This document shows, one piece after another, positions 1 through 64,000 of a stretch of DNA of 64,000 nt. The first letter of the stretch is position 1. The number at the start of each line of letters is the position of its first letter. A model generated the notes under the pieces. That model made no database searches. It had not been told where the DNA came from and saw only the letters and a program-made list of their open reading frames with translations. The DNA comes from Crossaster papposus (Eukaryota; Echinodermata; Asteroidea; Velatida; Solasteridae): assembly GCA_037893245.1 (NCBI GenBank), contig JBAIAA010000099.1:620001-684000 (forward strand), in the 5' to 3' direction. The position numbers and the translations under genes were made by a program.

Positions 1-582
1 CAAACAAGCTTTGTAAAAAGAAAAATTAAAAAAAAAAATTAAAGATGCCTAAATTATCATTTGGTGGCTACTTAATCTAGTTGTCCTAGGCAAATGGCAT
101 TACGTATTTGCTCCTAAAATATAAATGATATCAGACAAAACAGGCACAACACAAAATCAGAACAAAAGTTGAGTTGTCAGTGCCGATTCTTTGAAAAAGT
201 TTTTGAACGGTTTACAAGAACGAAATTGAAAATTACCAAATTTGAAAACATTGACAAATTTGAATGGCTCTTAAAAGGTTATTTCTACACCATTTGCTTT
301 TGCTGTAATTTTCAAAAATGAATGGGTTTATAGGGGATTCATATTTTATAGTAAATATTGTGACGCTGACCTGTTTAAAGGTTTGTGTTCATAGAAGCTG
401 GAAAAACCAAGAAAAAAGTACTGTTCTTGCAGTCTGGTTCTTTGACTTCCCTCAGACGAATTCAATACATTGGGGGTAGAGTTTGAAAATAGTAAGGTTT
501 TTACAACGATTGCCGGCATTTGGTGTATACTACCGTTATTGCTTAGAACAAGTAAAGGTGATTAAATTGCCGATAGCCTTAC
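1..582. other. No gene recognised; left-edge intron
   Basis: This AT-rich stretch lies downstream of the vWD exon on the minus strand. The next vWD exon should be here or beyond the left edge. I checked a possible short exon near 365-395, but its phase-0 frame meets a stop at once. Confidence 0.5.
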
Positions 583-794
583 CAAATTGTCCACAATGAT
601 GTGCAGTTCTCTCGTCAGGGAAACTTGACTGTTCATGCTGTAACGCTCGTTCTTTGCTACTACCTCCACGGCAATATTAAAGTCCTTCAAGATGGTTCTA
701 AGTAAAGTATACTGACAGTCTCCTTGGAAGTCAAATCGACGACCATCGAAGGTGGTGTAGTGAGGGTCACCATAACCGGAGCAGATTGCTATGC
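583..794 (-). CDS. vWD domain exon, N-terminal half
   Basis: The 212-nt exon opens after a pyrimidine-rich acceptor (TTTTCCTCCAG, just above 794) and closes at a TTG|GTAAGG donor. Phase is 1 at entry and 0 at exit. It encodes about 70 residues starting [17 protein letters not shown], followed by [16 protein letters not shown]. The C-x-G-x-G-D-P-H-Y-x-T-F-D-G signature and the F-x-F-Q-G-D-C that follows are classic for the start of von Willebrand factor type D domains of mucins, zonadhesin-like and Fc-gamma-binding-like proteins. A full domain has about 150-160 residues, so the second half must be in a later exon. The domain usually mediates disulfide-linked assembly or adhesion outside the cell. 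The family call is strong; the parent protein class is not settled. Confidence 0.85.
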
Positions 795-1407
795 CTGGAG
801 GAAAATCACAATTGGAACGATTTCATAAAAAGTGCGCAGCTGGCGCGATAAACTCTGGATGTTTTCACAAAACTTGGCATAGCTGCGCAACATTTTAAAT
901 AATCTAAACATCTTTGGAAATGGATAATAACGGCATTTATGACGGCTGTTTGTGTGTAATTGTGTTGTTTCACAAAACAGTAGTTAAATTACCTCCGCAC
1001 GGCATTTTGAAAATGCATTTTGTCTGACTTTCTGCGGAAGCAAGCGGCAACTCCCAAAATTCAGTGATAGGTAAAATAGCAATTTGTTTACTTCAAACAC
1101 AAGGCTGTGAGCGTCTTTATCGAACTTGATAGTTGAGCAATGACAGGTTCCATGACTATCACGATTTGTCGGTAAATTAGGTCATTTTCAGTCACTACGC
1201 CACAACTTTTAAAAATAACTTTGAAAGTTACGCCATCATTTGTTGTGCAAGTTGTGGACTTTAATACGAACTATCAAACTTTCGTTGAAAAATTGAGCAG
1301 CGAAAAAATGCTGCGCAACTTGCGAAACCTTTGCAATAAATTGTGGCGCATTGGGACTTGCGCCATTGCCCAAGGTTTAGTGAAATCGGCTGGTGGGTTT
1401 TACTCAC
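795..1407. other. Intron between EGF and vWD exons
   Basis: About 610 bp with no ORF of note, bounded by the EGF donor and the vWD acceptor. I see no mobile element or structured repeat in it. Confidence 0.6.
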
Positions 1408-1527
1408 CCATGTCACAGTGCATTCCTGACCAGCCTCGATGACACATACAATGGAAGTCCCCTTCCCCATCGCTGACACATCGACCGTTGCCAGAACAAC
1501 GATCCACCCCAGTATGGCATGGATCCT
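1408..1527 (-). CDS. EGF-like domain exon
   Basis: The 120-nt phase 1-1 exon lies between acceptor GATGTTTTCAG (just above 1527) and donor ATGG|GTGAGT. Counting the first full codon (Asp) as 1, it encodes six cysteines at 3, 10, 16, 26, 28 and 37, with the pieces DPCHTG, CSGNGRC and FHCMCHRGWSGMHC. The C-x6-C-x5-C-x9-C-x-C-x8-C spacing and the G-W-x-G before the last cysteine fit a canonical EGF fold with three disulfides. A symmetric phase 1-1 exon is typical of shuffled extracellular modules. An overlapping minus-strand ORF in another frame is a shadow. No clear calcium-binding EGF consensus is seen. Confidence 0.9.
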
Positions 1528-1816
1528 CTGAAAACATCCAAACAGGTGCACAGAGGATTACCGTTATGTATTTACATTGCTAAGATAAAAACAACCTTCA
1601 AAATCTTAAAGTATAAATAACCTTCAAATTGTGTACATCAAACAAACAAATAAATAACTTAAATAGGTATAATAAAATTCCTCCAGTCCCCAATTCAAAT
1701 CATCAGGTATTAAAATGAGCAGCGACGACAGGTGTAGTCGAGTCCCTGCAAGTCCTTTTGCGAGTCCACAGTCGCATGTCTTTTTATAAGGCCATTCACA
1801 AGTAACTGGTTGAACG
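1528..1816. other. Intron, left flank of the LINE
   Basis: AT-rich intron sequence upstream of the EGF exon on the minus strand. I see no exon or element here before the minisatellite. Confidence 0.5.
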
Positions 1817-1905
1817 ATATCACAACGAAAAGAAATATCACAACGAAAACAACTATCACAATGAAAGGAAATGTCACAACGAAGACAAATATCACAACGA
1901 AAAGA
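1817..1905. repeat. 18-bp minisatellite (about 5 copies)
   Basis: About five imperfect copies of a unit like atatcacaacgaaaagaa lie in tandem. They differ by one to four bases. The minus-strand translation gives a run of V, F and I residues that looks like a membrane segment but is a by-product of the repeat. It abuts the GTGA-type tail of the LINE. Confidence 0.8.
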
Positions 1906-1930
1906 GTGAGTGAGTGAGTGAGTGAGTGAG
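1906..1930. repeat. (GTGA)n simple repeat, 3' tail of the LINE
   Basis: About six GTGA units on the plus strand (TCAC/CTCA on the LINE strand) mark the retrotransposon 3' end. They are followed directly by the conserved 3'-UTR end. Confidence 0.8.
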
Positions 1931-2439
1931 TTTTGGGTTTAACGCCGTACCGGCATCAGTGGCCATATTCACGGCGGGAATGTGTACAAATATAAGACAA
2001 TAGTTAGTAACAAAAAAACAATCAAGTGAACTGTGGAGAATATAAGAACTCGGAGTCAGAAGGAACAATTATCAAAAGAATGAAAAACCATTGTATAGAA
2101 GAATAACGATAGACTGATTCTAGGCAGTTTTCCAGGAGAATCCCGTGGAAGGCGGGCCACAGAGGATTCCCCAGACACACGGCACCCTGTCTAAATTTGT
2201 CCCGCAAGGCCGGCCGTTTCCCTTGCAGTTTAAGGGCCCGGGCCCCGCCGGTATTTTCACAGGTCCACATACCTCCGGGTGATGAGGGGACAATGGCTCC
2301 GAGTGTCTGGTCAACCCCCCATGACCAGTCCCCCAGGACTAGTAGGGCCTCCTGTTTAACTGTCCAGTTAATTATAATATATTAATTGTGTCGATAAAAT
2401 TTATAGGAAGTGTATGAATAATGTCTGGATTTATTTTGT

Positions 2440-2636
2440 GAGACTCATCTCAAGGGCAGAGCAAAATCTTGTCTCACCAGGGTGAGCAAACCCTGAGATG
2501 AGTCTCAGACCAAAGAAAGACAACTTTATACGGTAAAGAAAGTGTGGAAATTATATTTGTATATGATTTGGAAAACTTATCCCAAGGGCAGAATAACATC
2601 TCGTCTCACCTGGGTGAGCAAACCCTGGGAGGAGCC
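2440..2636. repeat. Two related stem-loops in the LINE 3' UTR
   Basis: The first hairpin pairs 2440-2456 with 2491-2506 (gagactcatctcaaggg against ccctgagatgagtctc, one bulge). A second, related unit at about 2578-2636 repeats the layout (cccaagggcagaa, then gtctcacc, gggtgagcaaaccctggga). They may be recognition structures for the reverse transcriptase; that role is inferred only. Confidence 0.6.
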
Positions 2637-2686
2637 CCAAACTAGAAAAAATATTTGTTATATGAAAAAATATGCAAGTGGGTGAT

Positions 2687-5600
2687 TTACAAAATGTGGT
2701 AAAGTTCTGATGATTTTAGGAATGCAATAATGGTATTTAGAGGCATATTGAAAGTATCTTTTAGCGTAGCAGCAAAGAAGTATCGTTGTCTGATTTCAGC
2801 TATTTCAACACATTCTACAATAAGGTGGTTCATGGTCAGAGGACTATTACATGAAATACACTGTGGTTGTGGGTCTGCTTTGAGAAGGAAAGCGTGTGTT
2901 AATGTTGAGTGGCCTATCCGGCATCTAGTCAGGACAACCTGATCTTGTCGAGATAGATTTCTATAGGGTTGCCAGAAGCCAAGGTGAGGTTGAATGGAGA
3001 AAAGTTTGTTGGATGTAAAAGTTGCCCAAGATACTTGCCATAACTGTTTGGTGTAGGAGTGAATAGAATTCCTCAGGTTTGTATAAGGGATGGTACATGG
3101 ATTTATTGGTAAATCTAATGCTTGTTTAGCTAGAGCGTCCACTTTTTCATTTCCTGCTATGCCGACATGGCTTGGAATCCAGCAGAAAATGATGTCAAAG
3201 TGTTTCAGATGGAATTGAGTTAGTTTATTTAAGACTTTTATCAAATAGGGATGATTTATGTTGCGTCCACTTATGGCCTGTAGACTTGATAGAGAGTCAC
3301 TAAAGATAATAAACTTCTTTTTCTTAATGGAATCAATCATTTCTAGAGCTAGCAGGATAGCCTTGATTTCAGCTGTATAGATTGAAGCTTGGTTCGGAAG
3401 ACGAATACTTCGTGTGTACTGACTACATGTGGCAGCTGAGGAAACTTTGTCTTCATCTTTAGAGCCATCTGTGTAGGTGCAGATGTGGTTGGGAAACATA
3501 GCTTTAAATTCATGGTAATCGTTATGGAATAGTGATGCATCAGTTTCTGATTTCTTGTACTTAGTCATATGTACAAAGACCCGAGGTTTGTGGATTTGCC
3601 AGGGTGGTATAACTGGAATCTCGGTTCGTGCTATATTTGTTAATTCTAGTTTAGCTGCATGTATGTGTGGCTGTAAACGAAGACCAAGTGGTTTAATTGT
3701 TTTTGGTTTAGCAGCATATATATGTTGAAACTTAGGATGAAAAACACATTGATATGCTGGATTTGAGGGGTTGGCTGCTAATTTGGTAATGTATTGTAAG
3801 GAGAGTTTAATACGTCTATTTTCAAGAGGTGGTTCATCAGCTGTGACATACAGGCTCTCAACTGGTGATGTTCTGAAGGCACCAAAAGACAGCCGTAAAC
3901 CTTGATGGTGAATAGTATTGAGTTGTTTTAAATAGGACTTGGGGGCAGAACCGTAAACAATGCTTCCGTAGTCTAATTTAGATCGGATAAGCGATCTATA
4001 TAGTTGTAATAAAACTAAACATTCAGCTCCCCAGTTTTTATTTGCTACAGCTTTGATAATGTTCATAGCTTTTAGACATTTAATTTTAAGAGCTTTGATA
4101 TGAGGTAAAAAGGTAAGCTTAGTATCAAAGATTATTCCTAAAAATTTTGTTTCGTTAACTACTTTGATTTTGTCACCTGCAAGATATAGCTCAGGGTCGA
4201 AGTGTGCATTTCTGAGTCGACAGAAATGCATACAAACGGTTTTAGGTTTAGAGAATTTGAAACCATTTTCAGTAGACCACTTCTGTAATTTGTTAAGAGT
4301 TAACTGGAGTTGACGTTCAATATTTTGCATGCGACTACCTCTATAACAGATCAATAAATCATCAACATACAGCGATGGAGAGACCCCATTCTGTATTGTT
4401 TTAACAATGTTATTAATTTTGATACTAAATAAGGTAACTGAAAGGATACTTCCTTGGGGGACACCCATATCTTGCTCACGTGAGGCAGATAGGGTTGACC
4501 CTACTTTAACTTGAAATTGTCTGTCAATTAAAAAATTTGCAATAAAAAGTGGAAGTTTACCTCTGAATCCCATTTCATGAAGATCTTTCATGATGCCATA
4601 CTTCCATGTTGTATCATATGCTTTTTCTAGGTCGAAGAATATAGCAACAGCATGCTCTTTTTTAATAAAAGCATCTCGAACAAAGGATTCTAGTCTAACT
4701 AAGTGGTCTATGGTACTTCGGCCTTTTCTAAAACCACATTGGAAATTATTAATTAGGCCATTAGCTTCAAGTAACCAGACAAGTCTGTCGTTGACCATTC
4801 TTTCCATAGTTTTACATAAACATGAAGTGAGTGCTATTGGTCGGTAGTTGGATGGGTTTGTACGATCTTTGCCTGGTTTTGGTATAGGAATGATAATAGC
4901 GTTTTTCCATGATGGTGGTATGTCACCAGTTTCCCATACGACATTGAGTATGTTTAACAGAGTTATTAGACATTTCTCAGGTAGATGTTTTAATAGTTGA
5001 TAGTGTATTTGATCTGAGCCTATTGCTGTATCATGTGATTTCCAAATGGCTGTGGTGAGTTCTTCAAGTGAAAATGGTTGGTTGTAGTTTTCAGTGTTAT
5101 TAGATGCAAATTTTAGATGGTGTTCATTTTGTAATTTGAATTTTTGAAATTCTTTTGAGTAATTTTCTGTAGAAGAATTTTTCTCGAACGAATTTGCCAA
5201 TTCCTCTACTATATCTGTCTTAGTAGTAAGGGTTTCATTATTTTTTTGTAAATGTTTAACTCCTGATTTGACCTTTCGACCGTTCATTTTCTGAACCATA
5301 TTCCAGACTTTACCCAAAGGAGTACGTGACGTAAGTTTAGATACATATGTTTTCCAGCTGTTTCTTTTTTTGTAATTGATAATTTGACGGGCTTTAGCTC
5401 TAGCAATTTTAACTTGAGCTAAGTTATCTGAAGTAGGTCTAAGGTTAAATTTCCGTTCAGCTTTTTTGCGAGCTTTCCTGACTTCCTTGCATTCTTGGTC
5501 ATCCCATGGTAGATGGGGTTTAGATGAATGAGTTGATGTTTTGGGTATAGTATCATCGGCTATAGAAATCAAAATGTTTGTATAAGTCTTAATGGGGTTA

Positions 5601-6340
5601 GTTCCATTGTCGAAGTTGATATTAGTTAATTTTTCCTCACAGTGCTTAGAGAAAGTTTCCCAATCTGCTTTGTTGAAGTTCCATTTGGGAGTGTATTCTT
5701 CAGTGAGTGATTGGTCATATTCGAGGATGATTGGGAAATGATCACTTCCACATAGGTCATCCCACACAACCCATGAAAAGTCTGTTACAAGTTCAGGGTC
5801 TGTAAGTGTGAGGTCTATTGATGTGTATGAGCCACTACCAGGATGTAGGTAGGTTCGTGACCCATCGTTTAAAAAACACAGAGCTTGGTCGGCGATAAAT
5901 TTTTCGAGTAGTCTTCCTTTTGTATTATATGTATCTGAACCCCAAACGGGGTTATGTCCATTAAAATCTCCTAGTAATATATATGGAGTTGGGAGTTGGT
6001 TAACAAGGTTATCTAAATCAGTATGTTTTAAATTAAAGGTGGGTGGTATATAAATGGAACATATGGTGATTGCTCTATGCAGAGTGATGCGGGCTGCAAC
6101 AGCCTGTAGATTGGTATTTAGAGGAACATGGCTATGAATAATGCCTTGTTTTACTAATAATGAAGAGCCTCCTTTGGCTCGTTGTTCTTCAGGGTCATAG
6201 GTATTATACATGTGATATGATTTCAGGTTGATGTTATCGGTTTCTTTAAGGTGGGTTTCTTGAAGTGCAAACACAACTGGGTTGTGTGTTTGAACTAAAA
6301 GTTGAATCTCATTAAAGTTGGCTTTAAAACCTCTACAATT
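2687..6340 (-). CDS. LINE ORF2: apurinic endonuclease - reverse transcriptase - RNase H
   Basis: A single open frame of about 1,217 codons. Counting from the GTG at 6274 as residue 1, the endonuclease shows QETH (E6), GDFN (D103, N105) and SDHF (D178, H179). Reverse transcriptase shows FDLEKAYD (D548), GVPQGS (604-609) and catalytic YVDD (636-639). RNase H follows with TDGS (D936), AEIKA (E969), SDS (D993) and NEKVDALAK (D1046). A C-x2-C-x7-H-x4-C knuckle lies at 1139-1155. The frame stays open 22 codons above 6274 and contains the NCRGF motif that normally follows a Trp near the endonuclease start. A TAG at 6341-6343 closes it there, apparently through a short deletion. All catalytic residues I looked for are present, so the copy looks recent. 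It acts by target-primed reverse transcription in relatives. Confidence 0.93.
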   Translation of the reverse strand, partial: NCRGFKANFNEIQLLVQTHNPVVFALQETHLKETDNINLKSYHMYNTYDPEEQRAKGGSSLLVKQGIIHSHVPLNTNLQAVAARITLHRAITICSIYIPPTFNLKHTDLDNLVNQLPTPYILLGDFNGHNPVWGSDTYNTKGRLLEKFIADQALCFLNDGSRTYLHPGSGSYTSIDLTLTDPELVTDFSWVVWDDLCGSDHFPIILEYDQSLTEEYTPKWNFNKADWETFSKHCEEKLTNINFDNGTNPIKTYTNILISIADDTIPKTSTHSSKPHLPWDDQECKEVRKARKKAERKFNLRPTSDNLAQVKIARAKARQIINYKKRNSWKTYVSKLTSRTPLGKVWNMVQKMNGRKVKSGVKHLQKNNETLTTKTDIVEELANSFEKNSSTENYSKEFQKFKLQNEHHLKFASNNTENYNQPFSLEELTTAIWKSHDTAIGSDQIHYQLLKHLPEKCLITLLNILNVVWETGDIPPSWKNAIIIPIPKPGKDRTNPSNYRPIALTSCLCKTMERMVNDRLVWLLEANGLINNFQCGFRKGRSTIDHLVRLESFVRDAFIKKEHAVAIFFDLEKAYDTTWKYGIMKDLHEMGFRGKLPLFIANFLIDRQFQVKVGSTLSASREQDMGVPQGSILSVTLFSIKINNIVKTIQNGVSPSLYVDDLLICYRGSRMQNIERQLQLTLNKLQKWSTENGFKFSKPKTVCMHFCRLRNAHFDPELYLAGDKIKVVNETKFLGIIFDTKLTFLPHIKALKIKCLKAMNIIKAVANKNWGAECLVLLQLYRSLIRSKLDYGSIVYGSAPKSYLKQLNTIHHQGLRLSFGAFRTSPVESLYVTADEPPLENRRIKLSLQYITKLAANPSNPAYQCVFHPKFQHIYAAKPKTIKPLGLRLQPHIHAAKLELTNIARTEIPVIPPWQIHKPRVFVHMTKYKKSETDASLFHNDYHEFKAMFPNHICTYTDGSKDEDKVSSAATCSQYTRSIRLPNQASIYTAEIKAILLALEMIDSIKKKKFIIFSDSLSSLQAISGRNINHPYLIKVLNKLTQFHLKHFDIIFCWIPSHVGIAGNEKVDALAKQALDLPINPCTIPYTNLRNSIHSYTKQLWQVSWATFTSNKLFSIQPHLGFWQPYRNLSRQDQVVLTRCRIGHSTLTHAFLLKADPQPQCISCNSPLTMNHLIVECVEIAEIRQRYFFAATLKDTFNMPLNTIIAFLKSSELYHIL

Positions 6341-6345
6341 CTACG

Positions 6346-6749
6346 ATTAAGAAGATAGCTAACAGGAAATCATTTGTTGGGGTTCATGACTGTTAAAAAT
6401 AAAAATCCTTTCAAAACCATATGGCTATATGGAGAGAAAAATCAGGAAAGGCAATTCGCGTCCGTAATCTGGGCCGCGCCGCGGAGCCGTACATAAACTT
6501 TGAGAAATCATGTAAATGTATGCCTAGTTCAGTGTCATCACACATTTGACGAAACACACAGTGTCATCACACATTTGAGAAATCATGTAAATGTATGCCT
6601 AGTTCAGTGTCATCACACAGGCGACTCTTTTTATCTTATCTCTCATCTGTTAAATTGTTAATCCATTACGAGCATTATTAACGAAGTTACAGAGAGAAAA
6701 AAATCACCAAATTCTGTGCGGCGGTTGTTTTCCGAGCGAGAGGAAACTT
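6346..6749. repeat. Intron with a 75-bp-period direct repeat
   Basis: The stretch at about 6500-6543 recurs at about 6575-6618 (ttgagaaatcatgtaaatgt and what follows, through gtcatcacaca). Part of it, gtgtcatcacacat, occurs a third time between them. The left part, up to about 6500, may still belong to the LINE. No exon is seen. Confidence 0.6.
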
Positions 6750-6974
6750 GGTCCTAGTCAACTCGGCCCCAAATCAACTTAGCCCAAAGTCGAGCCAACT
6801 CGACCGTCCAGACAACCCAAAGTCGATGTGTACGTACATGCAGCGCGTGTAGAACGTACGGTGCGCCGTTCGCTCGGTCACACCAATATTTTGGTGGGAA
6901 AAGTTAAATTGTCTCAACGGTCAAGCTGTCTCGGCTTTGGGGCCGAGTTGGATTGGGGCCGAGTTGACCTGGTC
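6750..6974. mobile_element. Small inverted-repeat element (MITE-like)
   Basis: The left end carries gtcaactcggccccaa, and the right end carries its complement as ggggccgagttgacc. The motif is repeated inside each end in a degenerate form, giving arms of about 50 bp with a CG-rich centre. There is no coding capacity. It is probably a non-autonomous DNA transposon; superfamily and target-site duplication are not resolved. Confidence 0.6.
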
Positions 6975-7392
6975 GTAGGTCTACCATTGTGAAAATACAG
7001 GGGGTCAAATGAAAAATACCGACCAAGGATTGCGAAAATGGCAACCAAAATAATATTCCAGTGGCATATTTAATTATGTCCATCGAATTATTTTTGCATA
7101 GTTGGGTTTTAATATTATTTAATAAGTGTGCCGATATGTAGAACAAAGAGCAATTCTAATAGCTTTTGTCCACGTTCTGCCACTTTTTGGAACTCCTTGA
7201 CCAGTAGCTGTTTTCCTCTTTTTATAATTTGGCTTCGGGCAGTGGTTCTTATGCTGTTCTTGTTTTTTTCGCATTCACCGTGTGGCGATCGTGAATTAAA
7301 AATAAATAAAATTCAATTGTTTAGAACAATTACAGAATATCTAGCGCAATCATTTTGCTGGATGCCTATAATCATTATTTATCTTCAAATGT
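6975..7392. other. Intron, no feature recognised
   Basis: AT-rich sequence between two inverted-repeat elements. Short ORFs here have no recognisable motif. Confidence 0.4.
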
Positions 7393-8196
7393 GACCCACT
7401 CTGCAAAAATGAGTCTGATGTGTTAAAACAATTTTTTTTTCAATTTTACAGTTGGTCAGAAAAAGCAGGAAATAAACTTGCATTTGATATATGGCACAAC
7501 TCTGTAGTGTAATGCATTGGTCTTTTACAATTTTGGGAAAATTTGCTTTTTCGCAGTTATTTTCAAAGTGTCTTTGAAAAGAAATGAAGGTTTACAATTG
7601 ACCATTTGCGTGTGGAATTTGAAAAATATCTGTTACACTGAATTGTTCACACAGCTTGGCACAGTTTACATTTAAATTCTCCAGACCAAAGACACTGTTG
7701 CTATATCACGTGATTCGGGGCAAGCCTTGAACCCCCGGCTCTGGAATGGTCTTTGTACCATTCTCAACCATTGTGAACAATGTATTGGTGCACTGCTGAG
7801 CGCCTCTAACGTAACTACGCAAGAGCTTGCCCCGAATCACGTGATATAGTAACAGTGTATTTGGTCTGGATAATTTAAAGTCAAACCGTGCCAAGCTGTG
7901 TGAACAAGTCAGTGTACGGTACCAGATATTATTTATATTCCACACGCAAATGGTCAATTGTAGTGGCCCATTAGATGCTTTGTTAAGAGAATGACAAAAC
8001 CTGTATTAAATTTAATTCAGGGATCAAAACAATCTTTTCAATCGATCAGATCTGAAAATATAGGTGTGGTAAAAACCAAAATGCCTTAAAACAAAAAATT
8101 TATTGGTTGAAAGAAAAGTCACCTCCGAGGAAAATAAACAGCCCTTTACGTAAAAATGTATTTTCCAGCATCAGACTCATTTTTGCAGAGCGGGTC
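7393..8196. mobile_element. Inverted-repeat transposable element with nested palindrome
   Basis: The ends are 28-bp terminal inverted repeats, 7393-7420 and 8169-8196, matching at 27 of 28 positions (gacccactctgcaaaaatga on the left, complementary to the right end). Inside lies a large palindrome, 7593-7725 against 7825-7962, with a loop of about 99 bp. There is no transposase ORF, so it is a non-autonomous element, perhaps with one palindromic element nested in another. The superfamily is unknown. Confidence 0.7.
7593..7962. repeat. Long palindrome, arms of about 135 bp
   Basis: The left arm begins tacaattgaccatttgcgtg and the right arm ends with its exact complement. The inner edges also pair, through atatcacgtgattcggggca on the left. 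The loop is 7726-7824. The arms differ at scattered positions, so the palindrome is not newly formed. Confidence 0.85.
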
Positions 8197-8692
8197 ATAA
8201 ATAATTAAACTATTTCTTAATAATTCAGAGGTAACATTTGTCTATAATATGGTGTATCCTACCGTTAAACCTCTGTATGCTAGAACCCAGGCATTAAGGC
8301 CATTCATCAGTTCCCTAGGATGTGGTCCAGTTTACCGACTGAGATCCGTAACTCCATGATTGTAATGCCTTTCCATAGGTTTGGGGGGTTTACTGAAGAA
8401 CAGTGTTTATTCTCTCCGACGATTGACTCGGGGCTGGGCTGGATTGGCATTGATTGTGCTTTCTCTGTTTGGTGTTGTCCAGCTGATTTGTTTAAAATAT
8501 ATTGTTTAAATACCTCCTACAGCAATTGCAATACAACCAATAAGTCTGTAAATTAATAGCCCCAATGTCTTTTTGCAACTGCAGGGTATTGTTAATTATA
8601 CAGTTTTCTTATAAAGATTACAAATTAATTCGTGCTTTGCATTTTTTTTCGAGACATTTAAAAGCAATTTCAATTATACAGTCGGTCTGTAC
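8197..8692. other. Intron with a possible LINE relic
   Basis: This is the 3' flank of the mucin-like exon. Apart from the reverse-transcriptase-tail-like stretch listed separately, I see no gene or element. Confidence 0.4.
8316..8390 (+). pseudogene. Possible relic of a LINE reverse-transcriptase C-terminus
   Basis: The plus-strand frame reads MWSSLPTEIRNSMIVMPFHRF. This resembles the W-N-S-L-P-x-E-I-R-N-S ... F motif found near the C-terminus of many non-LTR retrotransposon ORF2 proteins. No other conserved piece is in frame around it, so the match may be chance or a much-decayed fragment. Confidence 0.3.
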
Positions 8693-8881
8693 CTGCTGTG
8701 CTTTCTTCAGTGGTATTCAGTACTGTAGTTGTCTCTTCAACAGTTGTTGACTCTGGGGTAGTTGTATACACAACAGTGGTTGTCATCTCCTCAGTAGTTG
8801 ATGGTGTCTCAGTAGTTGATGGTACAGTAGAAGTAACGGTAGTACTCACAAGAGTGGTTATATCCTCAGTTGTTGAGGCTT
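8693..8881 (-). CDS. Mucin-like Thr/Ser-rich linker exon
   Basis: The 189-nt phase 1-1 exon lies between acceptor CATAAACAG (just above 8881) and donor GCAG|GTACAG. Its 62 full codons give 27 Thr, 7 Ser and 3 Pro, with repeats such as PSTTETPSTTEE and ESTTVEETTTV and no cysteine. This is typical of densely O-glycosylated stalks. It sits between the HYR stretch and the EGF-vWD end of the protein. Symmetric phase and a fully open frame support it as a real exon. The acceptor's polypyrimidine tract is weak, so the exact 5' edge is less certain. A plus-strand ORF rich in valine over the same bases is its shadow. Confidence 0.8.
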
Positions 8882-9301
8882 CTGTTTATGATCAAATTAT
8901 ACGTTTGATTTTTTTTTTATCATCATAAAGCAGGTTTATATTTAACAAAATGCATCTCGCATGTATACAGTATGTGTATTATGTTATTTATTCACCCTCA
9001 GGTTCAATCTTAATATGTCCGATTTTGATAAATAAAATAAAGTCCTTATTCAATTTATTGCCATGTTCTAAATGCGCCAATGACACAAACATGTGCAGTG
9101 ATAAATGCCATTTCTGACAGCATCAAACAAATTACATTTACATTACAAATTCTTTCCCACCATAGGACAGCAGCCAATTTACAGATATTTCCATGAAAAT
9201 TGTTCTACTTTAACTTGGTTCCTTTTTTTTTTTTAGTGTGCAACCAGGCTCTCCGTTTCCTCTCACCCATAAGGGAAGAGACCAAAACTATTTTATGCAT
9301 G
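8882..9301. other. Intron, no feature recognised
   Basis: AT-rich sequence upstream of the mucin-like exon, with a poly-T run near 9222-9234. No exon or element is seen. Confidence 0.4.
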
Positions 9302-9976
9302 TGAACGCGTTCGAACGGGCAGGAACGCCCCATTGTTCTTAATCCGCCCGTTCTCCCGCGTTCAAACGGGCTACGTTCTGAACGCGTTCCTGGTTTACAC
9401 CGATACAATAGCGCGGTCACGGTGCGTGAGCAGGCATTGTGGTAAACACTGGCACTCTACTAAACGATGGTTATACCAAAAAGTACCCGAATTACTTGTT
9501 CATAATAATTTTAGAGACCTCGAAAAGACCTCGAAAAGAATTCGTTACCGTCGTAAAAACATTGTGAGTAGGTGCGCTTTATAAAAGTCCGGGATAAATG
9601 TCTGTATTATTAAACATGTTTTCTTTTCTTTTGCAGGTATTCAGAAATTTGTGTTACCAATACATGGAATGCGTGTACATTAGCCTGCAAGAAAACACTC
9701 AAAATGTTTACCGCACCTTTGTGTTTTCAATTAATAGAAAGAAAGGTTTATATACCCTTTCTGTACATTATGTACATGTAGTTCATACACCTTTCCTGTT
9801 AGTGTAGCGTTCTGCACGCGTAAGAACGCACACTTTACATAACAAAAGCATAGTACAATGGGGCGTTCCTAACTCACTGGTGGGCCAGATTTTGCCCTGT
9901 TCTATCGCATTAGAACGGGCCCATTGTTTATTTGTATTGCCTCCCGTGCAGAATGGCAATTAACGCGTTCGAACGC
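9302..9976. mobile_element. Possible DNA transposon remnant with GAACG/CGTTC-rich ends
   Basis: Both ends contain the palindromic word aacgcgttcgaacg. The inner sequence aggaacgccccattgt at the left recurs inverted at the right as acaatggggcgttcct. More GAACGGGC/GCCCGTTC motifs cluster in the first 100 and last 130 bp, like subterminal repeats. The middle has a short plus-strand ORF and an intron-like stretch (GTGAGT near 9563, TTTTCTTTTGCAG before 9638), but no known domain. Ends and class are tentative. Confidence 0.45.
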
Positions 9977-10553
9977 AAAAAAATCTCATATTTTCTCAGA
10001 AATTTTCGGAAATGTTTCAAAGTGTTTTTTAAGCTTAAAATGTCAGGGGCGGTGGCCAGGGGACTGCTTTAGATTGCACCAAAGAGCATCTATAGAATCC
10101 AACATTTCCTGAGGCCTTTAATAAGCGGCCCCGGAAGACACGTCGTAATAGCTTAACGCCCTGCGCTCACAGTCCTCCCCCTCCAACAAATTTCGTTTCG
10201 CGTGCCGCAGTGTTCACCATGCTTCAACAACTGTCGGAAAATCCTAATAAATTAGTTTTCAATAATTTGTTCAAAGTTAACAAATTCTGATAAACCATAC
10301 CAGAAGTTTGTTCAAAAATTCTAGGCTATAGGTTCTTCAAACGTTTGTCAAGATATGGAATCATCAACTGTACGGTTGTAATTTCTGTGGTAATTATAAA
10401 TATGTTACTCTCCAATCTGGACACAAGAAAGGAGTTTTTATCTCAGGGGTTACTATTGGAAACGAGGTTGAAAATAAAGTAAGCCCTGGGGACAAGGTTG
10501 GGTTTAATTTTTTGTTTGTTTTTTAAATGTGCAAATTACGAATCAAATCTTAC

Positions 10554-10808
10554 CGATCACATCAAATGTGAAGAATGCAGATGCCGTGCAGTTCCCCTCA
10601 TTGGTCACAGTGCAGGTTACATTATGGAACCCTAATGGAAAGTTCCCTCCTGTGACAGTCACATTGCTTACTCCTGCATCATCAACACAAGATATTTCTT
10701 GACCGCCTGTGTTGGTTGCGTTTACTTCATCCCATGTCACCAAAACTGTTTCTTGGTCAGACGCAATGAACAGATTGACAACAGTTGGCACGATAGGTTC
10801 AGGTATTG
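10554..10808 (-). CDS. HYR domain exon I-1 (array I, most diverged)
   Basis: The 255-nt phase 1-1 exon lies between acceptor CGCTTCACAG and donor ATCG|GTAAGAT. It encodes IPEPIVPTVVN, then VTWDEVNATNTGG, VTVTGGNFPLGFHNVTC and ending TASAFFTFDVI. The core V-T-W, G-G-x-F-x-x-G-x-H-x-V-T-C and final F-x-F-D-V pattern fits HYR domains, a beta-sandwich adhesion fold. It lacks the first cysteine found in the other copies: NLFIASD stands where they have LYFCIASD. It keeps the regular F-T-F-D-V last strand. It is the last HYR exon before the mucin linker. Confidence 0.85.
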
Positions 10809-11230
10809 CTGTGAAGCGAAATAAACAATGTCCATTAAACCATATTTACCTTCGAAATATTCAAAAATGCTCTGTGTAATGAGCTATTTCATGATCACCA
10901 TCAAGTACATGTATACGTTTGAATTTACAGTCTTCCTCGCAAATAATGTCTGTTGACATAGTATTAGGTGAGCAAGTTAATGGTCAGGGGTTATTGGCCC
11001 ATATTGCCAGTTCTAGTTGAAAAAAGAACCTGTAGCCTACAAGTGCACTAAGGAAATACAAGTGGTTGGCCGGTTTTAAACAGTATGTTGAATACCGGTT
11101 TGAGTCTATGGACGCTGATAATGACCCGAGACTGCCAACTCCCTGCAAAGGAAACTTCACCGTGTACTTCATAATTAATTTTACTTTAAAATTTCATGAT
11201 TTTCATTTGGTTTCATTACCAGAAAGAAAT

Positions 11231-11258
11231 ATTAATAATAATAATAATAATAATAATT
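11231..11258. repeat. (AAT)n microsatellite, one per array-I unit
   Basis: A run of about eight AAT units. The same run recurs near 13687-13713, 16145-16174, 19187-19212 and 23171-23198. It creates poly-Asn shadow ORFs on the plus strand. It is missing from the exon-less duplicate segment near 20170. Confidence 0.85.
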
Positions 11259-12999
11259 TTTCCCGGCCAATTTCTTCACAAATAATGTAATTTAATTAAC
11301 ACGCATTAAAATTCACCCCCGAAAATGATTCATTAGGTAGACAATCCCATAGAGACGTGCACACAAATGTTCTTTCTTTACTGTAACCTAACTCGTTTTT
11401 ACCTGGAGTTTTTTTCAACGAAATTTAATATTTATTTTATTTAGACCCCAATCTGTTGTTCAAGCGCAAAAATAACTCCCAAATATCGTTTTTTTAAGTA
11501 GCTAGACACTTAGGGAGACACTGAAACGTTATTCCTAAGTGTCACTGTTTCCTTATTATCTAAAAACCTACGCTAATTTGTCTCCCCCTAAGTGCTCATT
11601 TGTAAATATATAGGTTTTCCCGGCCAACTTCATCACAAATTAATTCAATTTCATTAACACGAATTCAAATTCACGCCCTTCCTTCTAATCCGATCAACTA
11701 GGGTTTTCTTTTTAGCTACTAATTGCATTCAGTTTCGTGTTTGTGCATACATGATTTCGTTCCTTTCATTCAGGTTAGTTTTAGTCATTCTAATTCATTG
11801 ATAGCCATTCAAGACTGTATTTTTACCATTCTACAGTTGAATTTCGACTGCCTATCTACAATTGATGAAATCCAATTAAGACTCATCAAAGCGCACATGA
11901 ATTTGTTGCTACATGTAGTTTTTTTTTTTTTTTGTATATAAGCAATGAATTTCAACTTATTTGCGTTCAAAAAATAAACATGAGTTGTGGCTTGTTTATT
12001 CGAGGAAGCTGTATGGCAATATACTGACACTTTAGTTTTTCTTGTTAGATGCGTTTCCGTGTTGTTTGCATTTTATTTACGTCATGTGTTTGGTTTTAAT
12101 TGCAATAATTGTTCCTTGTGCTGTGTTACCACATGATTAAAATTACAGCCTGTACCCTGTATCTAGAAGAATATTAGGTAAAGTTGGAAAAGTTACGATG
12201 ATAAAGTTTGAAATAAAAACATCATTTTTCGCTACAGCCTTGTGATCGTTTGCACTGGTCTTTTATGTTTTTCTCTTTATTTCTGCTAATGTTCGGACCC
12301 TGTCAAATTAAAAACTCAACAAAAATCTTTCTAAGAAACAAAAGCTTGAAAATATCAGGGGGTCATTATAAAATTAACCAAAACAACTTGTTTTTTTCAT
12401 GTGGATTTTATCCAGAGGTCCTTTTCTTGTTCTGTTTTATAAAATAGTGGCGTGGTGGCAGCGTCGGAATCGTTTCCAAGCATTTTTAGCTCAAAATGTC
12501 AGGGGGCGGTGGTCAGGAACTGCTTTAGATTGCATCACAAAGCAACTACAGAATCTAACATTTCCTGAGGCCCTTAAGCGGCCCTTGTAAACACGCCGTA
12601 ATGGCTTCGCGCTGTGCGCTCACAGTGAACCCCTCCTTAACAAATTTTGTTTGGCATGCCGCAGTGTTCACCATGCTTCAACAAATCTCGGAAAATCCTA
12701 ATAAGTTAGATTTAATAATTTATTAACAAATTCTGATAAACCATACCAGCAGTTTATTTAAAAATTCTAGGCTATAGGCTCTTCAAATGTTTGTCAAGAT
12801 ATGGACTCATCAACTGTACGGTTGTAATTTCTGTATTAATTATAAATTTGTCACTCTCCAATCTGGACACAAGAAAGGAGTTCCCATCCCAGGGGTTACT
12901 ATTGGAAACGAGGTTGAAATAAAGTAAGCCCTGGGGGCAAGGTTGGGTTTAAACGTTTTGTTTGTTTTTTAAATGAGCAAATTACGAATCAAATCTTAC

Positions 13000-13263
13000 C
13001 GATGACACAAATTATTATGAGGTGTACAGATACCGTGCAGTTCCACTTATTGGTCACAGTGCAGGTTACATTATGGAACCCTGATGAAAAGTTCCCTCCT
13101 GTGACAGTCACATCGGTTACTCCCGCATCATCTACACAAGTTATTTCTTGACCACCTGTGTTGGTTGTGTTCACTTCATCCCATGTCCCCCAAACTGTTT
13201 CTTGGTCAGACGCAATACAAAAGTACAGCTCGACAACAGTTGGCACGATAGGTTCAGGTATTT
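13000..13263 (-). CDS. HYR domain exon I-2
   Basis: 264 nt, phase 1-1. It has the first cysteine (LYFCIASD) and an unusual C-terminal strand, VSVHLIIICVIG, instead of FFTFDVIG. It carries V-W-G-T-W and N-K-W-N-C where I-1 has V-L-V-T-W and N-E-G-N-C. The extra cysteine in IIIC would be unpaired in a normal HYR fold, so this copy may be drifting or may use it in another bond. Confidence 0.8.
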
Positions 13264-15457
13264 CTGTGAAGCGAAATAAACAATGTCCATTAAACCATAT
13301 TTACCTTCGAAATATTCAAAAATGCTCTGTGTAATGAGCTATTTCATGATCTCCATCAAGTACATGTATACGTTTGAATTTACAGTCTTCCTAGCAAATA
13401 ATTTCTGTTGACATAGTATTAGGTGAGCAAGTTAATGGTCAGGGGTTATTGGCCCATATTGCCAGTTCTAGTTGAAAAAGAACCTGTAGCCTACAAGTGC
13501 ACTAAGGAAATACAAGTGTGGTTGGCCGGTTTTAAACAGTATGTTGATTACCGGTTTGAGTCTATGGACGCTGATAATGACCCGAGACTGCCAACTCCCT
13601 GCAAAGGAAACTTCACCGTGTACTTCATAATTAATTTTACTTTAAAATGTCATGATTTTCATTTGGTTTCATTACCAGAAAGAAATATTAATAATAATAA
13701 TAATAATAATAATTTTTCCCGGCCAATTTCTTCACAAATAATTTAATTTCATTAACACGCATTAAAAGTCACCCCCGAAAATTATTCATTAGGTAGACAA
13801 TCCCATAGAGATGTGCACACAAATAATTTTCTTTCTTTACTTTAACCTAACCTGTTTTTACCTAGAGTTTTTTCAACGAAATTTAATAGTTATTTTATTT
13901 ATACCCCAATCTTGTTCAAGTGCAAAAATTAACTCCCAAATATCGGGTTTTTTTAAGTAGCTAGACACTTAGGGAGACACCAAAATGTCTCCCTAAGTGT
14001 CACTGTTTCCTTATTATCTAAAAACCTACGCTAATTTGTCTCCCTAAGTGCTTATTTGTAAATATATACGTTTTCCCGGCCAACTTCATCACAAATTAAT
14101 TCAATTTCATTAACACGCATTCAAATTCACGCCCTTCCTTCTAATCCGATCAACTAGGGTATTCTTTTTAGCTATTAATTGCATTCAGTTTCGTGTTTGT
14201 GCATACATGATTTCGTTCCTTTCATTCAGGTTAGTTTTAGTCATTCTAATTCATTGATAGCCATTCAAGACTATATTTTTACCATTCTACAGTTGAATTT
14301 CGACTGCCTATCTACAATTGATGAAATCCAATTAAGACTCATCAAAGCGCACATGAATTTGTTGCTACATGTAGTTTTTTTTTTTTTTTTTTTATATAAG
14401 CAATGAATTTCAACTTATTTGCGTTAAAAAAATAAACATGAGTTGTGGCTTGTTTATTCGAGGAAGCTGTATGGCAATATACTGACACTTTAGTTTTTCT
14501 TGTTAGATGAGTTTCCGTGTTGTTTGCATTTTATTTACGTCATGTGTTTGGTTTTAATTGCAATAATTGTTCCTTGTGCTGTGTTACCACATGATTAATA
14601 TTACAGCCTGTACCCTGTATCTAGAAGAATATTAGGTAAAGTTGGAAAAGTTATGATGATAAAGTTTGAAATAAAAACATCATTTTTCGCTACAGCCTTG
14701 TGATCGTTTGCACTGGTCTTTTATGTTTTTCTCTTTATTTCTGCTAATGTTCGGACCCTGTCAAATTTAAAACTCAACAAAAATCTTTCTAAGAAACAAA
14801 AGCTTGAAAATATCAGGGAGTCATTATAAAATTAACCAAAACAACTTGTTTTTTTCATGTGGATTTTATCCAGAGGTCCTTTTCTTGTTCTGTTTTATAA
14901 AATAGTGGCGTGGTGGCAGCGTCGGAATCGTTTCCAAGCATTTTTAGCTCAAAATGTCAGGGGGCGGTGGCCAGGAACTGCTTTAAATTGCATCACAAAG
15001 CAACTACAGAATCTAACATTTCCTGAGGCCCTTAAGCGGCCCTTGTAAACACGCCGTAATGGCTTCGCACTGTGCGCTCACAGTGAACCCCTCCTTAACA
15101 AATTTCGTTTGGCATGCCGCAGTGTTCACCATGCTTCAACAAATCTCGGAAAATCCTAATAAGTTAGATTTAATAATTTATTAACAAATTCTGATAAACC
15201 ATACCAGCAGTTTATTTAAAAATTCTAGGCTATAGGCTCTTCAAATGTTTGTCAAGATATGGACTCATCAACTGTACGGTTGTAATTTCTGTATTAATTA
15301 TAAATTTGTCACTCTCCAATCTGGACACAAGAAAGGAGTTCCCATCCCAGGGGTTACTATTGGAAACGAGGTTGAAATAAAGTAAGCCCTGGGGGCAAGG
15401 TTGGGTTTAAACGTTTTGTTTGTTTTTTAAATGAGCAAATTACGAATCAAATCTTAC

Positions 15458-15721
15458 CGATGACACAAATTATTATGAGGTGTACAGATACCGTGCAGTT
15501 CCACTTATTGGTCACAGTGCAGGTTACATTATGGAACCCTGATGAAAAGTTCCCTCCTGTGGCAGTCACATCGGTTACTCCCGCATCATCTACACAAGTT
15601 ATTTCTTGACCACCTGTGTTGGTTGTGTTCACTTCATCCCATGTCCCCCAAACTGTTTCTTGGTCAGACGCAATACAAAAGTACAGCTCGACAACAGTTG
15701 GCACGATAGGTTCAGGTATTT
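15458..15721 (-). CDS. HYR domain exon I-3
   Basis: 264 nt, phase 1-1, almost identical to exon I-2. The only residue change I see is VTATGG in place of VTVTGG. It shares VWGTW, NKWNC and the IIIC strand with I-2, so the two are a recent duplicate pair. Confidence 0.8.
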
Positions 15722-16422
15722 CTGTGAAGCGAAATAAACAATGTCCATTAAACCATATTTACCTTCGAAATATTCAAAAATGCTCTGTGTAATGAGCTAT
15801 TTCATGATCTCCATCAAGTACATGTATACGTTTGAATTTACAGTCTTCCTAGCAAATAATTTCTGTTGACATAGTATTAGGTGAGCAAGTTAATGGTCAG
15901 GGGTTATTGGCCCATATTGCCAGTTCTAGTTGAAAAAGAACCTGTAGCCTACAAGTGCACTAAGGAAATACAAGTGTGGTTGGCCGGTTTTAAACAATAT
16001 GTTGAATACCGGTTTGAGTCTATGGACGCTGATAATGACCCGAGACAGCCAACTCCCTGCAAAGGAAACTTCACCGTGTACTTCATAATTAATTTTACTT
16101 TACAATTTCATGATTTTCATTTGGTTTCATTACCAGAAAGAAATATTAATAATAATAATAATAATAATAATAATTTTTCCCGGCCAATTTCTTCACAAAT
16201 AATGTAATTTAATTAACACGCATTAAAATTCACCCCCGAAAATGATTCATTAGGGAGACAATCCCATAGAGACGTGCACACAAATTTTCTTTCTTTACTG
16301 TAACCTAACCCGTTTTTACCTAGAGTTTTTTCAACGAAATTTAATATTTATTTTATTTGGACCCCAATCTGTTGTTCAAGCGCAAAAATTAACTCCCAAA
16401 TATCGTTTTTTTTAAGTAGCTA

Positions 16423-16460
16423 GACACTTAGGGAGACACTGAAATGTCTCCCTAAGTGTC
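16423..16460. repeat. Perfect 16-bp hairpin in array-I intron
   Basis: gacacttagggagaca pairs with tgtctccctaagtgtc around a six-base loop. Equivalents lie near 11510, 13967, 19460, 20403 and 23446; those near 11510 and 19460 have decayed right arms. Further TTAGGGAGACA-type motifs flank it (about 16251 and 16496 in this unit). It may be the joined ends of a small inverted-repeat element. Confidence 0.7.
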
Positions 16461-16793
16461 ACTGTTTCCTTATTTTCTAAAAACCTACGCTAATTTGTCT
16501 CCCTAAGTGCTCATTTGTAAATATATAGGTTTTCCCGGCCAACTTCATCACAAATTAATTCAATTTCATTAACACGCATTCAAATTCACGCCCTTCCTTC
16601 TAATCCGATCAACTAGGGTTTTCTTTTGAGCTACTATTGCATTCAGTTTCGTGTTTGTGCATACATGATTTCGTTCCTTTCATTCAGGTTAGTTTTAGTC
16701 GTTCTAATTCATTGATAGCCATTCAAGACTATATGTTTACCATTCTACAGTTGAATTTCGACTACCTATCTACAATTGATGAAATCCAATTAA

Positions 16794-17373
16794 AGATGGA
16801 CTACAACGGAACAATGATAAAGGCTGTGTTGCTGTTTTTGTTCGAGAAATGTATAATGATTACTAATATATCATTAGTATTCAATAAAACTTGTTCCTTC
16901 ATGCAAAAATAAATAAAAATTGATCGGCGTTCTACGACCCAGAAAAACTCAGTTTCAGCAAAAGCCTTTAACTCATGAATAATTCATACTTTGTGTGTGA
17001 CGTACTACCCATGACGATTTACTCGGGTCGATCGTGTGCGTGCATTTTCACCGTACAATGCAATGCGGAATAACATGGCGTCTTTTGTTTACTCTCGGTT
17101 GCTCATGGGTAGTACGTCATCACTTTTCGCTGGTTTACAAGTACGCTGGTACTATATCGTGGATTTCATTGTGGTTTTCAGTGGATCTTTGCCGGGAACC
17201 AGTACAGGGCGGGAAATTTCAAAATCGAAGAATCGAGGTCTAATTTTTTCGGTCAAATTGCAACAAAATTATTCAGAGAAAAACATGACCGTAACAATAA
17301 AGTGTTACCTTAACACAACATAAACAAGGTCCGATAATAAATTTAATGTGTGAGTTTTCGTTGTAGTCCATCT
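16794..17373. mobile_element. 580-bp TTAA-flanked inverted-repeat element, copy 1
   Basis: The ends are agatggactacaacg and cgttgtagtccatct, flanked by TTAA on both sides (16790-16793 and 17374-17377). Units 1 and 2 show the empty site with a single TTAA (aatccaattaagactcatc). TTAA duplication suggests a piggyBac-type element; TA duplication with a one-base-longer repeat fits equally well. Inside, tgacgtactacccatgac near 17000 is inverted as catgggtagtacgtca near 17104. Short plus-strand ORFs have no known domain, so it is taken as non-autonomous. Confidence 0.8.
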
Positions 17374-18498
17374 TTAAGACTCATCAAAGCGCACATGAAT
17401 TTGTTGCTACATGTAGTTTTTGTTTTCTTTTTTGTATATAAGAAATGAATTTCAACTTATTTGCGTTCAAAAATAAACATGAGTTGTGGCTTGTTTATTC
17501 GAGGAAGCTGTATGGCAATATACTGACACTTTAGTTTTTCTTGTTAGATGCGTTTCCGTGTTGTTTGCATTTTATTTACGTCATGTGTTTGGTTTTATTT
17601 GCAATAGATGTTCCTTGTGCTTTGTTACCCCATGATTAAAATTACAGCCTGTACCCTGTATCTAGAAGAATATTAGGTAAAGTTGGAAAAGTTATGATGA
17701 TAAAGTTTGAAATAAAAACATCATTTTTCGCTACAGCCTTGTGATCGTTTGCACTGGTCTTTATGTTTTTCTCTTTATTTCTGCTAATGTTCGGACCCTG
17801 TCAAATTAAAAACTCAACAAAAATCTTTCTAAGAAACAAAAGCTTGAAAATATCAGAGGGTCATTATAAAATTAACCAAAACAACTTGTTCTTTTCCATG
17901 TGGATTTTATCCAGAGGTCCTTTTCTTGTTCTGTTTTATAAAATAGTGGCGTGGTGGCAGCGTCGGAAACGTTTCCAAGCATTTTTAGCTCAAAATGTCA
18001 GGGGGCGGTGGCCAGGAACTGCTTTAGATTGCATCACAAAGCCACTACAGAATCTAACATTTCCTGAGGCCCTTAAGCGGCCCTGGTAAACACGCCGTAA
18101 TGGCTTAGCGCTGTGCGCTCACAGTGAACCCTCCCTTAACAAATTTCGTTTGGCATGCCGCAGTGTTCACCATGCTTCAACAAATCTCGGAAAATCCTAA
18201 TAAGTTAGATTTAATAATTTATTAACAAATTCTGATAAACCATACCAGCAGTTTATTTAAAAATTCTAGGCTATAGGCTCTTCAAACGTTTGTCAAGATA
18301 TGGAATCATCAACTGTACGGTTGTAATTTCTGTATTAATTGAAAATATGTTACTCTCCAATCTGGACACAAGAAAGGAGTTTTCATCTCAGGGGTTACTA
18401 TTGGAAACGAGGTTGAAAATAGATAAGCCCTGGGGACAAGGTTGGGGTTAAACGTTTTGTTTGTTTTTTAAATGTGCAAATTACGAATCAAATCTTAC

Positions 18499-18762
18499 CG
18501 ATCACACAAATTATTATGAGGTGTACAGATACCGTGCAGTTCCCCTCATTGGTCACAGTGCAGGTTACATTATGGAACCCTAATGGAAAGTCCCCTCCTG
18601 TGACAGTCACATCGGTTGCTCCCGCATCATCAACACAAGTTATTTCGTGACCGCCTGTGTTGGTTGTGTTCACTTCATCCCATGTCACCAAAGCTGTTTC
18701 TTGGTCAGACGCAATACAAAAGTACAGCTTGACAACAGTTGGCACGATTGGTTCAGGTATTG
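18499..18762 (-). CDS. HYR domain exon I-4
   Basis: 264 nt, phase 1-1. It has ALVTW, GGHEITC, VTVTGGDFPLGFHNVTC and NEGNC, which is closer to the family consensus than I-2 and I-3, but it keeps the HLIIICVIG C-terminal strand. The protein is identical to exon I-5. Confidence 0.82.
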
Positions 18763-20002
18763 CTGTGAAGCGAAATAAACAATGTCCATTAAACCATATT
18801 TACCTTCGAAATATTCAAAAATGCTCTGTGTAATGAGCTATTTCATGATCACCATCAAGTACATGTATACGTTTGAATTTACAGTCTTCCTCGCAAATAA
18901 TGTCTGTTGACATAGTATTAAGTGAGCAAGTTAATTTGTCAGGGGTTATTGGCCCATATTGCCAGTTCTAGTTGAAAAGAACCTGTAGCCTACAAGTGCA
19001 CTAAGGAAATACAAGTGTGGTTGGCCGGTTTTAAACAGTATGTTGAATACCGGTTTGAGTCTATGAACGCTGATAATGACCCGAGACAGCCAACTCCCTG
19101 CAAAGGAAACTTCACCGTGTACTTCATAATTAATTTTACTTTACAATTTCATGATTTTCATTTGGTTTCATTACCAGAAAGAAATATTAATAATAATAAT
19201 AATAATAATAATTTTTCCCGGCCAATTTCTTCACAAATAATGTAATTTAATTAACACGCATTAAAATTCACCCCCGAAAATGATTCATTAGGGAGACAAT
19301 CCCATAGAGACGTGCACACAAATTTTCTTTCTTTACTGTAACCTAACCCGTTTTTACCTAGAGTTTTTTCAACGAAATTTAATATGTATTTTATTTAGAC
19401 CCCAATCTGTTGTTCAAGCGCAAAAATTAACTCCCAAATATCGTTTTTTTAAGTAGCTAGACACTTGGGGAGACACTGAAATGTTTTTTCCTAAGTGTCA
19501 CTGTTTCCTTATTATCTAAAAACCTACGCTAATTTGTCTCCCTAAGTGCTCATTTGTAAATATTTAGGTTTTCCCGGCCAACTTCATCACAAATTAATTC
19601 AATTTCATTAACACGCATTCAAATTCACGCCCTTCCTTCTAATCCGATCAACTAGGGTTTTCTTTTTAGCTACTAATTGCATTCAGTTTCGTGTTTGTGC
19701 ATACATGATTTTGTTCCTTTCATTCAGGTTAGTTTTAGTCATTCTAATTCATTGATAGCCATTCAATACTATATTTTTACCATTCTACAGTTGAATTTCG
19801 ACTACCTATCTACAATTGATGAAATCCAATTAAGACTCATCAAAGCGCACATGAATTTGTTGCTGCATGTAGTTTTTTGTGTTTTTTTTTTATATAAGCA
19901 ATGAATTTCAACTTATTTGCGTTCAAAAATACACATGAGTTGTGGCTTGTTTATTCGAGGAAGCTGTATGGCAATATACTGACACTTTAGTTTTTCTTGT
20001 TA

Positions 20003-21535
20003 TAAAATACAAGTGTGGTTGGCCGGTTTTAAACAGTATGTTGAATACCGGTTTGAGTCTATGAACGCTGATAATGACCCGAGACTGCCAACTCCCTGCA
20101 AAGGAAACTTCACCGTGTACTTCATAATTAATTTTACTTTACAATTTCATGATTTTCATTTGGTTTCATTTCTTCACAAATAATGTAATTTAATTAACAT
20201 GCATTAAAAGTCAACAAGGAAATGATTCAATAGGGAGACAATCCCATAGAGACGTGCACACAAATTTTCTTTCTTTACTGTAACCTAACCCGTTTTTACC
20301 TAGAGTTTTTTCAACGAAATTTAATATTTATTTTATTTGGACCCCAATCTGTTGTTCAAGCGCAAAAATTAACTCCCAAATATCGTTTTTTTTAAGTAGC
20401 TAGACACTTTAGGGAGACACTGAAATGTCTCCCTAAGTGTCACTGTTTCCTTATTTTCTAAAAACCTACGCTAATTTGTCTCCCTAAGTGCTCATTTGTA
20501 AATATATAGGTTTTCCCGGCCAACTTCATCACAAATTAATTCAATTTCATTAACACGCATTCAAATTCACGCCCTTCCTTCTAATCCGATCAACTAGGGT
20601 TTTCTTTTTAGCTACTATTGCATTCAGTTTCGTGTTTGTGCATACATGATTTCGTTCCTTTCATTCAGGTTAGTTTTAGTCGTTCTAATTCATTGATAGC
20701 CATTCAAGACTATATGTTTACCATTCTACAGTTGAATTTCGACTACCTATCTACAATTGATGAAATCCAATTAAAGATTGACTACAACGGAACAATGATA
20801 AAGGCTGTGTTGCTGTTTTTGTTCGAGAAATGTATAATGATTACTAATATATCATTAGTATTCAATAAAACTTGTTCCTTCATGCAAAAATAAATAAAAA
20901 TTGATCGGCGTTCTACGACCCAGAAAAACTCAGTTTCAGCAAAAGCCTTTAACTCATGAATAATTCATACTTTGTGTGTGACGTACTACCCATGACGATT
21001 TACTCGGGTCGATCGTGTGCGTGCATTTTCACCGTACAATGCAATGCGGAATATTAAACATGGCGTCTTTTGTTTACTCTCGGTTGCTCATGGGTAGTAC
21101 GTCATCACTTTTCGCTGGTTTACAAGTACGCTGGTACTATATCGTGGATTTCATTGTGGTTTTCAGTGGATCTTTGCCGGGAACCAGTACAGGGCGGGAA
21201 ATTTCAAAATCGAAGAATCGAGGTCTAATTTTTTCGGTCAAATTGCAACAAAATTATTCAGAGAAAAACATGACCGTAACAATAAAGTGTTACCTTAACA
21301 CAACATAAACAAGGTCCGATAATAAATTTAATGTGTGAGTTTTCGTTGTAGTCCATCTTTAAGACTCATCAAAGCGCACATGAATTTGTTGCTACATGTA
21401 GTTTTTTTGTTTTTTTTTGTATATAAGAAATGAATTTCAACTTATTTGCGTTCAAAAATAAACATGAGTTGTGGCTTGTTTATTCGAGGAAGCTGTATGG
21501 CAATATACTGACACTTTAGTTTTTCTTGTTATATG
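20003..21535. repeat. Partial duplication inside array-I unit 4, lacking a HYR exon
   Basis: At about 20002 the sequence jumps back to the position equivalent to 19012 (acaagtgtggttggccggtt) and repeats the intron through ttttcttgtt near 21530. This copy carries the TTAA element; the first copy (19012-20002) has the empty site. It also lacks the (AAT)n block. The result is an intron about 1.5 kb longer, with no added exon. Confidence 0.8.
20775..21358. mobile_element. TTAA-flanked inverted-repeat element, copy 2
   Basis: Same element at the same relative site as copy 1, with TTAA at 20771-20774 and 21359-21362. It has a G-to-T change in the left repeat (agattgactac) and a few extra bases near 21052. 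It lies in the duplicated segment of unit 4 that has no HYR exon. Confidence 0.8.
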
Positions 21536-22483
21536 CGTTTCCGTGTTGTTTGCATTTTATTTACGTCATGTGTTTGGTTTTAATTGCAATAATTGTTCCT
21601 TGTGCTTTGTTACCACATGATTAAAATTACAGCCTGTACCCTGTATCTAGAAGAATATTAGGTCAAGTTGGAAAAGTTATGATGATAAAGTTTGAAATAA
21701 AAACATCATTTTTCGCTACAGCCTTGTGATCGTTTGCACTGGTCTTTATGTTTTTCTCTTTATTTCTGCTAATGTTCGGACCCTGTCAAATTAAAAACTT
21801 AACAAAAATCTTTCTAAGAAACAAAAGCTTGAAAATATCAGGGGGTCATTATAAAATTAACCAAAACAACTTGTTCTTTTCATGTGGATTTTATCCAGAG
21901 GTCCTTTTCTTTTTCTGTTTTATAAAATAGTGGCGTGGTGGCAGCGTCGGAAACGTTTCCAAGCATTTTTAGCTCAAAATGTCAGGGGGCGGTGGCCAGG
22001 AACTGCTTTAGATTGCATCACAAAGCAACTACAGAATCTAACATTTCCTGAGGCCCTTAAGCGGCCCAGGTAAACACGCCGTAATGGCTTCGCACTGTGC
22101 GCTCACAGTGAACCCCCCCCTTAACAAATTTTGTTTGGCATGCCGCAGTGTTCACCATGCTTCAACAAATCTCGGAAAATCCTAATAAGTTAGATTTAAT
22201 AATTTATTAACAAATTCTGATAAACCATACCAGCAGTTTATTTAAAAATTCTAGGCTATAGGCTCTTCAAACGTTTGTCAAGATATGGAATCATCAACTG
22301 TACGGTTGTAATTTCTGTATTAATTGAAAATATGTTACTCTCCAATCTGGACACAAGAAAGGAGTTTTCATCTCAGGGGTTACTATTGGAAACGAGGTTG
22401 AAAATAGATAAGCCCTGGGGACAAGGTTGGGGTTAAACGTTTTGTTTGTTTTTTAAATGTGCAAATTACGAATCAAATCTTAC

Positions 22484-22747
22484 CGATCACACAAATTATT
22501 ATGAGGTGTACAGATACCGTGCAGTTCCCCTCATTGGTCACAGTGCAGGTTACATTATGGAACCCTAATGGAAAGTCCCCTCCTGTGACAGTCACATCGG
22601 TTGCTCCCGCATCATCAACACAAGTTATTTCGTGACCGCCTGTGTTGGTTGTGTTCACTTCATCCCATGTCACCAAAGCTGTTTCTTGGTCAGACGCAAT
22701 ACAAAAGTACAGCTTGACAACAGTTGGCACGATTGGTTCAGGTATTG
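22484..22747 (-). CDS. HYR domain exon I-5
   Basis: 264 nt, phase 1-1, same residues as I-4. In the transcript it is the first array-I HYR exon, spliced directly after the last exon of the 1.08-kb array (join codon GCA, Ala). Confidence 0.82.
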
Positions 22748-23816
22748 CTGTGAAGCGAAATAAACAATGTCCATTAAACCATATTTACCTTCGAAATATT
22801 CAAAAATGCTCTGTGTAATGAACTATTTCATGATCACCATCAAGTACATGTATACGTTTGAATTTACAGTCTTCCTCGCAAATAATGTCTGTTGACATAG
22901 TATTAAGTGAGCAAGTTAATTTGTCAGGGGTTATTGGCCCATATTGCCAGTTCTAGTTGAAAAAGAACCTGTAGCCTACAAGTGCACTAAGGAAATACAA
23001 GTGTGGTTGGCTGGTTTTAAACAGTATGTTGAATACCGGTTTGAGTCTATGGACGCTGATAATGACCCGAGACAGCCAACTCCCTGCAAAGGAAACTTCA
23101 CCGTGTACTTCATAATTAATTTTACTTTACAATTTCATGATTTTCATTTGGTTTCATTACCAGAAAGAAATATTAATAATAATAATAATAATAATAATTT
23201 TTCCCGGCCAATTTCTTCACAAATAATGTAATTTAATTAACACGCATTAAAATTCACCCCCGAAAATGATTCATTAGGGAGACAATCCCATAGAGACGTG
23301 CACACAAATTTTCTTTCTTTACTGTAACCTAACCCGTTTTTACCTAGAGTTTTTTCAACGAAATTTAATATTTATTTTATTTGGACCCCAATCTGTTGTT
23401 CAAGCGCAAAAATTAACTCCCAAATATCGTTTTTTTAAGTAGCTAGACACTTAGGGAGACACTGAAATGTCTCCCTAAGTGTCACTGTTTCCTTATTTTC
23501 TAAAAACCTACGCTAATTTGTCTCCCTAAGTGCTCATTTGTAAATATATAGGTTTTCCCGGCCAACTTCATCACAAATTAATTCAATTTCATTAACACGC
23601 TTTAAAATTCACGCCCTTCCTTCTAATCCGATCAACTAGGTTTTTTTTTTTAGCTACTATTGCATTCAGTTTCGTGTTTGTGCATACATGATTTCGTTCC
23701 TTTCATTCAGGTTAGTTTTAGTCATTCTAATTCATTGATAGCCATTCAAGACTATATTTTTACCATTCTACAGTTGAATTTCGACTACCTATCTACAATT
23801 GATGAAATCCAATTAA

Positions 23817-24396
23817 AGATGGACTACAACGGAACAATGATAAAGGCTGTGTTGCTGTTTTTGTTCGAGAAATGTATAATGATTACTAATATATCATTAG
23901 TATTCAATAAAACTTGTTCCTTCATGCAAAAAAAAATAAAAATTGATCGGCGTTCTACGACCCAGAAAAACTCAGTTTCAGCAAAAGCCTTTAACTCATG
24001 AATAATTCATACTTTGTGTGTGACGTACTACCCATGACGATTTACTCGGGTCGATCGTGTGCGTGCATTTTCACCGTACAATGCAATGCGGAATAACATG
24101 GCGTCTTTTGTTTACTCTCGGTTGCTCATGGGTAGTACGTCATCACTTTTCGCTGGTTTACAAGTACGCTGGTACTATATCGTGGATTTCATTGTGGTTT
24201 TCAGTGGATCTTTGCCGGGAACCAGTACAGGGCGGGAAATTTCAAAATCGAAGAATCGAGGTCTAATTTTTTCGGTCAAATTGCAACAAAATTATTCAGA
24301 GAAAAACATGACCGTAACAATAAAGTGTTACCTTAACACAACATAAACAAGGTCCGATAATAAATTTAATGTGTGAGTTTTCGTTGTAGTCCATCT
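23817..24396. mobile_element. TTAA-flanked inverted-repeat element, copy 3
   Basis: Same element and site as copy 1, in unit 5, with TTAA at 23813-23816 and 24397-24400. It is nearly identical to copy 1, so it most likely spread by unit duplication rather than by a new insertion. Confidence 0.8.
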
Positions 24397-25746
24397 TTAA
24401 GACTCATCAAAGCGCACATGAATTTGTTGCTACATGTAGTTTTTGTTTTCTTTTTTGTATATAAGAAATGAATTTCAACTTATTTGCGTTCAAAAATAAA
24501 CATGAGTTGTGGCTTGTTTATTCGAGGAAGCTGTATGGCAATATACTGACAATTTAGTTTTTCTTGTTAGATGCGTTTCCGTGTTGTTTGCATTTTATTT
24601 ACGTCATGTGTTTGGTTTTATTTGCAATAATTGTTCCTTGTGCTTTGTTACCCCATGATTAAAATTACAGCATGTACCCTGTATCTAGAAGAATATTAGG
24701 TAAAGTTGGAAAAGTTATGATGATAAAGTTTGAAATAAAAACATCATTTTTCGCTACAGCCTTGTGATCGTTTGCACTGGTCTTTATGTTTTTCTCTTTA
24801 TTTCTGCTAATGTTCGGACCCTGTCAAATTAAAAACTCAACAAAAATCTTTCTAAGAAACAAAAGCTTAACAATATCAGGGGGTCATTATAAAATTAACC
24901 AAAACAACTTGTTCTTTTCATGTGGATTTTATCCAGAGGTCCTTTTCTTGTTCTGTTTTATAAAATAGTGGCGTGGTGGCAGCGTCGGAAACGTTTCCAA
25001 GCATTTTTAGCTCAAAATGTCAGTGGGCGGTGGCCAGGAACTGCTTTAGATTGCATCACAAAGCAACTACAGAATCTAACGTTTCCTGAGGCCCTTAAGC
25101 GGCCCAGGTAAACACGCCGTAATGGCTTCGCGCTGTGCGCTCACAGTGAACCCCCCTTTAACAAATTTCGTTTGGCATGCCGCAGTGTTCACCATGATTC
25201 AACAAATCTCGGAAAATCCTAATAAGTTAGATTTAATAATTTATTAACAAATTCTGATAAACCACACCAGCAGTTTATTTAAAAATTCTACGCTATAGGC
25301 TCTTCAAACGTTTGTCAAGATATGGAATCATCAACTGTACGGTTGTAATTTCTGTAGTAATTATAAATATGTTACTCTCCGATCTGGACACAAGAAAGGA
25401 GTTTTCATCTATGGGGTTACTATTGGAAACAAGGTTGAAAATAAAGTAAGCGCTGGGGACAAGGTTGGGGTTAAACTTTTTGTTTGTTTTTTAAATAATA
25501 GTAATATCAAATGGAATATCGAACGAATTTTGATACATGTCAGGCCTCTAAAATATTGTACAATACCAACTGAATTAACCATCGAGCCCAATAAAAGAAC
25601 AACAGCGAACAGACTTTATAGGACCCAAAGTGGCTGGGCATGTTTCATCGGCCGTTTGAAACTACCCGCAAGTCGTGCTCTTGACCAAGAGGAATAACTG
25701 AAGTGTCCCAAGTATTTATGAATAATGGTTTCAGATATGCTCATAC

Positions 25747-26004
25747 CTAACACATCAAGCGTGAAGTTACTGGAGGCTGTACAATTGGCAGAATTAGTCG
25801 CGGTGCATGTCACTGTATGCAATCCTACTCCAAAGGTTCCACCAGTGGTCGTTACATCGGTTCCATCCCCAGAATCACTACAAGAGATGCTTCCTCCGTC
25901 AGCATTGTCGGCAGTTACAATCGGCCAAGTTACTAAGGCCGTGGATGCATCGGCATCTGGGCACACGGGACTCACCATTGACGGTACGTTTACAACTGGT
26001 ATCG
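25747..26004 (-). CDS. HYR domain exon II-1
   Basis: The 258-nt phase 1-1 exon lies between acceptor TTTTTTACACAG and donor TTAG|GTATGAG. Its 85 full codons hold cysteines at 14, 41, 66 and 74, Trp26 in LVTWP, GGTFGVGLHTVTC (54-66) and closing FTLDVL. This is a standard HYR domain of about 82 residues plus a short linker, IPVVNVPS. N-glycosylation sequons occur at N73 (NCT) and N79 (NFT). HYR domains are extracellular adhesion modules. This is the last copy of the array in transcript order. V50 is GTA here; most units have GTG. Confidence 0.9.
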
Positions 26005-26080
26005 CTGTGTAAAAAAGGACAATTATTCGGTATCAAGTCAGTTTTAGTTTTAAAAACCATAACGCAACTAAACCATAGAA

Positions 26081-26220
26081 TGCCATGGTCCAGTGGTTAC
26101 GGCATTTGCTTTGTGAGTGATAGTGCTTGGGTTCGAACCTTGCCAGGACCATGGTGTTCGTGACCATAGGCAAGACACTTAACTACAATTGCCTCTCTAC
26201 CCAGAAGTATAAATAGGTAC
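26081..26220 (+). repeat. tRNA-derived SINE, one copy in each array-II unit
   Basis: The first copy is given. The others start 77 bp above each exon's upper edge and run about 140 bp, for example 27164, 40156, 53147 and 63971 (the last cut by the window). Box A is tggtccagtgg (26086-26096) and box B is ggttcgaacc (26130-26139), so an internal Pol III promoter is present. The head and its partner ccaggaccatgg can pair as an acceptor-like stem. The tail caagacacttaactacaatt ... tataaataggtac resembles conserved SINE core domains of invertebrates. It is on the plus strand, antisense to the HYR gene, and has been copied with the unit. Confidence 0.75.
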
Positions 26221-26257
26221 ATAATTTTTTAATATGGCGAACTTGCCGCACCATAAT

Positions 26258-26301
26258 GGGCAAACCTGCCCCAACAGCATATGTGTGGGGTAAGTTTGCC
26301 C
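26258..26301. repeat. Imperfect 16-bp hairpin in array-II intron
   Basis: gggcaaacctgcccca pairs with tggggtaagtttgccc at 14 of 16 positions around a loop of 12 bases. It recurs in every unit just after the SINE. Confidence 0.7.
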
Positions 26302-26829
26302 ACTTGTCTTTATGTGTTAATTTTAAGTTTCATTGCTCCGAAAATTAGTTATCTTGGTTTGAGTCAAAGATTCATTTTTCATTGTTATAAAATTAAATAC
26401 GGTTTAACAAATTTAACAAATTTCTAATCCAAAAATACTTCCAAAACTTTGGCAAACTTGGCAAACAGCAAAATGGCGGCTGGCATGTGATCCTGAATGG
26501 ACCAGTGATAATTTGGCTCTCCACTATAAATATGTATGGGGTAAGGTAATATCAAATGCAATATCCATTGACTTTTGATACATGTCAGGTTAAAAAAAAG
26601 AGACTACATTTAGATGTGAACCTGTGTCCTCTAAAATATTGTACAATACCAACTGAATTAACCATCGAGCCCAATAAAAGAACAACAGCGAACAGACTTT
26701 ATAGGACCCAAAGTGGCTGGGCATGTTTCATCGGCCGTTTGAAACTACCCGCAAGTCGTGCTCTTGACCAAGAGGAATAACTGAAGTGTCTCAAGTATTT
26801 ATGAATAATGGTTTCAGATATGCTCATAC

Positions 26830-27087
26830 CTAACACATCAAGCGTGAAGTTACTGGAGGCTGTACAATTGGCAGAATTAGTCGCGGTGCATGTCACTGTA
26901 TGCAATCCTACTCCAAAGGTTCCACCAGTGGTCGTCACATCGGTTCCATCCCCAGAATCACTACAAGAGATGCTTCCTCCGTCAGCATTGTCGGCAGTTA
27001 CAATCGGCCAAGTTACTAAGGCCGTGGATGCATCGGCATCTGGGCACACGGGACTCACCATTGACGGTACGTTTACAACTGGTATCG
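26830..27087 (-). CDS. HYR domain exon II-2
   Basis: Consensus protein. Its left flank shares the tgtctcaag variant with unit 3. Confidence 0.88.
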
Positions 27088-27912
27088 CTGTGTAAAAAAG
27101 GACAATTATTCGGTATCAATTCAGTTTTAGTTTTAAAAACCATAACGCAACTAAACCATAGAATGCCATGGTCCAGTGGTTACGGCATTTGCCTCGTGAG
27201 TGATAGTGCTTGGGTTCGAACCCTGCCAGGACCATGGTGTTCGTGACCATAGGCAAGACACTTAACTACAATTGCCTCTCTACCCAGAAGTATAAATAGG
27301 TACATAATATTTGAATATGGCGAACTTGCCGCACCATAATGGGCAAACCTGCCCCAACAGCATATGTGTGGGGTAAGTTTGCCCACTTGTCTTTATGTGT
27401 TAATTTTAAGTTTCATTGCTCCGAAAATTAGTTATCTTGGTTTGAGTCAAAGATTCATTTTTCATTGTTATAAAATTAAATACGGTTTAACAAATTTAAC
27501 AAATTTCTAATCCAAAAATACTTCCAAAACTTTGGCAAACTTGGCAAACAGCAAAATGGCGGCTGGCATGTGATCCTGAATGGACCAGTGATAATTTGGC
27601 TCTCCACTATAAATATGTATGGGGTAAGGTAATATCAAATGCAATATCCATTGACTTTTGATACATGTCAGGTTAAAAAAAAGAGACTACATTTAGATGT
27701 GAACCTGTGTCCTCTAAAATATTGTACAATACCAACTGAATTAACCATCGAGCCCAATAAAAGAACAACAGCGAACAGACTTTATAGGACCCAAAGTGGC
27801 TGGGCATGTTTCATCGGCCGTTTGAAACTACCCGCAAGTCGTGCTCTTGACCAAGAGGAATAACTGAAGTGTCTCAAGTATTTATGAATAATGGTTTCAG
27901 ATATGCTCATAC

Positions 27913-28170
27913 CTAACACATCAAGCGTGAAGTTACTGGAGGCTGTACAATTGGCAGAATTAGTCGCGGTGCATGTCACTGTATGCAATCCTACTCCAAA
28001 GGTTCCACCAGTGGTCGTCACATCGGTTCCATCCCCAGAATCACTACAAGAGATGCTTCCTCCGTCAGCATTGTCGGCAGTTACAATCGGCCAAGTTACT
28101 AAGGCCGTGGATGCATCGGCATCTGGGCACACGGGACTCACCATTGACGGTACGTTTACAACTGGTATCG
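27913..28170 (-). CDS. HYR domain exon II-3
   Basis: Consensus protein; a near copy of unit 2 including the left flank, so a recent duplicate. Confidence 0.88.
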
Positions 28171-28994
28171 CTGTGTAAAAAAGGACAATTATTCGGTATC
28201 AATTCAGTTTTAGTTTTAAAAACCATAACGCAACTAAACCATAGAATGCCATGGTCCAGTGGTTACGGCATTTGCCTCGTGAGTGATAGTGCTTGGGTTC
28301 GAACCCTGCCAGGACCATGGTGTTCGTGACCATAGGCAAGACACTTAACTACAATTGCCTCTCTACTCAGAAGTATAAATAGGTACATAATATTTGAATA
28401 TGGCGAACTTGCCGCACCATAATGGGCAAACCTGCCCCAACAGCATAGGTTTGGGGTAAGTTTGCCCACTTGTCTTTATGTGTTAATTTTAAGTTCCATT
28501 GCCCCGAAATTAGTTATCTTGGTTTGAGTCAAAGATTCAATTTTCATTGTTATAAAATTACATACGGTTTAACAAATTTAACAAAATTCTAATCCAAAAA
28601 TACTTCCAAAACTTTGGCAAACTTGGCAAACAGCAAAATGGCGGCTGGCATGTGATCCTGAATGGACCAGTGATAATTTGGCTCTCCACTATAAATATGT
28701 AAGGGGTAAGGTAATATCAAATGCAATATCCATTGACTTTTGATACATGTCAGGTTAAAAAAAAGAGACTACATTTAGATGTGAACCTGTGTCCTCTAAA
28801 ATATTGTACAATACCAACTGAATTAACCATCGAGCCCAATAAAAGAACAACAGCGAACAGACTTTATAGGACCCAAAGTGGCTGGGCATGTTTCATCGGC
28901 CGTTTGAAACTACCCGCAAGTCGTGCTCTTGACCAAGAGGAATAACTGAAGTGTCCCAAGTATTTATGAATAATGGTTTCAGATATGCTCATAC

Positions 28995-29252
28995 CTAACA
29001 CATCAAGCGTGAAGTTACTGGAGGCTGTACAATTGGCAGAATTAGTCGCGGTGCATGTCACTGTATGCAATCCTACTCCAAAGGTTCCACCAGTGGTCGT
29101 TACATCGGTTCCATCCCCAGAATCACTACAAGAGATGCTTCCTCCGTCAGCATTGTCGGCAGTTACAATCGGCCAAGTTACTAAGGCCGTGGATGCATCG
29201 GCATCTGGGCACACGGGACTCACCATTGACGGTACGTTTACAACTGGTATCG
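28995..29252 (-). CDS. HYR domain exon II-4
   Basis: Consensus protein, with the V50 GTA codon as in unit 1. Confidence 0.88.
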
Positions 29253-30076
29253 CTGTGTAAAAAAGGACAATTATTCGGTATCAAGTCAGTTTTAGTTTAA
29301 AAAACCATAACGCAACTAAACCATAGAATGCCATGGTCCAGTGGTTACGGCATTTGCCTCATGAGTGATAGTGCTTGGGTTCGAACCCTGCCAGGACCAT
29401 GGTGTTCGTGACCATAGGCCAGACACTTAACTACAATTGCCTCTCTACCCAGAAGTATAAATAGGTACATAATTTTTGAATATGGCGAATTTGCCGCAAC
29501 ATAATGGGCAAACCTGCCCCAACAGCATAGGTTTGGGGTAAGTTTGCCCACTTGTCTTTATGTGTTAATTTTAAGTTCCATTGCCCCGAAATTAGTTATC
29601 TTGGTTTGAGTCAAAGATTCAATTTTCATTGTTATAAAATTAAATACGGTTTAACAAATTTAACAAATTTCTAATCCAAAAATACTTCCAAAACTTTGGC
29701 AAACTTGGCAAACAGCAAAATGGCGGCTGGCATGTGATCCTGAATGGACCAGTGATAATTTGGCTCTCCACTATATATATGTATGGGGTAAGGTAATATC
29801 AAATGCAATATCCATTGACTTTTGATACATGTCAGGTTAAAAAAAAGAGACTACATTTAGATGTGAACCTGTGTCCTCTAAAATATTGTACAATACCAAC
29901 TGAATTAACCATCGAGCCCAATAAAAGAACAACAGCGAACAGACTTTATAGGACCCAAAGTGGCTGGGCATGTTTCATCGGCCGTTTGAAACTACCCACA
30001 AGTCGTGCTCTTGACCAAGAGGAATAACTGAAGTGTCCCAAGTATTTATGAATATTTGTTTCAGATATGCTCATAC

Positions 30077-30334
30077 CTAACACATCAAGCGTGAAGTTAC
30101 TGGAGGCTGTACAATTGGCAGAATTAGTCGCGGTGCATGTCACTGTATGCAATCCTACTCCAAAGGTTCCACCAGTGGTCGTCACATCGGTTCCATCCCC
30201 AGAATCACTACAAGAGATGCTTCCTCCGTCAGCATTGTCGGCAGTTACAATCGGCCAAGTTACTAAGGCCGTGGATGCATCGGCATCTGGGCACACGGGA
30301 CTCACCATTGACGGTACGTTTACAACTGGTATCG
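30077..30334 (-). CDS. HYR domain exon II-5
   Basis: Consensus protein in a class N unit (tgaatatttgtttcag next to the donor). Confidence 0.88.
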
Positions 30335-31158
30335 CTGTGTAAAAAAGGACAATTATTCGGTATCAAGTCAGTTTTAGTTTCAAAAACCATAACGCAACTA
30401 AACCATAGAATGCCATGGTCCAGTGGTTACGGCATTTGCCTCGTGAGTGATAGTGCTTGGGTTCAAACCCTGCCAGGACCATGGTGTTCATGACCATAGG
30501 CAAGACACTTAACTACAATTGCCTCTCTACCCAGAAGTATAAATAGGTACATAATTTTTGAATATGGCGAACTTGCCGCACCATAATGGGCAAACCTGCC
30601 CCAACAGCATATGTGTGGGGTAAGTTTGCCCACTTGTCTTTATGTGTTAATTTTAAGTTTCATTGCTCCGAAATTAGTTATCTTTGTTTGAGTCAAAGAT
30701 TCATTTTTCATTGTTATAAAATTAAATACGGTTTAACAAATTTAACAAATTTCTAATCCAAAAATACTTCCAAAACTTTGGCAAACTTGGCAAACAGCAA
30801 AATGGCGGCTGGCATGTGATCCTGAATGGACCAGTGATAATTTGGCTCTCCACTATATATATGTATGGGGTAAGGTAATATCAAATGCAATATCCATTGA
30901 CTTTTGATACATGTCAGGTTAAAAAAAAGAGACTACATTTAGATGTGAACCTGTGTCCTCTAAAATATTGTACAATACCAACTGAATTAACCATCGAGCC
31001 CAATAAAAGAACAACAGCGAACAGACTTTATAGGACCCAAAGTGGCTGGGCATGTTTCATCGGCCGTTTGAAACTACCCACAAGTCGTGCTCTTGACCAA
31101 GAGGAATAACTGAAGTGTCCCAAGTATTTATGAATATTTGTTTCAGATATGCTCATAC

Positions 31159-31416
31159 CTAACACATCAAGCGTGAAGTTACTGGAGGCTGTACAATTGG
31201 CAGAATTAGTCGCGGTGCATGTCACTGTATGCAATCCTACTCCAAAGGTTCCACCAGTGGTCGTCACATCGGTTCCATCCCCAGAATCACTACAAGAGAT
31301 GCTTCCTCCGTCAGCATTGTCGGCAGTTACAATCGGCCAAGTTACTAAGGCCGTGGATGCATCGGCATCTGGGCACACGGGACTCACCATTGACGGTACG
31401 TTTACAACTGGTATCG
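31159..31416 (-). CDS. HYR domain exon II-6
   Basis: Consensus protein; class N, almost identical to unit 5. Confidence 0.88.
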
Positions 31417-32240
31417 CTGTGTAAAAAAGGACAATTATTCGGTATCAAGTCAGTTTTAGTTTCAAAAACCATAACTCAACTAAACCATAGAATGCCATGG
31501 TCCAGTGGTTACGGCATTTGCCTCGTGAGTGATAGTGCTTGGGTTCGAACCCTGCCAGGACCATGGTGTTCGTGACCATAGGCAAGACGCTTAACTACAA
31601 TTGCCTCTCTACCCAGAAGTATAAATAGGTACATAATTTTTGAATATGGCGAACTTGCCGCACCATAATGGGCAAACCTGCCCCAACAGCATAGGTTTGG
31701 GGTAAGTTTGCCCACTTGTCTTTATGTGTTAATTTTAAGTTTCATTGCTCCGAAATTAGTTATCTTTGTTTGAGTCAAAGATTCATTTTTCATTGTTATA
31801 AAATTAAATACGGTTTAACAAATTTAACAAATTTCTAATCCAAAAATACTTCCAAAACTTTGGCAAACTTGGCAAACAGCAAAATGGCGGCTGGCATGTG
31901 ATCCTGAATGGACCAGTGATAAATTGGCTCTCCACTATAAATATGTATGGGGTAAGGTAATATCAATTGCAATATCCATTGACTTTTGATACATGTCAGG
32001 TTAAAAAAAAGAGACTACATTTAGATGTGAACCTGTGTCCTCTAAAATATTGTACAATACCAACTGAATTAATCATCGAGCCCAATAAAAAAACAACAGC
32101 GAACAGACTTTATAGGACCCAAAGTGGCTGGGCATGTTTCATCGGCCATTTGAAACTACCCGCAAGTCGTGCTCTTGACCAAGAGGAATAACTGAAGTGT
32201 CCCAAGTATTTATGAATAATGGTTTCAGATATGCTCATAC

Positions 32241-32498
32241 CTAACACATCAAGCGTGAAGTTACTGGAGGCTGTACAATTGGCAGAATTAGTCGCGGTGC
32301 ATGTCACTGTATGCAATCCTACTCCAAAGGTTCCACCAGTGGTCGTCACATCGGTTCCATCCCCAGAATCACTACAAGAGATGCTTCCTCCGTCAGCATT
32401 GTCGGCAGTTACAATCGGCCAAGTTACTAAGGCCGTGGATGCATCGGCATCTGGGCACACGGGACTCACCATTGACGGTACGTTTACAACTGGTATCG
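32241..32498 (-). CDS. HYR domain exon II-7
   Basis: Consensus protein. Its left flank carries the ggccatttg variant, shared with units 8, 14 and 15. Confidence 0.88.
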
Positions 32499-33324
32499 CT
32501 GTGTAAAAAAGGACAATTATTCGGTATCAAGTCAGTTTTAGTTTCAAAAACCATAACGCAACTAAACCATAGAATGCCATGGTCCAGTGGTTACGGCAAT
32601 TTGCTTTGTGAGTGATAGTGCTTGGGTTCGAACCTTGCCAGGACCATGGTGTTCGTGACCATAGGCAAGACACTTAACTACAATTGCCTCTCTACCCAGA
32701 AGTATAAATAGATACATAATTTTTGAATATGGCGAACTTGCCGCACCATAATGGGCAAACCTGCCCCAACAGCATAGGTGTGGGGTAAGTTTGCCCACTT
32801 GTCTTTATGTATTAATTTTAAGTTTCATTGCTCCGAAAATTAGTTATCTTTGTTCGAGTCAAAGATTCATTTTTCATTGTTATAAAATTAAATACGGTTT
32901 AACAAATTGAACGAATTTCTAATCCAAAAATACTTCCAAAACTTTGGCAAACTTGGCAAACAGCAAAATGGCGGCTGGCATGTGATCCTGAATGGACCAG
33001 TGATAATTTGGCTCTCCACTATAAATATGTATGGGGTAAGGTAATATCAAATGCAATATCCATTGACTTTTGATACATGTCAGGTTAAAAAAAAGAGACT
33101 ACATTTAGATGTGAACCTGTGTCCTCTAAAATATTGTACAATACCAACTGAATTAACCATCGAGCCCAATAAAAAAAAAACAGCGAACAGACTTTATAGG
33201 ACCCAAAGTGGCTGGGCATGTTTCATCGGCCATTTGAAACTACCCGCAAGTCGTGCTCTTGACCAAGAGGAATAACTGAAGTGTCCCAAGTATTTATAAA
33301 TAATGGTTTCAGATATGGTCATAC

Positions 33325-33582
33325 CTAACACATCAAGCGTGAAGTTACTGGAGGCTGTACAATTGGCAGAATTAGTCGCGGTGCATGTCACTGTATGCAA
33401 TCCTACTCCAAAGGTTCCACCAGTGGTCGTCACATCGGTTCCATCCCCAGAATCACTACAAGAGATGCTTCCTCCGTCAGCATTGTCGGCAGTTACAATC
33501 GGCCAAGTTACTAAGGCCGTGGATGCATCGGCATCTGGGCACACGGGACTCACCATCGACGGTACGTTTACAACTGGTATCG
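33325..33582 (-). CDS. HYR domain exon II-8
   Basis: Consensus protein. S8 is TCG (TCA elsewhere, except unit 16). The donor reads TTAG|GTATGACC, one base off the usual form but still a good site. Confidence 0.88.
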
Positions 33583-34406
33583 CTGTGTAAAAAAGGACTA
33601 TTATTCGGTATCAAGTCAGTTTTAGTTTCAAAAACCATAACGCAACTAAACTATAGAATGCCATGGTCCAGTGGTTACGGCATTTGCCTCATGAGTGATA
33701 GTGCTTGGGTTCGAACCCTGCCAGGACCATGGTGTTCGTGACCATAGGCCAGACACTTAACTACAATTGCCTCTCTACCCAGAAGTATAAATAGGTACAT
33801 AATTTTTGAATATGGCGAATTTGCCGCAACATAATGGGCAAACCTGCCCCAACAGCATAGGTTTGGGGTAAGTTTGCCCACTTGTCTTTATGTGTTAATT
33901 TTAAGTTCCATTGCCCCGAAATTAGTTATCTTGGTTTGAGTCAAAGATTCAATTTTCATTGTTATAAAATTAAATACGGTTTAACAAATTTAACAAAATT
34001 CTAATCCAAAAATACTTCCAAAACTTTGGCAAACTTGGCAAACAGCAAAATGGCGGCTGGCATGTGATCCTGAATGGACCAGTGATAATTTGGCTCTCCA
34101 CTATATATATGTATGGGGTAAGGTAATATCAAATGCAATATCCATTGACTTTTGATACATGTCAGGTTAAAAAAAAGAGACTACATTTAGATGTGAACCT
34201 GTGTCCTCTAAAATATTGTACAATACCAACTGAATTAACCATCGAGCCCAATAAAAGAACAACAGCGAACAGACTTTATAGGACCCAAAGTGGCTGGGCA
34301 TGTTTCATCGGCCGTTTGAAACTACCCACAAGTCGTGCTCTTGACCAAGAGGAATAACTGAAGTGTCCCAAGTATTTATGAATATTTGTTTCAGATATGC
34401 TCATAC

Positions 34407-34664
34407 CTAACACATCAAGCGTGAAGTTACTGGAGGCTGTACAATTGGCAGAATTAGTCGCGGTGCATGTCACTGTATGCAATCCTACTCCAAAGGTTCC
34501 ACCAGTGGTCGTCACATCGGTTCCATCCCCAGAATCACTACAAGAGATGCTTCCTCCGTCAGCATTGTCGGCAGTTACAATCGGCCAAGTTACTAAGGCC
34601 GTGGATGCATCGGCATCTGGGCACACGGGACTCACCATTAACGGTACGTTTACAACTGGTATCG
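34407..34664 (-). CDS. HYR domain exon II-9 (S8L)
   Basis: Linker residue S8 is Leu (TTA), a change shared only with unit 20, eleven units away. Class N. Confidence 0.88.
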
Positions 34665-35489
34665 CTGTGTAAAAAAGGACAATTATTCGGTATCAATTCA
34701 GTTTTAGTTTCAAAAACCATAACGCAACTAAACCATAGAATGCCATGGTCCAGTGGTTACGGCATTTGCCTCGTGAGTGATAGTGCTTGGGTTCGAACCT
34801 TGCCAGGACCATGGTGTTCGTGACCATAGGCAAGACACTTAACTACAATTGCCTCTCTACCCAGAAGTATAAATAGGTACATAATTTTTGAATATGGCGA
34901 ACTTGCCGCACCATAATGGGCAAACCTGCCCCAACAGCATAGGTGTGGGGTAAGTTTGCCCACTTGTCTTTATGTATTAATTTTAAGTTTCATTGCTCCG
35001 AAAATTAGTTATCTTTGTTCGAGTCAAAGATTCATTTTTCATTGTTATAAAATTAAATACGGTTTAACAAATTTAACAAAATTCTAATCCAAAAATACTT
35101 CCAAAACTTTGGCAAACTTGGCCAACAGCAAAATGGCGGCTGGCATGTGATCCTGAATGGACCAGTGATAATTTGGCTCTCCACTATATATATGTATGGG
35201 GTAAGGTAATATCAAATGCAATATCCATTGACTTTTGATACATGTCAGGTTAAAAAAAAGAGACTACATTTAGATGTGAACCTGTGTCCTCTAAAATATT
35301 GTACAATACCAACTGAATTAACCATCGAGCCCAATAAAAAAACAACAGCGAACAGACTTTATAGGACCCAAAGTGGCTGGGCATGTTTCATCGGCCGTTT
35401 GAAACTACCCACAAGTCGTGCTCTTGACCAAGATGAATAACTGAAGTGTCCCAAGTATTTATGAATATTTGTTTCAGATATGCTCATAC

Positions 35490-35747
35490 CTAACACATCA
35501 AGCGTGAAGTTACTGGAGGCTGTACAATTGGCAGAATTAGTCGCGGTGCATGTCACTGTATGCAATCCTACTCCAAAGGTTCCACCAGTGGTCGTCACAT
35601 CGGTTCCATCCCCAGAATCACTACAAGAGATGCTTCCTCCGTCAGCATTGTCGGCAGTTACAATCGGCCAAGTTACTAAGGCCGTGGATGCATCGGCATC
35701 TGGGCACACGGGACTCACCATTGACGGTACGTTTACAACTGGTATCG
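35490..35747 (-). CDS. HYR domain exon II-10
   Basis: Consensus protein; class N with the ccaagatgaata variant shared with units 12 and 21. Confidence 0.88.
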
Positions 35748-36571
35748 CTGTGTAAAAAAGGACAATTATTCGGTATCAAGTCAGTTTTAGTTTCAAAAAC
35801 CATAACGCAACTAAACCATAGAATGCCATGGTCCAGTGGTTACGGCATTTGCCTCGTGAGTGATAGTGCTTGGGTTCAAACCCTGCCAGGACCATGGTGT
35901 TCGTGACCATAGGCAAGACACTTAACTACAATTGCCTCTCTACCCAGAAGTATAAATAGGTACATAATTTTTGAATATGGCGAACTTGCCGCACCATAAT
36001 GGGCAAACCTGCCCCAACAGCATATGTGTGGGGTAAGTTTGCCCACTTGTCTTTATGTGTTAATTTTAAGTTTCATTGCTCCGAAATTAGTTATCTTTGT
36101 TTGAGTCAAAGATTCATTTTTCATTGTTATAAAATTAAATACGGTTTAACAAATTTAACAAATTTCTAATCCAAAAATACTTCCAAAACTTTGGCAAACT
36201 TGGCAAACAGCAAAATGGCGGCTGGCATGTGATCCTGAATGGACCAGTGATAAATTGGCTCTCCACTATAAATATGTATGGGGTAAGGTAATATCAAATG
36301 CAATATCCATTGACTTTTGATACATGTCAGGTTAAAAAAAAGAGACTACATTTAGATGTGAACCTGTGTCCTCTAAAATATTGTACAATACCAACTGAAT
36401 TAACCATCGAGCCCAATAAAAGAACAACAGCGAACAGACTTTATAGGACCCAAAGTGGCTGGGCATGTTTCATCGGCCGTTTGAAACTACCCACAAGTCG
36501 TGCTCTTGACCAAGAGGAATAACTGAAGTGTCCCAAGTATTTATGAATAATGGTTTCAGATATGCTCATAC

Positions 36572-36829
36572 CTAACACATCAAGCGTGAAGTTACTGGAG
36601 GCTGTACAATTGGCAGAATTAGTCGCGGTGCATGTCACTGTATGCAATCCTACTCCAAAGGTTCCACCAGTGGTCGTCACATCGGTTCCATCCCCAGAAT
36701 CACTACAAGAGATGCTTCCTCCGTCAGCATTGTCGGCAGTTACAATCGGCCAAGTTACTAAGGCCGTGGATGCATCGGCATCTGGGCACACGGGACTCAC
36801 CATTGACGGTACGTTTACAACTGGTATCG
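36572..36829 (-). CDS. HYR domain exon II-11
   Basis: Consensus protein. The A-run just above the acceptor (plus strand) is one base longer, so a minus-strand ORF runs through the acceptor; this does not change the exon. Confidence 0.88.
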
Positions 36830-37656
36830 CTGTGTAAAAAAAGGACAATTATTCGGTATCAAGTCAGTTTTAGTTTAAAAAACCATAACGCAACTAAACC
36901 ATAGAATGCCATGGTCCAGTGGTTACGGCAATTTGCTTTGTGAGTGATAGTGCTTGGGTTCGAACCTTGCCAGGACCATGGTGTTCGTGACCATAGGCAA
37001 GACACTTAACTACAATTGCCTCTCTACCCAGAAGTATAAATAGGTACATAATTTTTGAATATGGCGAACTTGCCGCACCATAATGGGCAAACCTGCCCCA
37101 ACAGCATAGGTGTGGGGTAAGTTTGCCCACTTGTCTTTATGTATTAATTTTAAGTTTCATTGCTCCGAAAATTAGTTATCTTTGTTCGAGTCAAAGATTC
37201 ATTTTTCATTGTTATAAAATTAAATACGGTTTAACAAATTGAACGAATTTCTAATCCAAAAATACTTCCAAAACTTTGGCAAACTTGGCAAACAGCAAAA
37301 TGGCGGCTGGCATGTGATCCTGAATGGACCACTGATAAATTGGCTCTCCACTATAAATATGTATGGGGTAAGGTAATATCAAATGCAATATCCATTGACT
37401 TTTGATACATGTCAGGTTAAAAAAAAGAGACTACATTTAGATGTGAACCTGTGTCCTCTAAAATATTGTACAATACCAACTGAATTAACCATCGAGCCCA
37501 ATAAAAGAACAACAGCGAACAGACTTTATAGGACCCAAAGTGGCTGGGCATGTTTCATCGGCCGTTTGAAACTACCCACAAGTCGTGCTCTTGACCAAGA
37601 TGAATAACTGAAGTGTCCCAAGTATTTATGAATATTTGTTTCAGATATGCTCATAC

Positions 37657-37914
37657 CTAACACATCAAGCGTGAAGTTACTGGAGGCTGTACAATTGGCA
37701 GAATTAGTCGCGGTGCATGTCACTGTATGCAATCCTACTCCAAAGGTTCCACCAGTGGTCGTCACATCGGTTCCATCCCCAGAATCACTACAAGAGATGC
37801 TTCCTCTGTCAGCATTGTCGGCAGTTACAATCGGCCAAGTTACTAAGGCCGTGGATGCATCGGCATCTGGGCACACGGGACTCACCATTGACGGTACGTT
37901 TACAACTGGTATCG
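37657..37914 (-). CDS. HYR domain exon II-12 (G36R)
   Basis: G36 is Arg (ADNADRGS), seen only in this unit. It lies in the loop before the second cysteine. Class N. Confidence 0.88.
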
Positions 37915-38739
37915 CTGTGTAAAAAAGGACTATTATTCGGTATCAAGTCAGTTTTAGTTTTAAAAACCATAACGCAACTAAACCATAGAATGCCATGGTT
38001 CAGTGGTTACGGCAATTTGCTTTGTGAGTGATAGTGCTTGGGTTCGAACCTTGCCAGGACCATGGTGTTCGTGACCATAGGCAAGACACTTAACTACAAT
38101 TGCCTCTCTACCCAGAAGTATAAATAGGTACATAATATTTGAATATGGCGAACTTGCCGCACCATAATGGGCAAACCTGCCCCAACAGCATAGGTTTGGG
38201 GTAAGTTTGCCCACTTGTCTTTATGTGTTAATTTTAAGTTCCATTGCCCCGAAATTAGTTATCTTGGTTTGAGTCAAAGATTCAATTTTCATTGTTATAA
38301 AATTAAATACGGTTTAACAAATTTAACAAAATTCTAATCCAAAAATACTTCCAAAACTTTGGCAAACTTGGCAAACAGCAAAATGGCGGCTGGCATGTGA
38401 TCCTGAATGGACCAGTGATAATTTGGCTCTCCACTATAAATATGTAAGGGGTAAGGTAATATCAAATGCATTATCCATTGACTTTTGATACATGTCAGGT
38501 TAAAAAAAAGAGACTACATTTAGATGTGAACCTGTGTCCTCTAAAATATTGTACAATACCAACTGAATTAATCATCGAGCCCAATAAAAAAACAACAGCG
38601 AACAGACTTTATAGGACCCAAAGTGGCTGGGCATGTTTCATCGGCCGTTTGAAACTACCCACAAGTCGTGCTCTTGACCAAGAGGAATAACTGAAGTGTC
38701 CCAAGTATTTATGAATATTTGTTTCAGATATGCTCATAC

Positions 38740-38997
38740 CTAACACATCAAGCGTGAAGTTACTGGAGGCTGTACAATTGGCAGAATTAGTCGCGGTGCA
38801 TGTCACTGTATGCAATCCTACTCCAAAGGTTCCACCAGTGGTCGTCACATCGGTTCCATCCCCAGAATCACTACAAGAGATGCTTCCTCCGTCAGCATTG
38901 TCGGCAGTTACAATCGGCCAAGTTACTAAGGCCGTGGATGCATCGGCATCTGGGCACACGGGACTCACCATTGACGGTACGTTTACAACTGGTATCG
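38740..38997 (-). CDS. HYR domain exon II-13
   Basis: Consensus protein; class N. Confidence 0.88.
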
Positions 38998-39821
38998 CTG
39001 TGTAAAAAAGGACAATTATTCGGTATCAAGTCAGTTTTAGTTTCAAAAACCATAACGCAACTAAACCATAGAATGCCATGGTCCAGTGGTTACGGCATTT
39101 GCCTCGTGAGTGATAGTGCTTGGGTTCGAACCCTGCCAGGACCATGGTGTTCGTGACCATAGGCAAGACACTTAACTACAATTGCCTCTCTACCCAGAAG
39201 TATAAATAGGTACATAATTTTTGAATATGGCGAACTTGCCGCACCATAATGGGCAAACCTGCCCCAACAGCATATGTGTGGGGTAAGTTTGCCCACTTGT
39301 CTTTATGTGTTAATTTTAAGTTTCATTGCTCCGAAATTAGTTATCTTTGTTTGAGTCAAAGATTCATTTTTCATTGTTATAAAATTAAATACGGTTTAAC
39401 AAATTTAACAAATTTCTAATCCAAAAATACTTCCAAAACTTTGGCAAACTTGGCAAACAGCTAAATGGCGGCTGGCATGTGATCCTGAATGGACCAGTGA
39501 TAAATTGGCTCTCCACTATAAATATGTATGGGGAAAGGTAATATTAAATGCAATATCCATTGACTTTTGATACATGTCAGGTTAAAAAAAAGAGACTACA
39601 TTTAGATGTGAACCTGTGTCCTCTAAAATATTGTACAATACCAACTGAATTAACCATCGAGCCCAATAAAAAAACAACAGCGAACAGACTTTATAGGACC
39701 CAAAGTGGCTGGGCATGTTTCATCGGCCATTTGAAACTACCCGCAAGTCGTGCTCTTGACCAAGAGGAATAACTGAAGTGTCCCAAGTATTTATGAATAA
39801 TGGTTTCAGATATGCTCATAC

Positions 39822-40079
39822 CTAACACATCAAGCGTGAAGTTACTGGAGGCTGTACAATTGGCAGAATTAGTCGCGGTGCATGTCACTGTATGCAATCC
39901 TACTCCAAAGGTTCCACCAGTGGTCGTCACATCGGTTCCATCCCCAGAATCACTACAAGAGATGCTTCCTCCGTCAGCATTGTCGGCAGTTACAATCGGC
40001 CAAGTTACTAAGGCCGTGGATGCATCGGCATCTGGGCACACGGGACTCACCATTGACGGTACGTTTACAACTGGTATCG
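39822..40079 (-). CDS. HYR domain exon II-14
   Basis: Consensus protein. The left flank has cagctaaatggcgg and ggggaaaggtaatatt, shared only with unit 15. Confidence 0.88.
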
Positions 40080-40903
40080 CTGTGTAAAAAAGGACAATTA
40101 TTCGGTATCAAGTCAGTTTTAGTTTCAAAAACCATAACGCAACTAAACCATAGAATGCCATGGTCCAGTGGTTACGGCATTTGCCTCGTGAGTGATAGTG
40201 CTTGGGTTCGAACCCTGCCAGGACCATGGTGTTCGTGACCATAGGCAAGACACTTAACTACAATTGCCTCTCTACCCAGAAGTATAAATAGGTACATAAT
40301 TTTTGAATATGGCGAACTTGCCGCACCATAATGGGCAAACCTGCCCCAACAGCATATGTGTGGGGTAAGTTTGCCCACTTGTCTTTATGTGTTAATTTTA
40401 AGTTTCATTGCTCCGAAATTAGTTATCTTTGTTTGAGTCAAAGATTCATTTTTCATTGTTATAAAATTAAATACGGTTTAACAAATTTAACAAATTTCTA
40501 ATCCAAAAATACTTCCAAAACTTTGGCAAACTTGGCAAACAGCTAAATGGCGGCTGGCATGTGATCCTGAATGGACCAGTGATAAATTGGCTCTCCACTA
40601 TAAATATGTATGGGGAAAGGTAATATTAAATGCAATATCCATTGACTTTTGATACATGTCAGGTTAAAAAAAAGAGACTACATTTAGATGTGAACCTGTG
40701 TCCTCTAAAATATTGTACAATACCAACTGAATTAACCATCGAGCCCAATAAAAAAACAACAGCGAACAGACTTTATAGGACCCAAAGTGGCTGGGCATGT
40801 TTCATCGGCCATTTGAAACTACCCGCAAGTCGTGCTCTTGACCAAGAGGAATAACTGAAGTGTCCCAAGTATTTATGAATAATGGTTTCAGATATGCTCA
40901 TAC

Positions 40904-41161
40904 CTAACACATCAAGCGTGAAGTTACTGGAGGCTGTACAATTGGCAGAATTAGTCGCGGTGCATGTCACTGTATGCAATCCTACTCCAAAGGTTCCACC
41001 AGTGGTCGTCACATCGGTTCCATCCCCAGAATCACTACAAGAGATGCTTCCTCCGTCAGCATTGTCGGCAGTTACAATCGGCCAAGTTACTAAGGCCGTG
41101 GATGCATCGGCATCTGGGCACACGGGACTCACCATTGACGGTACGTTTACAACTGGTATCG
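40904..41161 (-). CDS. HYR domain exon II-15
   Basis: Consensus protein; private variants shared with unit 14 mark a recent one-unit duplication. Confidence 0.88.
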
Positions 41162-41985
41162 CTGTGTAAAAAAGGACAATTATTCGGTATCAAGTCAGTT
41201 TTAGTTTCAAAAACCATAACGCAACTAAACCATAGAATGCCATGGTCCAGTGGTTACGGCATTTGCCTCGTGAGTGATAGTGCTTGGGTTCGAACCCTGC
41301 CAGGACCATGGTGTTCGTGACCATAGGCAAGACACTTAACTACAATTGCCTCTCTACCCAGAAGTATAAATAGGTACATAATTTTTGAATATGGCGAATT
41401 TGCCGCAACATAATGGGCAAACCTGCCCCAACAGCATAGGTTTGGGGTAAGTTTGCCCACTTGTCTTTATGTGTTAATTTTAAGTTCCATTGCCCCAAAA
41501 TTAGTTATCTTGGTTTGAGTCAAAGATTCAATTTTCATTGTTATAAAATTAAATACGGTTTAACAAATTTAACAAATTTCTAATCCAAAAATACTTCCAA
41601 AACTTTGGCAAACTTGGCAAACAGCAAAATGGCGGCTGGCATGTGATCCTGAATGGACCAGTGATAATTTGGCTCTCCACTATATATATGTATGGGGTAA
41701 GGTAATATCAAATGCAATATCCATTGACTTTTGATACATGTCAGGTTAAAAAAAAGAGACTACATTTAGATGTGAACCTGTGTCCTCTAAAATATTGTAC
41801 AATACCAACTGAATTAACCATCGAGTCTAATAAAAGAACAACAGCGAACAGACTTTAAAGGACTTAAATTGGCTGGGTATGTTTCATCAACCGTATAAAA
41901 CTACCCGCCAGTCGTGCTCTTGACCAATAGGAATAACTGAAGTGTCTCAAGTATTTATGAATAATGGTTTCATATATGCTCATAC

Positions 41986-42243
41986 CTAACACATCAAGCG
42001 TGAAGTTACTGGAGGCTGTACAATTGGCAGAATTAGTCGCGGTGCATGTCACTGTATGCAATCCTACTCCAAAGGTTCCACCAGTGGTCGTTACATCGGT
42101 TCCATCCCCAGAATCACTACAAGAGATGCTTCCTCCGTCAGCATTGTCGGCAGTTACAATCGGCCAAGTTACTAAGGCCGTGGATGCATCGGCATCTGGG
42201 CACACGGGACTCACCATCGACGGTACGTTTACAACTGGTATCG
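41986..42243 (-). CDS. HYR domain exon II-16
   Basis: Consensus protein; the first class B unit from the left. S8 is TCG as in unit 8, and V50 is GTA. Confidence 0.88.
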
Positions 42244-43068
42244 CTGTGTAAAAAAGGACAAATATTCGGTATCAAGTCAGTTTTAGTTTCAAAAACCATA
42301 ACGCAACTAAACCATAGAATGCCATGGTTCAGTGGTTACGGCAATTTGCTTTGTGAGTGATAGTGCTTGGGTTCGAACCTTGCCAGGACCATGGTGTTCG
42401 TGACCATAGGTAAGACACTTAACTACAATTGCCTCTCTACCCAGAAGTATAAATAGGTACATAATTTTTGAATATGGCGAACTTGCCGCACCATAATTGG
42501 CAAACCTGCCCCAACAGCATAGGTTTGGGGTAAGTTTGCCCACTTGTCTTTATGTGTTAATTTTAAGTTTCATTGCCCCGAAATTAGTTATCTTGGTTTG
42601 AGTCAAAGATTCAATTTTCATTGTTATAAAATTAAATACGGTTTAACAAATTTAACAAAATTCTAATCCAAAAATACTTCCAAAACTTTGGCAAACTTGG
42701 CAAACAGCAAAATGGCGGCTGGCATGTGATCCTGAATGGACCAGTGATAATTTGGCTCTCCACTATAAATATGTAAGGGGTAAGGTAATATCAAATGCAA
42801 TATCCATTGACTTTTGATACATGTCAGGTTAAAAAAAAGAGACTACATTTAGATGTGAACCTGTGTCCTCTAAAATATTGTACAATACCAACTGAATTAA
42901 CCATCGAGCCCAATAAAAGAACAACAGCGAACAGACTTTATAGGACCCAAAGTGGCTGGGCATGTTTCATCGGCCGTTTGAAACTACCCGCAAGTCGTGC
43001 TCTTGACCAAGAGGAATAACTGAAGTGTCCCAAGTATTTATGAATAATGGTTTCAGATATGCTCATAC

Positions 43069-43326
43069 CTAACACATCAAGCGTGAAGTTACTGGAGGCT
43101 GTACAATTGGCAGAATTAGTCGCGGTGCATGTCACTGTATGCAATCCTACTCCAAAGGTTCCACCAGTGGTCGTCACATCGGTTCCATCCCCAGAATCAC
43201 TACAAGAGATGCTTCCTCCGTCAGCATTGTCGGCAGTTACAATCGGCCAAGTTACTAAGGCCGTGGATGCATCGGCATCTGGGCACACGGGACTCACCAT
43301 TGACGCTACGTTTACAACTGGTATCG
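43069..43326 (-). CDS. HYR domain exon II-17 (P7A)
   Basis: Linker P7 is Ala (GCG), shared only with unit 19, exactly 2,165 bp away. Confidence 0.88.
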
Positions 43327-44151
43327 CTGTGTAAAAAAGGACAATTATTCGGTATCAAGTCAGTTTTAGTTTTAAAAACCATAACGCAACTAAACCATAG
43401 AATGCCATGGTTCAGTGGTTACGGCATTTGCTTTGTGAGTGATAGTGCTTGGGTTCGAACCCTGCCAGGACCATGGTGTTTGTGACCATAGGCAAGACAT
43501 TTAACTACAATTGCCTCTCTACCCTGAAGTATAAATAGGTACAAAATATTTGAATATGGCGAACTTGCCGCACCATAATGGGCAAACCTGCCCCAACAGC
43601 ATAGGTTTGGGGTAAGTTTGCCCACTTGTCTTTATGTGTTAATTTTAAGTTCCATTGCCCCGAAATTAGTTATCTTGGTTTGAGTCAAAGATTCATTTTT
43701 CATTGTTATAAAATTAAATACGGTTTAACAAATTTAACAAATTTCTAATCCAAAAATACTTCCAAAACTTTGGCAAACTTGGCAAACAGCAAAATGGCGG
43801 CTGGCATGTGATCCTGAATGGACCAGTGATAATTTGGCTCTCCACTATAAATATGTATGGGGTAAGGTAATATCAAATGCAATATCTATTGACTTTTGAT
43901 ACATGTCAGGTTAAAAAAAAAGAGACTACATTTAGATGTGAACCTGTGTCCTCTAAAATATTGTACAATACCAACTGAATTAACCATCGAGCCCAATAAA
44001 AGAACAACAGCGAACAGACTTTATAGGACCCAAAGTGGCTGGGCATGTTTCATCGGCCGTTTGAAACTACCCGCAAGTCGTGCTCTTGACCAAGAGGAAT
44101 AACTGAAGTGTCTCAAGTATTTATGAATAATGGTTTCAGATATGCTCATAC

Positions 44152-44409
44152 CTAACACATCAAGCGTGAAGTTACTGGAGGCTGTACAATTGGCAGAATT
44201 AGTTGCGGTGCATGTCACTGTATGCAATCCTACTCCAAAAGTTCCACCAGTGGTCGTCACATCGGTTCCATCCCCAGAATCACTACAAGAGATGCTTCCT
44301 CCGTCAGCATTGTCGGCAGTTACAATCGGCCAAGTTACTAAGGCCGTGGATGCATCGGCATCTGGGCACACGGGACTCACCATTGACGGTACATTTACAA
44401 CTGGTATCG
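44152..44409 (-). CDS. HYR domain exon II-18
   Basis: Consensus protein with three private synonymous changes: N5 AAT, T56 ACT and A68 GCA. It has the most synonymous changes of any unit. Confidence 0.88.
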
Positions 44410-45233
44410 CTGTGTAAAAAAGGACAATTATTCGGTATCAAGTCAGTTTTAGTTTTAAAAACCATAACGCAACTAAACCATAGAATGCCATGGTTCAGTG
44501 GTTACGGCATTTGCTTTGTGAGTGATAATGCTTGGGTTCGAACCCTGCCAGGACCATGGTGTTTGTGACCATAGGCAAGACACCTAACTACAATTGCCTC
44601 TCTACCCAGAAGTATAAATAGGTACATAATATTTGAATATGGCGAACTTGCCGCACCATAATGGGCAAACCTGCCCCAACAGCATAGGTTTGGGGTAAGT
44701 TTGCCCACTTGTCTTTATGTGTTAATTTTAAGTTCCATTGCCCCGAAATTAGTTATCTTGGTTTGAGTCAAAGATTCAATTTTCATTGTTATAAAATTAA
44801 ATACGGTTTAACAAATTTAACAAATTTCTAATCCAAAAATACTTCCAAAACTTTGGCAAACTTGGCAAACAGCAAAATGGCGGCTGGCATGTGATCCTGA
44901 ATGGACCAGTGATAATTTGGCTCTCCACTATAAATATGTAAGGGGTAAGGTAATATCAAATGCAATATCCATTGTCTTTTGATACATGTCAGGTTAAAAA
45001 AAAGAGACTACATTTAGATGTGAACCTGTGTCCTCTAAAATATTGTACAATACCAACTGAATTAACCATCGAGCCCAATAAAAGAACAACAGCGAACAGA
45101 CTTTATAGGACCCAAAGTGGCTGGGCATGTTTCATCGGCCGTTTGAAACTACCCGCAAGTCGTGCTCTTGACCAAGAGGAATAACTGAAGTGTCCCAAGT
45201 ATTTATGAATAATGGTTTCAGATATGCTCATAC

Positions 45234-45491
45234 CTAACACATCAAGCGTGAAGTTACTGGAGGCTGTACAATTGGCAGAATTAGTCGCGGTGCATGTCAC
45301 TGTATGCAATCCTACTCCAAAGGTTCCACCAGTGGTCGTCACATCGGTTCCATCCCCAGAATCACTACAAGAGATGCTTCCTCCGTCAGCATTGTCGGCA
45401 GTTACAATCGGCCAAGTTACTAAGGCCGTGGATGCATCGGCATCTGGGCACACGGGACTCACCATTGACGCTACGTTTACAACTGGTATCG
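45234..45491 (-). CDS. HYR domain exon II-19 (P7A)
   Basis: Same P7A change as unit 17, including SINE variants; part of a two-unit duplication. Confidence 0.88.
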
Positions 45492-46316
45492 CTGTGTAAA
45501 AAAGGACAATTATTCGGTATCAAGTCAGTTTTAGTTTTAAAAACCATAACGCAACTAAACCATAGAATGCCATGGTTCAGTGGTTACGGCATTTGCTTTG
45601 TGAGTGATAGTGCTTGGGTTCGAACCCTGCCAGGACCATGGTGTTTGTGACCATAGGCAAGACATTTAACTACAATTGCCTCTCTACCCTGAAGTATAAA
45701 TAGGTACAAAATATTTGAATATGGCGAACTTGCCGCACCATAATGGGCAAACCTGCCCCAACAGCATAGGTTTGGGGTAAGTTTGCCCACTTGTCTTTAT
45801 GTGTTAATTTTAAGTTCCATTGCCCCGAAATTAGTTATCTTGGTTTGAGTCAAAGATTCATTTTTCATTGTTATAAAATTAAATACGGTTTAACAAATTT
45901 AACAAATTTCTAATCCAAAAATACTTCCAAAACTTTGGCAAACTTGGCAAACAGCAAAATGGCGGCTGGCATGTGATCCTGAATGGACCAGTGATAATTT
46001 GGCTCTCCACTATAAATATGTATGGGGTAAGGTAATATCAAATGCAATATCTATTGAATTTTGATACATGTCAGGTTAAAAAAAAAGAGACTACATTTAG
46101 ATGTGAACCTGTGTCCTCTAAAATATTGTACAATACCAACTGAATTAACCATCGAGCCCAATAAAAGAACAACAGCGAACAGACTTTATAGGACCCAAAG
46201 TGGCTGGGCATGTTTCATCGGCCGTTTGAAACTACCCACAAGTCGTGCTCTTGACCAAGAGGAATAACTGAAGTGTCCCAAGTATTTATGAATATTTGTT
46301 TCAGATATGCTCATAC

Positions 46317-46574
46317 CTAACACATCAAGCGTGAAGTTACTGGAGGCTGTACAATTGGCAGAATTAGTCGCGGTGCATGTCACTGTATGCAATCCTACTC
46401 CAAAGGTTCCACCAGTGGTCGTCACATCGGTTCCATCCCCAGAATCACTACAAGAGATGCTTCCTCCGTCAGCATTGTCGGCAGTTACAATCGGCCAAGT
46501 TACTAAGGCCGTGGATGCATCGGCATCTGGGCACACGGGACTCACCATTAACGGTACGTTTACAACTGGTATCG
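46317..46574 (-). CDS. HYR domain exon II-20 (S8L)
   Basis: Same S8L change as unit 9. The left flank matches unit 18 (longer A-run, aatatctattga), while the exon and SINE side resemble unit 9, so the unit is a mosaic. Confidence 0.88.
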
Positions 46575-47400
46575 CTGTGTAAAAAAGGACAATTATTCGG
46601 TATCAATTCAGTTTTAGTTTCAAAAACCATAACGCAATTAAATCTAAGAATGCCATGGTCCAGTGGTTACGGCAATTTGCTTTGTGAGTGATAGTGCTTG
46701 GGTTCGAACCTTGCCAGGACCATGGTGTTCGTGACCATAGGCAAGACACTTAACTACAATTGCCTCTCTACCCAGAAGTATAAATAGGTACATAATTTTT
46801 GAATATGGCGAACTTGCCGCACCATAATGGGCAAACCTGCCCCAACAGCATAGGTGTGGGGTAAGTTTGCCCACTTGTCTTTATGTATTAATTTTAAGTT
46901 TCATTGCTCCGAAAATTAGTTATCTTTGTTCGAGTCAAAGATTCATTTTTCATTGTTATAAAATTAAATACGGTTTAACAAATTTAACAAAATTCTAATC
47001 CAAAAATACTTCCAAAACTTTGGCAAACTTGGCCAACAGCAAAATGGCGGCTGGCATGTGATCCTGAATGGACCAGTGATAATTTGGCTCTCCACTATAA
47101 ATATGTATGGGGTAAGGTAATATCAAATGCAATATCCATTGACTTTTGATACATGTCAGGTTAAAAAAAAGAGACTACATTTAGATGTGAACCTGTGTCC
47201 TCTAAAATATTGTACAATACCAACTGAATTAACCATCGAGCCCAATAAAAGAACAACAGCGAACAGACTTTATAGGACCCAAAGTGGCTGGGCATGTTTC
47301 ATCGGCCGTTTGAAACTACCCACAAGTCGTGCTCTTGACCAAGATGAATAACTGAAGTGTCCCAAGTATTTATGAATATTTGTTTCAGATATGCTCATAC

Positions 47401-47658
47401 CTAACACATCAAGCGTGAAGTTACTGGAGGCTGTACAATTGGCAGAATTAGTCGCGGTGCATGTCACTGTATGCAATCCTACTCCAAAGGTTCCACCAGT
47501 GGTCGTCACATCGGTTCCATCCCCAGAATCACTACAAGAGATGCTTCCTCCGTCAGCATTGTCGGCAGTTACAATCGGCCAAGTTACTAAGGCCGTGGAT
47601 GCATCGGCATCTGGGCACACGGGACTCACCATTGACGGTACGTTTACAACTGGTATCG
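47401..47658 (-). CDS. HYR domain exon II-21
   Basis: Consensus protein; class N with the ccaagatgaata variant. Confidence 0.88.
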
Positions 47659-48482
47659 CTGTGTAAAAAAGGACAATTATTCGGTATCAAGTCAGTTTTA
47701 GTTTCAAAAACCATAACGCAACTAAACCATAGAATGCCATGGTCCAGTGGTTACGGCATTTGCCTCGTGAGTGATAGTGCTTGGGTTCGAACCCTGCCAG
47801 GACCATGGTGTTCGTGACCATAGGCAAGACGCTTAACTACAATTGCCTCTCTACCCAGAAGTATAAATAGGTACATAATTTTTGAATATGGCGAACTTGC
47901 CGCACCATAATGGGCAAACCTGCCCCAACAGCATAGGTTTGGGGTAAGTTTGCCCACTTGTCTTTATGTGTTAATTTTAAGTTTCATTGCTCCGAAATTA
48001 GTTATCTTTGTTTGAGTCAAAGATTCATTTTTCATTGTTATAAAATTAAATACGGTTTAACAAATTTAACAAATTTCTAATCCAAAAATACTTCCAAAAC
48101 TTTGGCAAACTTGGCAAACAGCAAAATGGCGGCTGGCATGTGATCCTGAATGGACCAGTGATAAATTGGCTCTCCACTATAAATATGTATGGGGAAAGGT
48201 AATATCAAATGCAATATCCATTGACTTTTGATACATGTCAGGTTAAAAAAAAGAGACTACATTTAGATGTGAACCTGTGTCCTCTAAAATATTGTACAAT
48301 ACCAACTGAATTAACCATCGAGCCCAATAAAAAAACAACAGCGAACAGACTTTAAAGGACTTAAATTGGCTGGGTATGTTTCATCAACCGTTTAAAACTA
48401 CCCGCCAGTCGTGCTCTTGACCAATAGGAATAACTGAAGTGTCTCAAGTATTTATGAATAATGGTTTCATATATGCTCATAC

Positions 48483-48740
48483 CTAACACATCAAGCGTGA
48501 AGTTACTGGAGGCTGTACAATTGGCAGAATTAGTCGCGGTGCATGTCACTGTATGCAATCCTACTCCAAAGGTTCCACCAGTGGTCGTTACATCGGTTCC
48601 ATCCCCAGAATCACTACAAGAGATGCTTCCTCCGTCAGCATTGTCGGCAGTTACAATCGGCCAAGTTACTAAGGCCGTGGATGCATCGGCATCTGGGCAC
48701 ACAGGACTCACCATTGACGGTACGTTTACAACTGGTATCG
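48483..48740 (-). CDS. HYR domain exon II-22
   Basis: Consensus protein; class B. P12 is CCT (CCC in most units) and V50 is GTA. Confidence 0.88.
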
Positions 48741-49565
48741 CTGTGTAAAAAAGGACAATTATTCGGTATCAAGTCAGTTTTAGTTTCAAAAACCATAACG
48801 CAACTAAACCATAGAATGCCATGGTCCAGTGGTTACGGCATTTGCCTCGTGAGTGATAGTGCTTGGGTTCGAACCCTGCCAGGACCATGGTGTTCGTGAC
48901 CATAGGCAAGACACTTAACTACAATTGCCTCTCTACCCAGAAGTATAAATAGGTACATAATTTTTTAATATGGCGAACTTGCCGCACCATAATGGGCAAA
49001 CCTGCCCCAACAGCATAGGTTTGGGGTAAGTTTGCCCACTTGTCTTTATGTGTTAATTTTAAGTTTCATTGCTCCGAAAATTAGTTATCTTTGTTCGAGT
49101 CAAAGATTCATTTTTCATTGTTATAAAATTAAATACGGTTTAACAAATTTAACAAATTTCTAATCCAAAAATACTTCCAAAACTTGGGCAAACTTGGCAA
49201 ACAGCAAAATGGCGGCTGGCATGTGATCCTGAATGGACCAGTGATAATTTGGCTCTCCACTATAAATATGTAAGGGGTAAGGTAATATCAAATGCAATAT
49301 CCATTGACTTTTGATACATGTCAGGTTAAAAAAAAGAGACTACATTTAGATGTGAACCTGTGTCCTCTAAAATATTGTACAATACCAACTGAATTAACCA
49401 TCGAGCCCAATAAAAGAACAACAGCGAACAGACTTTATAGGACCCAAAGTGGCTGGGCATGTTTCATCGGCCGTTTGAAACTACACGCAAGTCGTGCTCT
49501 TGACCAAGAGGAATAACTGAAGTGTCCCAAGTATTTATGAATAATGGTTTCAGATATGCTCATAC

Positions 49566-49823
49566 CTAACACATCAAGCGTGAAGTTACTGGAGGCTGTA
49601 CAATTGGCAGAATTAGTCGCGGTGCATGTCACTGTATGCAATCCTACTCCAAAGGTTCCACCAGTGGTCGTCACATCGGTTCCATCCCCAGAATCACTAC
49701 AAGAGATGCTTCCTCCGTCAGCATTGTCGGCAGTTACAATCGGCCAAGTTACTAAGGCCGTGGATGCATCGGCATCTGGGCACACGGGACTCACCATTGA
49801 CGGTACGTTTACAACTGGTATCG
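49566..49823 (-). CDS. HYR domain exon II-23
   Basis: Consensus protein; the first class A unit (actacacgcaag). Confidence 0.88.
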
Positions 49824-50647
49824 CTGTGTAAAAAAGGACAATTATTCGGTATCAAGTCAGTTTTAGTTTCAAAAACCATAACGCAACTAAACCATAGAAT
49901 GCCATGGTCCAGTGGTTACGGCATTTGCCTCGTGAGTGATAGTGCTTGGGTTCGAACCCTGCCAGGACCATGGTGTTCGTGACCATAGGCAAGACACTTA
50001 ACTACAATTGCCTCTCTACCCAGAAGTATAAATAGGTACATAATATTTGAATATGGCGAACTTGCCGCACCATAATGGGCAAACCTGCCCCAACAGCATA
50101 GGTTTGGGGTAAGTTTGCCCACTTGTCTTTATGTGTTAATTTTAAGTTTCATTGCCCCGAAATTAGTTATCTTGGTTTGAGTCAAAGATTCAATTTTCAT
50201 TGTTATAAAATTAAAAACGGTTTAACAAATTTAACAAAATTCTAATCCAAAAATATTTCCAAAACTTTGGCAAACTTGGCAAACAGCAAAATGGCGGCTG
50301 GCATGTGATCCTGAATGGACCAGTGGTAATTTGGCTCTCCACTATAAATATGTATGGGGTAAGGTAATATCAAATGCAATATCCATTGACTTTCGATACA
50401 TGTCAGGTTAAAAAAAAAAGACTACATTTAGATGTGAACCTGTGTCCTCTAAAATATTGTACAATACCAACTGAATTAACCATCGAGTCCAATAAAAGAA
50501 CAACAGCGAACAGACTTTAAAGGACTTAAATTGGCTGGGTATGTTTCATCAACCGTTTAAAACTACCCGCCAGTCGTGCTCTTGACCAATAGGAATAACT
50601 GAAGTGTCTCAAGTATTTATGAATAATGGTTTCATATATGCTCATAC

Positions 50648-50905
50648 CTAACACATCAAGCGTGAAGTTACTGGAGGCTGTACAATTGGCAGAATTAGTC
50701 GCGGTGCATGTCACTGTATGCAATCCTACTCCAAAGGTTCCACCAGTGGTCGTTACATCGGTTCCATCCCCAGAATCACTACAAGAGATGCTTCCTCCGT
50801 CAGCATTGTCGGCAGTTACAATCGGCCAAGTTACTAAGGCCGTGGATGCATCGGCATCTGGGCACACGGGACTCACCATTGACGGTACGTTTACAACTGG
50901 TATCG
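50648..50905 (-). CDS. HYR domain exon II-24
   Basis: Consensus protein; class B, V50 GTA. Confidence 0.88.
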
Positions 50906-51729
50906 CTGTGTAAAAAAGGACAATTATTTGGTATCAAGTCAGTTTTAGTTTCAAAAACCATAACGCAACTAAACCATAGAATGCCATGGTCCAGTGGTTA
51001 CGGCATTTGCCTCGTGAGTGATAGTGCTTGGGTTCGAACCCTGCCAGGACCAAGGTGTTCGTGACCATAGGCAAGACGCTTAACTACAATTGCCTCTCTA
51101 CCCAGAAGTATAAATAGGTACATAATTTTTGAATATGGCGAACTTGCCGCACCATAATGGGCAAACCTGCCCCAACAGCATAGGTTTGGGGTAAGTTTGC
51201 CCACTTGTCTTTATGTGTTAATTTTAAGTTTCATTGCTCCGAAATTAGTTATCTTTGTTTGAGTCAAAGATTCATTTTTCATTGTTATAAAATTAAATAC
51301 GGTTTAACAAATTTAACAAATTTCTAATCCAAAAATACTTCCAAAACTTTGGCAAACTTGGCAAACAGCAAAATGGCGGCTGGCATGTGATCCTGAATGG
51401 ACCAGTGATAAATTGGCTCTCCACTATAAATATGTATGGCGAAAGGTAATATCAAATGCAATATCCATTGACTTTTGATACATGTCAGGTTAAAAAAAAA
51501 AGACTACATTTAGATGTGAACCTGTGTCCTCTAAAATATTGTACAATACCAACTGAATTAACCATCGAGCCCAATAAAAAAACAACAGCGAACAGACTTT
51601 AAAGGACTTAAATTGGCTGGGTATGTTTCATCAACCGTTTAAAACTACCCGCCAGTCGTGCTCTTGACCAATAGGAATAACTGAAGTGTCTCAAGTATTT
51701 ATGAATAATGGTTTCATATATGCTCATAC

Positions 51730-51987
51730 CTAACACATCAAGCGTGAAGTTACTGGAGGCTGTACAATTGGCAGAATTAGTCGCGGTGCATGTCACTGTA
51801 TGCAATCCTACTCCAAAGGTTCCACCAGTGGTCGTTACATCGGTTCCATCCCCAGAATCACTACAAGAGATGCTTCCTCCGTCAGCATTGTCGGCAGTTA
51901 CAATCGGCCAAGTTACTAAGGCCGTGGATGCATCGGCATCTGGGCACACTGGACTCACCATTGACGGTACGTTTACAACTGGTATCG
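51730..51987 (-). CDS. HYR domain exon II-25
   Basis: Consensus protein; class B, P12 CCA and V50 GTA. Confidence 0.88.
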
Positions 51988-52812
51988 CTGTGTAAAAAAG
52001 GACAATTATTCGGTATCAAGTCAGTCTTAGTTTCAAAAACCATAACGCAACTAAACCATAGAATGCCATGGTCCAGTGGTTACGGCATTTGCCTCGTGAG
52101 TGATAGTGCTTGGGTTCGAACCCTGCCAGGACCATGGTGTTCGTGACCATAGGCAAGACACTTAACTACAATTGCCTCTCTACCCAGAAGTATAAATAGG
52201 TACATAATTTTTGAATATGGCGAACTTGCCGCACCATAATGGGCAAACCTGCCCCAACAGCATAGGTTTGGGGTAAGTTTGCCCACTTGTCTTTATGTGT
52301 TAATTTTAAGTTTCATTGCTCCGAAAATTAGTTATCTTTGTTCGAGTCAAAGATTCATTTTTCATTGTTATAAAATTAAATACGGTTTAACAAATTTAAC
52401 AAATTTCTAATCCAAAAATACTTCCAAAACTTGGGCAAACTTTGCAAACAGCAAAATGGCGGCTGGCATGTGATCCTGAATGGACCAGTAATAATTTGGC
52501 TCTCCACTATAAATATGTAAGGGGTAAGGTAATATCAAATGCAATATCCATTGACTTTTGATACATGTCAGGTTAAAAAAAAGAGACTACATTGAGATGT
52601 GAACCTGTGTCCTCTAAAATATTGTACAATACCAACTGAATTAACCATCGAGCCCAATAAAAGAACAACAGCGAACAGACTTTATAGGACCCAAAGTGGC
52701 TGGGCATGTTTCATCGGCCGTTTGAAACTACACGCAAGTCGTGCTCTTGACCAAGAGGAATAACTGAAGTGTCCCAAGTATTTATGAATAATGGTTTCAG
52801 ATATGCTCATAC

Positions 52813-53070
52813 CTAACACATCAAGCGTGAAGTTACTGGAGGCTGTACAATTGGCAGAATTAGTCGCGGTGCATGTCACTGTATGCAATCCTACTCCAAA
52901 GGTTCCACCAGTGGTCGTCACATCGGTTCCATCCCCAGAATCACTACAAGAGATGCTTCCTCCGTCAGCATTGTCGGCAGTTACAATCGGCCAAGTTACT
53001 AAGGCCGTGGATGCATCGGCATCTGGGCACACGGGACTCACCATTGACGGTACGTTTACAACTGGTATCG
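52813..53070 (-). CDS. HYR domain exon II-26
   Basis: Consensus protein; class A. Confidence 0.88.
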
Positions 53071-53894
53071 CTGTGTAAAAAAGGACAATTATTCGGTATC
53101 AAGTCAGTTTTAGTTTTAAAAACCATAACGCAACTAAACCATAGAATGCCATGGTCCAGTGGTTACGGCATTTGCCTCGTGAGTGATAGTGCTTGGGTTC
53201 GAACCCTGCCAGGACCATGGTGTTCGTGACCATAGGCAAGACGCTTAACTACAATTGCCTCTCTACCCAGAAGTATAAATAGGTACATAATATTTGAATA
53301 TGGCGAACTTGCCGCACCATAATGGGCAAACCTGCCCCAACAGCATAGGTTTGGGGTAAGTTTGCCCACTTGTCTTTATGTGTTAATTTTAAGTTTCATT
53401 GCCCCGAAATTAGTTATCTTGGTTTGAGTCAAAGATTCAATTTTCATTGTTATAAAATTAAATACGGTTTAACAAATTTAACAAAATTCTAATCCAAAAA
53501 TATTTCCAAAACTTTGGCAAACTTGGCAAACAGCAAAATGGCGGCTGGCATGTGATCCTGAATGGACCAGTGGTAATTTGGCTCTCCACTATAAATATGT
53601 ATGGGGTAAGGTAATATCAAATGCAATATCCATTGACTTTCGATACATGTCAGGTTAAAAAAAAGAGACTACATTTAGATGTGAACCTGTGTCCTCTAAA
53701 ATATTGTACAATACCAACTGAATTAACCATCGAGCCCAAAAAAAAAACAACAGCGAACAGACTTTAAAGGACTTAAATTGGCTGGGTATGTTTCATCAAC
53801 CGTTTAAAACTACCCGCCAGTCGTGCTCTTGACCAATAGGAATAACTGAAGTGTCTCAAGTATTTATGAATAATGGTTTCATATATGCTCATAC

Positions 53895-54152
53895 CTAACA
53901 CATCAAGCGTGAAGTTACTGGAGGCTGTACAATTGGCAGAATTAGTCGCGGTGCATGTCACTGTATGCAATCCTACTCCAAAGGTTCCACCAGTGGTCGT
54001 TACATCGGTTCCATCCCCAGAATCACTACAAGAGATGCTTCCTCCGTCAGCATTGTCGGCAGTTACAATCGGCCAAGTTACTAAGGCCGTGGATGCATCG
54101 GCATCTGGGCACACTGGACTCACCATTGACGGTACGTTTACAACTGGTATCG
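53895..54152 (-). CDS. HYR domain exon II-27
   Basis: Consensus protein; class B, P12 CCA and V50 GTA as in unit 25. Confidence 0.88.
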
Positions 54153-54977
54153 CTGTGTAAAAAAGGACAATTATTCGGTATCAAGTCAGTTTTAGTTTCA
54201 AAAACCATAACGCAACTAAACCATAGAATGCCATGGTCCAGTGGTTACGGCATTTGCCTCGTGAGTGATAGTGCTTGGGTTCGAACCCTGCCAGGACCAT
54301 GGTGTTCGTGACCATAGGCAAGACACTTAACTACAATTGCCTCTCTACCCAGAAGTATAAATAGGTACATAATTTTTGAATATGGCGAACTTGCCGCACC
54401 ATAATGGGCAAACCTGCCCCAACAGCATAGGTTTGGGGTAAGTTTGCCCACTTGTCTTTATGTGTTAATTTTAAGTTTCATTGCTCCGAAAATTAGTTAT
54501 CTTTGTTCGAGTCAAAGATTCATTTTTCATTGTTATAAAATTAAATACGGTTTAACAAATTTAACAAATTTCTAATCCAAAAATACTTCCAAAACTTGGG
54601 CAAACTTGGCAAACAGCAAAATGGCGGCTGGCATGTGATCCTGAATGGACCAGTAATAATTTGGCTCTCCACTATAAATATGTAAGGGGTAAGGTAATAT
54701 CAAATGCAATATCCATTGACTTTTGATACATGTCAGGTTAAAAAAAAGAGACTACATTTAGATGTGAACCTGTGTCCTCTAAAATATTGTACAATACCAA
54801 CTGAATTAACCATCGAGCCCAATAAAAGAACAACAGCGAACAGACTTTATAGGACCCAAAGTGGCTGGGCATGTTTCATCGGCCGTTTGAAACTACACGC
54901 AAGTCGTGCTCTTGACCAAGAGGAATAACTGAAGTGTCCCAAGTATTTATGAATAATGGTTTCAGATATGCTCATAC

Positions 54978-55235
54978 CTAACACATCAAGCGTGAAGTTA
55001 CTGGAGGCTGTACAATTGGCAGAATTAGTCGCGGTGCATGTCACTGTATGCAATCCTACTCCAAAGGTTCCACCAGTGGTCGTTACATCGGTTCCATCCC
55101 CAGAATCACTACAAGAGATGCTTCCTCCGTCAGCATTGTCGGCAGTAACAATCGGCCAAGTTACTAAGGCCGTGGATGCATCGGCATCTGGGCACACGGG
55201 ACTCACCATTGACGGTACGTTTACAACTGGTATCG
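54978..55235 (-). CDS. HYR domain exon II-28
   Basis: Consensus protein; class A. V29 is GTT (shared with units 30 and 35) and V50 is GTA. The SINE has cagtggctacgg. Confidence 0.88.
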
Positions 55236-56059
55236 CTGTGTAAAAAAGGACAATTATTCGGTATCAATTCAGTTTTAGTTTTAAAAACCATAACGCAACT
55301 AAACCATAGAATGCCATGGTCCAGTGGCTACGGCATTTGCCTCGTGAGTGATAGTGCTTGGGTTCGAACCCTGCCAGGACCATGGTGTTCGTGACCATAG
55401 GCAAGACACTTAACTACAATTGCCTCTCTACCCAGAAGTATAAATAGGTACATAATATTTGAATATGGCGAACTTGCCGCACCATAATGGGCAAACCTGC
55501 CCCAACAGCATAGGTTTGGGGTAAGTTTGCCCACTTGTCTTTATGTGTTAATTTTAAGTTTCATTGCCCCGAAATTAGTTATCTTGGTTTGAGTCAAAGA
55601 TTCAATTTTCATTGTTATAAAATTAAATACGGTTTAACAAATTTAACAAAATTCTAATCCAAAAATATTTCCAAAACTTTGGCAAACTTGGCAAACAGCA
55701 AAATGGCGGCTGGCATGTGATCCTGAATGGACCAGTGGTAATTTGGCTCTCCACTATAAATATGTATGGGGTAAGGTAATATCAAATGCAATATCCATTG
55801 ACTTTCGATACATGTCAGGTTAAAAAAAAAAGACTACATTTAGATGTGAACCTGTGTCCTCTAAAATATTGTACAATATCAACTGAATTAACCATCGAGT
55901 CCAATAAAAGAACAACAGCGAACAGACTTTAAAGGACTTAAATTGGCTGGGTATGTTTCATCAACCGTTTAAAACTACCCGCCAGTCGTGCTCTTGACCA
56001 ATAGGAATAACTGAAGTGTCTCAAGTATTTATGAATAATGGTTTCATATATGCTCATAC

Positions 56060-56317
56060 CTAACACATCAAGCGTGAAGTTACTGGAGGCTGTACAATTG
56101 GCAGAATTAGTCGCGGTGCATGTCACTGTATGCAATCCTACTCCAAAGGTTCCACCAGTGGTCGTCACATCGGTTCCATCCCCAGAATCACTACAAGAGA
56201 TGCTTCCTCCGTCAGCATTGTCGGCAGTTACAATCGGCCAAGTTACTAAGGCCGTGGATGCATCGGCATCTGGGCACACGGGACTCACCATTGACGGTAC
56301 GTTTACAACTGGTATCG
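56060..56317 (-). CDS. HYR domain exon II-29
   Basis: Consensus protein; class B. Confidence 0.88.
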
Positions 56318-57141
56318 CTGTGTAAAAAAGGACAATTATTCGGTATCAAGTCAGTTTTAGTTTCAAAAACCATAACGCAACTAAACCATAGAATGCCATG
56401 GTCCAGTGGTTACGGCATTTGCCTCGTGAGTGATAGTGCTTGGGTTCGAACCCTGCCAGGACCATGGTGTTCGTGACCATAGGCAAGACGCTTAACTACA
56501 ATTGCCTCTCTACCCAGAAGTATAAATAGGTACATAATATTTGAATATGGCGAACTTGCCGCACCATAATGGGCAAACCTGCCCCAACAGCATAGGTTTG
56601 GGGTAAGTTTGCCCACTTGTCTTTATGTGTTAATTTTAAGTTTCATTGCCCCGAAATTAGTTATCTTGGTTTGAGTCAAAGATTCAATTTTCATTGTTAT
56701 AAAATTAAATACGGTTTAACAAATTTAACAAAATTCTAATCCAAAAATATTTCCAAAACTTTGGCAAACTTGGCAAACAGCAAAATGGCGGCTGGCATGT
56801 GATCCTGAATGGACCAGTGGTAATTTGGCTCTCCACTATAAATATGTATGGGGTAAGGTAATATCAAATGCAATATCCATTGACTTTCGATACATGTCAG
56901 GTTAAAAAAAAGAGACTACATTTAGATGTGAACCTGTGTCCTCTAAAATATTGTACAATACCAACTGAATTAACCATCGAGCCCAAAAAAAAAACAACAG
57001 CGAACAGACTTTAAAGGACTTAAATTGGCTGGGTATGTTTCATCAACCGTTTAAAACTACCCGCCAGTCGTGCTCTTGACCAATAGGAATAACTGAAGTG
57101 TCTCAAGTATTTATGAATAATGGTTTCATATATGCTCATAC

Positions 57142-57399
57142 CTAACACATCAAGCGTGAAGTTACTGGAGGCTGTACAATTGGCAGAATTAGTCGCGGTG
57201 CATGTCACTGTATGCAATCCTACTCCAAAGGTTCCACCAGTGGTCGTCACATCGGTTCCATCCCCAGAATCACTACAAGAGATGCTTCCTCCGTCAGCAT
57301 TGTCGGCAGTAACAATCGGCCAAGTTACTAAGGCCGTGGATGCATCGGCATCTGGGCACACGGGACTCACCATTGACGGTACGTTTACAACTGGTATCG
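57142..57399 (-). CDS. HYR domain exon II-30
   Basis: Consensus protein; class B, V29 GTT, with the cagtggctacgg SINE variant. Confidence 0.88.
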
Positions 57400-58224
57400 C
57401 TGTGTAAAAAAGGACAATTATTCGGTATCAATTCAGTTTTAGTTTTAAAAACCATAACGCAACTAAACCATAGAATGCCATGGTCCAGTGGCTACGGCAT
57501 TTGCCTCGTGAGTGATAGTGCTTGGGTTCGAACCCTGCCAGGACCATGGTGTTCGTGACCATAGGCAAGACACTTAACTACAATTGCCTCTCTACCCAGA
57601 AGTATAAATAGGTACATAATTTTTGAATATGGCGAACTTGCCGCACCATAATGGGCAAACCTGCCCCAACAGCATAGGTTTGGGGTAAGTTTGCCCACTT
57701 GTCTTTATGTGTTAATTTTAAGTTTCAATGCTCCGAAAATTAGTTATCTTTGTTCGAGTCAAAGATTCATTTTTCATTGTTATAAAATTAAATACGGTTT
57801 AACAAATTTAACACATTTCTAATCCAAAAATACTTCCAAAACTTGGGCAAACTTGGCAAACAGCAAAATGGCGGCTGGCATGTGATCCTGAATGGACCAG
57901 TGATAATTTGGCTCTCCACTATAAATATGTAAGGGGTAAGGTAATATCAAATGCAATATCCATTGACTTTTGATACATGTCAGGTTAAAAAAAAGAGACT
58001 ACATTTAGATGTGAACCTGTGTCCTCTAAAATATTGTACAATACCAACTGAATTAACCATCGAGCCCAATAAAAGAACAACAGCGAACAGACTTTATAGG
58101 ACCCAAAGTGGCTGGGCATGTTTCATCGGCCGTTTGAAACTACACGCAAGTCGTGCTCTTGACCAAGAGGAATAACTGAAGTGTCCCAAGTATTTATGAA
58201 TAATGGTTTCAGATATGCTCATAC

Positions 58225-58482
58225 CTAACACATCAAGCGTAAAGTTACTGGAGGCTGTACAATTGGCAGAATTAGTCGCGGTGCATGTCACTGTATGCAA
58301 TCCTACTCCAAAGGTTCCACCAGTGGTCGTCACATCGGTTCCATCCCCAGAATCACTACAAGAGATGCTTCCTCCGTCAGCATTGTCGGCAGTTACAATC
58401 GGCCAAGTTACTAAGGCCGTGGATGCATCGGCATCTGGGCACACGGGACTCACCATTGACGGTACGTTTACAACTGGTATCG
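58225..58482 (-). CDS. HYR domain exon II-31
   Basis: Consensus protein; class A. F80 is TTT, private. The spacer has aattagtcgg, shared only with unit 36. Confidence 0.88.
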
Positions 58483-59306
58483 CTGTGTAAAAAAGGACAA
58501 TTAGTCGGTATCAATTCAGTTTTAGTTTTAAAAACCATAACGCAACTAAACCATAGAATGCCATGGTCCAGTGGCTACGGCATTTGCCTCGTGAGTGATA
58601 GTGCTTGGGTTCGAACCCTGCCAGGACCATGGTGTTCGTGACCATAGGCAAGACACTTAACTACAATTGCCTCTCTACCCAGAAGTATAAATAGGTACAT
58701 AATATTTGAATATGGCGAACTTGCCGCACCATAATGGGCAAACCTGCCCCAACAGCATAGGTTTGGGGTAAGTTTGCCCACTTGTCTTTATGTGTTAATT
58801 TTAAGTTTCATTGCCCCGAAATTAGTTATCTTGGTTTGAGTCAAAGATTCAATTTTCATTGTTATAAAATTAAATACGGTTTAACAAATTTAACAAAATT
58901 CTAATCCAAAAATATTTCCAAAACTTTGGCAAACTTGGCAAACAGCAAAATGGCGGCTGGCATGTGATCCTGAATGGACCAGTGGTAATTTGGCTCTCCA
59001 CTATAAATATGTATGGGGTAAGGTAATATCAAATGCAATATCCATTGACTTTCGATACATGTCAGGTTAAAAAAAAAAGACTACATTTAGATGTGAACCT
59101 GTGTCCTCTAAAATATTGTACAATACCAACTGAATTAACCATCGAGTCCAATAAAAGAACAACAGCGAACAGACTTTAAAGGACTTAAATTGGCTGGGTA
59201 TGTTTCATCAACCGTTTAAAACTACCCGCCAGTCGTGCTCTTGACCAATAGGAATAACTGAAGTGTCTCAAGTATTTATGAATAATGGTTTCATATATGC
59301 TCATAC

Positions 59307-59564
59307 CTAACACATCAAGCGTGAAGTTACTGGAGGCTGTACAATTGGCAGAATTAGTCGCGGTGCATGTCACTGTATGCAATCCTACTCCAAAGGTTCC
59401 ACCAGTGGTCGTCACATCGGTTCCATCCCCAGAATCACTACAAGAGATGCTTCCTCCGTCAGCATTGTCGGCAGTTACAATCGGCCAAGTTACTAAGGCC
59501 GTGGATGCATCGGCATCTGGGCACACGGGACTCACCATTGACGGTACGTTTACAACTGGTATCG
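59307..59564 (-). CDS. HYR domain exon II-32
   Basis: Consensus protein; class B. Confidence 0.88.
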
Positions 59565-60388
59565 CTGTGTAAAAAAGGACAATTATTCGGTATCAAGTCA
59601 GTTTTAGTTTCAAAAACCATAACGCAACTAAACCATAGAATGCCATGGTCCAGTGGTTACGGCATTTGCCTCGTGAGTGATAGTGCTTGGGTTCGAACCC
59701 TGCCAGGACCATGGTGTTCGTGACCATAGGCAAGACGCTTAACTACAATTGCCTCTCTACCCAGAAGTATAAATAGGTACATAATATTTGAATATGGCGA
59801 ACTTGCCGCACCATAATGGGCAAACCTGCCCCAACAGCATAGGTTTGGGGTAAGTTTGCCCACTTGTCTTTATGTGTTAATTTTAAGTTTCATTGCCCCG
59901 AAATTAGTTATCTTGGTTTGAGTCAAAGATTCAATTTTCATTGTTATAAAATTAAATACGGTTTAACAAATTTAACAAAATTCTAATCCAAAAATATTTC
60001 CAAAACTTTGGCAAACTTGGCAAACAGCAAAATGGCGGCTGGCATGTGATCCTGAATGGACCAGTGGTAATTTGGCTCTCCACTATAAATATGTATGGGG
60101 TAAGGTAATATCAAATGCAATATCCATTGACTTTCGATACATGTCAGGTTAAAAAAAAGAGACTACATTTAGATGTGAACCTGTGTCCTCTAAAATATTG
60201 TACAATACCAACTGAATTAACCATCGAGCCCAAAAAAAAAAAAACAGCGAACAGACTTTAAAGGACTTAAATTGGCTGGGTATGTTTCATCAACCGTTTA
60301 AAACTACCCGCCAGTCGTGCTCTTGACCAATAGGAATAACTGAAGTGTCTCAAGTATTTATGAATAATGGTTTCATATATGCTCATAC

Positions 60389-60646
60389 CTAACACATCAA
60401 GCGTGAAGTTACTGGAGGCTGTACAATTGGCAGAATTAGTCGCGGTGCATGTCACTGTATGCAATCCTACTCCAAAGGTTCCACCAGTGGTCGTCACATC
60501 GGTTCCATCCCCAGAATCACTACAAGAGATGCTTCCTCCGTCAGCATTGTCGGCAGTTACAATCGGCCAAGTTACTAAGGCCATGGATGCATCGGCATCT
60601 GGGCACACTGGACTCACCATTGACGGTACGTTTACAACTGGTATCG
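60389..60646 (-). CDS. HYR domain exon II-33 (T21M)
   Basis: T21 is Met, private to this unit. Class B, P12 CCA. Confidence 0.88.
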
Positions 60647-61471
60647 CTGTGTAAAAAAGGACAATTATTCGGTATCAAGTCAGTTTTAGTTTCAAAAACC
60701 ATAACGCAACTAAACCATAGAATGCCATGGTCCAGTGGTTACGGCATTTGCCTCGTGAGTGATAGTGCTTGGGTTCGAACCCTGCCAGGACCATGGTGTT
60801 CGTGACCATAGGCAAGACACTTAACTACAATTGCCTCTCTACCCAGAAGTATAAATAGGTACATAATTTTTGAATATGGCGAACTTGCCGCACCATAATG
60901 GGCAAACCTGCCCCAACAGCATAGGTTTGGGGTAAGTTTGCCCACTTGTCTTTATGTGTTAATTTTAAGTTTCATTGCTCCGAAAATTAGTTATCTTTGT
61001 TCGAGTCAAAGATTCATTTTTCATTGTTATAAAATTAAATACGGTTTAACAAATTTAACAAATTTCTAATCCAAAAATACTTCCAAAACTTGGGCAAACT
61101 TGGCAAACAGCAAAATGGCGGCTGGCATGTGATCCTGAATGGACCAGTAATAATTTGGCTCTCCACTATAAATATGTAAGGGGTAAGGTAATATCAAATG
61201 CAATATCCATTGACTTTTGATACATGTCAGGTTAAAAAAAAGAGACTACATTTAGATGTGAACCTGTGTCCTCTAAAATATTGTACAATACCAACTGAAT
61301 TAACCATCGAGCCCAATAAAAGAACAACAGCGAACAGACTTTATAGGACCCAAAGTGGCTGGGCATGTTTCATCGGCCGTTTGAAACTACACGCAAGTCG
61401 TGCTCTTGACCAAGAGGAATAACTGAAGTGTCCCAAGTATTTATGAATAATGGTTTCAGATATGCTCATAC

Positions 61472-61729
61472 CTAACACATCAAGCGTGAAGTTACTGGAG
61501 GCTGTACAATTGGCAGAATTAGTCGCGGTGCATGTCACTGTATGCAATCCTACTCCAAAGGTTCCACCAGTGGTCGTTACATCGGTTCCATCCCCAGAAT
61601 CACTACAAGAGATGCTTCCTCCGTCAGCATTGTCGGCAGTTACAATCGGCCAAGTTACTAAGGCCGTGGATGCATCGGCATCTGGGCACACGGGACTCAC
61701 CATTGACGGTACGTTTACAACTGGTATCG
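61472..61729 (-). CDS. HYR domain exon II-34
   Basis: Consensus protein; class A, V50 GTA. Confidence 0.88.
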
Positions 61730-62553
61730 CTGTGTAAAAAAGGACAATTATTCGGTATCAAGTCAGTTTTAGTTTTAAAAACCATAACGCAACTAAACCA
61801 TAGAATGCCATGGTCCAGTGGTTACGGCATTTGCCTCGTGAGTGATAGTGCTTGGGTTCGAACCCTGCCAGGACCATGGTGTTCGTGACCATAGGCAAGA
61901 CACTTAACTACAATTGCCTCTCTACCCAGAAGTATAAATAGGTACATAATATTTGAATATGGCGAACTTGCCGCACCATAATGGGCAAACCTGCCCCAAC
62001 AGCATAGGTTTGGGGTAAGTTTGCCCACTTGTCTTTATGTGTTAATTTTAAGTTTCATTGCCCCGAAATTAGTTATCTTGGTTTGAGTCAAAGATTCAAT
62101 TTTCATTGTTATAAAATTAAATACGGTTTAACAAATTTAACAAAATTCTAATCCAAAAATATTTCCAAAACTTTGGCAAACTTGGCAAACAGCAAAATGG
62201 CGGCTGGCATGTGATCCTGAATGGACCAGTGGTAATTTGGCTCTCCACTATAAATATGTATGGGGTAAGGTAATATCAAATGCAATATCCATTGACTTTC
62301 GATACATGTCAGGTTAAAAAAAAAAGACTACATTTAGATGTGAACCTGTGTCCTCTAAAATATTGTACAATACCAACTGAATTAACCATCGAGTCCAATA
62401 AAAGAACAACAGCGAACAGACTTTAAAGGACTTAAATTGGCTGGGTATGTTTCATCAACCGTTTAAAACTACCCGCCAGTCGTGCTCTTGACCAATAGGA
62501 ATAACTGAAGTGTCTCAAGTATTTATGAATAATGGTTTCATATATGCTCATAC

Positions 62554-62811
62554 CTAACACATCAAGCGTGAAGTTACTGGAGGCTGTACAATTGGCAGAA
62601 TTAGTCGCGGTGCATGTCACTGTATGCAATCCTACTCCAAAGGTTCCACCAGTGGTCGTTACATCGGTTCCATCCCCAGAATCACTACAAGAGATGCTTC
62701 CTCCGTCAGCATTGTCGGCAGTAACAATCGGCCAAGTTACTAAGGCCGTGGATGCATCGGCATCTGGGCACACGGGACTCACCATTGACGGTACGTTTAC
62801 AACTGGTATCG
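62554..62811 (-). CDS. HYR domain exon II-35
   Basis: Consensus protein; class B, V29 GTT and V50 GTA. Confidence 0.88.
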
Positions 62812-63636
62812 CTGTGTAAAAAAGGACAATTATTCGGTATCAATTCAGTTTTAGTTTTAAAAACCATAACGCAACTAAACCATAGAATGCCATGGTCCAG
62901 TGGCTACGGCATTTGCCTCGTGAGTGATAGTGCTTGGGTTCGAACCCTGCCAGGACCATGGTGTTCGTGACCATAGGCAAGACACTTAACTACAATTGCC
63001 TCTCTACCCAGAAGTATAAATAGGTACATAATATTTGAATATGGCGAACTTGCCGCACCATAATGGGCAAACCTGCCCCAACAGCATAGGTTTGGGGTAA
63101 GTTTGCCCACTTGTCTTTATGTGTTAATTTTAAGTTTCAATGCTCCGAAAATTAGTTATCTTTGTTCGAGTCAAAGATTCATTTTTCATTGTTATAAAAT
63201 TAAATACGGTTTAACAAATTTAACACATTTCTAATCCAAAAATACTTCCAAAACTTGGGCAAACTTGGCAAACAGCAAAATGGCGGCTGGCATGTGATCC
63301 TGAATGGACCAGTGATAATTTGGCTCTCCACTATAAATATGTAAGGGGTAAGGTAATATCAAATGCAATATCCATTGACTTTTGATACATGTCAGGTTAA
63401 AAAAAAGAGACTACATTTAGATGTGAACCTGTGTCCTCTAAAATATTGTACAATACCAACTGAATTAACCATCGAGCCCAATAAAAGAACAACAGCGAAC
63501 AGACTTTATAGGACCCAAAGTGGCTGGGCATGTTTCATCGGCCGTTTGAAACTACACGCAAGTCGTGCTCTTGACCAAGAGGAATAACTGAAGTGTCCCA
63601 AGTATTTATGAATAATGGTTTCAGATATGCTCATAC

Positions 63637-63894
63637 CTAACACATCAAGCGTGAAGTTACTGGAGGCTGTACAATTGGCAGAATTAGTCGCGGTGCATGT
63701 CACTGTATGCAATCCTACTCCAAAGGTTCCACCAGTGGTCGTCACATCGGTTCCATCCCCAGAATCACTACAAGAGATGCTTCCTCCGTCAGCATTGTCG
63801 GCAGTTACAATCGGCCAAGTTACTAAGGCCGTGGATGCATCGGCATCTGGGCACACGGGACTCACCATTGACGGTACGTTTACAACTGGTATCG
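63637..63894 (-). CDS. HYR domain exon II-36
   Basis: Consensus protein; class A. It is the first HYR exon of the window in transcript order. The upstream SINE is cut by the window end, so more copies are expected to the right. Confidence 0.88.
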
Positions 63895-64000
63895 CTGTGT
63901 AAAAAAGGACAATTAGTCGGTATCAATTCAGTTTTAGTTTTAAAAACCATAACGCAACTAAACCATAGAATGCCATGGTCCAGTGGCTACGGCATTTGCC

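Follow-up and report, generated by a model that had tools for sequence, protein, structure and literature searches.

A homogenised 85-unit tandem array of one HYR-type exon in a candidate extracellular-matrix gene of the sea star Crossaster papposus

Does a long run of near-identical DNA units in a sea star form the repeated core of a single gene, and if so, what would that gene encode? The question was raised by a 64,000-nucleotide stretch of the C. papposus genome, referred to here as the window, more than half of which was predicted to be a tandem array of one HYR exon.

Extent and structure of the array

The original prediction of 36 units of about 1,083 bp was borne out by our recount, which gave 36 units at a spacing of 1082-1085 bp, with the minus strand as the coding strand of the repeated exon. 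The predicted start at 25497 lies close to the observed one, with partial matching to the unit from 25501 and the full unit matched from 25545.

25501..64000, minus strand: tandem array, 36 units of 1,082-1,085 bp within the window, one exon per unit
25747..26004, minus strand: 3'-most of the 85 HYR exons, 258 nt, phase 1-1, with 85 residues at 25748-26002 plus a split codon
Remaining HYR exons in the window, minus strand: at 1,082-1,085-bp steps from the 25747..26004 exon
26060..26200, plus strand: part of the unit's intron with tRNA-gene-like A and B box motifs, found by eye

As anticipated, the array runs past the window. On the same contig (C99) it comprises 85 units over 92 kb (C99:645501-737392), 2.4 times the part first seen, with no N and with both flanks included; the spacing is 1081-1085 bp with a single exception of 986 bp. 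The predicted 258-nt phase 1-1 exon was found in 85/85 units, in each case bounded by AG/GT and free of stops, and the acceptors are identical over 20 nt in 81 of the 85. The modules had also been described as identical; this holds for 63/85 exons, which encode the same 85 residues, but the other 22 depart from the most frequent form at one or two residues, and there are 14 protein forms among the 85.

Pairwise DNA divergence between units averages 2.06%, with a maximum of 4.3%, and 77 distinct sequences were counted among 84 units cut from anchor to anchor, the units combining a small set of variant blocks in mosaic fashion. Sequences as long as 2,433 bp recur without change 1, 2, 5, 7 and more units apart, and divergence by lag is near-flat (1.7-2.25% over lags 1 to 29), so no fixed super-unit was seen; a higher-order repeat (dimer or trimer) was rejected on the same profile. 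One 96-bp intron deletion was observed among the array units. The A and B box motifs in the intron were read by eye; ARAGORN returned no tRNA match over 25500-29000, and no Rfam match to a known RNA was obtained at E 0.1 over 25400-28000.

Predicted module and product

HYR identity had been proposed together with a profile search as its check. Against HYR (PF02494), three joined modules scored 37.5 bits in three stretches, above the Pfam cut-off of 21.7, and a single module scored 18.1 bits, below it; by this profile the array module is a divergent HYR domain, with the cut-off passed by joined modules only. The HYR fold is an immunoglobulin-like beta-sandwich. Folding one module from its single sequence gave a low-confidence model (mean pLDDT 52.3) with two strands, each at least 3 residues long, and a search for solved relatives of the module gave no PDB match at E 1.

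If spliced, the array is predicted to yield 7,310 residues, or about 714 kDa. Each predicted module has about 8 Asp, and the array total is 0 Lys and 1 Arg in 7,225 residues counted; every one of the 85 modules retains 4 Cys and two or more Asn-X-Ser/Thr sites, with about 170 N-glycan sites predicted across the array. Because Lys and Arg are almost absent, tryptic proteomics would be nearly blind to the module and would hardly detect a protein that is possibly a main component of echinoderm matrix.

Flanking exons

Exons on both sides of the array were examined for domain content, strand and phase.

10006..25496, minus strand: older array of related HYR-like exons, copies about 2.4-4.0 kb apart
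22476..22784, minus strand: ORF with HYR-like exon, phase 1-1
18491..18799, minus strand: ORF with HYR-like exon, phase 1-1; no Pfam match for the exon part at E 0.01
15450..15758, minus strand: ORF with HYR-like exon, phase 1-1
12992..13300, minus strand: ORF with HYR-like exon, phase 1-1
10546..10845, minus strand: ORF with HYR-like exon, phase 1-1; Pfam HYR 21.3 bits, just under the cut-off of 21.7
1403..1579, minus strand: ORF with EGF-like exon, phase 1-1; Pfam EGF 26.2 bits, cut-off 21.5
565..822, minus strand: ORF with the first VWD part, 54.9 bits
C99:617240 down to 608505, minus strand, downstream beyond the window: ORFs for the VWD end, C8, TIL, TILa and a Ser/Thr-rich stretch

The Pfam scan of HYR-like flanking exons covered two of them, 18491..18799 and 10546..10845. 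Downstream, VWD (54.9 and 55.5 bits in two exons), C8 (75.6) and TIL (42.2) follow in order; a third piece, read as the VWD end, had no Pfam match, nor did the Ser/Thr-rich ORF that was scanned. The other flank carries EGF, HYR and HYR-like exons on the same strand, with EGF and HYR named by Pfam.

All same-strand exons examined by eye are phase 1-1 (9 EGF-type, 1 HYR and 7 HYR-like), and the VWD entry exon is, also by eye, able to start in phase 1. The prediction that the array lies within a single gene fits these phases and the same-strand domain exons on both flanks, which suggest one secreted matrix gene. The VWD-C8-TIL exons may share a transcript with the HYR array, their phases being compatible; the upstream EGF exons could belong to a neighbouring gene instead.

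Exon and intron diversity

Across the 85 units, diversity is 0.0064 in the exon versus 0.0248 in the intron, about four times lower in the exon, and sites with a common minor variant number 4/258 in the exon versus 52/829 in the intron (p 0.0018). The piN/piS of the array exons is 0.183, a value that leans on one site; removal of the most variable codon raises it to 0.34 (bootstrap 0.21-0.57). By simple count, the shortage of nonsynonymous variants is weak (15 nonsynonymous, 11 synonymous, p 0.045). A neutral model gave a mean of 23 broken exons, with no broken exon in about 5% of runs when stops and frameshifts were counted, a figure somewhat too low since one alignment-edge column was counted as an intron indel, and in 36% for stops alone; intactness by itself is therefore moderate evidence. 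Taken together, there is moderate evidence that the array exons are under constraint.

Other copies of the array

At least three places in the assembly bear the array: C99 with 85 units, C261 plus C310 with about 24 and 58, and C709 with about 107 up to the contig end. C261 stops and C310 starts within the array, and the pair is probably the other haplotype of the C99 locus. Between C99 and C310 the unit count differs by exactly one, and the pieces to each side of the change match at 600/600 positions; this supports the prediction that unequal exchange alters unit number and fits such an event, but an assembly slip is also possible in this one assembly. A second, weaker one-unit shift, towards the array's 5' end, separates C99 from C261. 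What looked like missing units at a gap in the C261 array is actually an insertion of 5.8 kb bearing inverted repeats of about 530 bp.

C709 was considered as an allele of C99, but its flank is 97% identical to C99 over 1,501 bases versus 100% (rounded) for C310, so that a paralogous locus is more likely. Array exons in polished stretches of C261, C310 and C709 were intact in 15/15 cases, a count that omits one pattern match, a misfit in the older array. Over its terminal 7 kb C709 is noisy, matching one unit at 90-95%, and 5/5 exons found there are disrupted.

Alternative explanations

Intron DNA could have expanded in the manner of a satellite and carried the exon along, with the units mostly skipped or the gene copy silent, and with the exons intact through recent homogenised expansion. 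The low divergence between units, the neutral chances of zero broken exons given above and the tRNA-like promoter motifs seen by eye in the intron would all suit such an origin, but the intron is about four times as diverse as the exon, nonsynonymous diversity falls short of synonymous, and AG/GT is retained in every unit; we consider it unlikely. That the exons are instead alternatives, with one or few chosen at a time, is highly improbable. In Dscam, exons are chosen in this manner, and genes of such kind have long same-phase exon arrays, but with the same peptide from 63 of the 85 exons, a choice among them would yield little diversity.

The unit number might also be wrong through mis-joining of long reads in the repeat, and the original prediction had named a much shorter array as what would undo it. 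The contig ends inside the array, the noisy end of C709 and the exact matches around the C99/C310 difference all leave room for such an artefact. Against it stand the three array-bearing places, the presence of both flanks on C99 and the 77 distinct units, which make a very short array unlikely; we judge mis-assembly of this sort very unlikely, but the exact unit count is not proven.

Proposed model

The reading that we favor, and consider likely, makes the array the repeated core of a single, very large gene on the minus strand, whose product would be a secreted multi-domain protein of the echinoderm extracellular matrix. Its modules would run EGF, canonical HYR, HYR-like, 85 near-identical HYR, HYR-like, EGF and VWD-C8-TIL, with a Ser/Thr-rich stretch last. 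As each unit would act as a symmetric phase 1-1 exon that carries its own splice sites, unequal exchange could add or remove whole units with the frame kept; exchange and gene conversion may both maintain the likeness of the units and alter their number, as in human LPA KIV-2. All units would be spliced into one message; the product would be long, strongly acidic and glycosylated, might bind calcium, and would form a gel or an adhesive rod with VWD-type domains as its anchor. Array length may vary between animals.

More tentatively, and as a possibility rather than an expectation, the single gene would encode a secreted polypeptide with an HYR part of >7,000 residues, nearly free of Lys and Arg, strongly acidic and bearing the roughly 170 predicted N-glycan sites; its length would be unequal between one animal's two chromosomes, would shift quickly through unequal exchange and would set how thick or stiff an egg, larval or adhesive matrix is, and the polypeptide would be missed by trypsin-based proteomics. 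With 85 frame-neutral exons, and a constrained exon and freer introns in the same copies, exchange, conversion and selection become measurable on one protein module.

Comparison with known systems

No description of a comparable HYR exon array was found in the literature searched, which covered few subscription journals. Hyalin contains HYR domains. One study counts 21 hyalin genes in the S. purpuratus assembly (PMC11212366); as in sea urchin hyalin, an echinoderm extracellular matrix glycoprotein (PMC11212366) with HYR domains (also PMC9382459), repeated HYR domains are found here in an echinoderm gene. A bindin family match (E 9.5e-32) also points to an echinoderm, bindin being an echinoderm protein. 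Unlike hyalin, this locus has a homogenised 85-exon array with EGF and VWD-C8-TIL exons adjoining, and the likeness is at the domain level.

Among echinoderm adhesive proteins, Sfp1-like proteins are described with VWD-C8-TIL and Sfp5 with HYR (PMC9382459), and the egg-surface protein EBR1 is described with HYR, CUB and TSP domains (PMC8403831). Like the predicted product, these are large multi-domain proteins that are secreted and contain EGF, HYR or VWD-C8-TIL modules, and VWD, C8 and TIL stand in that order on one strand here; the available portions of these sources mention no long homogenised HYR array for them (PMC9382459, PMC8403831).

Tetrahymena LRR genes hold arrays of 90-bp exons with phase 2 introns, peaking near 10 exons in T. 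thermophila (PMC6564038). They share with the present array an intragenic exon-intron unit, a fixed exon length and a strong phase bias, as well as proposed unequal crossing over and retrotransposons nearby, but differ in the organism, a ciliate, and in exon length, intron phase and domain (PMC6564038).

By analogy, the array may work like human LPA KIV-2, with more copies. Intron-bearing coding repeats have been studied in depth in human LPA, in which unit number governs a blood trait. The kringle IV type 2 repeat is described as a 5.6-kb unit with two exons and 1-40 units per allele (PMC11462820). In both cases near-identical units comprise whole exons and introns within one gene for an extracellular protein, and KIV-2 unit number varies between alleles (PMC11462820), to which the one-unit C99/C310 difference in a single assembly might correspond; here, however, the unit is about 1.08 kb with one exon and a different domain, and 85 units are complete, with about 107 on another contig, C709. 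A shared feature, near-identical tandem units with whole frame-neutral exons, was found here in 85/85 units at 2.06% divergence.

Array extent and unit structure

The original prediction of 36 units of about 1,083 bp was borne out by 36 copies of an exon anchor within the window, spaced 1082 to 1085 bp apart, and the expected continuation past the window was found on the parent contig (C99, JBAIAA010000099.1; 773,666 bp, within a 1.02-Gb assembly of 1,841 contigs; the window spans its positions 620001-684000), where the whole array comprises 85 copies at 645501-737392, flanked on both sides and without N. Unit spacing on C99 is 1081 to 1085 bp, with a single exception of 986 bp that is due to an intron deletion. 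All 85 exons lie on the minus strand, and the predicted exon length held throughout: each is 258 nt long, preceded by AG, followed by GT, and free of stops. The claim that the exons encode nearly the same segment stands: 63 of 85 share one identical 85-residue form, and the remaining 22 fall into 13 further forms.

Pairwise divergence between units (84 units compared anchor to anchor, with 77 distinct sequences) has a mean of 2.06% and a maximum of 4.3% and is nearly independent of distance, up to 29 units apart. The variable sites fall into a small number of block types that recur as a mosaic throughout the array, and exact repeats reach 2.4 kb, mostly at offsets of whole numbers of units; mosaic, distance independence, and whole-unit repeats together are the pattern expected under exchange and conversion.

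Selection on the exon

Diversity per site is 0.0064 in the exon versus 0.0248 in the intron, and sites with common variants number 4/258 in the exon and 52/829 in the intron (p 0.0018). Across the array exons, piN is 0.0030 and piS 0.0166, a ratio of 0.183 (calculated with the few codon pairs carrying two changes skipped); this ratio depends on one synonymous site, and removal of its codon raises it to 0.34, with a bootstrap range of 0.21-0.57 over units that are not independent of one another. Among the distinct exon variants, 15 change the residue, against 11 that are synonymous (p 0.045). When intron-like variants were placed on the exon in simulation, a mean of 23 of the 85 exons were broken and none was broken in 5% of runs, a figure that becomes 36% when stops alone are counted. 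Taken together, diversity, piN/piS, variant counts, and simulation moderately favor an exon that is translated and under purifying selection.

Composition and domain identity of the module

In its commonest form, the encoded module has 86 residues, a pI of 4.05, 8 Asp, 4 Cys, and two Asn-X-Ser/Thr sites, and Lys, Arg, Glu, Gln, and Tyr are absent. The 4 Cys and at least two Asn-X-Ser/Thr sites are kept in 85/85 modules, and in the 85 encoded segments, which come to 7,225 residues when split codons are excluded, Lys is absent and Arg and Glu appear once each. Summed, the 85 modules amount to 7,310 residues, or about 714 kDa without sugars. Against Pfam HYR (cut-off, 21.7 bits), a single copy scores 18.1 bits and three copies score 37.5 bits; the module thus belongs to the HYR family when modules are scored jointly. 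A PDB search with the module returned no similar entry at E 1, and the quality of its predicted structure was too low for use.

HYR exons are abundant in the assembly (1,966 first-look candidates, 150 scored), and several form arrays with other periods; the C99 array is the largest among the HYR exon arrays seen. Contig C154 carries such arrays at 198064-227014 and 1385163-1405623, where the repeat periods are close to 3.09 kb and 1.23-1.55 kb; on the same contig, copies at 318, 352, and 386 kb are separated by about 34 kb. At C261:2380747-2422884, at least 28 copies with about 82% identity to the stretch around the C99 747-kb HYR exon, many of them 0.85-1.17 kb apart, apparently form a second intragenic exon array.

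Flanking exons and the probable gene

Features flanking the array on C99 (all minus strand; upstream of the array means higher coordinates)
756-769 kb, upstream: six EGF-type ORFs (three kinds scanned with Pfam, two over cut-off and one under)
747 kb, upstream: canonical HYR exon (Pfam 41.2 bits, cut-off 21.7)
743 and 741 kb, upstream: two HYR-like exons (own profiles)
642-630 kb, downstream: five HYR-like exons (own profiles)
621 kb, downstream: EGF
621 and 617 kb, downstream: VWD, split in two (54.9 and 55.5 bits)
613 kb, downstream: C8 (75.6 bits)
612 kb, downstream: TIL (42.2 bits)
Downstream: TILa (32.2 bits)
610 and 608 kb, downstream: two Ser/Thr-rich ORFs (one searched with Pfam, no match)

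Read by eye, 9 EGF-type, 1 HYR, and 7 HYR-like exons have phase 1 at start and end, and a phase 1 start is possible for the VWD entry exon. The label "HYR-like" rests on our own profiles because Pfam gave one of these exons no match at E 0.01 and another an HYR score of 21.3 bits, just under cut-off; the first profile found all such exons without containing them, and the second was built partly from the exons themselves. Between the same motifs, the HYR-like exons downstream, which belong to an older array, measure 261 nt in one case (window 10546-10845) versus 270 nt in the others (window 12992-13300, 15450-15758, 18491-18799, and 22476-22784), and the last strand also differs among them.

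At C99 590-599 kb there are nine further EGF-type ORFs, of which one sequence was scanned and gave EGF_CA at 38.1 bits. They probably mark where the next copy of the gene begins, because sequence related at 93% to that of the 747-kb HYR exon recurs at 556 and 503 kb. Between the VWD and C8 exons, about 2.7 kb of low-complexity repeat rich in Pro and Ser (C99:613123-615868) has several frames open on both strands. Two closely similar non-LTR retrotransposon bodies lie on the gene's strand (minus), one a single long frame (window 2690-6340) and the other broken into several (C99:600390-607952); in both, frames resembling endonuclease, reverse transcriptase, and RNase H were recognized by eye.

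Other copies of the array

The array exon also occurs on at least three other contigs, C261, C310, and C709 (of 764 candidates, the 150 best were scored), and an exact exon 50-mer has 242 occurrences across the assembly (78 forward, 164 reverse; control pattern, 0), 80 of them on C99. The array data for these three contigs come from stretches making up a minor part of each array. C261 shares the C99 5' flank (99.65% over 5,375 bp) and ends within the array, whereas C310 starts within it and has the 3' flank and array junction in common with C99. C261 has about 58 units and C310 about 24; by appearance the two represent the other haplotype, or else the same haplotype assembled a second time. 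Among 25 overlapping 600-base pieces of C310:13501-18900 compared with C99, 14 match exactly at one offset and 8 exactly at that offset +1,083, with 3 intervening pieces matching at 595, 599, and 599 of 600, which indicates a gain or loss of one unit. Between C261 and C99, near the 5' end of the array, a comparable shift of 1,082 is less sure, as pieces match at 895-899 of 900 with close second matches.

C709 carries a third array that reaches the contig end and whose length corresponds to about 107 units. Of the exons found in the final 7 kb, 5/5 are disrupted, which we read as unpolished sequence; 9/9 are intact in two other stretches. The C261 array carries a 5.8-kb insertion (1252-7064 of stretch L031) that has about 530-bp inverted repeats (89%) and reverse-transcriptase-like frames resembling those of a Penelope-type element; among the best 20 matches listed against the C99 stretch compared, only the array edges of the insertion match. 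The assembly also has one bindin family match (E 9.5e-32), which points to an echinoderm. COX1-family matches without stops at positions 5208663-5210009 and 2872001-2873343 of contig C8 (at least 5.2 Mb), and another with 13 internal TGA on C1841, hint that these contigs may be a bacterial genome and the mitochondrion, respectively.

Proposed mechanism and comparison with known systems

In the mechanism we propose, each unit brings a symmetric exon, phase 1-1, that carries its own splice sites, as shown by the exons themselves, so that unequal exchange would add or remove units frame-neutrally while conversion homogenises them; support comes from the mosaic, from repeats of whole units, and from the difference of one unit between contigs. 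All units would be joined in one mature message, and the product would serve as a matrix or adhesive rod, acidic in composition and probably both glycosylated and able to bind calcium. This function is suggested by the composition, by the HYR, EGF_CA, and VWD-C8-TIL modules, and by analogy with what is reported for hyalin (PMC11212366) and sea star adhesive proteins (PMC9382459). The C99 array is of like kind to the human LPA KIV-2 coding repeat (PMC11462820) and resembles the 90-bp exon arrays of Tetrahymena LRR genes (PMC6564038); within this known kind it stands out by its size, uniformity, and composition.
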